Notes under the pieces: generated by a model
Database searches by the model: none
Told to the model about the DNA's origin: nothing
Seen by the model: the letters and a program-made list of their open reading frames with translations, nothing else
Program-made: the position numbers and the translations under genes
Assembly (NCBI GenBank): GCA_020283715.1
Contig: JAIQCW010000071.1
Coordinates: 1-64,000 of the forward strand
DNA from: Cytauxzoon felis
Taxonomy: Eukaryota; Apicomplexa; Aconoidasida; Piroplasmida; Theileriidae
DNA length: 64,000 nt
Reading direction: 5' to 3'
Part shown: positions 1 through 64,000 of the stretch, piece by piece
Layout: each line of letters starts with the position of its first letter
How positions within the stretch are numbered: the stretch's first letter is position 1

Positions 1-145
1 AGATTCCGTCACTTTAGTCCTATCTCGCCGAGATTAGGTTTATAACCTCAAGTGGAACCTGGAAGCGATCTATGGGAAGCGGAGGGGGAGGTAAATAGAG
101 AAGCTGACAGCAGGATGGACCTCGGGTGTATTGGACTTCAGTTGT
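1..145. repeat. Modular repeat, upstream intron of the TBC/TLDc gene (cut by the window edge)
   Basis: End of a reversed long module, then P, a hybrid core with a C2 head and C1 tail (GGAAGCGATCTATGGGAAGC), Tb and P. Confidence 0.85.
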
Positions 146-185
146 AATTTCTATTAGATATGATATAATATTGATGATATTATAG

Positions 186-3100
186 GAGCTTGAATTGACG
201 GTATGGAATATTGATATGGTAAAGTATGCATTATCTACTAATTATGAGAATTATGGTCCTATAAAAACGGCTATACAGAGGTATAAATATAGATATAGAT
301 ATATAAACATATTATTATTTTAGAGGTGTTCCAGATGTAATTAAGCATTATATATGGATGAAAGCTAATGATGCTGATAAATTTTATATTGATCATCCAT
401 TATTTTATAATAATTCTATATCTACTACATTTGGTGTATGTTTTATTATTTATTTATATAATTTATATATTATTTATATTCTAGTCTAATGTACCAGAAG
501 AATTAAGTGATTATTGTCCTACATTTTGTGGTGTGATGTAAATTATAAAATTATTTAATAATATTATAGATGGTTTATTAGGTTTACAAACTGATATACT
601 TGATATTACATTTGATTATGAACATATTGATGATAAATTTGGTAAGTTATGATGAAGAAAAAAAATTTCAAAATATCATTAGATGATTCAACAAATTTAA
701 GTTCTAGAGTAGCATCAGATTTAGGTTATAGTTATAATTTTTGGCATCATCCAATTGTAAATAATAGAATATATAATGAAAATAATACACCTATATCATT
801 ATATAATCGTATGAAATTATTATATGAAAAATTTATTAATCGTAAAAATAAAAAAAATTTAATGATAATTTAATAACAACAACTAATAATAATAATAAAT
901 CATTAAATGATTATTTAAATTTTATAAATATTGAAAATAAAAAACATAAAAAATTAATTAATATTGCTATTGTCAAAATGAGACAATTATCTATTGATAA
1001 AAAACCTATACAAAGAAATTCTGAAAAATCTAGACAATTATCTGATACATTTTTATCTAATACTATACAACCACCATTACATCATATTGAAATTATTAAT
1101 TATAATAATAATAATAAATCTATTAGTGATTATACAGGTAATTTTTTATATAATCATAATAATTCAATCTCAATTTCTAAACAACGTAAATTTAAATTAT
1201 GTAATCTATTCAAATGGATCGCTACTAAATGTAATCATACACAATCAAATAATAATCATATACAATCATTTAAACATAATAATACAATCAATAATAATTT
1301 CAATATTGTCACCAAATTCTCATCTATACCAGAAATCAATTCTAATCATAACTTACTCGAACATGATGATGAACTACCACAAATCATCATCACCAAACAA
1401 ACTTCAGATACACATAATAGCAATAAAGGTACCAGGTATGTTTTATCAATGTCTTTTCCACCTGAGGTCATACAACACTATCTTCGTTCCACTCGCCGTT
1501 ACACCCGAGGTTACATTCCTGCCGTCAGCTCCTCTATTTACTTCCCCTTCCAGCTCCCGTAGATCGCTTCCAGGTTCCACTTGAGGTTATAAACCTAATC
1601 TCGTCGAGATAAGTCTAAAGTGACGGAATCTATGTTTGTGAGGATATCTCAATGAATATAAACTCGAATTAAATGAGGATTGATAAACTCGATACAATCA
1701 TCAAAAACCTTTTAAATGAAGTATTGACATCAGAATTTCATCAAGTGGTCATTCCACAATCTTCATGAGTTTCCCCAGAAATGATGAAATTCCTTCAATT
1801 TTTAGAGGTAAAAATGAAGTAGTGAAATTAGCAGTACTAGACCTCAAGTGGAATACCCGCAGCTGATCTCAGGGAAGCGGAGGGGGAAGTAAATAGAGAG
1901 GCCTCCACGGCGAGTGGAAAATAGAGTAGGACTGTAACCTCAGATGGAGTATATTCATTTAATAAATATATATATAGTCGATCGTATAAATTATTGGATG
2001 TGACTGATTTTACTGTATTATTATCGGATGAGGGTAGGCATGAGGTTAAGCGTATATTATGGTGTTTGAATACATATTTTTCATCAAAGATTGAGTTTTT
2101 GCCTGTAAGTTTGAAATAATTAGAAATGATTATATATATATATAGTTGATACCATCATTATGTTGTATATTATTATTATACATGTCACCAGATACGGCTA
2201 TATGTGTATTATATAAATTGATGTTAAGAGCTAGTGAATCATCAGGATTAGATTGTGGTGAAAGTATTTTTATTTTGTTGTCGTAATGGTTTTGTAGTAT
2301 TTGTTAAATATGTATTAAGTGTGATGTTACGTCAATTACGTAAAGTAGTATTACATTTAAAATTATTAAATGTTGATTTAACTGCTTGGATTGCAAGAGC
2401 AATACAACATGGATTTTCTAAGATATTACCATTTGATTATATTATACGTATATATGGTGATTTTTTATTTGAAGGTGAAATAACATTATGTCGTTATTGT
2501 ATAGCATTAGTTAAATTTGCTAAATATAGATTATTAAAATGTAATACTAAAGAAGAAGCAGAAGAAATATTATATCATATTGGATTATATCCTGATTTAA
2601 ATATAGATCAAGTTACTAAATTAGCATATGGATTTAGGATTAAACATTTTGATGATAAATATAAATCATTTAATGCACCAAGTCCATATCTTGTACAAGT
2701 TAAAATGAAAACATTTTATCGTCCAAGATTATTTATGTCATCTTCTATTATTTGTAATGAAAATTGGGAAATGTTATGGTCATGGTTACATCCATCATAT
2801 AGAATATTTGTATGTCTTATCATTATTTATTCATACATACCATTTATTATCATTAGGATCCTGATAATATATACTCATCCGATAAACACGGAATCACACT
2901 CTTGGGACTTTTAAAATGTATCGAAAATAATAATAAATCACCAACACCCGCACTATTATTTATCAAAACAAATACATCCGATACATTCGGAATCTTCATA
3001 CCAAAACTATATAATCATAACAATAAAGGATCATATACACCCACAGATGGTTAGTCTAAATAATGATACATTAATACTCCACTCGAGGTCCAATCCACTT

Positions 3101-3752
3101 CATTCCCACTCGGCGTTACACCTTAGGTCGGTCCTGCAGACAGCTTCCTCTATTTATCTCCCCTTCCAGCTCCCGTAGATCGCTTCCAGGTATTACACTT
3201 GAGGTATTATATTCGTCATGATGTATTATTAGTGATATTATGGAGATACTCATGGGGCTATTATTAAATTATGGTGTTAATTAACCCTATATTCCCACAA
3301 TACCCCATAGAACTCATTTTGCCACGATCTCTGGGAATGGCTATACCGTTTACGGGAAGGTAATTGGAAGAGGCCACCACGGCGAGTGGAAAGATAAGGT
3401 TGTAACCTCAGGTGGAAATACGAGTGGAAAGGAGAGTTGTATGGACCTCGAGTGGAATGGTGTTATATCATTATATATATATATATATATTATAGTATTT
3501 GAGCAGCACAATTCATTTATATTTACAATGCGTAAGAAGATGAAGGTGTATAGATGGACTGGTAAAAGTTCTGTTGGTGTGACTTTGACAAAGAATCGTT
3601 TGATCGTAGGATCTAATAATCCAGCATTGATTTTGGATTCAACATTATCAAATGGTTATACTTCAAATTCAGCATCATACGACTCTCCATCATTAGTAGA
3701 AGGTAATGGACACTTCTCAATATCTATCATAGAGTTGTGGATTCTATTATAA
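186..3752 (+). CDS. TBC and TLDc domain protein (TBC1D24-like Rab-GAP homologue), 5' end outside the window
   Basis: Ten exons can be joined: 186-280, 324-435, 485-530, 570-641, 683-1435, 1978-2104, 2146-2257, 2298-2809, 2857-3049 and 3496-3752. The second exon starts the TBC fold (RGVPDVIKHYIWM). An Asn-rich low-complexity stretch of about 200 residues follows, then the rest of the TBC helices (KRILWCLNTYF; LPFDYIIRIYGDFLFEG). The C-terminus is a TLDc domain (SSDKHGITLLGLL; NRLIVGSNNPALILD; SISIIELW). TBC domains usually activate Rab GTPases and TLDc is linked to oxidative-stress protection and V-ATPase binding. The usual catalytic Arg and Gln fingers are not obvious, so it may be a pseudo-GAP like TBC1D24. 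Two introns (1436-1977 and 3050-3495, the second splitting the TLDc domain) carry modular repeats. The frame only holds if one base is added in the A-run near 851-857; with that base the total is exactly 760 codons. The first exon or exons lie upstream. Confidence 0.8.
1460..1955. repeat. Modular repeat with long module, TBC/TLDc intron
   Basis: Order: P', Tc', P', Tb', C2', P', LM (about 1585-1848), P, C1, Tc, P. It fills intron 1436-1977. Confidence 0.9.
3075..3450. repeat. Modular repeat, TBC/TLDc intron
   Basis: P', Ta', C2', P', then a divergent spacer with CCCCATA, a C3 variant with GTTTACGGG, Tc and two P units. It fills intron 3050-3495. Confidence 0.85.
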
Positions 3753-3805
3753 TATAAAAAATTATAATCTTAAATTCAAACCTTTATAATCTATTCCCTT
3801 ACACT

Positions 3806-4030
3806 ATTTCTACCTGAAGTTACTCCACAAGGTCGTCTTGTAGACAGCTCTCCACCTGAGGTCTTCCCACTAGGCGTGGTGGCCTCTCTATTTACCTCCC
3901 CTTCCAGCTCCCGTAGATCGCTTCCAGGAATTTTGCCACGATCTCTGGGAGTGGCTCTACTCTTTAGAGATAGATAATTGGAAGAAGCCGCCACGACGAG
4001 TGGAAGACGACGTTGATTGGGCTTCGAATG
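3806..4030. repeat. Modular repeat, intergenic
   Basis: Ta', P', Tc', C2', then C3 and a Tc-type tail. It occupies most of the 365-bp gap between the TBC/TLDc and transporter stops. Confidence 0.85.
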
Positions 4031-4117
4031 AGAGCTGACGACAGGACTAAGATGGGTGGATGAACCATCATTAGACAACTATTCTTAGTGACGTTTATTT
4101 GAGTATATAAATGTTAT

Positions 4118-5689
4118 TTAATTAGTACATTCAAAGGGTGTCATTAAATCGCTCCAAATTACACTTAGTACTTCATTGATCCACCATATAAGCTTCATGA
4201 AATCTTCATTGATATGATCAGTTGCCCATTGTCCGGTTGATATATAATCATCTTCAACATCATAAATTACTTGCTGATATTTATATCCAATATATAGAAA
4301 TAGTGCACTGCATAAAATTTCGATTAAATGTACCCACATTACAGCTATACTTGCTGGATGTACAGCTGATGCTCTTCTATCCATACATTCTAGTGGTTCA
4401 TCTTTTGGTACTTGTTTATCTAAACCATGATTGGTTAGAGTGCCGAAATATGCAGTTTCGAAAAGGACACTATAAGAACTGGAAATTATTATTCCTCTTA
4501 TAAAATGATTTACACATGAAAATGCCAAGATAAAATTTTGGGTAAATGATAGACTTATGGCTTCATAATCGACATAATGACGCTCTAACATTATCATTAT
4601 ACCAGTTGGTATCCTTACTACAAACAATGCGATCCATGAGTATTTCATACGTGCTATACGATTTAAATAGACATTACTACTAAATCCAGCTACTGTATTA
4701 TCTTCAGCTACATTGAGTACATAAATTAACAATCTACCTGCCAAATCTGATGCAGAAATTAATACAACTATTATTAAACTAATCAATGGATCCTCAATCT
4801 GTGGGAATGGATCAATCGTACATATTACTAAAAGTAAATGAAATATAGAGATGAAGATTTGAAACTAACTTGAACCGATGTTGAAGAAGCTTTCTAATGA
4901 TTGTGTAAGACAAATCATAAAAATTATATCCCAGCAACATCCTAAAGTTTTAATTGCATGCAGATAATATTTTAATGAATTTATTATATTCGTTTGTTCA
5001 GTTATTAGCTGATTATTAGTAGCACTCTTAGAATAGTTAATAAAGTATACAGAAATTATAATTACCGATGCTAAAATAAAAACTGATGGTATACCCATTC
5101 CTAAAAGTTGTATGATTTCCCCAGTTATGTCTACTCGTTTCATTTCATACATTAAGAAATAAGAATTTATACTAATAAATAAAGTACCGATAGCATTACC
5201 AGCAAATATAGAAATCACACGATTACTTACTGATCCATATAACATATGATCAGTAGAAGTACCTATAGATGTCATATTACATATTCCACATGATATACTT
5301 AATAATACAGTTAATATTATATATATAAACCCAGAACTTAAAGATGGTACAATTATAGTATTCAACATATGTATATAAAATCCAGCTCCAATTATCCAAA
5401 CAAATAGACAAATATAAAATGTATTCCTAGGTATCAATAAAAATGATATAAATGTACCAATTATATATGAACATATTATAATACATGTCAAATGAGCTAT
5501 GAAATAATCTATATCATACTCTGAAACTTCCATTATAGTAGCAGAAGATGATATCGTAGTCAACATCGTCTTCGTCATACAAGTGGTCAGTATACCAAGT
5601 ACAAAATATGCAAGATTAACATACTCAATACTAGCAAGAGACTTTGGAAAATTCCTATTCGGTAAAATTATCTCACCAGTACTCGACAT
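4118..5689 (-). CDS. Polytopic membrane transporter, probable equilibrative nucleoside transporter family
   Basis: Two exons (5689-4870, 4827-4118) joined by a 42-bp intron give 509 residues. About ten or eleven hydrophobic segments can be seen, a usual number for ENT carriers, with a long loop in the middle. The segment after the intron has an SASDLAGR motif resembling the D-x-x-G-R signature of ENT transmembrane helix 8, followed by an Arg near WIALFVVRIPTG. No signal peptide precedes the first helix. ENT carriers import host purines in these parasites, which cannot make purines de novo. The family call rests on these short motifs and topology. Another multi-pass family of piroplasms is possible. 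Confidence 0.55.
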
Positions 5690-5835
5690 TTTTGTAAATA
5701 ATAGTAATAAATATATACAAAATTATAAACTTTACTCAATACTAACTAGCTAACTAAACAAATCTAATAATACCATATCTCAATCAAGCCAAATATTCAA
5801 ATCAAAATTTACTATACATCTGATATTAACTATAG

Positions 5836-6066
5836 CGTAGGTCGTCCTGCAGACAGCTCTTTTATTTACCTCCCCTCGGATTCCCGTAGATCATCCTCGA
5901 CATTTGTCTACCCGGAGGAACAAAGGAAGTTAACCCGGAAGAACAGGCTTCTGGTCTAGCAAATGTAACCTCAAGTGGAACATGGAAGCGATCTATGGGA
6001 GCTGGAAAGGGAAGTAAATAGAGAAGCTCTCTGCAAGAGGAAGTCAAGGTTGTAACCTCAGGTGGA
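5836..6066. repeat. Modular repeat with N units, intergenic
   Basis: Ta', C4', two N units, P, C2, a Ta-like tail and P, between the transporter start and the alveolin stop. Confidence 0.85.
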
Positions 6067-6077
6067 AATGGCGGCGA

Positions 6078-7104
6078 TTATGCATCGAATGGTCCTTTGA
6101 TCGGTTCTTTTTGTTGCATTATTTGTAATGTTTGATGTACATCTTTGTAGTATTCGCCGGTCATTCCGGGATCATTTATTAGGGTATGATTCATTGGATG
6201 GTCGATGATTCTTTGTACATGTACGGGTACTAATACTTCACGGTATCTGATGGTGATGGAGAGCATATTTATATTTAAACTAACCTTGGCTCTACTCTTG
6301 GACAATTAATCTCTTGTACAACTTCCAATTCTACAGGTACTGGTACATTTCTATCAAATACCTTTTCTACGGGTACCCTACGATATTGAGCTACTGGTAC
6401 TTCTACAGGTTTCGGTACATTGCGATATTGTGGTGTAATTACATCTTTATAAACGTGCTAATATATATAACATCTTATATAAAATATTCATCTCACCTGT
6501 ATTTGTGGTACTTGGACTATTTTTTCAACTTCATATGGACGATCTACATAATGTGTAACATGAACGTCTTTATTTATAATTTCTGGCACTTCTTCTTCAA
6601 CTTCTACAATCTTCTCAGTAATAACCTGAAATATATTCAAGTGATCTTATTAATAGCACTTTAACACACCTCCTTATATTCAATTTGAGGTACTTCTACG
6701 ACTTTCTCTTTCGTCACCTTTTTGGGTATAGATACTATCCTCTCTTGTACAATAATCCTCGGTACCTCTATAACCTTTTCTTGATAAATATACTGAGGTA
6801 CTTCAACGACCTTATCAACCACCTGTACTACAGGTAGTTCAACAATTTTCTCCTGGATAATAGGCTTCGCCAATTTTTTAATCCTCTCTTTCAATATAGG
6901 CTTAGCCACATGAACAATCTTTTCCTCAATTATGGGCTCAGCCACCTCAATCACTTTCTCAACATACTGAATCTCCGGTACTTCAACAATCCGCTCCTTA
7001 ATTTCCGGTTTGGCGATCTCAATCACATTCTCGTGAATCCTAGGCTCAAGTATTATAGCGTCAGCCGGAGGAGTTTTCAATCCCGCAATAGGAGAGGATG
7101 ACAT
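6078..7104 (-). CDS. Alveolin / inner membrane complex (IMC1-like) protein
   Basis: Four exons (7104-6670, 6625-6497, 6457-6285, 6246-6078) give 301 residues. From about residue 25 to 230 the protein consists of tandem short repeats such as EKVIEVP, QEKIVELP and EKVVEVPQ, the EKIVEVP-type repeat that defines alveolins. Alveolins form the filament network under the inner membrane complex that shapes invasive stages. The C-terminal part (REVLVPVHVQRIIDHP) is a conserved-looking tail after the repeats. There is no signal peptide, as expected for a cytoskeletal protein. All three introns are 38-44 bp and free of repeats. The start is the only ATG giving the full N-terminus. Confidence 0.9.
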
Positions 7105-7823
7105 TTATAGATATTACATATAATTACAAACTGTTACGCTAACTGCGACTATATATACAAACTTCACGATACATGAACCAATTCTATATAAAGCACCAAA
7201 GTGCATCTCAAGTTAGACACAGGTGTTACACTAAAGAAGATCTTAACGGAATCTACGGAGCATCTAGGAGGAAAAAATTTAATGGTAGAAGGCCTCACGC
7301 ACGCAAAGACAAACGAATCATAGTCGAAACTAAAGCGATGGAAGATTAGTAATGTAACACCCAATCACCAAGCGAATTCGAGGTAACAGTATGATGGAAA
7401 TTTATACTTTGCAATTCTAACAGCTGACAAGCGTAGACTTTCCCAGGATCGTAAGCTAGGTCGGTTATACCGACGGTTCTAGAACGTTTTCAAGACACAG
7501 ACAAAAAGAAGTTAATTATATCACAACAAATAATTTTTATATAATTAAACGATTAATATATGTCAAATATAGATATGTGGACGTGAATATGAGCTTAATC
7601 CTCTTTCAATAATATGCTTGAGTATGTTGGGGTTGACTTGATATTGTTGTGGCCACTCTAGAGCATACTTACAACTGTAATGTTTGATTAACAACTGTCA
7701 AACTTACTATTTTATTTATCCAAAGAGGATTGTATCGACTTTCTTCTTTCATTTACTATGTATTTTGTGTTTTCATAGCATTCTCCATCTTCTAGTTTCA
7801 AGGTAGTATTTATACAAGACACA
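7105..7823. other. Intergenic region between divergent genes, no repeat or gene seen
   Basis: These 719 bases separate the start of the alveolin gene (leftward) from that of the E2 gene (rightward), so the region should hold both promoters. I see no modular repeat, RNA gene or convincing coding stretch. Short open frames here have no recognisable product. Confidence 0.5.
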
Positions 7824-9344
7824 ATGTTTTTTAATGTCTATCGTCGATTAATACCTCATTTTGGTTACATGTCATTGGCGAGGTCATTTCATAGATCCTC
7901 AAGATGGCATGGTTTGACCACTTTTTACTTGTCTGATATCGGTGAAGGTATTTCCGAGGTAGAACTCGTTAAATGGGAGAAACAAGTGGGTGATTATGTA
8001 GAGGAGATGGAAAATGTGTGTACTGTACAAAGTGATAAAGCAGCCGTTGAAATTACCAGTAGATTTACTGGTGTTGTTAAAAAGTTACATTGCGATGTCG
8101 GTGATATTGTTCCCATAGGCAATGCATTGATGGATATTGAGGTTGAGGATGATCCCATCGATGAATCACCCAAAAAAACATTTGATCCTTCAATAAAATC
8201 ATCGAAAAAGACGACTGTAAGTTATTCAATATATTAAATTTAACATTTATATCACAGGATGCGCCAGAAGTACCACCAGGCGTTAGAAAAAGAGCAAAGG
8301 AATTAAATGTCGATCTTAGTAAAGTTACACCTACTGGACCAAATGGCAGAATAACACTAACTGATGTCGAAAACTTTGCCAGTGAGGTATGTCTACCTAT
8401 AACAAACGCAGTGGATGCTCCACCTGAGGTTACACCTTAACACTACTTCCATCACTGCCACGATCTCCGGGAGTGGCTCTACCCATTTGGGATAGGTAAT
8501 TGGAAGAGGCTCTACGCCGAGTGGGATCAATGGTTGTAACATCAGGTGGAGAGCCTTCGGTATGAATGGTTAATGTGACCTAAATTTATTATGAGTGACT
8601 TTTTATATCAATTATATTTAGGAATCATCTGTTGTTACTGGTGGTTTATCGCCTGATAAGGTTCGATTTACAGCTATAGGTTCAGCTATGGTAAAGTCTA
8701 TGGTAGCATCTGTATCAGTTCCCCATGTTACTGTTGGTGAGGATTTGGATCTTACGAATGTGGTTGCTTTATATCGTAAACGTAAGGCTCAAGATCCTAC
8801 AGTTAAATTGACGATTACATCTTATATATTGAAGGCTTTATCATTGGCTTTGAAAAGTTACCCTATATTGAATAGTAAATTTGATGGTGATGGATATTTA
8901 CAATTTGTTGAACATAATATTAGTATTGCTATAAATACTCCTCATGGTTTATTGGTGCCAAATATAAAAAATGTTCAAAATTTAAGTATTAGGCAGATAC
9001 AGAGTGAATTGAATAGGCTACAAAAAGACGCATTTGATAGAAAATTAGCTGTAGCTGATATTACTGGTGGTACATGTACCTTGAGTAATCTTGGCGCTAT
9101 CGGAGGTACTTATGTAGCTGCAAGACTATTTGATGGTCAAGCTTGTATCATTGCATTAGGTGCATCTAGATTACGTCCTCAATATGTAAATGATGGTGAT
9201 GATCTAAAACTCGTTCCTAGAAGTATTGCACCAGTTGGTGTTACCGCCGATCATAGACATATTGATGGCGCTACTATGGCACAATTCGCTAATGAATTCA
9301 AAAGATTACTAGAGAATCCTGAAGAATTAGATGCGCACTTTTAA
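7824..9344 (+). CDS. Dihydrolipoamide acyltransferase, E2 of the branched-chain 2-oxoacid dehydrogenase complex
   Basis: Exons 7824-8216, 8258-8386 and 8622-9344 give 414 residues. A short basic leader (about residues 1-30) looks mitochondrial. A lipoyl domain follows with the lipoylated lysine in QSDKAAVEI, then a peripheral subunit-binding domain (PPGVRKRAKELNVDL; GPNGRITLTDVENF), then the acyltransferase core ending with the catalytic DHRHIDGA. The enzyme passes acyl groups from E1 to CoA in the mitochondrion. In other apicomplexans, which lack a mitochondrial pyruvate dehydrogenase, this complex makes acetyl-CoA from pyruvate. Intron 2 (8387-8622, ends approximate) is swollen by a compact modular repeat at 8430-8556. 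Confidence 0.95.
8430..8556. repeat. Compact modular repeat, E2 intron
   Basis: The simplest complete element: P' (CCACCTGAGGTTACA), C3, a Tc-type tail, then the inverse end TTGTAACATCAGGTGG. The matching inverted ends suggest one mobile unit. Confidence 0.88.
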
Positions 9345-9382
9345 ATAACTAATTTTATATTTCATACTATATTTTCATTTTC

Positions 9383-9506
9383 ACCGCTCCACCTGAGGTC
9401 CAATCCACCTATTTTCGTCTTGCAGACAGCTTCTCTATTTAGTTCCCCCTTCGCTTCCCTGAGATCAGCTACGGGTACCACTTGAGGTCCAGTACTACTT
9501 ACATCT
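9383..9506. repeat. Modular repeat, intergenic
   Basis: P', Ta', C1', P', just downstream of the E2 stop. Confidence 0.88.
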
Positions 9507-9529
9507 TCACCACACAACACCACAATTGT

Positions 9530-9672
9530 GTGGCATACCCCATTTTCCCATATTCATTATTTTCATTCCGTACACTTCCAGTAATTTATAGTCCATATTA
9601 ATACAATTGAAGGATGAAGTATAGTTGTATGAAGGTATATAAGTATTAATATAGAGTATTATTATAATATAT
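9530..9672. repeat. Second repeat family, copy 1
   Basis: About 140 bp (GTGGCATACCCCA ... CAGTAATTTATA ... ATACAATTGAAGG) that recurs as a reverse complement at about 62938-63085. It shares no modules with the main family. Confidence 0.75.
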
Positions 9673-9842
9673 ATACTATATAACTACTAACATGATATGA
9701 AGTATACTACCTATATAGTATAGTAGTAGATTTATATAAATAATTACATTTCATAAAATTATTATAATATTGTACAAAGGTTGTAAATGATTGAATAAAG
9801 GTAATTATAGTATTTAATTCAATTAATTTGTATATTATTAGA

Positions 9843-9975
9843 GGATTGGACCTCAAGTGGAAATGGAATACCTGGAAGCGATCTATGTGAGCTGGAAGGG
9901 GAGTTAAATAGAAGAGGCACCACGCCGAGTGGAAGAGGTGAAGATAGTGATTGGACCTCGAGTGGAGGCCTAATG
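9843..9975. repeat. Modular repeat, intergenic
   Basis: P, C2, Tc, P, just past the end of the gamma-tubulin complex gene. Confidence 0.88.
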
Positions 9976-10021
9976 GTCGTCGGTTGTACTTCATGTATAG
10001 ATTGTATAAAATTTACTTTAA

Positions 10022-11876
10022 TTATATTATGTGAATACCTACTTTATATTGAAAATCGAGTATATTAACGAGCCATGTGAATTTATCATTGTTTCCGAGT
10101 GATTTATTAAATTTTGAGATGAGTTGATTGAATTTATTGTAAATGGTATGGATTGCATTGACATATCCTTGTGCATTAAAGAGATCATTGGCATCTCTTG
10201 ATTTTTTGAAGAATTCATCTAATTCGATTAATTCTCTTTTATATAGACCCCAGCATTCATCATCATATTTGGGTATAAATTTTTTGACAAGTATTGAGAA
10301 TTGATGGCATACATCTAAAATAAGATTTAATTGTTCATCAAATATTAGAGAATTTTGATTGATATTATTAATGAATTCATCATTTGTATTTATTAAATCT
10401 AATAGAGATTTATTATTTAGAATATGTTTAATATTATTAAAATATTTAATTAGATTAATTTGTAGATCATTATAGATAAAATTAGCAATTTGATTACAGA
10501 AGATATTCATGCGATTATTAATAGCTATTGATAGATTATATTTAATTTGTGAATTAGAATTGAGTGGTATACGTTTCATTTTCATAAAATAGAGCCAGAT
10601 TTCATTAAGTTGATTAATTATAAATTTTAATGTATAGATTAAATTGAAAATTTTATTGAAGTTGAAGATAACATCACCAAATATAATTATAATAAGTTCA
10701 TTTGGTAATATATTTGATGTTATTAATTGTGATGATAATTTATTCATGAATGAGGGGTTGATGTTGTAAAATTTTTTATTCCATAAATTATAATTTGATG
10801 TTAATGGAGGATGATTAGAATTATTTAATGGAGGAGGATAATATGAATCAGATAAAACATCATCATCACCATCACCATCCTCATTATTAAAATATAAATT
10901 AAAATTTAATAAATCATCTAGATAATCTATAAAATTAACATCAATTAAATAATTAAATATAATATTTGATTTTTTATTATATATATATAATATATAATTT
11001 ATAATATCATCATAATGTATTAATTTATTATTATTATCATCTATTAATTCCAATTGTATATTAAACATTCCTGTAATTTTTATTATATGAACTATATCTT
11101 TAAATATATTGGGTACTTTTAAATTATCTATAATAATTTTACCATTTTTATTTATTATAAAAAAATCTATTATATTATTTATTATATTACCATAATATAT
11201 CCATTGTTTAATTAAATAATAATAAAAATTTAATATATTATTATATAATTTATTAAAAAAATTCATAATTTACTTTATTTCTATCTATATCTTTACATAA
11301 TTTATCTAATTTATTTATATATTCTATATCATTATTACATTCAAATAATATATTTAATATATGAAATGTACATATTGCTGGTTCTAAATATATAGCTAAT
11401 TTTTCTAAACCTAACCATTTATCTTTATTTTTTATCTCAAATTGACATAATTTTTTTTGTAATTCATATATTAATTCTATTAATATTTCTGATGATGATA
11501 ATTTTATAAAATTTATATCTGATTTCTCTATATATAATTGTACTTTACATTTATATACAGCTAATTGTAATATATCTAATGCTATTATACATAATCTATC
11601 ACCTATATATTTATAATTATCTAAGTAATACAATTTTATTAAAAACTAACCCTTACTCAAATAAGAATCAACAATATTTTCATTAACTTTAAATAATATA
11701 CCATCCGTATCACTTAATATATTCAATATATCATCTATAATTATACTTTCCTTCACTCTATCATTATAACTATCCCAATTCAATAATATACCATCCCTTA
11801 ATATCACATCATCTATAGACGGAACTTTTATAGATGATAACAATGGATTATATACATTATTGGACATTAATATCAT
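10022..11876 (-). CDS. Gamma-tubulin complex component (GCP/Spc97-Spc98 family)
   Basis: Exon 1 is 11876-11651, then a very short 30-bp intron (11650-11621), then coding to 10022. The frame changes at a run of seven T (plus-strand A7 at 11255-11261). With one T fewer the reading is continuous and gives 607 residues. The GRIP1-like segment (YLIKQWIYYGNIINNII) and the GRIP2 region (NEIWLYFMKMKRIPL; NNRMNIFCNQIANFI; DVCHQFSILVKKF) match GCP proteins, and the last residues (LVNILDFQYKVG) match the family's end. These proteins nucleate microtubules at spindle poles in a complex with gamma-tubulin. At 607 residues it is shorter than most GCPs. Which paralogue it is cannot be told. Confidence 0.8.
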
Positions 11877-12087
11877 TTATACATAAAATATATCACACAT
11901 AATCATTATTATATCAAATTAACAATACACATCATTATGTGTGGTTAGTTAAACAAATCAATCAATACTAAATTACAAGCCATAGCGAATTTATATACAA
12001 ATCTATAAAATTTTACCTCTATACCTTTATCAAATAAAATAATACCTTATTATGTTTATTACCTACCATTATATTCATAAAAATCAT

Positions 12088-12362
12088 ATACCTGAAGTTA
12101 CAACTTTATCTTCGTCTTGCAGACAGCTTTCCACTCGAGGTTACAACCTTGTCTTCGTCCTGCAGACAGCTCTTCTATTTATCTATCTCTAAAGAGTAGA
12201 GCCACTCCCAGAGATCGTGGCGGTAGAGAAGATAGTGATTGGACCTCAAGTGGAACCCGCAGCTGATCTCAGGGAAGCGGAGGGGGAGGTAATTGGAAGA
12301 GCTGACGGCAGGACGACCTCAAGTGGAAGAGGTGAAGGTAGTGATTGGACCTCAAGTGGAAG
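12088..12362. repeat. Modular repeat, intergenic
   Basis: P', Ta', P', Ta', C3', P, C1, Tb, P and a second P, between the gamma-tubulin complex gene start and the ankyrin-DHHC stop. Confidence 0.88.
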
Positions 12363-12419
12363 CCATCGATATATAATTGTTGATTGTTTCATTCTTTGAA
12401 GTATGTGTAATCTTTAGTT

Positions 12420-15400
12420 TTAATATGTGAGAGTCCAGAAGTTGGTGATATTTAGGAGGCATTTTTTGGTACTGAGTCCTTTAAAGTCCCAGAGTCTATT
12501 ATTGACATTTCCATTGAATTTAATGCGAATATACTGAGGTTTCTTTAGAAATTCATAGAATGTTACATCTGTTATCATTGACCTTACAATTCTAAACCAT
12601 AAGTATACCACAAATGCTAACCAAATGACGTTCGTACCAATTCCAATTATTACATGACTCAAATCCCAAAGTAAATTAAACCTCATATTAACTATCCTCT
12701 GACTAAAATATTTATACAACAAATAATAAAAATGAACTATCGCCAATGATAAACTCGTCACAAATATAAAAAATGAACGCTGATTATTACGACCAATACA
12801 ATTATCAACCCATGCACAATGATGATCCTGATGCCTAAATATTATCATTATAAACACAAATCTAATAAGTACTCCACTCGAGGTCCTTTCCAACTCTCTT
12901 CCACTCGCCTCCACCGTTGGTCTTGCAGACAGCTCTTTTAATTACCTATCCCTGAAGGGTAAAGCCACTCCCAGAGATCGTGGCAGTGTGGAGGGTAGTG
13001 AGGATGTAACATCAAGTGGAATACCCGCAGCTGATCTCAGGGAAGCGAAGGGGGAAGTAATTAAAAGAGCTCCATGCAATGGGAAAGAGAGTAGGATTGT
13101 AACCTCAGGTGGATTTGACTTCGGATGGAGAGTTGTTATGATTGTAAACGTACATGATACAGTGTCCGCATATACCGCAGTGGTGTGTTCGTTTGAATTT
13201 GACCATATTGCATGTGATGCATACATTTTTGATATTATTTTGTTTTATGCAGTTTGTTATAGATTCTACATAGATTGGTAATAGACGTGATTGTCTTTCA
13301 GTTGCTACAAGATTATATAGACCACTCATTTCTAATTGTATATTTCTACATTCTTCTCTACATAATTGTATAACATTATCTAATGGATTATCTAATCCAA
13401 CTTGTAAATCATAATATGTATTGAATGGTTCCATTAATGGATCATTATATTCTAATTGAGGGAACCAATAATTCATAGTATAAGAATCTCTATTTGTACA
13501 ATAGTAATCATAATTTACCATACGCTGACGACGCTCCAATACACTCAACATATTCTCATATACACCCTCCTTTAGAACTGCACCCCTCATTGAATCTTGT
13601 TCTATCGAACTAAAATAAATTAATGAATCATAAACACGAAATAACCAAGTTAATATATGCTGTCTACTCCACCTGAGGTCCAATCCAACTCTCTTGGTCC
13701 TACCGTCAGCTCTTCTAATTACATATCTCTAAAGAGTATAGCCACTCCCAGAGATCGTGGCGATGTCAACCCCTAAGAACAGGAAAATTCTACCCGGAGG
13801 AACAAAGAATGTTAACCCGGAAGAACAGACTTCAAGTGGAATACCTGGAAGCGATCCACGGGAGCTGGAAGGGGAAGTAAATAGAAGAGGCACCACGGCG
13901 AGTGGGAAGACCTCAAGTGGAAGAGCTGACGGCAGGACCAAGAGAGTTGGAACGACAAGTGTAAGAGGTGATGGTAATCGTTTGATTATGTGACTAACTT
14001 TGATACATGAGATTGCGATGGTATGATTGTTTTTTTGGCGATACCTGGATCGCTCATGAAGGCTGAAGTATATGATTGAGAATATATTGAAACTAACTTG
14101 AGATCCAGAAGCATTGTGAGATGAGCCAATTAATAATCCAAAGATCGAGGAGTACATCTCCGACAGTGTTTAATAATTCATTATACATATTAAAATATAA
14201 GACTAAATTTATTATAGCGATGATCCAGTAATATACGGGATAGAGACTCCTTAATGAATACATACGTCCACAGATACGATATTGACAACGCCATAACTAT
14301 AAAAAAGTTGTATGATATGATTATTAGCAAACTTACCCTCAACAATGTGTATTGTAAATAATTCTGTTTCATCAAACATATACCAAGAGGTGTCTTCTCT
14401 TTATTTGTAGTAGCAATTGCAGTAGTATCAATCAGTGATATCGAACCCTTCTGACAAAGGAATGCTATTGTAGATTCATCACCACCATGACAAGCATGAT
14501 GTAATACCGTATTACCCAAATGATCACGATGACCCAAATTCGCACCCCTACTCAATAACCACTGTACAACATATAAAGTACCCCTCCTACATGAATGCAT
14601 CAATGCCGTACGACCCTAAAATATCATGATACTCAAAAGGATACCACAAATGAACTGTTATCTATTCCACCTGAGGTCCATTCCAACTCACTTGGTCCTG
14701 CCGTCAGCTCTTCTATTTATCTATCTCTAAAGAGTATAGCCACTCCCAGAGATCGTGGCGAAGATAATGAGGAAGAACAAAAGATGTCAACCCGGAAAAA
14801 CGTGATATAGTTAATGGACCTCAAGTGGATTACCCGCAGCTGATCTCAGGGAAGCGAAGGGGGAAATAATTAGAAGAGCTCTCTGCAAGAGAATGCAAGG
14901 TGGATTGGACTTCGGATGGATATAATCTTTGATGATAAACTGTTATGTAATTGGTTTATTAGTAAACATACGAGGCTATCTTGTTCTTCTAGTGAGACAC
15001 CGTTGAGGTAGAGGTATTCGAGTATGTGTAATGTTGAGATGATATTATCTTCCATGAATTCAGATGCAGCGATAAGGAATGGTGTCATTTGTTTTCGATT
15101 TTCATGTAACAGTAGACTTGTTCCACATCGATTTAATAATAGAGCAACAATTGATGCATTGGATGATTTTATTGCGAAATAAATGGGCGTCTCCAAATTT
15201 ATATCGTCTGGATAATGCGGATCACAACCACAGTCCAATAATATATCAACCAATTCACTATTACCACAATAACATGCTGTAGAAATAAATATAATAAATG
15301 AACACAAAGAATACTGCATCTGATATGTTGAAATTCCACTTGAGGTCCAACCCAACTCTTTTCGTCCTGCCATCAGCTCTTCCAATTACCTATCTCTAAA

Positions 15401-15930
15401 GAGTAAAGCCACTCCCAGAGATTGTGGTAATGTTTTGATAGTGATTGGACCACAGGTGGAAGTGGAATACCTGGAAGCGATCTACGGGAGCTGGAAGGGG
15501 AGGTAATTAGGAGAGGCCTCCACGGCGAGTGGGAAGACGAAGTGGATTGGAAACTGGGATTGACTTCATGTATATAGTAGCATTCGATAGTCAACTAACC
15601 CCAATGTAGAGCGCTTACTTCGTCTAGTTGTTGAGTATTTTTCTCATTAATGAGAGGTGTGAGTATATCTTTTAGTCTTCTATGGTCTTTATTGTTAGCT
15701 GCTGATACAATTAATGACTATAGATATAAAAGTATGAGAATGGTAATGATCATTCAACTAACCTCTAATTGTAGATATTCAATACTTGTAGAATTGAATC
15801 TACTATTCAACATCGTATCAACTCTATTAGAGAGTACACATTCAAAATCATCCAAGCTTGGATAATTTTTTGTTGAGACATCCATCTCATCAGCAGTTGT
15901 TGATTTATAGCTGTCGTAATATTTTTCCAT
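12420..15930 (-). CDS. Ankyrin-repeat DHHC palmitoyltransferase (Akr1/ZDHHC17-like)
   Basis: Eight exons (15930-15763, 15717-15600, 15276-14972, 14615-14337, 14296-14098, 14062-13999, 13609-13154, 12834-12420) total 668 codons exactly. Residues about 60-310 are ankyrin repeats (SALHWACYCGNSELVDILLD; GRTALMHSCRRG; HLGNTVLHHACHGGD). Transmembrane helices follow, with the typical SDPG motif after helix 4 region, then the zinc-binding CITCNMVKFKRTHHC and the catalytic DHHC in HQDHHCAWVDNCIGR, then two more helices. DHHC enzymes attach palmitate to cysteines of membrane-associated proteins, usually at the Golgi. Four introns (15277-15599, 14616-14971, 13610-13998, 12835-13153) hold modular repeats, and the last splits the DHHC zinc finger. 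The start is the ATG at 15930; an earlier start by way of an unseen exon is possible. Confidence 0.9.
12872..13130. repeat. Modular repeat, ankyrin-DHHC intron
   Basis: P', Tc', Ta', C3', P, C1, Td, P. It lies in the intron that splits the DHHC zinc finger. Confidence 0.9.
13667..13975. repeat. Modular repeat with N units, ankyrin-DHHC intron
   Basis: P', Tb', C3', two N units, P, C2, Tc, P, Tb. The outer parts (CCAACTCTCTTGGTCC and its inverse) form terminal inverted repeats. Confidence 0.9.
14660..14930. repeat. Modular repeat, ankyrin-DHHC intron
   Basis: P', Tb', C3', an N-like unit, P, C1, Ta, P. Confidence 0.9.
15325..15560. repeat. Modular repeat, ankyrin-DHHC intron
   Basis: P', Tb', C3', P, C2, Tc, and an imperfect final P. 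Confidence 0.9.
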
Positions 15931-16661
15931 CTTGACAACTTCTAAAATCTTGTAGACGCCGAATCCATATATCAATCTTTCATAATCATTTGTGATCTTT
16001 ACCTTTACACATCAAAATTTAATGACATTTGCGTCCATTTAAATTTATGAAATTCAAATCTTACACATCATTTATCTTACACATTGGACAATTGACGTGA
16101 CTATGAGGCATCCACTACTAGTCCATGGACCTTCGAGGAATAACGTCCAAAATAAGGAGACATATTAACAAATATAATTAAATGATATTATTATTAATAA
16201 TAGATCTATTTATTCCTAATTTATTATACATAATCGAAAGTAACTAATTTACTCTATCCGAGTAACATCCACCAAATATTAAGGTATACCTTCAGCATTT
16301 ACACCTTTGACATATTTTTTACTGATAATTGTATTAAAATTCCTATAAATTTCCGTATAAATACAATTTACACTAAATTACAACGCTTTAAAAAATTTTC
16401 AAATTACGAATTCCAATTATAAACGATTTACTCTCTTAAATTATTATACATTCATCATAAAATATTTAGTTAATAACAATGTTATCTTGTCTTGAGTGAT
16501 CCAGTGATGACTGTAGTAAACATGTGTTGACGGGGCAGTGGTAATAATTTTAGTTTTAAAATTATCCACATATGTTCCAAAGGAATTTAACTGATAAATT
16601 ATTTAACAGTTTAAGTTCTAGTCATGGAAATGGATGGATTATCATAATTATGTCGTAATTA
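15931..16661. other. Intergenic region between divergent genes
   Basis: 731 bases lie between the ankyrin-DHHC gene (leftward) and the lipin gene (rightward), so both promoters should be here. The sequence is AT-rich. I see no modular repeat, RNA gene or recognisable coding exon. Confidence 0.45.
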
Positions 16662-19258
16662 ATGTGGGAGAAACTTTGCAGTAGAGTTGTTAGCGTACTT
16701 GATTTCAATCAAGCCACATTGTCCGGATGCATAGACATAATCTGCGTAAGGAGTAAAGAACTTGTAGAAGTAGACACCGAAAATGGTAAAGCTAAAGTAG
16801 ATAAATGGGTGTATCGATCTACACCCTTCCATGTAAGATTTGGCAAAGCCAAATTACTCAAATCTAGAGAAAAAATTGTATCAATCTACGTTAATGATCA
16901 ATTATCCAATTTAACTATGAAATTGGGTGCAGCTGGAGAAGCATTTTTTGGTGAAGAGACAGACGAAGATGAAATAATCTCACAAGCATCATCATATTCC
17001 AGAAATACACAATCTGACAATGTAAAACCCGATAACAACCCAGTATCACAAGGTATGTTATACACTCCACTTGAGGTCCAATTATTACCTTCGCTTCTTC
17101 CACTCGCCGTGGTGGCCTCTTCTATTTAGCTCCCCTCGGATTCCCGTATATCATCCCCGGTAAACTAACTTCATTTTCACCTCCAAAATCTGAAGGAAAT
17201 CCTGAATTTCTGGGGAAACTACTGAAGATTGTGAAATGAATATTGGATGCATTTTAAATGTCAATACTTCATTGAAAAGGAATTTGATGATTGCATCTAG
17301 TTTACTAAACATCACTTCATTCCAATTTATATCCATTGAGATATCCTTACTTAAGTGAAATTCTTCACTTTACTCTTATTTCGTCGAGATTAGGTATTGT
17401 AACCTCAGGTGGACTACCCGTAGCTGATCTCAGGGAAGCGGAGGGGGAAGTAAATAAAGGAGCTGTCTGCAAGACAAAGAAAGGTGGATTGGACCTCAGA
17501 TCTATGTATTTGCTTTATATATATATATATAGATGAGATGATAGATTATGGTTATTATGCATGTAATAGTAAATCAGTTGGTAGTAGTGCTAGACGTGCA
17601 AAGAGTGATGATTTGGAGATATTAAAGGAAGAGTTGACAAAGGATAATACATCATGGTCATGGAATTGGGGTGATTTACCTCGTAGAAGTGAGGATCAGA
17701 TTGAGATTGAGAATCAAATATTACAATTTAGTTTATGTGGTCATTTATTGAGTTATGAAGATGATCAATTAAATTCTGAATTATTTCGTGCAAATTTAGT
17801 GGATTGGTCTAGATTAAATAATGATCCATCATTATGGTATCATGAATCTTTAGTAGCTTGTTTTGATGGACGTCCTCCATATTATCAATCTAAAATAGCA
17901 TTACCATTATTAGCATCATGGATAGTATTTAATCGTCCATTATCAATTAGTGCAATAGAAAAATTATTGAGGACATCTATTGTAACAAATTTAGATGATA
18001 ATGATGGTCGTAATAATAAAAAGATATCATCAAATACATATAAACAACAAGATGATCTTCAACCAAAAGGGAAATATAAAAGGATATCATTAAAACCTAC
18101 ATCAGAACAATTAGAATCATTAAATTTAAAATTAGGACCAAATAGGATTACATTTACAGTATCTTCATCATTACAAGGTATTAAAAGTGTTAATGCTACA
18201 TTATATTTATGGCCATGTGATGCACAAATTGTTATATCAGATATTGATGGTACTATTACAAAATCTGATGCATTAGGTCATATTATGCCAATATTAGGTA
18301 GAGATTGGTCACATGTTGGTGTTGCTGAATTATTTTCAAAAATTCGTGCAAATGGTTATTATGTACTCTATCTATCAGCTAGAGCTATTGGACAAGCTGA
18401 TTATACTCGAGAATATCTATTCGGACTCACACAAAATCAAAAAGAAAAATTACCACAAGGACCATTATTCCTATCACCCGATAGATTATTATCATCTTTT
18501 AAAAGAGAAGTTATTAGTAAATCCGCATACATGTTCAAAATACCCGCATTACGTGATATAAGAAATCTTTTCCCACCCGATAATAACCCATTCTATGCAG
18601 GATTCGGTAATAACGCATCCGTAAGTTCTACCATACCATATTTATCAAAAAGAATATAATTAATTAACCACCCACTCGAGGTTACATCCTTATCTTTCCA
18701 CTAGCCTCTCCACCTGAGGTCCATCCTGCCGTCAGCTCTTTTAATTTGTTATCTCTAAAGAGTATAGCCACTCCCAGAGATCGTGGCGGTGAGAGGTTAG
18801 TGATTGGACCTCAGGTGGAACCCGTAGCTGATCTCAGGGAAGCGGAGGGGGAAGTAATTAGAGGAGCTGACGGCAGGAATGTAACCTCAAGTGGAACGGC
18901 AGGACGAAGAGATGTGCATGTGACATCGACTGGGGATCTGTCTATAAGATTGGATGTGTAAATAATTCATATGATTGTATTATATATTAATTCAATTAAA
19001 ATTTTACAGGATCATCGTGCTTATGTATCGGTGGGCGTACCGGAGAGTCGTGTATTTATAATTAATCCTAGTGGAGTTATAAAGCATGTAAATTCATCTT
19101 ATGCTCGTACTTATGAGACAATGAGCGAGATCGCAGAGTTGATGTTCCCTCCGAATCATCCAAAGTCATTAGAGGATGAGCGTTATAACTCTTTCCAATA
19201 TTGGAACTTCCCGATCCACATGGACATTGAAAATACAACCGATGAACATATTAAATGA
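16662..19258 (+). CDS. Lipin-type phosphatidate phosphatase (PAP1)
   Basis: Exons 16662-17052, 17533-18620 and 19010-19258 give 575 residues. The N-terminal lipin domain is clear (NQATLSGCIDIICVRS; STPFHVRFGKAKLL; MKLGAAGEAFFG). The C-terminal HAD-like LIP domain has the catalytic DIDGTITKSD and the family motif LSARAIGQADYTREYL, then AGFGN, interrupted by an intron, then the family end (VFIINPSGVIKHV). Lipins remove phosphate from phosphatidic acid to give diacylglycerol, Mg-dependent, at the ER. It is compact compared with animal lipins because the linker is short. Both introns (480 and 389 bp) contain modular repeats, the first with a long module. Confidence 0.95.
17068..17510. repeat. Modular repeat with long module, lipin intron 1
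   Basis: P', Tc', C4', reversed LM (about 17160-17400), P, C1, Ta, P. Confidence 0.9.
18668..18940. repeat. Modular repeat, lipin intron 2
   Basis: P', Tc', P', Tb', C3', P, C1, Tb, P and a partial Tb. Confidence 0.9.
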
Positions 19259-19306
19259 TATTTTAATTTGATGCATTAAATGATTACATGGAATTCAATG
19301 ATGAAT

Positions 19307-19944
19307 TCAGTCGATTATAAGCTCTTCAATTTTCCAGTCTTCATAACTACCATTTGGTAAATATCTCCTAATTATAAATGGTACAGTCTTTTGGTATAGT
19401 TCCTTCTCTGCTATTATAAGAGGATCAATGGCTGTAACTTGTGTATCTCCAAAGTCACCGAGTGTGGTTGTCACATTATCATCCGCGGCTTCAGTGGTCG
19501 AGTCTATAGGTATTGTAATAGGTGCGTTGAGACTAATTTGTAACGCTCTTGTACCGATTATACGCGCCTTTTCATATTTTGTCAAGTATGGACTTGTTAT
19601 CCTGTGAGCATTATCAACCTAAAATATTATGAAGGATTTATTTTCGAAGTAATACTAGGGGATATCATAGAACCATACTACAAATGGAGCATGGCCTATA
19701 TCTCAAATATTGAGATTAAAAAATAGAAAGAATTTGTACCCCAAAATTAAATACATATAATTAAATTATTATTTAAGTACTATAAACTCACTTGTGCTTT
19801 AAATTCCGTAGGATCTGTGATGATATCAACATCAGCTACTCGCTGTTGATCGTAGTCATCGTACTCATCAAAATCGTCATCCTCTTCGGCAAATTCATCA
19901 ATGCCAAAGTTTTCACCAAATTCATCCATGTAAATATCTCCCAT
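19307..19944 (-). CDS. RPB6: RNA polymerase subunit RPB6 (RPABC2)
   Basis: Two exons (19944-19792, 19618-19307) encode 154 residues. The N-terminus is acidic ([13 protein letters not shown]). The conserved part starts at [20 protein letters not shown] and ends [17 protein letters not shown], both diagnostic for RPB6. This small subunit is shared by RNA polymerases I, II and III and stabilises the clamp. Between the two halves is an insertion of about 20 residues that most homologues lack. The 173-bp intron has no modular repeat. The start is the second ATG of the open frame ([10 protein letters not shown]), giving a normal RPB6 acidic leader. Confidence 0.95.
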
Positions 19945-20159
19945 TTTGAGCAGATAAAATAAAATATACACAAAACGTTATCAACTCCATCACATATATG
20001 GTGATACTAGGAGGCAAGAGTACATACATGAAGATAGTACATAGATTAGTTAATTTAATGAAATTAACACAACACTATATATATACCATTACATAAACAA
20101 TTTTATTTCATCATATACTAAAATAATCTTGTATCTAGTACCATATTGTTTTCGCATCT

Positions 20160-20395
20160 ATTACACCTGAGGTTACATTCCTGCCGTCAGCTCTTCCAAT
20201 TACCTATCCCTAAAGGGTAAAGCCACTCCCAGAGATCGTGGCGGTAGAGAAGTTAGTCATTGGACCTCATGTGGAACCCGTAGCTGATCTCAGGGAAGCG
20301 GAGGGGGAACTGAATAGAGAAGCTCCATGCAATGGGAAGGAGAGGTGTATTAGAAGATAGTGGATTGTACCTAAGGTGTAGCAGTAACTATGTTC
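20160..20395. repeat. Modular repeat, intergenic
   Basis: P', Tb', C3', P, C1, Td and a degraded P, between the VAP stop and the RPB6 start. Confidence 0.88.
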
Positions 20396-20463
20396 CTTTG
20401 GGTTCAATACTAGTCCAATGTTACTTGTATCATTACATTATGAAATTATAAATTCAATGTGAT

Positions 20464-21179
20464 TTAAATGTGTCCTAATACTTTAAGTAGTACGGCGACA
20501 AGTATGATAATAAAAACAGGCACTTGCCATAAATCGATCATAATTTTACCGCTGATGCGATCATTTAACCCTAAGCCTAGTTTGTGGCGTAATTGTTCAT
20601 TTTCTTTGATAATACTTGTCTTCAACTTTTCTACGGATAGACAATATTGTACTAATTCGTCATACTTTTGACGTAATTCTAAGAAGTTAGTGTTGGAAAT
20701 TGACATTTTAACATACCGGGTAGATCTACATTGGCGGATTGTGGTGTGATGAGTCTAGCGGCAATTTTGGGTGGTATACCATATGGTGAATTACCGGATT
20801 GTATATTTAGGCCTGGATCTTTAATGAATGAAACACCTAATCTATGATCTTGTATAGATGCTTTATCTACAGTATTCCATAATTCCTTTGGCATATTTTC
20901 ATCAGCAACCGGTACATATTGTACTAGGAATCTATCATTTATGATCTTTGGTGCTTCACTTAATGGTTGTAATATAATTTGTACTGTTTGACTTTCACCT
21001 GGCTTAACTACACCTGTTGAAGGTCTTACAAGATATGATTTAGGTGTAGTTGTCTTGATTTTAAATGCTACAAATTGATTAGTAGTTGTGTTTTCCAATC
21101 TCAGATTAGTATTCAATGGAGTATATAATACCAAAGGAAATTCTATCGTATCTGTAGGACTTACTTTCAATATAGTCAT
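20464..21179 (-). CDS. VAMP-associated protein (VAP), ER contact-site receptor
   Basis: Exons 21179-20717 and 20678-20464, with a 38-bp intron, give 225 residues. The MSP domain spans about residues 1-125 (EFPLVLYTPLNTNLRLENTT; TTTPKSYLVRPSTGVVKPGE; NDRFLVQYV). A coiled coil (about 155-190) and a single C-terminal membrane helix (VPVFIIILVAVLLKVLG) follow, so it should be tail-anchored in the ER. VAPs bind FFAT motifs of lipid-transfer proteins. Order and length fit the family exactly. Confidence 0.93.
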
Positions 21180-21504
21180 CTTTTTATCTAAAATTTACTC
21201 CAATATAAATCAATTATATAAAAAGATAATCATTTAATCTATACCCAATAATACACCATCATCTACACATTTAAAAACTATCACATACATTCATAAACAA
21301 TTCTCACATATAAAAATATACGCCAAATTAAAAAATTTCTATAATCTATTATAACTATACACATCTAATCTACACTCACTGGGGATACAACATACGCCAG
21401 ACCCCATCTATACACCCTTAATAACTCATATATGATTCATGTCTTTGTCGTACATATTTCACCATCTTCTAACGCCCAAAGAAGTTTGCAAACTACATAT
21501 TGTC

Positions 21505-21975
21505 TACTCCACAGTAGGTCGTCCTGAAGGTAACTTTCCACCTGAGGTCAGTCCTGCCGTCAGCTCTTCCAATTACCTCCCCTTCCAGCTCCCGTAGATC
21601 GCTTCCAGGTTCCACTTGAGGTTATAAATCTAATCTCGACGAGATAAGGATAAAGTCACGAAATCCATGTTTGAAAGGATATCTCAAAGGATATAAATTG
21701 GAATGAAGAGACGATGATAAAACTCAATACAATCATCAAAGTCCTCTTCAATGTAGTATTGACATCAGATATTCATCCAATAATCAATGAGATATCTTCA
21801 TGAGTTTCCCCAGAAATTCAAGATTTCCGTCAAATTTTGGTAGTAAAAATGAATGTAGTGTAATAGTAATACAGGACCTCAAGTGGAATACCCGAAAGTG
21901 ATACGGGAGCTGCAAGACGACCTCAGATAGATGCTCCACGCTCAGTGGAAGAATATGTTGTAGAAGACAGTGATT
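21505..21975. repeat. Modular repeat with long module, intergenic
   Basis: P', Tb', C2', P', LM (about 21625-21870), P, a shortened core, and a Tc-like tail, upstream of the VAP gene. Confidence 0.88.
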
Positions 21976-22053
21976 GTATGAGCTTCATTTGTATTGATTA
22001 TGATTTAATGGGTTCCCAGAATCGTTTCTATATATGAATATATTTGAGATGAA

Positions 22054-24542
22054 TTATATACGTACGGATGGTGTGACGATGATATCATTATCTTTTTTGA
22101 GTGTGATGAAATTAGAGTTTGCGAGTAACAATGTTCTGAAAAAGACTACTGCAGCTTTATATTTACTACAACGTTGTGTAATATCATTAAATGAGATATC
22201 GGTATGATTAAATTCTCTAACACAATCTCTATAACCTTCTAATACTTTATGTGTGGTCATTTTATTATCGACATCGAATTTAAGATCGATTGGTATATAT
22301 TCTTCACTATAGATAGAATTATTTATACTGTAATTATCATCTTCCAAATTATTATGAGGGAAATTTGATATTCTTAATGGTTCATTTACATCTTTTTCAA
22401 TTAAATCATTATATAATGATTCAAATGCTAAATCAAATGTCTCAGCCTTTGGATCCAAATCTTCTTGTAGTCTTGAAGACATAAATTCTGTTATAGTCCT
22501 TTGATCTTCTGGTATATTCCTCTTTACTATTCTATTAACCCTATTACCCATTTCATCATTATCTATTCTACTTGATGTCAAATTCATGTCTGTTCCACTG
22601 GCCGTGGAGGCTCTTCTATTTAGTTGTCCCTCCGCTTCCCTGAGATCAGCTACGGGTAGTCCACTTGAGGTTATATCTATGTTATTCCTATTCCTTCTCC
22701 TATTAGTTAAATCTATAGTGACTTTAGAATCATATCTGTAATCCCTCTTCTTTCTCCTCCTCCTTGCAGGTTTCTTTTTATTCTCATCCTCTAAATGTAA
22801 ATTACTCATCTCATCATCATCATCATCCAATGGATCATTATATATACTCCAATCCGTATCATATTTCCTATTAAAATCAACACTCTCCAATTCTATATGA
22901 TCAGTCCTAGTAGTTACATCACTACTGGCCACCATAGTCACATCATCCATGACATCCAAATGCTATTAAGAATTTTATAATATTCACATTAAAACTTACA
23001 CCAGGAGTATAAGAATATGCATTCAATTTAAACGGAGATGATAACATTCGCAAATCATCAAAATCCAACCAATTTTTACCTATATTGTAATTTATATTAT
23101 ATAATCATTGAATGATAATTTCCACCTGATGTCCAATCACTAACATCACTGAGGTCCAATCCACCTGAGGTTACAACCTTGTCTTCCCACTAGGCGTGGC
23201 GCCTCTTCTAATTACCTATCTCTAAAGAGTAAAGCCACTCCCAGAGATCGTGGCGAAAGTAGTGTTGAGTTGACCTCAAGTGGAGACCTCAAATGGAACC
23301 TGGAAGCGATCTACGGGAGCTGGAAGGGGAAGTAAATAGAGAAGCTGTCTGCAAGACAAGGAGAGGTAGATTGAATCAGGTGGAGAGCTGACGGAGGAGA
23401 AAGATAGTAGGATTGGACATCAGGTGGAAATAAGGTTGATAGATTTGAACATACTATCTTGTGAGTTGTATTTATTGAGGTATTCGGATGGTATTGGTGA
23501 TGAGTTTTTGTATTCATCTGTATTGAAGTATGAGAGTTCGGTACCGAGTCCCATTCCTATTCCTAGATTCATCATTTGTAATAGTTCTAATCTTTCTACG
23601 GGTATTAATTGTCTATGGTTTAATATATATATGATTGATATTTTTAAACTTACAATGATTGTTCATCTTCTTTAGGCTCTTGATAATCACATAATCTTAA
23701 TGTATTATTTGTATCAACACTTATACGTTTCTTTTTACGTGTCTTATAATCTTCATCATCAGATTCATAATAAGTAGTACTAGAATCTCTCTTAGTTTTC
23801 TGTACCATTTGAAATTCATGCATAGCCTTATTCAATCTAATCACATCATTGGACATGTACTTCAATCTCTGCAATAATATAACACATATACCATTAATAT
23901 AATATCCAACAATCGGAAATGGAGATTGCTCAGTACTCACACACTGTAATAAACCTACACATAAACGACCCAAATCAGAATTCATTATTATCCTATATTA
24001 TACATTGTAAAAGATACATCCACCACTTTATCTTCTCCACCTGAGGTTACATCATTAACTTCTCCAACTTTCGTCGTCTTGCAGACAGCTCTTCTATTTA
24101 GTTCCCCCTCCAGCTCCCATAGATCGCTTCCAGGTAGTCCACTTGAGGTTACATCATTACCTTTAAGTTCTTATGCGTAGACAAATACCGAGGATGATCT
24201 ACGGGAATCCGAGGGGAGGTAAATAGAAGAAGCTCCATGCAATGGGAAATAGAGTAGGATTGTACATGTGTTAGCTATTTTTGTTTGAACATACTCTTTT
24301 TTTAATTTCTTGGGTGTGAGAACGGCGATATAGAGTGGTTTGAAGATATTGCTATGGAGTCCATTGGAGATGTATAGGCGTTTGAGACTATTGGAATCAC
24401 CATCTAATAATGACGTACAGATACTACGGCCATCGGATGGTGTACTATCCATACTATTACCATCTATAATTGTATCACTGCGCATTTCATTGGTAGCTGA
24501 TATACTACCAATACCACTTGAAGATACGCTTAAATTTAACAT
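22054..24542 (-). CDS. Rad21/Rec8-like cohesin kleisin subunit
   Basis: Five exons (24542-24266, 23954-23654, 23612-23455, 23079-23000, 22962-22054) give 574 residues in frame. After an N-terminal extension of about 60 residues comes a kleisin N-terminus (KPLYIAVLTPKKLKKEYV; PIVGYYINGICVILLQRLKY), where SMC3 binds. The end (YKAAVVFFRTLLLANSNFI) is the winged helix that binds SMC1. Acidic and basic low complexity lies between. Kleisins close the cohesin ring around sister chromatids. Exon 5 contains about 30 residues (roughly 367-397) translated from a modular repeat (ADLREAEGQLNRR), in frame. Introns 23955-24265 and 23080-23454 also hold repeats. Whether it is the mitotic or meiotic form cannot be told. 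Confidence 0.8.
22585..22680. repeat. Short modular repeat inside the Rad21-like coding exon
   Basis: P, C1 and Tc read in the coding direction. There is no stop and no flanking splice site, so it is translated in frame as about 30 residues. Confidence 0.85.
23120..23432. repeat. Modular repeat, Rad21-like intron
   Basis: P', P', Tc', C3', P, P, C2, Ta, P, Tb, P. Confidence 0.9.
24030..24270. repeat. Modular repeat, Rad21-like intron
   Basis: P', Ta', C2', P', C4, Td. Confidence 0.88.
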
Positions 24543-24789
24543 TTTTAAAATTTAATACTTAAATATTATATCATACTAAGATTCTATTACAGTAATTGGA
24601 ATCTAAATCTAATACACATCAAGTTATATCATTAAAAAATATACGTGAAATTATCAAATATTTATTTCTAATACCCATAATTAATCATACATACTAGCGT
24701 AATTAGACAAAAATACATGCAACTCTACCCACACAAAATTTCTACACATCCACACAGCTATAATAAAATATATACAAAAAATTGACAAA

Positions 24790-25036
24790 TTAATCATTTT
24801 TAAATCTCTTTATATTAGTACGAGTACTAGGAGCAGATAATCCAGCACCAAATGTTCCCATCAAATGCAATAAACTATTCCTTCTATAAGGTAGACACTA
24901 TAATAATCAGTAATTCATTAATCATCATAAACTCACCTGAGTAGTACTAGAACTCTCACTCAATCCCTCATACTCATCCGATAAATATCCAATACGAAGC
25001 ATATGAGGAGGAGATAGATGAAAACGCAATGATAAA
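24790..25036 (-). CDS. Two coding exons, probably the C-terminus of the neighbouring Grc3/Nol9-like gene
   Basis: Exons 25036-24937 and 24897-24790, joined across a 39-bp intron, encode about 69 residues ending NIKRFKND. The basic end resembles the tail of Grc3/Nol9 proteins. Upstream is a repeat-filled stretch like the other large introns. No start codon is evident, which argues against a separate gene. However, no donor in the right phase was found after the polynucleotide kinase exons, which reach an in-frame stop at 25445. It could also be the end of a small unrelated gene. Confidence 0.35.
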
Positions 25037-25104
25037 CTATAATAATAATATCTAACCAAAACAAATAATATATCACCCAAATCCTATTCACCTTCAACAC
25101 TTTC

Positions 25105-25365
25105 CTTAGTCTTGAAGTTAGCTCTCCACCTGAGATCCAATCCACCTCTCGTCGTCCTGCAGACAGCTCTTCTATTTACCTATCTCTAATGAGTAGAGCC
25201 ACTCCCGGAGATCATGGTGGAAGTGAAGGTGTAGAGGATGTAACCTCAGGTGGAACCCGTAGCTGATCTCAGGGAAGCGGAGGGGGAAGTAAATAAGAAG
25301 GCCGCCACGCCTAGTGGGATCAGATGTTGTAACCTCAGGTGGAGAGCTGTCTGCGGATGAGGTTG
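25105..25365. repeat. Modular repeat next to the Grc3-like gene
   Basis: P', Ta', C3', P, C1, Tc, P and a partial Ta. It is probably in an intron. Confidence 0.88.
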
Positions 25366-25444
25366 TAAATATTGGTAAAAGAATCTAATGTTAATTTAGA
25401 CTGACCAGAAAACTATGATATTTGCGTTTATAATATTGGTCCTT

Positions 25445-28400
25445 TTAACATTTTGTGGGTATGAGATCATTATCTGTTGTAATTGATATGAGTAATGACT
25501 GTTTACAAACGTTGTAATTATTAAGATCAAAGAAATGTACATAAGCGTATGTTATAAATTTCCATTTGTCAGAGATTTTTTGTTGTATTCGATCTTTAAC
25601 ATAACCACTACATATAGCTATTAATGATCCATTAACTAATGGTGAGAGCTAAAGAATCTAGTTGAAATTTAAGGGTATAATAAAATATACCTGTGATAGA
25701 TCAGAAATTGGTGTATCATTAAGTACAACAAAAGAAAATTTATCTGTTATTAATAATAATTGTTTCATTAATATAAATTTTGATCTATCCTTTATATTCA
25801 ACTTGAAATTTGGTGTATCTAATCCATCAAAAAATTCCTCATATTCCAATTGAGGGAAATGCATCGCATCACCAAATGCACTATTCAAATATGAACATAA
25901 CCTCAACCAACGTAAATTAGGCCGATATGGAGAACACAATAATTTCACACTATTATAAATATTATAAATAACTTAAATTATACTAATCCACCTGAGGTCC
26001 AATCCAACTCTCTTCTCCACCTTGTCTTCCACTCGCCGTGTAGGCCTCTTTTAATTACCTATCTCTAAAGAGTAAAGCCACTCCCAGAGATCGTGGCAAT
26101 GAAGATGGCATTGTGGATGTAACCTCAAGTGGAATGAAGAGTAGTACTGGACCTCAGGTGGAACCCGCAGCTGATCTCAGGGAAGCGGAGGGGGAACTAA
26201 ATAGAGGAGCTTACGGCAGGAAGACCTCAAGTGGTTAATCTGACGGCAGGAATGTAACCTCAGGTGGAACAGCGACTGGAAGACGGCATGAAGTAGATAG
26301 TTTATTTATGTTAATATACCTGATGTTATTCCATGAGTTGAATTTACAGCTATTGAATCCATGATTTATAACGGAATTAATTAAATCTAAGAGGTGGGTA
26401 TATTCGAGTTTAGATGTTTACCTTTTGATAAGTTGATATAATCATTGAATGATGGTAATATAATTTCTTTATATTCTTGTACTTGTTCAATATTGTCATA
26501 ATCTATTGTACTAATATTGATTGATATATCATCTTGTTGTATCTCTCCTCTTTTTATATCCTTTTGTTGCATATACAAATTGGATTCTATTATGCCTTTT
26601 AAATCTTCATGATCTTTTATTACAATCGACTGTATATTGAAATTAAAAATGTATAGATCAAAAGTACCTTTTGGTTCTTAACATTATTCGTTAGCTTTAA
26701 TAAAATGGCTACATTAGCTATAGACAACAGTAAATCCAACAACTTCGCACCTATGATTATATAAAAAAATTCACAACATTAATCATCAACATACCAAATT
26801 GAGTAATCCATCCAAATGTATTAATCAACATTGGAACATTGAAATCACCACCAGTCGATTGTTCATAAATCTTTACACAACGTCTAACATGATTCAAAAA
26901 TAAATTCGGATTATCATATCTAACATCTATATGAATTTATAGCAATCAACAAACTATTAAAAAAGCCTCATTCCGTAGAAGATTATATCTATCTTAGGTC
27001 AAATCCTACCTCTCTTTGTCTTGCAGACAGCTCTTCTATTTAGTTCCCCTTCCAGCTCCCATAGATCGCTTCCAGGTATTCCACTTCCACTTGAGGTTAT
27101 AAACCTTATTTCTGAGAGATAAGTCTAAAGTGATGGAATTCATGTTTGTTCAGATATCTCAATCAATGTAACACAGAATTAAATGAAGTTTAGTAAATTC
27201 AATAGAATCATCAAGTCCCTCTTCAATGAGGTATTGACATCAGACATTCATTCAATAGTCATTGAGTTATAATCATGAGTTTCCCCAGAAATTCAAGAAT
27301 TCCTTCAAAATTCAGAGGTAAAAATGAAGAAGTGGAAAACAGTGATGTAACATCAAGTGGAACCCGTAGCTGATCTCAGGGAGTTTGAGGGGGAAGTAAA
27401 TAAAAGAGCTGTCTGCAAGACAAGGAAAAGACCTCAAGTGGAGACCTAAGGATAGCAGGATTTGACGTCACGTGTAGTATAATAATGTGATATATCTTAC
27501 CTCCAAGTAGATATTTGGCTTCGGGTTTGATTTCATTAATGAGTGAGTGTTGTGGTACGGTAATGGATTTATCAAACTGGAATGTATTGATATAATTGTA
27601 TATATGGGATTAACATACAAATGACAGAGAAATTAGACCAGGGGGTGTAGCGATTGGTTGTCCTATATCAACATCTAAGAGTGCGACCTAAAGAAATTAT
27701 AATGGATATGATTGATATATATAGACATACAGTGGATACAAAATTTAATAAATAATTAATTAGATATATTATAGTAGATGTTTTACCCATACCAATATCT
27801 CCATGTAGCATTAATATAGGTAATCTTGTACCTTTAACTTGTAATAGAATCTTTGCGACATCATTTCTATAGGGTGTTTAGAAATTATTTATAAATAAAC
27901 TTACAAGTCCTTTTGTATAATTTTCAAAGGATAACGTAATTTTAATGCTGATGGTACTTTAATTGTACCAAAAGCGCTATGATAATCTATAAAACATAAT
28001 AGAGTATCATATTCCTATAAGAGTATTGTTATTATAGATGGTTGATTATACCTCAGAGTAGAAAGCAATGAGTACATCAGCTAGATGACTTTTAAACTTG
28101 CCATTATAATTTATAGATTCATTCTGCTCTATACCTAATAGATTCCTATATATTATTGAAAGGATTATTGTTACAATCATCAAACCTGATGTATTCTCTT
28201 GTATATCTATAGTCCTTCCTTATACTACAGCATGTACCTCCATGAAAATTTTGGAAAATAAGATCATTACAAGTACTACATCCATTAAAATTACAGTCAT
28301 TCTTAACATCCTCATCTGAGCATAAACTAATTAAACGCTCAGTTGGCATCCAAGGTGGTACAATAAATTTGCGATAATCTGGCATAAAATCATTGTAGAC

Positions 28401-28713
28401 ATGACCATTTATAAAAACTGATCCTCTGTAGAGAAAAAAAATATACTGTTGATATATAAGAAGAACACACTTTATAACTCTAAACCAAATAGACTTATCT
28501 ATAGTAATAAATTCACCAAATTTTAATCCAAGTAAATATAAAGTTATATTTCCTTGTGGAAATTGAGATAATACCTGCGATTCCTAGAAAAAATCAATAG
28601 ATGCTCAAACGAAAAATTAAATCTACCTCTATCAAACATGTGTCTACAAGGTTATAAATCTTCAATCTAGAGTTTAATTCCTCGCCATTCAGTAAATAAT
28701 TCAAATGAGTCAT
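25445..28713 (-). CDS. Clp1/Grc3/Nol9-like polynucleotide 5'-kinase
   Basis: Fourteen exons run from 28713 to 25445: 28713-28627, 28583-28471, 28425-28175, 28134-28052, 28014-27905, 27866-27731, 27687-27619, 27576-27501, 26926-26795, 26750-26668, 26629-26422, 26386-26320, 25949-25691, 25648-25445. They total 626 codons including the stop. A beta-rich N-terminal domain is followed by the P-loop HGDIGMGKTST, the LLDVDIGQP and TPPGLISLSF motifs of the Clp1/Grc3 family, and LINTFGWITQFG. Grc3/Nol9 phosphorylates 5'-OH ends of RNA, in yeast during ITS2 removal from pre-rRNA. The Grc3/Nol9 branch fits better than Clp1, which carries a different N-terminal domain. Introns 26927-27500 and 25950-26319 contain modular repeats. 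The true C-terminus may continue into the exons at 24790-25036. Confidence 0.75.
25985..26290. repeat. Modular repeat, Grc3-like intron
   Basis: P', Tc', C3', P, P, C1, Tb, P, Tb, P. Confidence 0.9.
26985..27475. repeat. Modular repeat with long module, Grc3-like intron
   Basis: Ta', C2', P', LM (about 27100-27345), P, C1 (core slightly changed to CAGGGAGTTTGAGG), Ta, P. Confidence 0.9.
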
Positions 28714-28861
28714 GTGTAAAGAATTCAACACTCATTGGAGAGAAGGTTATTAATATAACCATCAACAGTTGTATAGCACATGGGGAAGTCACACAACGGC
28801 TTCTGTTAATCTACCATCAATAGACACTCAAAATTGTATTAAAAAATAAAAATATATAATA

Positions 28862-30245
28862 ATGACTCGAAAACTCTGGATAGGCGGTAATTGGAAGTGC
28901 AACGGAACCAAAGATTCCATAACACAACTTGCACAAACATTTAACAAACTCGAATATAACACCAACCTAGCCGGTATGTTTATCCACAAATCCTCTAACA
29001 TCGTCAACCTCTCTTATTCCTGCCGTAAGCTTCTCTATTTACTTTCCCTTCCAGCTCCCGTAGATCGCTTCCAGGTATTCCACTTGAATTCCAATCAATA
29101 ACCTCTCACCGCCACGATCTCCGGGAGTGGCTTTACTCTTTAGAGATAGGTAAATAGAAGAGCTGACGGCAGGATGGGCCTCAGGTGGAGTAGACAACAC
29201 TTTGTTTCAAGATTTTATGAGATATATTATTAATTTAGAGGTTGTGATATTCCCTCCTTCATTGTACGCATCGTTTTCTAGATCTTTGTTGGATCCTGAG
29301 AAGTTTCAGGTGGGTGTTCAGAATGTTTCGCAGTTGAAAGAGGGTGCATTTACGGGGGAGTTATCAACGGGAATGTTACATGATGTTGGATTGACTTGGA
29401 CATTATTAGGTCATTCAGAACGTCGTGCACAATTTAATGAGACCAATGAAGTTGTAGCAAAGAGAGTTGAAGCATTACAAGACTCGAATATTAAACTAGC
29501 GGTTTGTATCGGTGAAGACTTGAAGGAGCGCGAGGATGGAGTATTCTTGGATGTCGTCACTAAACAGCTAGAAGCTTTTGTAGATAAAGTTAAGAATTGG
29601 GATAATGTAGTCGTAGCTTATGAACCAGTATGGGCAATTGGAACAGGAAAAGTAGCCACACCTGAACAAGTATCCGAAATGCACAAGGTCAGTTTTGAAA
29701 ACTTCACATATGCAGCTCTTTACCATCATATACTCCTCTATTTGTCCTACAGAGAGTTCTCCTCCCTAGGTCCAATCCACCTCTTTCCCATTGCATGGAG
29801 CTTCTTCTATTTATATCCCCCTCCGCTTCCCTGAGATCAGCTACGGGTAGTCCACTTGAGGTCAAATCACTATCTTCGCCACGATCTCTGGGAGTGGCTA
29901 TACTCTTTAGAGATAGGTAATTAAAAGAGCTGACGGCAGGACGAAGAGATGCGGATTGGACCTCGTATGAATGTTTATACCAGCTGTAATGGATGTTACT
30001 TATTGGTTATACATCATTTATTCGTGTACTCTTTCATTTATATTAATCTTCTGTAGGCTATTCGTGATTATTTACTGTGGAAGATTGGTGAAAAGGGTAA
30101 CGATGTTAGGATCGTCTATGGTGGTTCGGTGAATGATTCCAACTGTGTTGAATTGATAGACTGTGATAATGTTGATGGATTTTTAGTCGGTGGTACTTCA
30201 TTGAAACCATCCTTTTGTAAAGTTGTAACATTATCACAGAGGTAA
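28862..30245 (+). CDS. TPI: Triosephosphate isomerase
   Basis: Exons 28862-28973, 29239-29687 and 30057-30245 give 249 residues, the standard length. The N-terminus GGNWKCNGT has the catalytic lysine, LGHSERR the catalytic histidine, AYEPVWAIGTG the catalytic glutamate and flexible loop 6, and RIVYGGSVN the phosphate-binding loop. The enzyme interconverts dihydroxyacetone phosphate and glyceraldehyde 3-phosphate in glycolysis. No targeting leader is present, so it is the cytosolic form. Both introns (265 and 369 bp) are enlarged by modular repeats. Confidence 0.97.
29005..29195. repeat. Modular repeat, TPI intron 1
   Basis: Tb', C2', P', then C3, Tb and P. Confidence 0.9.
29755..29970. repeat. 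Modular repeat, TPI intron 2
   Basis: A degraded P', Td', C1', P', C3, Tb, P. Confidence 0.9.
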
Positions 30246-30376
30246 TTTTCTGTGGGTATATGTCAAAGTTGGTCAAATATTAAATTACATTTGTATGATG
30301 AAACATTATAAATTTACTATGGATTAATATATTTTTTTATATGATTTTTTATCTTCTTTAAAATTTAATTTAGAAA

Positions 30377-32248
30377 ATGACAGTTGATGCTCCAAGGAGG
30401 AAGATATTTTTGACCAGAGTCAAAGGGGTTACTCTCTCCAGTGATGGCACCTTGGTTGTTGACGTGAATAAGTATAAGCCTCTTAACAAGAAATTTTTGC
30501 AGTCGGAATTGCATAAAAATAGCGTAGGTCTTAGTCATAATAGGAGATTTTTATTCGTGGATACTCACAAGTACAAACATCTCCATAAGTTACTACTAGG
30601 TGATGACGATGATGACGATGATGAATACGAGACAGTTATAGATGAACAAGGAAATGTAATTGTCGTTCCAAAACCTCACCATCATCGTGGCCTTAGGTCT
30701 TCAGATAATGATGACGACGATGATGAATACGAGACAGTTATAGATGAGCAGGGGAATGTAATTGTCGTTCCAAAACCTCACCATCATCGTGGCCTCAAGT
30801 CTTCAGCTAATGATGATGGGGATGATGATGACGATGACGACGATGATGAATACGAAACAGTTATAGATGAGCAAGGAAATGTAATCGTTGTACCGAAACC
30901 TCATCATCATAAGCATGTAAATAATCCTGGTAAGGTAATTTTTAATAATTTAAACCTCTATCATAATACTAAGTCAGTAAGTGACGGACTAAACGAAGAG
31001 ACATTTGTGCAACACAAATCATCTTGCGGAGAGACGGACAAAGTATTACCTGGCGATGAAGGTATATCTGACACAATAAATGAGAAACGACCTGTTACGG
31101 GGGATAATGGCGATGATTCTTCCTCTGAAGATCACGAATCTGTACGCGTAATAAAGAGTAAAAAGAAGTATAGAGGGGAAGTACAAGAGAAGATAGACAA
31201 GGGTGAATTGAATAAAGATTTATTGGATAGTTTGGAATTACAAGTCTTGATTAATGGTTGTAGAGTACCATTAGGACAGGAGGAAGTCATAGAAGCTATC
31301 CCAGATGAAGTTGAAGATACCAGAACCAATAGAATAATGAAATATATGAGACGCCCAGCTAGAGTTCAGGTTAAAGAGTACGAGGCTAGTAGTTATATAC
31401 AAGGAAATGAAAATTATAATATTTGGTATAATAAATGGTCTGGTGAAAATACTAATAATGATTATGTTAATGGTAGAAGTAGTTTAACACCCGCCATGTA
31501 TAAATGTGATCCCGATAAAGATACAGGATATACACGAGGCAGTAATAGACATTCTATTGATGAATGTGGTACAAAATATATTTGCCTATTTTTTGCTAAA
31601 GGATGTTGTTCACAGGGCGAAAAATGCCTATATCTACATAGAATACCCATTATTGAAGATGAATATTATCTCGATTCTGGTGTTGATATCTTTGGTAGAG
31701 AACGTCATGCCAAACATAGGGATGATATGAGTGGTGTTGGTAGTTTTATGTCTGAATGCAAATCTCTATTTGTTGGTGATATTAGACCCGATAATGCCGA
31801 TGCTAATCCTATAGAAGCACTTAAAGAAGCACTCTCTACAGAATTTAATAAATTTGGTACAGTCACTGAAGTACAAATCGTACCCAATAAAAATATCGCA
31901 TTCATTACATTCGAATCCAGAGTATTCGCTGAATTCGCTAAAGTAGCCATGGCTAGTCAACCATTAGATAAATACTCTACAGCACTTAATGTCAAATGGG
32001 CACAAGACATGAAAAAAGATTTCAAAAAAAAAGGATATAATAAAGCACAATTTCAACAACTTGTACAACAACATGAATCACAATTACAAAAATTCCAACA
32101 ACAATTCCTACAAAATAACCAATTCCTCAATCCACCACAAATCAGTGAAGATCCACATAAAAAAGCACAAGAAAATATACAAAAAATGCAACATATACTA
32201 TCCAATACCGAAAATATCGATGATGATAAATTCAATGTAGATATCTAA
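30377..32248 (+). CDS. Cwc2-type spliceosome factor with a long acidic/His tandem-repeat N-terminal extension
   Basis: One exon of 623 codons. Residues about 310-500 form the Cwc2 Torus-like region (RRPARVQVKEYEASSYIQG; YNIWYNKWSGEN) with a CCCH zinc finger (CLFFAKGCCSQGEKCLYLH) and FGRERHAKHRDDMSGVGSF. An RRM follows (KSLFVGDIRPD; NIAFITFES) and a Gln-rich tail. Cwc2 binds U6 snRNA and holds the catalytic RNA in activated spliceosomes. The first 300 residues are not usual for the family and contain three near-identical tandem units (DDDDEYETVIDEQGNVIVV followed by PKPHHH). The gene follows TPI by 131 bases on the same strand and has no intron or modular repeat. Confidence 0.88.
   Translation: MTVDAPRRKIFLTRVKGVTLSSDGTLVVDVNKYKPLNKKFLQSELHKNSVGLSHNRRFLFVDTHKYKHLHKLLLGDDDDDDDEYETVIDEQGNVIVVPKPHHHRGLRSSDNDDDDDEYETVIDEQGNVIVVPKPHHHRGLKSSANDDGDDDDDDDDDEYETVIDEQGNVIVVPKPHHHKHVNNPGKVIFNNLNLYHNTKSVSDGLNEETFVQHKSSCGETDKVLPGDEGISDTINEKRPVTGDNGDDSSSEDHESVRVIKSKKKYRGEVQEKIDKGELNKDLLDSLELQVLINGCRVPLGQEEVIEAIPDEVEDTRTNRIMKYMRRPARVQVKEYEASSYIQGNENYNIWYNKWSGENTNNDYVNGRSSLTPAMYKCDPDKDTGYTRGSNRHSIDECGTKYICLFFAKGCCSQGEKCLYLHRIPIIEDEYYLDSGVDIFGRERHAKHRDDMSGVGSFMSECKSLFVGDIRPDNADANPIEALKEALSTEFNKFGTVTEVQIVPNKNIAFITFESRVFAEFAKVAMASQPLDKYSTALNVKWAQDMKKDFKKKGYNKAQFQQLVQQHESQLQKFQQQFLQNNQFLNPPQISEDPHKKAQENIQKMQHILSNTENIDDDKFNVDI
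30597..30920 (+). repeat. Coding tandem repeat in the Cwc2-like gene
   Basis: Three in-phase copies of about 40 codons, each an Asp-rich run, then YETVIDEQGNVIVVPKP and His-rich residues. The Asp run differs in length between copies, as expected of unequal crossing-over or slippage. Confidence 0.9.
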
Positions 32249-32254
32249 TGCTCA

Positions 32255-32625
32255 ACCGTACGTCCAATCCCACTCTTCTTCCACTTCACCTCTCTTCCAC
32301 TCGCCGTGGAGGCCTTCTCTATTTACCTCCCCTCGGATTCCCGTAGATCATCCTCGGTATTTGTCTACCCGGAAGAACGTAAATATGTCAACCCCTAAGA
32401 ACAGGAATTCTACCCCGAGGAACAAAATGTGTCCACCCTTAAGAACAAGACCTCAAGTGGAATACCCGTAGCTGATCTCAGGGAAGCGGAGGGGGAAGTA
32501 AATAGAGAAGCTGTCTGCAAGACGGGGAGAGGTGGAGGCGAGTGGAAGAAGAGTTGGATTGGACCTCGGTGAAGAGCTGTCTGCAAGAAAACGATAGGTG
32601 GAAAAGATAGTGATTGTATCTCAGG
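32255..32625. repeat. Modular repeat with N units, intergenic
   Basis: Tc', C4', several N units, P, C1, Ta, Tc, P, Ta and a P-like end, between two convergent stops. Confidence 0.88.
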
Positions 32626-32681
32626 CATATGACCATAGATTGTATATGATGTAAAATGAAGTTAAGGAAATTAGATGAACA

Positions 32682-33081
32682 TTAGGTGTTTATTTCTTTT
32701 TTCGATCGTTCTACGCTTTTATTTGTCTCTTTAGTATCGTTATTTTCGATGTTTGAAGATTTTTTTGTTGGCATTTTATCGTCTGTATTTTTTCGTTTTC
32801 TCTTTTTTGGTGTTTTGTAGTCGAATTCGTCTATGACGTTGCGATTTTTGTATTGCACAGGTTCTCTATCGTGATACTTTGAGAGATGATTATCTCTTGA
32901 TATTTATATACATGAATTTATTAACATACAATATTACATACCTATTTACATTATTATTATTATTTCTATTGATGATAGTATGAGGATTATCCCATTTTCT
33001 ATGTCTAATTAGATCTTTGGATAAGAAATCTTGTTCTGATTTCGGTAGTTCAGGATCTGTAACGGGTACGAATTTTGGCAT
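32682..33081 (-). CDS. Small basic protein of unknown function
   Basis: Exons 33081-32942 and 32895-32682, across a 46-bp intron, give 117 residues in frame. The N-terminal 35 residues (ELPKSEQDFLSKDLIRHRKW) look well ordered. The middle is Asn-rich, and the C-terminus is lysine-rich with a likely nuclear localisation signal (TPKKRKRKN). I do not recognise the family. The composition suggests a nuclear, perhaps RNA-related, protein. The acceptor used here keeps extra conserved-looking residues (RDNHLSKYHDREPVQY); a later acceptor is possible. Confidence 0.6.
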
Positions 33082-33188
33082 TTTTTAATATTCTGATTGA
33101 ATATATCGTGCATAATATTAAAATGGAGTATGTATATATAGTATTGATGAATTAATGAATAAATATTAAAGAAATGTATGGATAATTA

Positions 33189-35510
33189 ATGGATGAATTG
33201 AATAATACTAAATTATTTAAGGTTTTATATGGTCCATTGAATCGTGTTTGTTATGTGTCATTACATACTAAACCAAACAAGTCATTTGTACTATATGATG
33301 AATTATATAATCAGATTAGACGTATAGATCTTAATAATATAAAATGTTTTCAACGAAGGACTGTACAAGCTGATGAACATAAAAAGACAAAATATGTATG
33401 TATTATAGTACTAGTATTGTATATACATTTACACATTTATAAAATATCTTTAGATTCTGGAATTATTTTGGTCAAATGAATCAGGAACTGCTTTATCATT
33501 TTCATTTTTAACATTTGATGAATGTGATTCATTGTGTAAATCCATTGAATTAACATTTGGTGTTCAAGTCTATAATTATGGCACATTAAATTTGGCATTC
33601 CGTAATAATTTGTTCAAGGATAATGAATTGGAGAATAAGAATAGGATAAAAACTGATAATCCAAATAGAGAATATGAATTGTATAAAGATTTTAATACTC
33701 GTGATGAATTTTATAACACTGTATGTTTGATAATTAATTAGGATAAAATTTATTTATGGACTTATAGAGTATATAAATAGGATGTCTATATGCTAATAAT
33801 AGATGTTCTATCATATTTTTATAGCGTTATGTTTCATTTTTAAACTCAAGTGTCTCTAATCTATAAATTTCTTTTAGAATGACGCAGAATCGTCTATTAA
33901 TTACCCAGATGCTGAATACTCAACTAAATATCCAATAATTATAGAGGGAACATTGGAAGAGGGTACATATTTATCATATCGTAGTATAAAAAGTATAAAT
34001 TCACCATCATTTACTGTATATAAGACTGAATGGTATTTATCATGCAGTAAATGGACCCAAGACCAATTTAGAACAATATTTACCTCCAAAGATGATACAT
34101 TTTACCTTAAAGAATTTATGGTACCGTATTTCTTCTATCAAAATAAATTTATCTTTTACTATTAGATTGGTCATTACGTTATGTTAAAAGTCTATAAAGC
34201 TATCAAGACACATAATAATAGACACTACATTTATACAACAGCCATTAAAGGACCAGTTATACCCGGCAATTTTTTAGCACGAGATATGCTACTAAACTCC
34301 GTAAAAGTTTGTCTACAACCAATAACTATCTTATACATAGGATCTCGTTACACATAATGCACAAATCACACGCGAAGATCTAAAGAAATTACAAACTGAT
34401 ACATCACATCCACCCGAGGTCCAATCCACGACTCTACCTAAGGTTAATCCTGCTGTCAGCACTCCACCTGAGGATACAACCACCGTTGGTCTTGCAGACA
34501 GCTCTCCACCTGAGGTCCAATCAACCTTGTCTTCCACTCGGCGTGGAGCCTCTTCCAATTCACTCCCTGTAAACGGTAATGCCACTCCCGGAGATCGTGG
34601 CGATGATCAACCCCTAAGAACAGGAAATCTACCCGAAGGAACAGAGAATAACAACCCGGAAGAACAAAGTTCAATTGTAGTAGATCTAACCTCAAGTGGA
34701 AGTGGACTACCCGTAGCTGATCTCGGGGAAGCGGAGGGGGAAGTAAATAAGGAAGCTGACGGCAGGACGACCTCAGGTGGAACGGCGAGTAGAAGAGGCG
34801 AGGATAGTGATGTAACCTCAAGTGGACTACCCGCAGCTGATCTCAGGGAAGCGGAGGGAGAGGTAAATAAGGAAGCTGTCTGCAGGACAACCTCAGGTGG
34901 AAAGGAGAATAATACTGGACCTCAGGTGAAACTTAACAATGACATTAATGATAGACTTGTTGATAGTGTTAAAAATAAACAAGGTGTTAAAAGTTCCTCA
35001 CCTGTACAGAAAATGGACAATTTTCAATCGGTTGACGTTATAGTTACATTTAAGGTATGATTTAGGTTATAATATACACATGGATTGTATAGGAGTTGTT
35101 AATTGCTGATATACATTTAGTATGGTCACGTATTCAAGTTAAAAAGAAAGATGATCAATTTGATGATAAAGAACCCATTATATCTGATCAATTAGATAAT
35201 CGTCTATTCTTAAAAATCAAAAGGTAAGAACAAGTTGATTTTTTATATAATACTTTCATTTAGTAGTTCAACTGATGAATTCTATTATATCACATTATAT
35301 CTACAATCAACATTCCAAAGAAATGTAATTTATCATTCAATAATTTTTAATAAACATAGAAGACATTATTTTGTATGTTTAAAATTTCCAACCCTTAATA
35401 ATCTATAGTCTATGGACCGTTGTGAACGTGATTTACAACAAGGATACTATAATGGTATCAAATCAGCTTATGTTAAAATATGTAAAACAGCATTTCAAAA
35501 TAATACTTAA
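33189..35510 (+). CDS. Unknown protein carrying a ~170-residue in-frame modular-repeat insert
   Basis: Eight exons (33189-33395, 33454-33720, 33878-34120, 34166-34300, 34341-35054, 35093-35223, 35264-35372, 35409-35510) total 636 codons. Parts outside the repeat look like an ordered soluble protein (KVLYGPLNRVCYVSLHTKP; CERDLQQGYYNGIKSAYVKI) but I do not recognise the family. No signal peptide or membrane helix. In exon 5, residues about 308-481 are translated from a composite modular repeat (positions 34408-34930), Ser/Thr/Glu/Gly-rich and probably disordered. Normal coding sequence flanks it on both sides (THNAQITREDLKKLQTD before, LNNDINDRLVDSVKN after). All small introns are 36-45 bp except 33721-33877. 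Confidence 0.75.
34408..34930. repeat. Large modular repeat translated inside an exon of the unknown gene
   Basis: P', P', Ta', P', Tc', the GTTTACGGG-type C3', two N units, P, C1, Tb, P, P, C1, Ta, P. It is read through in one frame for about 173 codons. Confidence 0.9.
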
Positions 35511-35539
35511 TTAATTATATACATTTAAATTTATTTATA

Positions 35540-36316
35540 ATGTCAGAAATAGAAACTAAACATGCTACTCTTAAACGTCTTGAAAAAGAACGATTAAATA
35601 TGTTAGGTCAATTAGAAAATCTATCACAAGATGCAGCAGAACATAGGTATATTTATTCTATATACATTAATTTATTATTAAATTTCAGACTAGTATTACA
35701 GACACTATCAAAAATTCCAGATGATAGAAGATGTTATCGCATTGTCGGAGGCGTAGCCGTTGAACGAACAGTATCCGAAGTAAAACCAGCATTAGAAACA
35801 CATGCAACAAATGTAAATTTATAATTAATTATTATTAAAAATCATAATCAATACCTTCACCTCTTCCACTCGCTGTTCCACCTGAGGTTACAACCTTGTC
35901 TTCCTCTTGCAGAGAGCCTCTTCTATTTAGTTCCCCTCCGCTTCCCCGAGATCAGCTGCGGGTAGTCCACACGAGGTCTGTTCCTCTGAGTAGAATTCCT
36001 GTTCTTAGGGGTTGACATTTACATTCTTCCGGGTAGACAAATACCGAGGATGATCCACGGGAATCCGAGGGGGAAATAAATAGAAGAAGCCACCACGGCG
36101 AGTGGAAAAGATGGACCTCAAGTGGAAGCTGTCCGCAAGACGAAGACAAGGTTGTAACCTCAGGTGGAACAGCGAGTGGAAGAGGTGAAAGTATTGATTA
36201 TGTTTAAATTTCTAATTTCATTATAGATTGATGAATTGAAGAAAAAATTGAATGAGCAGTTAAATATATTAACGGATGAGATCGCAAAGTTAAAATCAAC
36301 GATTAAGGATGAATGA
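35540..36316 (+). CDS. Prefoldin subunit 2
   Basis: Exons 35540-35646, 35689-35812 and 36227-36316 give 106 residues, the normal size. A coiled coil arm, the beta-hairpin signature (DDRRCYRIVGGVAVERTV) and a second coiled coil after the last intron identify the beta-class prefoldin 2 (Gim4). Prefoldin hands nascent actin and tubulin to the chaperonin CCT in the cytosol. Intron 2 (35813-36226, 414 bp) holds a modular repeat with unusually long terminal inverted repeats. The start follows the upstream gene's stop by 29 bases. Confidence 0.95.
35855..36200. repeat. Modular repeat with long terminal inverted repeats, prefoldin intron
   Basis: The left end (from ATAATCAATAC through Tc', P' and a Ta-like tail) and right end are reverse complements over about 65 bp. 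The middle holds C1', P', N and C4. Confidence 0.9.
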
Positions 36317-36324
36317 TTTTATTT

Positions 36325-38508
36325 TTATATCTTCAGTAATGTAAGGGTAGCGTGATGGAATTTACGTTCTTCCAACATATCCCTCCTACAATCATTTCCA
36401 TTGCAATGAAGTCTCTCAGTTAATTTCTTAATCGAATTATTCATACATGTTTTACTCTTCTCATCATGAGTAGAATTATGAGTATCTTTACAGAAACAAC
36501 AACATTCTCCTGCTTTACCACCTGTACAAGCTTCACATTCGCATTCACATGTAGTAGGAGCAGCACAACCAGTGGTATCTGCGTTGCCACTGATATATTG
36601 ACCACATGCTGAATCAATGTCTCCATTACAATCAGTAGTAGTAGTTTCAGCCGAAGGAGTACCATTACAAACTTCACATCCGTTACTAGGACTGACTGTC
36701 CCCCCTCCACCAGAAGCAATATTCCCATCACAACTAGACTCTCCATTTAAACCAGGTACACTCTTAAGACCATTCTTCTTCTGCTGATTAACTTTCTTCA
36801 ACTGCTCCTCAATTTCAGTCTCATTCTTTTTATCAGCCTCTGTTAACTCTGTCTTAATAGCTACAGATCTACAATCATCAACCTTAACAAGAGGAGATAT
36901 CATGGATATTACATCAGATAGTATACCATCACAATCATCTGTATCCTCCATTGCTTCTAGTAATAATGTCACTACATCATCCAATTTACTGCTGTATTTA
37001 TGACACGGACATCTACTTAACCCTGTGTATTTAGATTCAGTAACAGTACTGAATAACCATAATACTGTTTCAACTGCAATACTAGCTATACTTCTAAATA
37101 ATGATGGTTCTACATACACATTATATCCACATCCACAACTACTCTCCTCAACCATATAACCCGATTTGATATAATCATTAAAATACTTCGTTAATAAATA
37201 CATGGATCGAGTTAGGGATAATGATGGTATAACTTTATATAAATCTTCATCACATTCTCCCCTCATATAACCAATAATCTTACAATACCTATCATGTAAC
37301 GACACAGTTGCTTTAAATAATTTATAGAATATGGAACATAGACATTTACTATCCTTAGAACAATTATTATTAGTAGACTGTCCAGCACTTCCACACGTAC
37401 ATGATTTAATTGCATCACAAGTTGATAGATTCTCTATAATACATTCAAGGAAGTTGTGTAATAGGATTAATTCCTCAACCATACGTTTGTATAGCAATAG
37501 ACATAAGATTCTCAGACTGAATTCTTTTATAAATGGTTCCATCTCTTCATATGGTTTTGTATCTATCACTTGTGCATTAACCTTATCAATTAATTCCTTT
37601 GCCTCCTTTATACAATTCTCCATTGACTCCTCAACAAAGTTCTCTATCTTAGTTTTGTTTTCATTACTTGCACATGGACACGTATTAGTTCCATTTGATG
37701 TTGTAATCTTGCCAGCTAGATTCTTAAGTACTTCACATGCTGCACTATTCAAACTTGTCTTCAATTGTTCAAGTTTACAATTTGTTGATTCAGTACTTTG
37801 TACAGTTGATTGAGGAGTAGGAGTAGCTGTAGGAGTTGGAGGAGTACATGAAGTGTTTTCAACTGATTGTGTAGTAGGACATGTAGCCTGAGAAGTACCA
37901 CATGAAGTTTGAGCATCTGTTGAAGTCTCGGTACATGCATCTGTACCTTCCTTCTTCTCCTTCTTTTCATCCTTCTTCGGACAACATGATATTAATTTAT
38001 CATTAGAGATACATTGACAACATTTACAGAGTTTAATATCCTTATTACATTGACAATTACAATTAGTACAACTGGTACAACATCCACCCTCAGTTCCAGT
38101 TCCACAACTCTTGCAACAACATCTTTCCAACGTGGTAGTGGAAGCAGTAGGAGCAGAAGCATCTTGACATTCGCATTTATCGCATGTATTGTCGCATAAA
38201 CAACAGCAATAACATTTATTATCTGTAACCTGTGTACAATCACATTTACCTGTGCATTGACCATTTGTATGCTTACAACAACAGTCGCATAATTTTATTG
38301 TTGTAGTAGCACCATTCTCAGTAGTTACACCATTGATACAACAACACTCAGTTTTATCTTTGCAGCAACATTGACCATCGGTACAACATTGTCCATTGGC
38401 TGCGGTAGTACAAGAACATGTTCCACCATTTTTGCAACAACAATTGATATAATCCGAAAGCATTGATAATAATAGAGTTTTATAATCTGATTCAATGATG
38501 ATAATCAT
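36325..38508 (-). CDS. Cysteine-rich protein of unknown function, metallothionein-like N-terminal region
   Basis: A single open frame of 727 codons. The first ~180 residues are packed with cysteine clusters (CCCKNGGTCSC; ECCCINGV; CDCCCKHTNGQC). A Thr/Gln/Pro/Ser-rich linker follows, then a helical domain of about 330 residues (residues ~240-570) with CxC pairs, a Lys/Glu-rich segment and a second Cys-rich tail (CECEACTGGKAGECCCFC). There is no signal peptide or membrane helix. It ends 9 bases from the stop of prefoldin, tail to tail. It is intronless and repeat-free, unlike its neighbours, and more GC-balanced. Cys-rich variant antigens of Babesia (VESA) came to mind, but none of their other hallmarks is seen. 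Function unknown. Confidence 0.65.
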   Translation of the reverse strand: MIIIIESDYKTLLLSMLSDYINCCCKNGGTCSCTTAANGQCCTDGQCCCKDKTECCCINGVTTENGATTTIKLCDCCCKHTNGQCTGKCDCTQVTDNKCYCCCLCDNTCDKCECQDASAPTASTTTLERCCCKSCGTGTEGGCCTSCTNCNCQCNKDIKLCKCCQCISNDKLISCCPKKDEKKEKKEGTDACTETSTDAQTSCGTSQATCPTTQSVENTSCTPPTPTATPTPQSTVQSTESTNCKLEQLKTSLNSAACEVLKNLAGKITTSNGTNTCPCASNENKTKIENFVEESMENCIKEAKELIDKVNAQVIDTKPYEEMEPFIKEFSLRILCLLLYKRMVEELILLHNFLECIIENLSTCDAIKSCTCGSAGQSTNNNCSKDSKCLCSIFYKLFKATVSLHDRYCKIIGYMRGECDEDLYKVIPSLSLTRSMYLLTKYFNDYIKSGYMVEESSCGCGYNVYVEPSLFRSIASIAVETVLWLFSTVTESKYTGLSRCPCHKYSSKLDDVVTLLLEAMEDTDDCDGILSDVISMISPLVKVDDCRSVAIKTELTEADKKNETEIEEQLKKVNQQKKNGLKSVPGLNGESSCDGNIASGGGGTVSPSNGCEVCNGTPSAETTTTDCNGDIDSACGQYISGNADTTGCAAPTTCECECEACTGGKAGECCCFCKDTHNSTHDEKSKTCMNNSIKKLTERLHCNGNDCRRDMLEERKFHHATLTLLKI

Positions 38509-39631
38509 TTACAATCTTCGTATAATATTATAATAATTTTATTAAAGTATATATATAGTTAGTATTCTTATAAGTATAATATAGTTACTGTAGTAGTATC
38601 AATTAATGTTAGTAGTTATATAGTATAGATATAGAGATATCTTCAATTGACATTAATAAATTATGGGAAATAGTGTTTATTATCCCTATAACCCAAGGTT
38701 AATAGTGTTTTTTAAATTCATATTGTATGTATAGTTACTAAGAAATATGGTGGTAAAAGTCATTAACCTGATAATGGTGTTGGTTATACACACTAGTTTA
38801 CCATGTACTATAAGCACTGTAATCGACAAATGGTAATCAGTGGGAAACAGAAGAAGCCTCCATGGCTAATGGTGAAGATAATGAAAGGACCTCAGGTGGA
38901 AATGAATGTAGAGGTTGTAATCCAAGTGATGATACGGAAGCAAAAATGTAGTACTGATTGAGGGATATGGCTGTCACATATGAAGATTATGAATATAAAG
39001 TAAATCGATATAAATCTAGGATTCGTATGTACGTAGGTATTTAATACTTGTAAAAAGTCCATAATAATCCTCATACTTCCATATGTGTTGGAAATTTTTA
39101 TCATTCTAGAGATTATGTTACTGGAAGACTGGTTCATGATGAGATCAATATTTACATACTTATATCATTAAATCCTCTACCATATACACATATTCTCAAT
39201 TATTTACATCAGGTAGATTGTCTATAAGTGATTAATTTAACTGAGGAATCAAATGGCTTTCATCTAATTGGGGTATTTCTAGTATGGAGGAATCACTAAG
39301 GCCACATCTGGGATACAGGGTGGAAGGACGATAATAACTAAATGTAAAGTAATATCAATATCCAATATGAATTTGTAGTATATTAAGGTTAATTCTACTC
39401 AACACATCATGATACATCATCCCTAATTTTATAGAATGTGTAAAAATGACACAAGGGATGATGTAGAAATGTAGGATTGTAAATGCACATTTGAGCAAGA
39501 ATGTAGCATAATCGCAAAAATATCGCAATGTTTACTGTACTATAGTCTCATTTATCGCAACGTTTGTTTTATGTAATTTTAAATAGGCTTTAAATACTTG
39601 AAGATTTCATTGATATACACATACTAGAAAA
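38509..39631. other. Long intergenic stretch with only repeat remnants
   Basis: About 1.1 kb between the Cys-rich gene and the membrane-protein gene, which diverge. The only recognisable content is a decayed Tc tail and P unit near 38845-38905. Short open frames here have no recognisable product. Confidence 0.45.
38845..38905. repeat. Decayed modular repeat
   Basis: A Tc-like tail and GGACCTCAGGTGGA only. Confidence 0.6.
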
Positions 39632-40993
39632 ATGACTGCTTCATTTGATAACAGCATAGGCAACGAATGCTCGAGGGATACCTCGATGTTTTTAATGGGA
39701 TTTACTATGTTGGTGCAATTGAGATTAGCATTGGCATGTGCTAAATATGCCCTTGGTAGATACCATCTTCCCGTTAGTAAACTTGGAGTTTTCATTAAAC
39801 TATTCCATAATCCTATTGAATTAGGAGGACTTGCTGGATTTGCTGTATCTAATACAATTGCAGCAATTGTAGATGAAAAGAGGGACAAGGCTATATTATC
39901 AACTATCACAAATTGGTTGATGGTTGTGTTTGCAATATCCAGCTTTTATGTCTTTACGTATGGTGGAGATTTAGGTGATGTTGACCTTTACTTACTGACA
40001 ATTATAGGACATTATTTTATGGTTGGTATCAATGTCACATTTTCCAACGGTGTAGAGTCGGACGGTGTCACATATTTCAATGCTGGTGTACCACTATCAT
40101 CTGTTTTTGTGGCTATTTACCATAAAGTATTTTTATATTTTGCAGATAAGTGTCTCCTACAGGATGCTGATTACTGGATTGTTTATGGACAATGTGTTGC
40201 AAATATGTTTTTCATGTGTGTCACAGCCACCTGTTGGACTATGTACTGCACTTTCAACCATTTTACTGGTAGTGGAAGTACAACTAGTAAAAATGAAACT
40301 GAATTGTCGGAAGCATTAGGTCATGGAATGACGTGGTCTCCATTTATGCTTACTGTCTTCTCTTTAGGAGCTTTTTACTGCGTATATCCTGGTATAACAC
40401 CATTTTTACTTGTTGATCCTAATACTGCCTACAATATTGAGATAATTAATTTGATTGTACATGCTATGCCAGCTTTGATCATCTGCATACTGGATGCCAA
40501 ATGTTTAGGACCAGGAGATAAATGGGATAATAATAAAGCATGGTGGAATCTTTCATGGGTCATTGAAGCCTATGCACTCTTTTGTGTCTACACCTGTTAT
40601 ACAATCCTCCATTACCCAGACTCATTCTTAGGCAAATTGATAATTGGTAACTCAGCATTGGTTGGATTCATGACTGTATCATTTGTGACTGTACAAGAAG
40701 GTCTTAAAGCTGTGGGATTATCAGCAGTAGGCAAACAGAAGAATGAAAAGAAAGACGTAGATAATTTGTCGACTGTAACACTCGCTATATCCCTCGCCAT
40801 CCTCAATTTCACAAATTTCTTGGGAGATGGATATCTACAGACATACAGGAAAGTAGACAAGGAAAATTGGCCAACTGAAGGATACACGAGATATAGAGGC
40901 TTTAAATTCTGGCTTAATGCAGCGTTTAAATTAGCTAAAAAGAATTTATTAAATGCTTTTAATGTAGATGTTCGAGGAAGAACGCTCATGTGA
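39632..40993 (+). CDS. Lineage-specific polytopic membrane protein
   Basis: One exon of 453 residues with roughly ten hydrophobic segments, two short charged loops (SGSTTSKNETELSEA and KQKNEKKDVDN) and a basic C-terminus. No signal peptide. I do not recognise a transporter signature. Intronless multi-pass proteins of this size occur in expanded, rapidly evolving piroplasm families (Tpr/Tar of Theileria, mtm of Babesia), and membership in a family of that kind is a guess. Codon use is less AT-biased than in the neighbours. It sits with the Cys-rich gene in an island free of intact modular repeats. Confidence 0.6.
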   Translation: MTASFDNSIGNECSRDTSMFLMGFTMLVQLRLALACAKYALGRYHLPVSKLGVFIKLFHNPIELGGLAGFAVSNTIAAIVDEKRDKAILSTITNWLMVVFAISSFYVFTYGGDLGDVDLYLLTIIGHYFMVGINVTFSNGVESDGVTYFNAGVPLSSVFVAIYHKVFLYFADKCLLQDADYWIVYGQCVANMFFMCVTATCWTMYCTFNHFTGSGSTTSKNETELSEALGHGMTWSPFMLTVFSLGAFYCVYPGITPFLLVDPNTAYNIEIINLIVHAMPALIICILDAKCLGPGDKWDNNKAWWNLSWVIEAYALFCVYTCYTILHYPDSFLGKLIIGNSALVGFMTVSFVTVQEGLKAVGLSAVGKQKNEKKDVDNLSTVTLAISLAILNFTNFLGDGYLQTYRKVDKENWPTEGYTRYRGFKFWLNAAFKLAKKNLLNAFNVDVRGRTLM

Positions 40994-41144
40994 AGGAGAT
41001 GTATACACGATAATGCTCCTGAAATGTTGATAAAATGTAGTTTTAAATTTTAAATATCATTTTAATGTAGTATTGTAATATGCCTTGAGGCATTATAATT
41101 TTAATTTAATTTAAAATATTCATTACATATTATTTACAATATAC

Positions 41145-41250
41145 CCGTAAGCGATCTCCGGGAGTGGTTCTGCTCTTTAGAGATGACTAAATAGAAGAGC
41201 TCCATGCAATGGAAAAGATGTAACCTCAGGTGGAAAGCTATCTACCGGAC
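41145..41250. repeat. Modular repeat, intergenic
   Basis: C3-like core, Td and P, between convergent stops. Confidence 0.8.
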
Positions 41251-41281
41251 TTTGGTTTTAATGAAAGAGATTAGTTTAGAG

Positions 41282-43990
41282 TTATAATTTGAGTAGTGGG
41301 AATGTCATGACATCTTTGATATTTTTGGAGTTGGTGAGTACCATGACTAATCGATCGATACCGATACCTAATCCACCAATGGGTGGCATACCATAAGCAA
41401 TTGAGTTTAGAAAATCTTTATCTTGATTATGTAATTGTTTTTTAAATCTTTTAATAATTTCAATAGGATTACATTCTTCACTACAACCATTTGCGATTTC
41501 AATACCATTGATATAACTTTCAAATCTCATTGTTAATCTGGGTTCATCTTTACATTTTAATGCTAATGGTGATATATCTAATGGTAAATGTGTAACATGT
41601 ATAGGTTCTGTTAATAAATGTTCAATTTTATTTTTAAAAATTTCTTGTACAATTATACCCCAATCATTAGAATTTATAGAATTATAATTTGTAAATTTAA
41701 TTAATTCATTTGTATTCATTTCAAGAACATTAATACCTATATAATCTTTAATTAATTCTACCATTGATTTACGCTTCCATATAATTTTATTATTATTACA
41801 ATATTTTAATTCTAATTTTAACATCAAATATGATAATAATTCCTCAAAAATATTAATCATATCATCCATATTCATCATTTTACTATACATTTCAATCATA
41901 GTAAACTCAGGTGAATGACAAAAACTCACACCTTCATTACGAAAACAACGACCAATCTCATAAATCTATAAAAATATATAACAAATAATACGTAAATTAT
42001 ATGTTGTCTACTCCACTCGAGGTCCAATCCAACTCTTCTTTCCACTCGCCTCCACTTTTCCTTGTCTTGCAGACAGCTCTTCCATTTACTTCCCCTTCCA
42101 GCTCCCATAGATCGCTTCCAGGTTCCACTTGAGGTTATTTACTAATCTCGACGAGATAAGGATAAAGTGACGGAATCTATGTTTGTGAGGATATCTCAAG
42201 GAATATAAATTGAAATGAAGTGAGGTTTAGTAAATTAGATACAATCATCAAATTCCTCTTCAATGAAGTATTGATATTTATATTTCATCCAATATTCATG
42301 GAGTAATCTTCATGAGTTTCCCCAGAAATTATGAAATTCCATCAAATTTTGGATGTAAAAGTGATGTTAGTGATTACAGTGATTGGACCTCAAGTGGACC
42401 ACCCGCAGCTGATCTCAGGGAAGCGAAGGGGGAAATAAATAGAGAAGGCCGTCTGCAAGACAAGGATGGACATCAAGTGGAGAGCTGTCTGCAAGAGAAC
42501 GCAAGGTTGTAACCTCAGGTTGAAGAGCTGACGGTAGGACGATAATAGTTGGATTGGACCTAAGGTGATGAAGATGTGTATGTAACCTCGGATGGAGTAT
42601 ATATATCATTAGTGATATTTTATAATATATATTTGGAATGTATTATTCTTACCTTATCATGTAATCCAGAGATGATTAATCTTTTGAGGAATAATTCGGG
42701 TGCGATTCTTAGATATACATTATTATTTAGATGTTTTGATGATGTAATGAATGGTTGTGCTATAGCACCGGATGGTATATTTTGTAATATGGGTGTTTCA
42801 ACTTCAATAAAATTTTTATCATTTAAAAATTGTCTAATATATTTAATAATATTACATCTTAATAATAATATATTTTTAGTATTTTTATTAATTAAAATAT
42901 CTAAATGTCTTAATCTATAACGTGTTTCTATATCTTTAAGACCATGAAATAAATCAGGTAATGGTAATAAACATTTACTTAATATATAAATTTCATTTAC
43001 TATTAATGTTAAACAACCTATATTTGTTTTTTTAATATTACCTTTAATACCAATAATATCACCTATATCTAATAATTTCTCAATTTCTATAGGATTCAAT
43101 TCTATACCATTAAATATAATTTTATTATTACGCCTTAACATAATCTGTAATTTTATATTCTTATCATCTATTATATCTATAAATAATCCATTATTCCTTA
43201 TACTCATTATACGACCTTTACATTTCCATATAGGTTCCATAACCTCTTCACCATTCATTAAATCTTCATTTTCTGATATAATTACATTAAAATCATCCAA
43301 AAATTTCTCCTCCTTTAATTCAGGATATGGATTTATCTTATATTTATTCTCAAGTATATTCAATTTTAATAAACGACTATTCAATTGAGTCACCAATGGA
43401 TCATTAGCACAATACATCAATATATTCTCTAAACCATGAATAATTGAATCATTACCAACCGATAATTCTATATCTGAAGTCGTATAGTTATCTATTTCAC
43501 TCGAAGTCCCACCTAATGTCTTTCCACTCGCCGTTCCACCTGAGGTCGTCCTGCAGACAGCTCTTCTAATTACTTCCCCTTCCAGCTCCCGTAGATCGCT
43601 TTCAGGTTTTCCACCTGAGGTTACATCCAACACATCCTTAGAACCATCTTCCATCATTCCCATGATGGATGATCCATCACTAGCCTTCTCACCGCCACGA
43701 TCTCCGGGAGTGGCATTAGCGTTTACGGGGGGTGAATTAGTAGAGCTCTCTGCAAGAGGAAGAGAGTTGGATTGGACTTCAGGTGGATCAGCAGAACAAG
43801 GATGGACTGCGATCTTCGAAGTAGAGTCATTGATGTATGAGTGATTGTTTGATGTACCTGAATACAGTTTATGATTTACAGGATTGGATGATATAAATGT
43901 GATATTTCTACATTTTAGAGCATGAATATCAATTAACGCATAGGATATCAATACGCATAACAGCGATAGACATTTGATGTAGTACAACAT
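41282..43990 (-). CDS. Lysyl-tRNA synthetase with a secretory leader (probable apicoplast form)
   Basis: Exons 43990-42653 and 41965-41282 give 673 residues. The protein begins with a hydrophobic signal-like segment (LSLLCVLISYALIDIHA). The OB-fold anticodon-binding domain (WKCKGRIMSIRNNGLFIDII) comes next, then class II motifs: motif 1 region (NFIEVETPILQ), motif 2 (YEIGRCFRNEG, CHSPEFTMIEMY) and motif 3 (GLGIGIDRLVMVL). The secretory leader suggests import into the apicoplast, perhaps with dual use. Between leader and OB fold, residues about 67-165 are translated from an in-frame modular repeat (43495-43790), including NANATPGDRGG and SDLRELEGEVIRR. The single intron (41966-42652, 687 bp) is filled by another repeat with a long module and splits the catalytic core just before motif 2. 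Confidence 0.93.
42010..42600. repeat. Modular repeat with long module, lysyl-tRNA synthetase intron
   Basis: P', Tc', Ta', C2', P', LM (about 42130-42385), P, C1, Ta, P, Ta, P, Tb, P. It is the longest intronic element here. Confidence 0.9.
43495..43790. repeat. Modular repeat translated inside the lysyl-tRNA synthetase exon
   Basis: On the coding strand: P', a Ta-like tail, GTTTACGGG-type C3', a 60-bp spacer, P, C2, Ta, P, Tc, P. The frame stays open for about 99 codons. Confidence 0.88.
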
Positions 43991-44218
43991 CAGATTCTGA
44001 AGACTTGTACAGTAACATTTGAAAATGTGATAAAGCCATTGAATATAATCTCCTTTATCATTATTGTAATTTAGCTGTTGTTAAAATTTATATTTATAAC
44101 TGCATTTAATATACTCATTGACTATGGATCTGCTTGTGGGTACTGTTATGATCTATTGCCTTATTGTTTGATTTCATTCTTTATTCGCGGGGATTCTTTA
44201 TAATTTTTTATAATTAAA

Positions 44219-44546
44219 ATGAAAAATGTCGATTTGACATCTCCTAATATGACATTTTCCATTGAAAATGAAGATCATACTCTAGGGAATGCACTGAGGA
44301 CACTTTTGGTCGAGAGGAAGGATGTTGTATTCGCTGGGTATTCTGTACCTCATCCTATGCAGGCTGAAATGAATATTAGACTTCAAACTACAGGTGAGAA
44401 ATAGTAGAATTTCTTATATTTCAACTACAGGAGCACCCGCGATCAATATTTTCAGTGAATGTCTAGATGAATTGGTTGAAATATGTGATTTACTCACAGG
44501 AGCCTTCACTGAGGTCTCTAATAAAGTTGAATACACCCAAGAATAA
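44219..44546 (+). CDS. RNA polymerase I/III subunit RPAC2 (AC19)
   Basis: Exons 44219-44393 and 44431-44546 give 96 residues. The motif ENEDHTLGNALRTLLVE and GYSVPHPMQAEMNIRLQT identify the small alpha-like subunit. The His-Pro and Met-Asn-Ile-Arg pattern fits AC19 rather than RPB11. It pairs with RPAC1 as the assembly platform of polymerases I and III. It is slightly short but complete. The start is the first ATG after an AT-rich promoter shared with the divergent lysyl-tRNA synthetase gene. Confidence 0.9.
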
Positions 44547-44611
44547 ATTAATCTCTTAACATTTTTATTTATACATCAAACGTAATGAGTGACTCTTCGT
44601 TCATCGAAGAT

Positions 44612-44735
44612 TACAATCCACCTTCGGTCTTACAGATGGCTCTTTTATTTAGTTTTTATAAATGATATAATTGTTCTCTCAGAGATCATACATTTGTCTA
44701 CCTGGAAGAACGACTCTTGTCTCTACACACCCTAT
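44612..44735. repeat. Decayed modular repeat, intergenic
   Basis: Remnants of P', Ta' and N (TTGTCTACCTGGAAGAACG). Confidence 0.6.
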
Positions 44736-44900
44736 GTGGTAGCCCTTCAACATTCATTTATAAAATGTCTATATATGGCCTGATGGCTATTACATATCTC
44801 TACAAGTATTCATGTAGTTTTAATAAGGCATTTTCCATTTAAACGGCCTTTCAGTGTAAGATAATTTTTTATATTTTAAAAATGTGAATCGTAGATAGAC

Positions 44901-47900
44901 ATGACTGTACAATTTAAGCCTGAGGTCCTCAATGACAGTCGTGAATTGTCATTGCTGGAATATTTCTTACAATTATCCTTATTTACTACGGATTTACACA
45001 TTACTAGAGCTTGGAAACTGTGTACAAAGGATGTTGAAGAAGCATTCATAACCAATTCTGTAAAGGTACTTTCCACTCACACATTTTCACACATTTTCAG
45101 GATTATGAAGGATCGATCGTATCATTTTGGATGGACTTGAATAAGATGGAACCACCTCAATCATTTGATGAGTGTGTCAATAAAGGATTAATTAATGCTG
45201 ATCTATCAAAGCAACTCTATGAAACAGGTACCATCGCTCCACCTCTAGGATTCGAAGGTAATCCTATAGGATCCTATAAAATGCTACTTTTCAAAGTCGC
45301 TCTAGGACGCATACTCGTACATAACGATTCAGGTTTGTCCACAAACAAACATAGTGATCTCTTCACCCGAAATATTATACACCTCTTCATTCCACTCGCC
45401 GTGGTGCCTCTTCTATTTACCTCCCCTTCCAGCTCCCGTAGATCGCTTCCAGGTGTTTTACTTCCACTTGATGTTACATCTACTAGGATAGCCTGGATCT
45501 TTATCACCAAGTGCCTCTTTAATTGTCTCGAGTTTATCTTTAAGATCTTTACTAATTGTACCTGGAATTATTTCATCATAACCATTAGTCTCTTGTGTCC
45601 ATTTATTGGCACCGTTTTCCAACGTACGTTTATACCATTTATTCTTCTGACTATTACCTTTTCCGCCATCTTGAGATAAACATATTAACAGAGGTTTTTC
45701 TAGATCAGGTTTATTATTTTTCAGTGGAAAATATACAAATACACCTCCATTATTTTGAAATGTAAAACCATTGAGTGTATCTTGATCAATTCCATTCGTC
45801 ACCTGACCATGTATAGTTATGCGATTAATATTGAAGGTAGTGACACCAGCAACATAATGTTTAAAACCTTTATATGTAGCAGTACTAGGTTGACTTTCCT
45901 CAACTGGCGTAACAGTAATCGTATTATTTGTGTCATTAGGATTTGCTGTATATGGAGTACTTGTATTATTCCTTTCAAGTTTAACCTCAAATTTCCCTTT
46001 AACCTCACCAAGTTTCTCTCCAAGTGTTTGAAGACCATTACTAATCCCGTAGCCGATCTCAGGGAAGCGGAGGGAAGAGTAAATAAAAGAGCTGACGGCA
46101 GGACGACCTCAGGTGGAACACTTAGTGGAACATTAGATATAACTTGTGTGTAGAATGTCATTTAATATTTAGATAAATTTTTGGAGTGTGAGATTCCGAG
46201 TTCATATAATTCATTGGAGTTGAATATAAATACTGAGCCTAAATATTACAATTCATTATATCGTATAAATGATTCTAAACAAGTATTACCATATGCAATA
46301 GTTGAATTGGAATTTGTACCAATACATATAGATGTACCAGAGCCTATATGTGAAATGTGTGAAATGGCACCTGCAAAATGGTATTGTCATTCAGATAGGT
46401 AATTTAATTACATAAATAAATATATATATTTAAATATAGAGCACATTTTTGTGATGATTGCGATATTAAACAACACTCTTCAACGCCAATTTTCTCTAGA
46501 CATAAAAGAATATCATTCACCAAATCTCCAAACCAATTCGGACTCTGTGAAGAACATATATCAGAAACCATCGATATGGTCTGCATAAAAGTTTGTTTAC
46601 ATGCACTAAAGAATATGTTAACTCCACCTGAGATCAAATCCAACTCTTTTCCACTAGGCGTGGAGCCTCTTCTATTTACCTATCTCTAAAGAGTAGAGCC
46701 ACTCCCGGAGATCGTGGCAGTGATGAAGGCAGTGATGGAAGTAGAGGTAATGATTGGACCTCAAGTGGAACCCGTAGCTGATCTCAGGGAAGCGAAGGGG
46801 GAACTAAATAGAAGAGCTGACGGCAGGACTAACCTCGGGTGGAGAGCTCTCTGCAAGAGGAAAAGAGTTGGATTTGACCTCCAGTGGATACATACCGGTG
46901 ATATGATGATTCTCGGTATATATTTGATAAAAATTCCTGTGATGTTTATTTTTATAGTGTTATACTGCTTTATGCAGTCATTGTATATTGTATGGTAGTC
47001 ATTCTGATCCTAGTTTCTTTGATCATCCATTAATGTCTACATTGGATGCTTATGAGTTTTCGGTTAAAAAGAATTCTTCTAGTGATGAATTATTATCACA
47101 AAGGACTGCTCTTATAACTAGTCGTATTAAAAATAGACATAATTTATTGTCACAAATTTATGCAAATTCAATATCATTACAAACAAAGATAGATAATGCC
47201 AGCAAATTACTTATTGAACAACTCAATATCATGAAAGATAAAAAATTAAGATACCTACAAGCAATCACACGAGAAGTCAATACACAACTACTCATTATAA
47301 ACTGGATTGAAGTACGTTTTAACACACTCATAACATATCCAACCTTCACCACAATCTCCACTTTCCCTTTACTTCGTACTCATCTTCCACTACCCCTTCC
47401 CTTCCACTCGCCGTGGTGCCTCTTCTATTTACTTCCCCCTCCGCTTCCCTGAGATCGCTTCCAGGTATTACAGTTGAGGTCTCCACCTGAGGTCCAATCA
47501 CTGTAATCACTACATTCAATTTTACCTCCAAATTTTGAAGGAAAATCTGAATTTCTTGGGAAACTACTGATAATATCTCAATGACTATTGAATGTATTTC
47601 TGATGTCAATACTTCATTGAAGAGCTCATTGATGATACTATTGAGTTATATCATCCTTACTTCATTTCAATTTATATTCATTGAGATATTCTGACAAACA
47701 TGGATTCCATCACTTTAGTCATATCTCGTCGAGATTAGTAATTAACCTCTGGTGGAAAACCCGTAGCTGATCTCAGGGAAGCGGAGGGGGAGGTAAATAG
47801 AGGAGCTGTCTGCAGGACCACCACGGCTAGTGGAAGAAGAGTAGGATTGGACATCGAGTGTTATGTTTGATGAATTAATTATAATATTACAGTCATTTTT

Positions 47901-49316
47901 GAATCATTTATTGTTATCGTTAGAGCCTGCTGAGTTTGTTCAATGTAAGAAGCGTTATGATTTATTGATATGTAAGATGTTTGATGGTGATTTTAAGATA
48001 TCATCTAGTTTATCTGATATGCCTATTTGGATGTCTAAAAAATTATTATTGACTGGTGATGTAGATGTTCGTTGTTTATCATTGGAACAATTGAGATTGA
48101 CCGATTATAATATTGTTAATAATGATAAGGATGAGATACCTAAAGAATGGACACCATTAAATTTATATGATAATTGGAATGATGAAATTGGACATTATTC
48201 AGATTCTATAGATGATGATAATAAAAAAACTAATAGTACCAATGTTAATATAGATACTAATTCTTATGAGATTGATTTAAATATTATTAATAAACTTTGG
48301 CATTTACTTTCAGAGATAAAAATGGCTACTTTATTACATATAATTAAAGTATATTTATATATATATAGAGATGATAATAATAATATTTTTAGATTATTAA
48401 AGTACCAGATCGCAATCAATTTATAAAATGTTGTTGTGTATTAGCTAATAAATATGAACAATTACATAATTTTTTTAAATTTGCTATAGAGGTAATGTTT
48501 TTATATATTTATTATAAATATTATAGTATGAATTAGATATTACAAAAAATTATGGATATTGTATATTAATGAGAAGTACTAGTATATTATCTGATATAAT
48601 TATATATATATTTATAAATGAATCTAGTGCATGTCAAGAAACTATTGATTGGTTAAAATTATTATGTTCTAATATATTAAATTATTTATCTTGTGAATAT
48701 GATATTAAATCAACATCTAAAGATTGTATTATACAAATTATTAATAAATTAATAAATACTATTGATATTATTAATATACCATCATCATTACGTTTTATTT
48801 TATATCTATTAAATGATACATTACCAAATTATAATTGTAATCTATGTATAGATGCATTAATTGGTGTTATATTCTCAAATTTTTGTAGAAATATTAAATT
48901 TTATTATAATATTAATCTAGAAAATACTAAACAATCTGCTTATTTTAAAGATTTTATTAATGAAATCTCATTCTTATTCGGTAGAATTGGTATATTATGT
49001 TGGGAATTTAATGATTCTAATTCATTCGAATCTAATCTTATTAATCAGGTATCTATATCCTTCTATTATTCATATTAATTTCATTCAGTTGCAAGATTGG
49101 ATGAATAAATTACTCAACAAACCTAGAATTATATCTAAATTACATCTAAAAAATGATACAAATATAAATAAATCTGCAATTTTTATACTCGAAATCATCA
49201 AAAATATCAAACATGAATTAAATTCTGGAACATTAAATATTACCACACAAGAATCTAATCTACTCACAAATAAACTCAACCTATTACCACTATTCCAATT
49301 AACCAATCAAATATAA
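44901..49316 (+). CDS. Multidomain protein: PARP-like fold, B-box zinc fingers, RasGAP-like domain
   Basis: Nine exons (44901-45065, 45101-45332, 46173-46398, 46440-46616, 46978-47311, 47893-48348, 48393-48491, 48527-49048, 49089-49316) total 813 codons. Residues ~60-200 resemble the end of a PARP catalytic domain (YKMLLFKVALGRI; NDSKQVLPYAIVELEF). Two B-box-like zinc fingers follow (CEMCEMAPAKWYCHSDRAHF; CEEHISETIDMVC; GSHSD), then a coiled coil. The C-terminal 300 residues resemble RasGAP (ILMRSTSILSDIIIYIF; PSSLRFILYLL; ALIGVIFSNFCRNI). The B-box call is firm; PARP and RasGAP are weaker and the catalytic residues of each are not evident. Introns 45333-46172, 46617-46977 and 47312-47892 contain modular repeats. 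The first also contains an antigen-family fragment on the other strand. Confidence 0.7.
45388..45478. repeat. Left repeat arm beside the nested antigen fragment
   Basis: Tc', C2', P'. It ends directly at the antigen-like frame. Confidence 0.85.
45461..46050 (-). pseudogene. Fragment of a secreted-antigen-like gene family nested in an intron
   Basis: A minus-strand frame open for about 195 codons, without its own start, lies inside intron 2 of the PARP/B-box gene. It contains TYKGFKHYVAG, FVYFPLKNN, LLICLSQDGG and WYKRTLENG, and lines up along its whole length with the fragment at 63116-63775. It has no start codon, signal peptide or obvious splice sites of its own. Both ends abut modular-repeat arms (45388-45478 and 46045-46135), so it looks like a captured piece. 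The KPLLI...W.KR pattern recalls large secreted families of T. equi, from memory only. Confidence 0.6.
46045..46135. repeat. Right repeat arm beside the nested antigen fragment
   Basis: C1, Tb, P and a partial Tc. With the left arm it brackets the fragment as a normal element's two halves would. Confidence 0.85.
46620..46895. repeat. Modular repeat, PARP/B-box gene intron
   Basis: P', Tc', C3', P, C1, Tb, P, Ta, P. Confidence 0.9.
47378..47868. repeat. Modular repeat with long module, PARP/B-box gene intron
   Basis: Tc', a C1'/C2' hybrid (CTTCCCTGAGATCGCTTCC), P', P', reversed LM (about 47500-47755), P, C1, a Ta/Tc fusion and P. Confidence 0.9.
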
Positions 49317-49339
49317 ATCTTATTCTAATATAATATATA

Positions 49340-49455
49340 CTACATCTGAAGTTACAGCCCTGATGTTCCACCTGAGGTCGTCTTGCAGACAGCTCTTTCA
49401 ATTACTTCCCCTTCCAGCTCCCGTAGATCGCTTCCAGGTAGTCCACTTGATGTCA
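49340..49455. repeat. Modular repeat, intergenic
   Basis: P', P', Ta', C2', P', after the PARP/B-box gene stop. Confidence 0.88.
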
Positions 49456-49629
49456 ATCATTACATTCACCTATCTGATCTTATTCCATGTTGGTATGAAT
49501 TCTAAAGTCTATAAATTATGGGGACTATCATGGGGTTTATTATCTGAATAATGGGGTTTATTATTTAGATTATAGGGTGGATTATTATTATTATTGTGTT
49601 TTTTATCCCTACATTCCCCCACTACCCCA

Positions 49630-49795
49630 TCTTCGCCACGATCTACGGGAGTGGCTCTACTCTTTAGAGATAGGTAATTAAAAGAGCTGTCTGCAAGACG
49701 AAGATAAGGCTGTAACCTGGAGTAGAGAGCTGACGACAGTGGGAAGAGGAGGTGTAGAGAAGATGTAGTGATTGGACCTCAGGTGGAAAGATTGT
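49630..49795. repeat. Modular repeat, intergenic
   Basis: C3, Ta, Tb and P, just past the stop of the M16 protease gene. Confidence 0.88.
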
Positions 49796-49812
49796 ATAAC
49801 ATTTAGGTGAAT

Positions 49813-52800
49813 TTAATTACTGTGTATTTTATTTTTGGAATTGAGTTCTTCAGTGGTGTGTACAATTCTGGTCCAGAGGTTATGTTGATCGAATCCATAA
49901 ACTTGTGAGTTAATTAATAATCGTACATCATCGGGTGTTATGCGATTTAATACAGTTTTAAAATCTGTTAATGCTTTAGAATTTTTAATTGGTTGTTCTA
50001 AAAGTTGAATTCCAGACATTTGTCTAACCCAATAAAATGGTTGTTTACTTTCTTTTGTCATTTTTGATAACAGTTGATGTTTTGCACGATCTATATGAAA
50101 TTCATTAAATGATGCCGTACCATTACGTATCTCCTCAAGTATTCTCTTAGCCTCATCCAATATAATCAACGATTTATCAAATGAACTGTGAATAGATATC
50201 ACAAAATAACCTGCAAATTGAACATCATACATAGTAAACTCTACATTCGATTCATACGTCAAATGCTTCTCCGATCTCAACTATAAATATATAATATAAA
50301 CAAACAGAAACCAGTCCGCCTTTCCACCCGATGTTACATCCACCTCTATTCCCACTCGCCGTGGAGGCTTCCTCCAATTACCTATCTCTAAAGAGTAGAG
50401 CCACTCCCAGAGATCGTGGCAGTTATGTAATTAGTACATGACCTCAAGTGGATTACCCGCAGCTGATCTCAGGGAAGCGGAGGGAGAAGTAAATAGAAGA
50501 GGCTCCACGCCTAGTGGGAGACAAGGTTGTAACCTCAGGTGGAGTGCTGTCTATGAGACGAAGAGATGTATAAGACTTACGATTGTGAATGTGCGATTAT
50601 TGATTAGTTCTTGTAGTAGGCATGTGGCTGCTTTAGGGAATGCTGGATGTAGCCATAAATTTTTTCTGATTTTTGCGAGTATTTCTAAATATATATATGA
50701 ATTTAAATGGTATAAGCATACTCATTCTATCTAATGCACCTTGAACACTAAGATCATGTCTACAGAAATATATTTTATATAATTTTTAAAACATACATCA
50801 ATGTATTCTCCAATACATCAGCCATATGAGTACCATCAGGTAATATACCACTCGAATTCGGAGCATGACCAGATAATAAAACAATCGCACGCTCCTGATT
50901 GTCATTTATATATATAACCTTATCCCTATCTTCCTCTTCACCACTCGAGGTCCAATCCAACTCTGTTCCATTCTGCGTTGTACATGAAGTCGTCCTGCCG
51001 TCAGCTTCTTTATTTACTTCCCCCTTCGCTTCCCTGAGATCAGCTACGGGTTCTCCACTTGAGATTAGATCCTCAACACCTTCTCCATCGCCACGATCTC
51101 CGGGAGTGGCATTACCGTTTACGGGGAGTGAATTAGAGGAGGCCTCCACGGCTAGTGGAAGAAGAGTTGGATTGGACCTCGGTGGAGAGGCCTCCACGGC
51201 GAGTGGAACAGAGGTAACCTCGGGTGGAAGTGGAACATTGATAGTATTAAATTCTTGTTGAATGAATGTTTTTGGTATAAGATTGTATTTGAGATTATCA
51301 TTTTGTCTTTGTGGTAGATTGATGGTAGCTAGATAATTACGTATGAGTGGTTTAAGTATATTTAAATCTATATTTCCTGAGATTGAGATTTCGATAGAAT
51401 CACGATTAAAGATTGAAGATAGATCATTTTGTACATTTGATAATGTTGTTTGATTAATAAAATCATTTGTAAAATTATGGAAAGATAATAGACCATTACT
51501 CATAGAATGTATTAAATCACCAATACCATATGCCTATTAAAATAGAATATAATGATTTTAAAAAAAATATTTTATATAAAATTACATTTAAATCTTGTTG
51601 ATAAATAATACGATCCCTTTTAATTTTATCTAATGCACGTATAAATGCATCAGGTTCTATTTTATGATATTGTATTAAATGGTATAAAATTTGTAATGAA
51701 TTTTCTAAATTATTATTAATTTTTATATTAGAATATGGAAATGTTATTTCAATAATAAAATAATCTTCAATCATATTTATCATTACATCTATTAAATGTC
51801 TACTACAAAACATTTCAACTTCTGTACGTGTTAATTTACCTATAGCACCACCTTCCATCATAGATGATGCTGCAATTAATAAATTTATTTTTTTACGTTT
51901 TAATTCTTCTATATTATTTATATTATAATTTAATGGTATTAAACATCTTATACATGTAAATTGTACATCATCATATTTAAAATTAATTTTTAAACCATTT
52001 GATAATTGATATAATTTTATTGTATCATCATTAATAGAATATAATTCTAATGATTTATCTAATGTAGACATTATAGGTTTATCTGATTGTATCATAGAAT
52101 ATGTATATTTACCATCTTCTACACCTTGTATATCTTTAGAAGATAATAAAATTTTCTTCTCTAAATCACTATAATCATTATAATTAACCTCTGTAGCTTT
52201 AGCATATTCTAATTCTGTTAATAAACAATGAGATTCTTTCAAATCATCAATATATTTTCTCATAATACATGTCAAATCATCACTAAAATTAAATAATTCC
52301 AACTTGTCATAAATACTCTCCTTTGGAGATAAAATCGGAGAAAAATCTGGTCTTTTACCATCCAATTTCATATTTATTATCGCATTTTTCTGACAATTAG
52401 TCAATAATTTAGATGGTACCTTAATTTATTTTAAATAATAATGATAAATAAAATACCTGAATTGGAGTAAATGATGACCCATCCGATGATTCACACGCCC
52501 TATTGAAAGTATCCAATAATACCGATGAATCTATAGAAATTATAGATGAGAAATGAAGTGAATACTCGACCTGATGTCCAATCCTACTATTATTTCGTCC
52601 TGCCGTCAGCTTCTCTATTTATCTCCCCTTCCAGCTCCCGTAGATCGCTTCCAGGTTCCACCTGAGGTTAATTCCTAATCTCGACGAGATATGACTAAAG
52701 TGACGAAATATATGTTTGATACGACATCTCAATGAATATAAATTGGAATGAATTGAGGTTTAGTAAACACGATACAATCATCAAATTCCTTTTCAATGAG

Positions 52801-55384
52801 ATATTAACATCAGTAATACATCCGATAGTCATTCCACAATCTTCATGAGTTTCCCCAGAAATTCAGATTTTCCATCAAATTTTGGAGGTAAAAATGAAGG
52901 TAGTGTAATTAGTGATATGACCTCGAGTGGAGACCTCAACTGGACTACCCGTAGCTGATCTACGGGAAGCGGAGGGGGAGGTAAATGGAGGATGCATACA
53001 CGGCGAGTGGAAGACAAGTATTGGACCTCAGGTGGAGTAGTTGTTATATATCTTCGTTATTTGACATACCGATATCGATTGGTGTTGAGCAAATGAGATG
53101 CAGACCATTGACATTACCATTGACCCATTGAAATAATTTAGAAGAGACATCATTAACATCATCGATATGTAATTTAGAAATAACATCAGAGATTGTATTT
53201 TTTTCATAATCAGGGCTCATATAAATACGACCACAAGAATTAGCATCCATAATTCCGGTAATTATATCCTGATTATCAACCCTAGTATTATCTAATCTGC
53301 TAACATCCAACATTATAGAATCTTTAACCAATTGTAATATGTCATCATTAATACCAGTAGATATAAAATGCTTAATCTGAGATATAACATTACAAATCGC
53401 CTCACTCCAAGTATCTAAAGGTGATTTAACCTCCAATGAACGAATCCTACAACCCTCATTTATACAATCAAAATCATTAGCCTCTACAGATTCATACAAT
53501 CTAGATCCACGACCCAATATGTCAAAATTCAAAGATAACGCCCTATATACAATCTTATTCATAATAGAATTGTACATGTCACCCCATGTTCTCGTCTCAG
53601 GTATCGGTAACTTTCTCACAATCTCCAATATAAAATTAGACATACGCTCGTTCCTCCATACAGAAATCATAGGACCTATAGAATATACATATATATATCG
53701 AACACTTCCATTTCATCTGAGGTCTAATCCAACTTTCTTCGTCCTACCGTCAGCTCTCCACCTGAGGTCCGTCTTGCAGACAGCTCTTCCAATTACCTAT
53801 CTCTAAAGAGTATAGCCACTCCCGGAGATCGTGGTGATGATAGAGGTGAAGATGATGTAACCTCAAGTGGAAGTGGAACCCGTAGCTGATCTCAGGGAAG
53901 CGGAGGGGGAAGTAAATGGAAGAGGCCACCACGGCGAGTGGAAAAGAGGTGGACGTAGAATATAGATTGGATCTCGACTGTAGGATAGTGTAATTTTGTA
54001 TACCTGTTTGTTCCCAATCGTGTTTTGCGGGTGGTAGTTCTCTTTTTCTGAAGAATAATGGAATATAAAATGATAGACAAACGTTTGTTTTACGGTATCT
54101 CGGTAAATATTCATGAGTGATTCTAGTTGTGGATTTTTTACATCCTTTAATTTACCAAAGATTCTGGTGATGCTATCAATAGCGACATCTTTATCAATGT
54201 CACCAACAATAAAGAGATGTAAATTAGATGGTCTATAGTGAATTTTATGATAATTCTTTAAATCTTCTACAGTATATTTCTTTAACATTTCCAAATCTCC
54301 TATTGGAAATCTCTTTGACAGTCTGAAGATAAATTTTTTTTAAATAGTAAATACAAACCTATTTTCAGAATGTAACGCCCTCACTGTGGCACAATTTTTG
54401 CGATATTCCATAGTGTTTATTATACTAGCCTCAGATAATATAGCTCTACGTTCCTTTTCTACACGCATCTCATTGAATTGCGATGGAGCCTTATGTATTG
54501 AAATATCAAGAAATCAACAACAAACCTCTACGACATCTAATAGTGTATCCAATGCCTTTTCCAGAGACTCTTTTGTTGTATTGGTACCCTCCATCAATGA
54601 TGGACAAGAAGTATAAAAGACAGTATGATGAAAGTCCGTAAATGCATTCGTACGCACATCAAAACCTATCAAATTATCACGCTTCCTATAAATGAAAATT
54701 GTATAACATATATAAACAATGTTTTTTGCACCGTCTATATCCACTCATTCTACCTGTGGTCCAATCCTACTATTCTTCCACTCGCCGTGGAGGCCTCCTC
54801 CAATTACCTATCTCTAAAGAGTAAAGCCACTCCCGGAGATCGTGGCGGAGGTAGTGAGGATGTAACCTCAAGTGGAAAACCCGCAGCTGATCTCAGGGAA
54901 GCGGAGGGGGAAGTAAATAGAAGAGCCACCACGGCGAGTGGAATGAAGAGGTGGATTGGACCTCGAGTGGAGAGCTGTCTGCAAGACAAAGATAGTAAGA
55001 TTGGATCTCATTTATAGGAATGATGTGGTGTTTTCTATTTCAACAAACCTGCTTCCCATGTATGTGACATGTTCGCAGAAGTGTGCGATACCTTTTTGAT
55101 GTTCTAATTCATCTGCTGAACCGCTGTGTACTTCTAGATATGCTTCAAATCTTTTATTATGATTATCATTTGGTAATATGGTATAATAGAGGCCATTTTC
55201 TAATTTACCGCGAGTTAAATTTGGATGAACTTGCAACGGTCTCGAGTACTAAAGTGATTATTAAATACAGCAATAGATACACGTAGTTTAGAAACAATAG
55301 TTTTTTAAAAAAAATTAGAGGAATGGTGAAAGCTGTGGCTTTATAAAGCGTAAGGTGAAGGGTACAAGAGATTAGCAACTCCAT
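49813..55384 (-). CDS. M16 metalloprotease, stromal-processing-peptidase-like (probable apicoplast)
   Basis: Thirteen exons run from 55384 to 49813: 55384-55283, 55248-55049, 54685-54526, 54489-54359, 54322-54094, 54047-54004, 53653-53070, 52530-52457, 52419-51586, 51533-50797, 50759-50722, 50684-50581, 50280-49813. They total 1235 codons including the stop. A hydrophobic leader precedes ENGLYYTILPN and the inverted zinc motif HFCEH. The following YMGSR / KRDNLIGF / TNAFTDFHHTVFY is typical of plant-type stromal processing peptidase, which removes transit peptides in plastids. Two further M16-like domains follow (LNFDILGRGS; KINFKYDDVQFTC), and the end has LTYESNVEFTMYD. Residues about 886-984 in exon 10 are an in-frame modular repeat (50940-51235). 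Introns 54686-55048, 53654-54003, 52531-53069 and 50281-50580 hold other copies. The exon 6 boundaries are the least certain. Confidence 0.88.
50328..50575. repeat. Modular repeat, M16 protease intron
   Basis: P', Tc', C3', P, C1, Tc, P and a Ta-like tail. Confidence 0.9.
50940..51235. repeat. Modular repeat translated inside the M16 protease exon
   Basis: On the coding strand: P', Tc', P', Tc', GTTTACGGG-type C3', P, C1, Tb and P. It is open in the gene's frame for about 98 codons. Confidence 0.9.
52567..53035. repeat. Modular repeat with long module, M16 protease intron
   Basis: P', Tb', C2', P', LM (about 52675-52920), P, P, C1 variant, a Tc-like tail and P. Confidence 0.9.
53707..53980. 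repeat. Modular repeat, M16 protease intron
   Basis: P', Tb', P', Ta', C3', P, C1, Tc and a degraded P. Confidence 0.9.
54750..55012. repeat. Modular repeat, M16 protease intron
   Basis: P', Tc', C3', P, C1, Tc, P, Ta and a partial P. The ends (CCAATCCTACTATTC and its near-inverse) are inverted repeats. Confidence 0.9.
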
Positions 55385-55484
55385 TAAACATGTACCCAAT
55401 AGTGTGTTGTGATGTACCCCATAGTAAAGGCATCTTTGTAGTGTAAATTAACCCCACAATATTATTCAATGTACCTAAATATAA

Positions 55485-57374
55485 TCAAAAGCTAATATCA
55501 ACATGATCTACACCATTAGTACGCATATCATCAAGTAACCATGTAGCTATATCTTTGGCATAATGTGTTATAATTAAATCTGAGCCGGCACGTTTAAAAG
55601 ATTTTACAACTTCAATAGCGGCTAATTTTTCATTATATACACCGGAAGAACAGGCAGCTTTCATGGCTGCATATTCACCAATCGTATGTATAGCTACAAG
55701 TGGTACTTTAATTTTCTTTTTTATACCTTTAATAACATCCAAAAAATTTGTAGCGGGTTCAACAGCTAATATATCAGCACCAGTTTCAACATCTAATAAT
55801 AAATATTTATGGGTATTAAATATCAATCATACCTGTAACACCTTTAAATATACTATCACCAAAATTTGAAATATCATGAAGATAAGTTGAAACGTCGACA
55901 TTTTGTGATGGCTCTATACCTAGTACTTTATTATTATGCGATGAATAGACAGAATTGAATTTAGCAGCCCTAGACATTATTGATACATCAGTAAAGCCAT
56001 CATAATCTAAAGATTCTCTTGTAACAGCTACTGTAGCATCCATTAAATCTGATACTGAGACTACATCACATCCAGCTGCTGCTAATACTGATGCCTATAA
56101 AATTAATTTATCAATCGTACATATTCAATTAACCTGTTTAGCTATTTGACCAACAGTAATATCATTTGATATATAATTCAATTCTGGTTCTACTAAACCA
56201 TCATGACCATCAACAGTATAATATGATACACTAGCATCAGCTATAACTTGTACATCAGGAAATGATTCCTTTACAGCCTCTATAGCTCTAGGTAATAATC
56301 CATCACTATTCAATCCTTCATCACCTATATAAATAAAAATTTTATTATATGAATAATAAATGCATACCAAATTGAGTCTTCAATTCAGCATCAACAAAAG
56401 GATAAATATAAAATGTTGTTATACCCAATTGTTTAGCAACATTAACCTCTTTAATTAAATCAACTAATGAAAATATACGCAAACCCGGTACAGATGGGGC
56501 ATCAATGGAGTCCTTCTACAAATAAATTTTATTTACAACATTATACATTCATACAAACCTTATCATGAACAATTAATGGATATACCAAATTCGATAAATG
56601 CATATACTGCTGTTTAAATAGCTTACGTCTACATCTAGATAGTCGAGTACGAGCAAAACGATGAATACCAGGTATCATCAATTCACCACGAGTGTTGTAA
56701 TCAAATGAATCTGGAGTATCCGGAAATTCATCATCTTCCGAAGTATCATAATCATCAGTTGAATACTCCTCATCTTCATCTTCATCATATTCTTCATCAG
56801 TGTCCCCTTCTTCAGCATCTTCACCTAGGTCGGTTTCAACGTCAGCAACATCACCATCTGTGAGATCATCCAATTCATCTAATTCTTCATCTCCTTCCCC
56901 TTCCTCTTCGTACAAATTCTCAAGAGGCTACACAAAGCCCGTTGTTATTAAATCTTCAAAAATCCAACAACATTACACCTCCCCAAATATACAACACAAA
57001 GTTAAACAATATGAACATAAATACACACAAAATCACACAAAACAGCACATAACAATCAAAAAAATTACCTCGGCAGGCTCTTTAGCGTAGATATGAAATG
57101 AAGGCTTCGCGGACTCGTTCTTATTCACTGCCTATTAATATAATATAGATAAGGAATATAGAATTTGAAGCAAACTTACATTATCACTCGCCACAGGTGA
57201 TATAATAAAACATGATAATTCACATCTCCTACATGGCAATCTAGTATTCGAAGTAAAGTTACGATAAATAATAGCAGATGCACAAGGAACCGAGAAAAAT
57301 GGACTTCTACAACTACAAAATATTAAAAAATATATTGTAATATGTAGAATCCTTCTAAACAATAGTATTTCCAT
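55485..57374 (-). CDS. HemB-like (delta-aminolevulinate dehydratase family) protein, probably inactive
   Basis: Seven exons (57374-57180, 57131-57069, 56927-56559, 56515-56368, 56324-56134, 56094-55833, 55792-55485) give 511 residues. A signal peptide (ILHITIYFLIFCSC) and an acidic insert of about 65 residues precede the HemB fold (LSNLVYPLIVHDK; PSVPGLRIFSLVDLI; YYTVDGHDGLV; ISNDITVGQIAKQASVLAAA). Active HemB joins two aminolevulinates through two lysines. The first is present (AAKFNSVYS), but the Schiff-base lysine of the usual MVKPG is replaced (AVEPATN). The GPFR substrate loop and the MDGR arginine are also gone. The fold is intact and the gene has a normal exon structure, so it is not a pseudogene. 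The leader points to the apicoplast or secretory route. A start 18 bases upstream (57392) is equally possible. Confidence 0.82.
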
Positions 57375-58273
57375 ATTTAATACTCGACACATGCGAGTCG
57401 ATTAATACACATATACTGCATAATTTCTAAATATACAAAATCTGAAGCTACACATAAACCCCTAATCAAATAATTAACCAAACAATACAGTACTAAAATT
57501 GAAATATTAATCTGTAACATCTCAAGATATAATTATATATTGGATTATGGGGATCGATTACTTCCTACGCCTTGTCTAATCAGTTAATATGATTCCATGT
57601 GCATATGTTATTCCTGTTACTTGCACCAATATAATGTGAACTTGTCATATTTACCATACAATGTATCAATAATCGCTCTACACTGCAGCTATTATTATCT
57701 TTCACTCCTTTGAATTCTATGATTCTATTAAAAAATTTTCAAACGTTCGATTTAACTGGTCAGACAACTGAATTTTATAGACCAGATAATTGAAAAACAT
57801 TTAAATCCTCTTCCTTCTCCTATAGGTTGCTCTATAAATCTCGATAAACTTCCTTTTCTTCATTCAACTATTAAATTTTACCTTAAGCTGTTCATTTCTT
57901 GATGATACATAAATCATCAAGACTAGATGTAGTAGGCTTGATAATAACCTGAATATTCGAGGGTGCTCGTCATATCTCCGTTGCTATGATCAATTTAAAA
58001 TTTTTTTATACTAGTCAATATAATAACAAATTCCCGTTTAAATAATTATTCTGCATATATTAGCGGATGGTATTGTGTTAACTGGACTCATTTTACCGGT
58101 TATATATAACGTTGCCCAATTGAGGTATGCCTTGTTAAATTAGGTCGTTAGAATATGTAATTACCATCATATATATTGGATTAAATAATGCATAAATGTT
58201 TATCCTACTTTTTATTATTAAATGGTTGGAGAATTGTATAAATTTTTTTGGATTGTTACGATAATGAGTTGTA
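57375..58273. other. Intergenic region between divergent genes, no repeat seen
   Basis: About 0.9 kb of AT-rich sequence between the HemB-like gene and the PP2A scaffold gene, which point away from each other. It should hold both promoters. I found no modular repeat, tRNA-like cloverleaf or coding exon. Confidence 0.45.
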
Positions 58274-61200
58274 ATGGAGGTACAGGTCAATGCGAGTGTG
58301 ATTTCAGCGGAAAATGATGACATTGCAATAGACAACAATAAATATTTTGAGTTATTAAAAGATGAGGTATTGATGGGTGATTCTATAGCATTGTATGCTT
58401 TGAATAAGATACATTTGGTGGCTTATGAATTGGGTCCTATATTTTCTAGAGATCATTTGGTACCATTTTTGGCGAGTAAGTTGTTATTAGATTTTAATAA
58501 TAATATATTATAGATGTTCAAGAAACGGCTGATATGACGACATTGTCAGTATTATGTGATACTTGGTATACGTTATCTAAATATGTTGGTGATGGTTCAA
58601 ATTTGGTACCTATAGTTAATTCATTGGAATTTTTACTTAGCCAGGAGGATCCTGATATAAGAAATCATGTATGTTTAATTTTTTTTATGAATATATAAAT
58701 ATTGATTAGGCTATTGATGTATTAATGAGAATAATTGAGGATCATTATTCTAAATATGATCCAAATTGTGGATCGGAATTATTTCAATTAGTTGATAAGG
58801 TTGTATGTCCTATGATTGGACGATTAGTTTCAAGTTTGTTGATATAATGTATGATGATAATAATAAATTATCAGGTGAATGGTTTGCTGGTAGTACTAGT
58901 GCTTGTTTTTTGATACCAAAGGTTTATAAATATGCATCAGAGGCTTGTCATATCGAATTAAGACAGTAAATTTAAATTATTTTTTTTCATGAAATTTATA
59001 TTAAATTTTTTTTATAGAAATTTTCAACAATTATGTGAGACTGAGATGTTAACTGTAAAATTAGCTGCTGCAAAGAATCTAAAGAAAGTAATTACTATAG
59101 TTGAATTAGAACATGCTATATCTATGTTTTGGTTAGTATTAAAGAATATGTCTGTAGAATCACAAGAAGATGTTAGATCATATGCTGTTGAAAGTTGTTT
59201 AGAATTTGCAAAAAGATGTACACCTGCACAAAATTTACATTTTAATTACCCAATATTAAAAGCAGCAGCTGAAGATAAATCGTGGAAAATTAGAGAATTT
59301 GTTGCTAGATTATTTCAAAAGGTATCTTTTATATATATAATATCTTAATTTAATTAAAGGTTTATGAAACTTTTGGTGAAGATGAAGTACGTATACATTT
59401 ATTAGATACACATTTAAATTTATTAAATGATTATAATGATTATGTTAAATCAGCAGCTATTGAATCATTTTCTGGATGGTCTGGTATATTATCATTAGAA
59501 TTAATCGAATTATATATACCCATATTGGATAAATTATCTAAAATATCATATAGAGATGATAGAAGAAATGTATGTAAAGTATTGGCATTATTCGCCATGA
59601 AACTTAAAAAAAATGATGCTAGACGTATCGTTTATCCCACTATGCTACATCTATTTAATGATCAATTAATGGACGTTAGATTATGGTTCGTTTATACAAC
59701 ACAATATTATAACCATAAATATACCATCTCCACTCGAGGTCTAATCCAAGTCTTCACCTCTTTTCGTCCTGCAGACAGCTCCTTTATTTATTTCCCCCTC
59801 CGCTTCCCTGAGATCAGCTACGGGTAATCCACTTGAGGTCTCCACCTGAGGTCCAATCACTGTCTTTCACTTCTTCATTTTTACTTCCAATATTTGAAGG
59901 AATCTCATCATTTCTTGGGAAACTAATGAAGATATCTCAGTGACTATTTGATGTATTTCTGATGTCAATACTTCATTGAAAAGGATCCTGATGATTGTAT
60001 TGAGTTTACTGAATATCACTTCATTCCAATTTATATCCATTGAGATATCCTCACAAACATGAATTCCATCACTTTACCCTTATCTCATTGAGATTAGGTT
60101 TATAACCTCAAGTGGAACCCGTAGCTGATCTCAGGGAAGCGGAGGGGGAAGTAAATAGAGAAGCTGACGGCAGGACTGACCTCAAGTGGAATATGAAATG
60201 TTTGATATATGTATTTAAACATTTACATTTATAGTGTTGTACAAAATATACATTTAATTTGTAATCGTGAAGAATTTAATGGTATAATTGGTGAAAAATT
60301 ATTAGAAACTGTTGATATTGTATTAGATAATCCACAATGGAGACATCGTTTAATTATTGCTGAACAATTAATCAGTTTTTTTAGTCATTTTGGTCCAGCA
60401 ATATTTGAAGAAAATTTCTCTAATGCATTGTTTATATTATTATTAGATAGTGTTTGGAAAGTACGTAATGCAGTTTTAATCAGTCTAGAAAAAATTTGTA
60501 ATGAATGTGGAAGTATTTGGGCTGTTAAATTTATATTAAGTGAATTATTAATCATTTATTTTAATCCTGAACAATCACAATATATCAAAAATCATATATT
60601 ACCACTCTCTTATTCATTTAAAATTATCATTATACAAGCACTTGTTGTAAGTATATTATTATAAATATAAATTTAATATATTACAGGCTGTAGCAAAATC
60701 AATTGATGTTGAAAATGCTATTAATCATATCGTACCATTACTAATTAAAGCAACAATGGTATTAAATATATATCATTAATCATAATATTATACAGGACCC
60801 TATACCCAATATCAGATTCGTAGCATCCAATGCAATCAGCAACCTCTTCCTCATATACAAGAATGAAAACCCAGAATTATTCCTACAAGCAAAGTGGTAT
60901 GTTGATCATGAAGATGATTTACCACACTTGAGGTTACATTCCTGCCGTTCCACCTGAGGTCTTTCCACTCGCCGTGGTGGCCTTCTCTATTTACTTCCCC
61001 CTCCGCTTCCCGTAGATCAGCTGCGGGTTCCACTTGAGGTTACATCCTCTATACTTTCGCCACGATCCCCGGGAGTGGCTATACTCTTTAGAGATAGGTA
61101 ATTAGAAGAAGCTCCATGCAATGGCAAAGAGAGTATGACTGTAACCTCAGGTGGAGAGCTGTCTGCAAGAGAAGGAGAGTTGGATTGGACCTCGAGTGGA

Positions 61201-61371
61201 TGACAACACTTAATGTTTTGATTCTTCGATTTTTTTACAATATTTAATAATTATTACAGTGCATTGATAAAGTTGTGTCAAGATTCTGACATTGATGTAA
61301 AGTATTTTTCTAGAAGAGCACTGGATACATTTGACGAGTGCTTTAAGGATTCATCGCCCATAGGATTGTAA
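58274..61371 (+). CDS. Protein phosphatase 2A scaffold subunit A (PR65)
   Basis: Ten exons (58274-58475, 58514-58668, 58710-58833, 58875-58965, 59018-59321, 59360-59685, 60235-60646, 60687-60758, 60796-60896, 61260-61371) give 632 residues, made of HEAT repeats throughout. Diagnostic stretches are the first repeat (SIALYALNKIHLVAYELG), WFAGSTSACFLIPKVY, LRQNFQQLCETEMLTVKLAA and the last repeat (DIDVKYFSRRALDTF). It holds the catalytic C and regulatory B subunits of PP2A. It is about 40 residues longer than typical. Introns 59686-60234 (with a long module) and 60897-61259 are enlarged by modular repeats; the other seven are 37-52 bp. Confidence 0.95.
59730..60195. repeat. Modular repeat with long module, PP2A scaffold intron
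   Basis: P', Ta', C1', P', P', reversed LM (about 59865-60105), P, C1, Tb, P. Confidence 0.9.
60925..61205. repeat. Modular repeat, PP2A scaffold intron
   Basis: P', a short Tb', P', Tc', C1', P', C3, Td, P, Ta, P. Confidence 0.9.
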
Positions 61372-61478
61372 AGTTGTCATTTAAATATTTCATCGCATAT
61401 AATAAATGAATAAATTAAATTTAATAAATTATAATTTAAATGTTTTTCACTTTAAAGTACATTAATACGTTTTTAAAA

Positions 61479-62794
61479 ATGACGAAAAAATCTAGAGTTG
61501 AGTCGTATAGAGAGTGTCCAATAGGTACCTTGAAAGTACCTACTTTTGTTGACTTTAATTTATATAGGACCGAAAAAAACAACATTAAAATCAGCTTCTG
61601 CTAATATTAATGGTATAAAATCATCGGAATCGCGTCGTATGTTCAGTGGTAGTGGTATGATATTGACCAAGCGATATGGTCAACATATGCTGAAGAATCC
61701 TGGAATACTAGATAAAATTATTCAGGCAGCTGAAATAAGAGCGTCTGATACAGTGCTGGAAGTTGGTCCAGGTTCGTTATCTCCAACTTGCGTCATAACA
61801 TACAGGTACCGGTAATTTGACTGTTCGATTGGTACCATTGGCTAGAAAAGTAATCGCAATAGATATAGATAATCGCATGGTTGGTGAAGTAAAGAAGCGC
61901 TGTATACAATTGGGATACAATAATTTGGAGGTCATTGAAGGTGATGCCTTGAGGACGACATTTCCAAAGTTTGATGTCTGTACGACTAATCTACCGTACC
62001 AAATCTCTAGTCCTTTCATCTTTAAACTCTTATCACATCGTCCGTTATTCAGATGTGCTATCGTCATGTTCCAAAAGGAATTCGCTGAACGTCTATTAGC
62101 CAATACCAATGATGAAAAGTATGGACGATTGGCTATAAACACTAGGCTTTTCTGTACAGTGACTAGAGTTTGTAAAGTATCACCAGGTAATTGCCCTCTT
62201 TATACCATTATAATCATCCAGGGAGTTTTAATCCTCCACCCAAAGTTGACAGTATGGTGGTCAAAATTGTACCGCGGGAGCAACCACTAGTGGTTTGTTT
62301 AAATAAAAGGTAACTTAAAATCTTCAGGTTGATTTCGGTGAGTGGGATGGTATGATTAGGATATGCTTCTCACGTAAAAGAAGAACATTGAGAAGTTTAT
62401 TTAAGAAACAGACTGTATTATCCATCCTCGAGTGCAATTATAAATCCTGGTGTACTATAAATAATCAAATCCCTGTAGATATTCCATTTAAGGTATTGAC
62501 AATGAATTCACTAATTACATACATACAGGATTTTTGTATGAAGATATTAACAGATACAGGTCTATCTGACCGTAGAAGTATAACTGTTAGCATAGCTGAA
62601 TTCCTAAAACTTCTTTTGGCCTTTAACGAATCTGGAATACATTTTTGTAACATTGCTAGGCCACCACGTAGAGAAGTCACCGATGGTAAATCTCTAACTA
62701 GAAGTGAGCATAAAATTCATCTATTATCATCACTACAGGCACGATCATGCCCGAATTTCTATTCGATGACAACCATATCGAACTCGATGAATAA
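61479..62794 (+). CDS. DIM1: rRNA adenine dimethyltransferase Dim1 (KsgA family)
   Basis: Seven exons (61479-61524, 61568-61771, 61806-62186, 62222-62292, 62328-62492, 62529-62685, 62739-62794) give 359 residues. A basic N-terminus leads to GQHMLKNPGILDKII, the SAM-binding EVGPGTGNLT, the catalytic TTNLPYQISSPF, then NPPPKVDSMVVKI and the Dim1-specific end region (LLLAFNESGIHF). It dimethylates two adjacent adenines near the 3' end of 18S rRNA. There is no organelle leader, so it is the nucleolar form. Introns are 34-53 bp and repeat-free. The 36-bp intron at 62493-62528 is a multiple of three and could be retained. Confidence 0.95.
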
Positions 62795-62827
62795 CCAACC
62801 AAATGATGAAGGAATCTAGTGACTGAT

Positions 62828-62922
62828 ACACCTTAGGTCCAATCCACATTTCCTCCACTCGCCGTGGTGGCCTCTTCTATTTACTTCCCCCTCCGCTTCC
62901 CTGAGATCAGCTACGGGTGAAA
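62828..62922. repeat. Left repeat arm near the second antigen fragment
   Basis: P', Tc', C1', ending GCTACGGGT, just past the Dim1 stop. Confidence 0.85.
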
Positions 62923-62937
62923 CAACTTATTACAACC

Positions 62938-63085
62938 CTTGTATAATATTATAATTATTATTTATATTAATACATGTATACCATCATACAACTATACTTC
63001 TACCTTCAATTGTATTAATATAGTAGTATAAATTACTGGGAGTATATAAAATTGATATAATGTATTGGGACTATGGGGTATGCCA
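62938..63085. repeat. Second repeat family, copy 2 (inverted relative to copy 1)
   Basis: Reverse complement of the stretch at 9530-9672. The shared blocks CTTCAATTGTATTAATATAG-type, TAAATTACTGGGAG and TGGGGTATGCCACA keep their order and spacing. Confidence 0.75.
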
Positions 63086-63115
63086 CATAATTCTGGGGTA
63101 TTGTAGTGTTTTTAC

Positions 63116-63775
63116 TATTATTATTTTATTAAATATTATAAGAGAGGGAATAAATGGACAGAAATTGGTGGTGCCCTTGCTAATCAAGACCCGGAAAGTA
63201 ATGATGTTGCTTCTCTACTTGATACTGAATTTGGTACAATCATCGACAAATATGAAGTTAAGCTTGAACAGGCTCCGGGGGCAAGTGAAACTTCAACCAC
63301 ATACAAAGCAAGTCCGCAAGATGGTGCAAGTGGTCAAATTACTGTTACAGAAGTACGACCTAATAGTACCTCTTATAAAGGTTTTAAACATGAAGTTGGT
63401 ACTAATAAGGAGATCAATCGTATGACGGTACATGGGCAAGCAATAGAGGGTATTACAGAGTTACAAGGTGGTAGAACTATTACTGGTAAACAATTCGTAT
63501 ATGTATATTTTCATAAGACTGAAGATACAAAATATGAAAAGCCATATTTAATATGTTTGACAGATAGTACGGGTAATACTAAAACATGGTATAAACGTGA
63601 CAATAAACCGGGTGGTGGGTATGAATGGAAGAATGCGTCCGAGTTTAATGGTAAAAATCCAGAACAGATCTCCGGATTTGAAACTGAGCTCGGTAATATT
63701 AAAAGTGCACTTAATCCTCCTGGTGGTACTAAAGATAAAGGTTATACTAAATTAGTACCTATTTTAAATTATTAA
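63116..63775 (+). pseudogene. Fragment of a secreted-antigen-like gene family
   Basis: An open frame of about 215 codons that lacks a start codon and signal peptide. It aligns with the nested fragment at 45461-46050: YKGFKHEVG, FVYVYFHKTED, KPYLICLTDS, TWYKRDNKPGGGYEW. The first residues (KRGNKWTEI) repeat the KR..W motif seen near the end, so the piece seems to be one unit of a tandem-domain protein. It is flanked by modular-repeat arms at 62828-62922 and 63785-63892, and on the left by a separate 140-bp inverted-copy repeat. It is likely a decayed or captured fragment, not a gene. Confidence 0.55.
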
Positions 63776-63784
63776 TACTTGTAG

Positions 63785-63892
63785 CTCCCACCGACAAATG
63801 GTAGCTGGAAGGGGAAATAAATAAAAAAGCTGTCTGAAAGACGAAGAGATGAGGGGAATATGGAGGTAGTGATGTAACCTCGAGTGGAGAAC
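63785..63892. repeat. Right repeat arm near the second antigen fragment
   Basis: A C2-like core with a damaged head, Ta (GCTGTCTGAAAGACGAAG) and P. Confidence 0.82.
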
Positions 63893-63935
63893 TCATACTT
63901 CGTTCGAATCACTTTGTTTCTTCGTTATTTCGTAG

Positions 63936-64000
63936 GTTACCATTGTGTAAAGTATATGAATTTGCCGCAATTTGTATCGTTGTGTATTTCTTGGCATTTA
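63936..64000 (+). CDS. Possible exon running off the window
   Basis: After a pyrimidine-rich stretch and a CGTAG acceptor-like site, two plus-strand frames stay open to the end of the window. The repeat just upstream is placed as in the large introns elsewhere, so this may be an exon of the next gene. There is too little sequence to name a product. Confidence 0.2.

Follow-up and report, generated by a model that had tools for sequence, protein, structure and literature searches.

We found that the 64-kb window (the whole stretch of DNA analysed) carries a modular repeat in which the unit of exchange is the hairpin: hairpins are kept whole, and neighbouring modules are combined randomly. We consider it probable that this is a palindromic selfish element, non-autonomous and dispersed, which resembles MITEs or Rickettsia palindromic elements (RPEs), sits in a nuclear genome of apicomplexan type and is reassorted hairpin by hairpin. 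It appears to be a so far undescribed kind of selfish DNA, in a group believed to harbour very little. A survey of 64 apicomplexan genomes, in the part available, detected transposable elements in none of T. parva, T. annulata, T. orientalis and C. felis, and it discarded its candidate MITEs as probable false positives (PMC9141347).

Cores of four types (A, B, C and D) were detected 79 times in the window and never in the reversed window. They were grouped into 43 sites (Table 1), in line with the modular repeat at about 45 sites proposed by the initial annotation. The parts it had listed are also there: the joint, the four cores and the hairpin tails, the N unit it called optional (its word carries no chance control), the optional long module (∼230 bp; eight window copies of 214–229 bp) and both hybrid cores it had named (A head with B tail at 58–86, mixed core at 47437–47465). 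Joint matches with at most two mismatches numbered 44 in the window versus 0.20 expected from shuffles, and 596 exact joint copies were counted genome-wide (reversed pattern, 0). A sample of 304 kb of the same genome held 174 sites (reversed sequence, none), the repeat making up 16% of a sample that is 1.05–1.4 times denser in it than the genome. Scaling by exact genome-wide word counts gave an estimate of ∼3,600–4,700 sites in 8.6 Mb. Only 10 of 15,051 site pairs were at least 90% alike over at least 150 bp, which argues against a recent burst.

Table 1. Repeat sites of the 64-kb window (signs give core orientation)
Feature	Position	Strand	Remark
Half-element, hybrid core (A head, B tail)	45..115	+	near window edge, no left partner found
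A- [long module] B+	1457..1948		
A- C+	3078..3456		intron-like
A- C+	3835..4046		
D- [N unit] A+	5844..6066		
Lone C half	8419..8550	+	E2 acyltransferase intron
B- and A+ halves, 395 bp apart, no long module	9388..9966		between convergent E2 and gamma-tubulin complex genes
C- B+	12114..12360		
C- B+	12873..13113		
C- [N-like unit] A+	13668..13937		
C- B+	14666..14891		intron-like
C- A+	15335..15532		intron-like
D- [long module] B+	17066..17475		lipin intron
C- B+	18671..18895		lipin downstream
C- B+	20162..20335		
A half	21537..21622	-	then long module 21630-21853
Lone B half	22567..22671	-	in 302-aa open frame; Rad21/Rec8 match below Pfam cut-off
C- A+	23121..23428		
A- D+	24036..24245		intron-like
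C- B+	25125..25343		
C- B+	25987..26268		
A- [long module] B+	27018..27442		
A- C+	29018..29189		triosephosphate isomerase, between exons 1 and 2
B- C+	29788..29941		triosephosphate isomerase, between exons 2 and 3
D- B+	32297..32589		
C- B+ B+ (three cores)	34409..34930		
B- D+	35877..36168		arms near-identical, unlike other sites
Lone C half	41148..41234	+	
A- [long module] B+	42012..42539		intron splitting class II tRNA synthetase domain
A- C+	43524..43787		in frame in class II tRNA synthetase's 486-aa open frame, 5' to OB domain
Lone A half	45392..45474	-	
Lone B half	46046..46117	+	
C- B+	46623..46888		
Mixed A/B- [long module] B+	47404..47833		intron-like
A- C+	49367..49699		
C- B+	50352..50543		intron-like
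B- C+	50940..51228		in 252-aa open frame, minus strand
A- [long module] B+	52598..53036		
C- B+	53742..53941		intron-like
C- B+	54778..54987		
B- [long module] B+	59729..60190		intron-like
B- C+	60923..61200		
Lone B half	62855..62917	-	
Diverged half, no recognised core	63797..63908	+	outside the 43 sites; one of two such profile hits in 304 kb

Each half-element consists, in order, of a core hairpin, a joint, a tail hairpin and P words, and a site is usually two halves set head to head, so that the cores meet in the middle and the tail hairpins point outwards, with a joint between core and tail hairpin on either side. In the 304 kb, 173 pairs of neighbouring cores lay less than 450 bp apart; 152 of these were head to head and the other 21 were not. 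A C core faced an A or B core in 121 of the 152 (median gap 38 bp) and A/B faced A/B in 18 (17 of them 278–395 bp apart, one 125 bp), with other types making up the remaining 13. The usual centre is either short, with C on one side and A or B on the other, or the ∼230-bp long module, with A/B on both sides; 16 long-module hits of at least 120 bp in the 304 kb comprised the query itself and 15 at 76%–84% identity to it. The slots are fixed, each filled by one of a few alternative hairpins, and hybrid cores are rare (5/176 A/B cores). The conserved grammar and shuffled content of the initial annotation thus stand, with modules a few bases apart in linkage equilibrium, but not its free reordering of parts in differing orders and orientations: order is nearly fixed, and only slot content varies.

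Core head and core tail were tightly linked (normalised mutual information 0.81 versus 0.005 permuted; n=176), whereas joint and tail (0.070 versus 0.066; n=286), the bases before the tail and the tail (0.063 versus 0.068), and core and joint (0.089 versus 0.087; n=156) were at the permuted level. Stem halves are thus tightly linked and modules 3–6 bp apart independent. Stems matched in 112 of 113 GCA-loop tails. The second C hairpin, with a TTTA loop in 121/135, was 97.8% Watson–Crick paired versus 78.6% with its 3′ halves shuffled (135 of 141 C halves), and the first C hairpin showed no covariation (93.5% paired versus 93.2% shuffled). Of 103 elements tested, 102 differed in their module combinations, and overall the two arms of a site resembled each other no more than arms taken from different sites do, one site excepted (Table 1). 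Neighbouring sites shared tail types as often as random sites (0.266 versus 0.271 ± 0.020), giving no sign of local conversion. Exchange through recombination or through template switching would fit these patterns.

The repeat is not confined to intergenic DNA: many of its sites are intronic, and some fall within coding frames. Elements split lipin, E2 acyltransferase and tRNA synthetase domains, and all three exons of triosephosphate isomerase (TIM) were found, with one element in each of its two introns. Intron solutions were obtained for 50 of 127 element gaps versus 13.7% of 635 shuffled-flank controls. Element-bearing introns had a median length of 417 bp (45 introns) and introns without an element ∼45 bp (44 introns); for T. 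parva and T. annulata, the available part of one report gives intron modes of 55 and 80 bp and a modal intergenic length of 105 bp (PMC2612703). Of 173 sites tested, 22 lay inside open coding frames, in 16 ORFs, always in one orientation and frame, which reads ATPGDRG ... DLREAEGEVNR. Three of the eight such ORFs that were scanned had Pfam matches (CAF1B/HIR1 propeller, EXO1-like XPG_I and FAINT). As in RPEs, a palindromic repeat thus lies in frame in unrelated genes and encodes a conserved peptide, apparently contributing residues to proteins.

Could the repeat instead serve each gene, marking its 3′ end or its boundary in both directions as a terminator, an insulator or a hairpin for processing, and be retained at almost all genes as well as in noncoding DNA that is transcribed? 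A palindromic layout would function both ways, diverged copies are few, modules are conserved beside diverged spacers in the same copies, and divergent promoters are depleted about four-fold (0.61 elements per kb in divergent gaps versus 2.3 in tandem and convergent gaps). Exactly one site occurred in 142 of 183 gaps of at least 250 bp between coding blocks, versus 50 ± 6 at random, a count confounded because element-free introns are too short to count as gaps and many gaps exist through the element. Sites in TIM, lipin, E2 and synthetase introns and in coding frames misfit a gene boundary, and we regard this explanation as rather unlikely. A structured noncoding RNA, or an RNA-level element acting in transcripts, would account for the covariation in the second C hairpin and GCA-loop tails and for folding that beats shuffled controls on either strand (median RNA z −2.25 and −2.99 in 23 of 68 canonical elements; 0.05 in 24 of 285 element-free stretches). 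It is nonetheless quite improbable: the halves lie on opposite strands, so that a transcript has one sense and one antisense half; orientation relative to tandem genes shows no bias (34 versus 32); and Rfam gave nothing above threshold in the 64 kb, the one sub-threshold snoRNA hit (E 3.7) lying inside a long module.

The intronic copies might suggest introner-like elements that make introns upon insertion, which we find very doubtful, as donors and acceptors are found outside the modules, at distances that vary (left 28–203 bp, right 39–142 bp; 10th–90th percentile, 45 introns) and are not supplied by element ends, and the same elements occur in gene flanks and coding frames. The single frame of all 22 exonic sites raises the prospect that this frame is ancestral, the repeat originating in a protein-coding repeat with noncoding copies derived. 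In noncoding copies, too, it has the fewest stops (1.22 per element versus 1.87–4.26 in other frames), is open in 37 of 95 elements and has the A/B loop in phase in 42/91 (p=0.007). Yet hairpin swaps alter the peptide wholesale, and changes do not cluster at the third position of its codons: non-consensus fractions by position were 0.087/0.021/0.025 in non-exonic C (n=122), 0.043/0.063/0.026 in non-exonic B (n=115), 0.050/0.031/0.034 in non-exonic A (n=52), 0.038/0.030/0.015 in exonic C (n=19) and 0.055/0.075/0.022 in exonic B (n=20), the third being highest only in exonic A (n=4). A coding origin is therefore very improbable. Extremely unlikely is the alternative raised by the initial annotation itself, that all copies are decayed fragments of one long conventional transposon ordered by deletions alone. 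The near-fixed order does point to a single ancestral layout, but modules are in linkage equilibrium, no longer parent was noticed on reading the 304 kb, and diverged copies are few: a profile search of the 304 kb found only two stretches more than 250 bp from any recognised site, a scarcity on which it bears that the core scan admits only cores near consensus.

Returning to the selfish element, we infer that it has moved. Copies would have spread by a process that recognises or copies hairpins, with an outcome like that of MITEs or RPEs. Their content may have been mixed by exchange starting and stopping at hairpin bases, either as template switching or as ectopic conversion over very short tracts; such exchange may have been replaced or supplemented by selection that weeded out hybrid hairpins with mispaired stems. 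Selection would also have removed promoter and most exon insertions, exon insertions persisting in the one open frame. It is possible, and we suggest it tentatively, that this is a nuclear repeat class with hairpins as heritable cassettes, brought by structure-driven reassortment to linkage equilibrium over thousands of copies in fixed slots, the copies being spliced, untranslated or translated by landing place. With linkage limited to the hairpin, the origin of mosaic repeats becomes testable from population or long-read data.

The arms are inverted, but outwards they trail off into uneven strings of P and tail units. Base composition beyond the last P showed no consensus across 297 outer ends, and thus no sharp common ends as in MITEs. 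No consistent target duplication was seen by eye in the first 60 of 129 flank pairs, whose true ends are not defined. In the genome, PF00078 (reverse transcriptase) matched only one open frame (∼1,010 aa), which from its motifs we take to be telomerase-type rather than that of a retroelement, and searches for rve and MULE transposases had no hits. Helitron and DDE_1 searches were uninformative because their controls were silent.

Bacterial BIMEs and yeast mitochondrial GC clusters are likewise mosaics of a few palindromic modules, although bacterial or mitochondrial, and we know of no comparable fixed slot grammar in them. MITEs and introners are likewise short elements with inverted repeats that occupy introns and the flanks of genes, and introners of the alveolate Amoebophrya have such repeats according to the text available (PMC7789003); here, however, target duplication and constant ends were not seen and splice sites are unfixed. 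Volvox organelle palindromic repeats, as far as the accessible portion of their description goes, are hairpins in intergenic and intronic DNA with nested insertions and often TTTA loops, like the second C hairpin, but belong to organelle DNA, are confined to non-ORF regions, are described as inert in the nucleus and are not credited there with a two-half grammar (PMC2670323). RPEs, in the part of the source available, are short palindromic repeats of ∼150 bp, roughly half of which lie in frame within genes and encode a conserved peptide, with ten families and 44 insertions in R. conorii (PMC10969869). By analogy of description, not of sequence, our element may work like an RPE, without being claimed as one: RPEs are bacterial, whereas our element occupies a eukaryotic nuclear genome in thousands of copies, is built of two halves, is shuffled at the level of hairpins and also lies in introns.

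Finally, we noted two points on divergence. In the same 71 copies, cores and P words had 90%–95% identity, joints 78%–80% and the spacer after the C core 60% (51% for shuffled letters), and such conserved modules beside a diverged spacer would also fit maintenance in place, whether through function or through conversion. The small number of diverged copies would be odd if the selfish DNA is old.

We analyzed the window together with 240 kb from other contigs of the same genome (C4 1-120000, C9 1-80000, and C26 20001-60000), 304 kb in total, or about 3.5% of the 8.62-Mb, 181-contig genome. The window is nuclear DNA of a eukaryote, because it codes for protein domains (Pfam; IMCp, lipin, triosephosphate isomerase [TIM], E2 acyltransferase [E2], and others), several of which are split by introns; the IMCp domain we take to be an alveolate-like sign, and IMCp and FAINT domains are the strongest pointers to lineage. 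A 727-aa ORF had no protein match at 1e-20. Near matches to the joint word of the repeat, GTAAATAGAAGAGCT, numbered 44 in the window, where 0.20 would be expected, and the whole genome contains 596 exact copies (303 forward, 293 reverse) and none of the reversed word. Scans for the four core types (A–D) returned 347 cores in the 304 kb and none in the reversed sequence. Merging sites at most 450 bp apart gave 174 sites, 43 of them in the window. Strict core patterns occurred 2610 (C) and 2300 (B) times genome-wide, with zero matches in reversed controls. Scaling by the C word, the B word, and the joint yields an estimate of ∼3570–4710 sites in the genome, with our sample 1.05–1.4 times denser in sites than the whole. 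A profile of the canonical copy, in which a C core faces an A or B core across a short center, covered 16.3% of the 304 kb and found nothing in the reversed sequence. The B core word had no match in the genome contig collection. The C core word had a single match among viral contigs (IMG/VR), a C-like core on a contig where no other core was found, which we estimate to be about chance level for 17 fixed bases. No description of the repeat was found among the matches listed for open-licence papers (titles and abstract openings). Coordinates of individual features are summarized in the table.

Coordinates of individual elements, open reading frames, and matches discussed in the text
Feature	Sequence	Positions	Strand	Details
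Site with near-identical arms	Window	35877-36168		Arms alike far into the flank, other sites not so
Class II tRNA synthetase ORF	Window	42623-44080	-	
Element within the synthetase ORF	Window	43524-43787		In frame; preceded by a hydrophobic, signal-like N terminus and followed by the OB domain
Two elements in one open frame	C9 (L023/L024)	∼28795 and ∼30463		1307-aa frame; 97% identical over 315 bp
Open frame with four elements	L029	384-7145		2254 aa; all four in the same frame; no Pfam match
RVT_1 matches in one open frame	C56 (L033)	about 73693-74436		∼1010 aa
Isolated C-like core	L035 (viral contig)	214-231		

The initial annotation had described a kit of parts recurring in different orders and orientations. 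The variable content of the slots was borne out, but the pair table and the alignment of canonical copies show that module order and orientation are nearly fixed. Neighboring cores <450 bp apart were head-to-head in 152 of 173 pairs across the 304 kb, distributed as B-C (86), A-C (35), A-B (11), B-B (7), A-D (5), B-D (5), and one each of D-D, C-C, and C-D; the C-C pair, whose second core is atypical (five mismatches), and the C-D pair are exceptions to the grammar. Spacing followed the pairing. The median gap of a C core facing A or B was 38 bp (28–45 bp in 71 of 121), and of the 18 pairs with A or B cores facing each other, 17 were spaced by 278–395 bp and the remaining one by 125 bp. A long module of ∼230 bp was present in six of the seven pairs of the latter kind in the window, and also adjoins one D-B pair and one lone A core. 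Aligning 71 canonical copies gave the order outer P words (short punctuation words), tail hairpin, joint, second C hairpin, C core, a center with one P, a core of type A or B, and then another joint, tail hairpin, and set of outer P words.

Variation within this frame is carried by hairpins. In 328 of 347 halves, the core loop is GATC[CT]NNGGGA, enclosed by one of a small set of stem pairs. Tails with a GCA loop have the stems GTCT/AGAC (65), CCAT/ATGG (20), or CTCT/AGAG (12), and another tail hairpin has a five-base loop and the stem CCAC/GTGG. A second C hairpin, found in 135 of 141 C halves, is mostly CTC-TTTA-GAG (94), CCG-TTTA-CGG (17), or CCC-TTCA-GGG (7), and its pairing is 97.8%, compared with 78.6% when the halves are shuffled; the first C hairpin is almost invariant, and no covariation was seen in it. 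Matching stems were kept in 112 of 113 GCA-loop tails. The degree of pairing in tails was measured on hairpins chosen for at least three paired positions. We also observed a GTCT-GCA-GGAC tail (16 cases) with a T-G wobble, the opposite A-C type being almost absent, which points either to tolerance of wobble pairs as in RNA or to exchange involving the GGCAGGA tail.

Linkage is block-like: high inside hairpins and at permutation level between modules. Normalized mutual information (MI) was 0.81 between core head and core tail (n = 176; five hybrids) and 0.99 between the two tail stems (n = 286, after exclusion of the 42 of 328 halves whose tail was not on the list), the latter partly by construction because mixed stems were admitted only for GCA-loop tails. 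Between modules, MI was 0.070 for joint and tail (0.066 permuted), 0.063 for the tail and the bases just before it (0.068), 0.089 for core and joint (0.087), 0.015 for core and tail (0.022), and 0.148 for the second C hairpin and joint (0.123; z 0.9). Exceptions were the two bases adjacent to the tail (0.317; 0.056 permuted), the linker paired with the initial base of the joint, core class (C versus A/B) with joint type, the joint with the bases that follow it (p 0.010), the A/B core type with the joint (p 0.047), and B5 with the loop (p 0.056). Within a site, the tail type on one side was independent of that on the other (n = 103, p 0.58), and module combinations differed in 102 of 103 elements. 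We considered that the paired arms might coevolve as one long hairpin and found no support for this: own-arm similarity equaled cross-arm similarity (147 sites, p 0.46). It exceeded the cross-arm 99th percentile in two of the 147 and the cross-arm maximum in one, the window site with near-identical arms, which resembles a recent inverted duplication or conversion.

We lean toward reading the repeat as a palindromic selfish element, spread once or still spreading, whose hairpins are reassorted as units. Hairpins could be exchanged by copying that switches template at the base of a hairpin, by short ectopic conversion, or by general exchange, with mispaired hybrids being lost afterward; the data do not tell these options apart. 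The 297 outer ends showed no shared terminus, and no consistent target duplication was evident in the 60 of 129 flank pairs inspected by eye. No Rfam family scored above threshold, and models of integrase and MULE had no match. Helitron and DDE_1 searches were silent on their controls too and hence uninformative on both families. RVT_1 matches were confined to a single open frame, whose motifs we take to be of telomerase type. The closest likeness in behavior is to the Rickettsia palindromic elements, with their in-frame insertions and conserved peptide (PMC10969869), and the hairpin repeats of Volvox organelles work like ours too (PMC2670323); both are likenesses only and imply no membership. 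According to PMC9141347, none of T. parva, T. annulata, T. orientalis, and C. felis was found to have transposable elements.

Cores with zero to two mismatches made up 50 of 56 (A), 116 of 135 (B), 136 of 141 (C), and 14 of 15 (D), in spectra that end at the scan threshold; loosening the scan to 10 mismatches raised matches from 58 to 79 for A and from 140 to 168 for B, with types overlapping. Only two profile matches lay >250 bp from any site. Across the 71 canonical copies, cores and P words were 90%–95% alike and joints 78%–80%, and the spacer after the C core was 60% alike (51% for shuffled letters). Since modules are alike and spacers diverged in the same copies, modules are kept up or re-copied while the DNA between them drifts. 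Only 10 of 15,051 site pairs reached 90% over 150 bp, and neighboring sites shared tails no more than random sites did.

Many copies lie in introns. Gene calls came from our own coding-potential HMM, trained on the analyzed sequence and using no annotation. Elements with GT/AG at the junctions interrupt three genes: in lipin, Lipin_N is separated from the Lipin_mid and LNS2 that follow it; in E2, the lipoyl domain from the catalytic domain downstream; and in a class II tRNA synthetase, profile positions 2–93 from positions 94–306. The TIM gene has three exons matching residues ∼1–35, 36–189, and 189–246 of solved TIMs, and both gaps between them hold an element. With a splice-site model (score ≥10), trained on short gaps that it scores well, intron solutions were found in 44 of the 56 short gaps used for training, in 50 of 127 gaps holding an element, and in six of 23 long gaps without one; because 13.7% of 635 shuffled control flanks also pass, up to ∼17 of the 50 could be chance. 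Introns had a median length of ∼45 bp without an element (44 introns) and 417 bp with one (45 introns). Short introns in T. parva and T. annulata, and other motifs, are described in PMC2612703. Of the 174 sites, 52 were classed as intron-like, 22 as exonic, and 100 as other; the first TIM site fell under other, so the intron count misses some too.

The exonic class comprises sites with an open frame through the element and in-frame coding-model sequence on both sides (at least 120 bases each, which leaves out the synthetase case), namely 22 of 173 tested, in 16 ORFs. All 22 were read in the C-to-A/B direction in one frame, with predicted peptides resembling ATPGDRG and DLREAEGEVNR. In 95 noncoding canonical copies this frame was open in 37, opposite-strand frames accounted for 22 counts, and one other frame was open once. 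Were these odds (37/60) to apply to each surviving frame, the one-frame pattern would have a probability of ∼2e-5 for 22/22, ∼1e-4 for 19/19, and ∼4e-4 for 16/16. Exonic sites share ORFs, and two are tandem copies. Pfam matches were found in three of eight element-bearing ORFs scanned: a CAF1B-type ORF, whose element occupies a long insertion separating the propeller parts that matched; an EXO1-type ORF, whose element lies past the nuclease part that matched; and an ORF with a FAINT domain. The C9 pair is likely a tandem duplication inside a gene.

Between genes, density per residual kilobase was 2.3 in tandem and convergent gaps versus 0.61 in divergent gaps. With at least 100 bp left after subtraction of element length, 84 of 114 tandem and convergent gaps were occupied versus 12 of 32 divergent ones (p 0.00026), and with at least 250 bp left, 48 of 64 versus 12 of 26 (p 0.013); at the latter cutoff, convergent gaps alone did not differ significantly from divergent ones (p 0.19). 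Exactly one site was present in 142 of 183 gaps, a count confounded because an intron that lacks an element falls short of the length required of a gap. The gene-boundary reading that this count had suggested was dropped as a lead once Pfam showed several gaps to be introns. T. parva promoter motif 2 occurred eight times in divergent gaps, as did its reversed word, and motifs 1 and 3 gave small counts in the gap classes.

The canonical elements folded (a sample of 23 from 68) do so better than their dinucleotide shuffles, with median z of −2.25 and −2.99 on the two strands (14 and 15 of the 23 below −2), compared with a median of 0.05 in a sample of 24 from 285 element-free stretches (three below −2); this fits RNA and single-stranded DNA alike. 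In the 304 kb, G+C content was 46% in element cores with 60-bp margins, 31% in coding sequence, and 29% in the remaining noncoding sequence, and the G/C skew changes sign along the canonical element, starting negative and ending positive.
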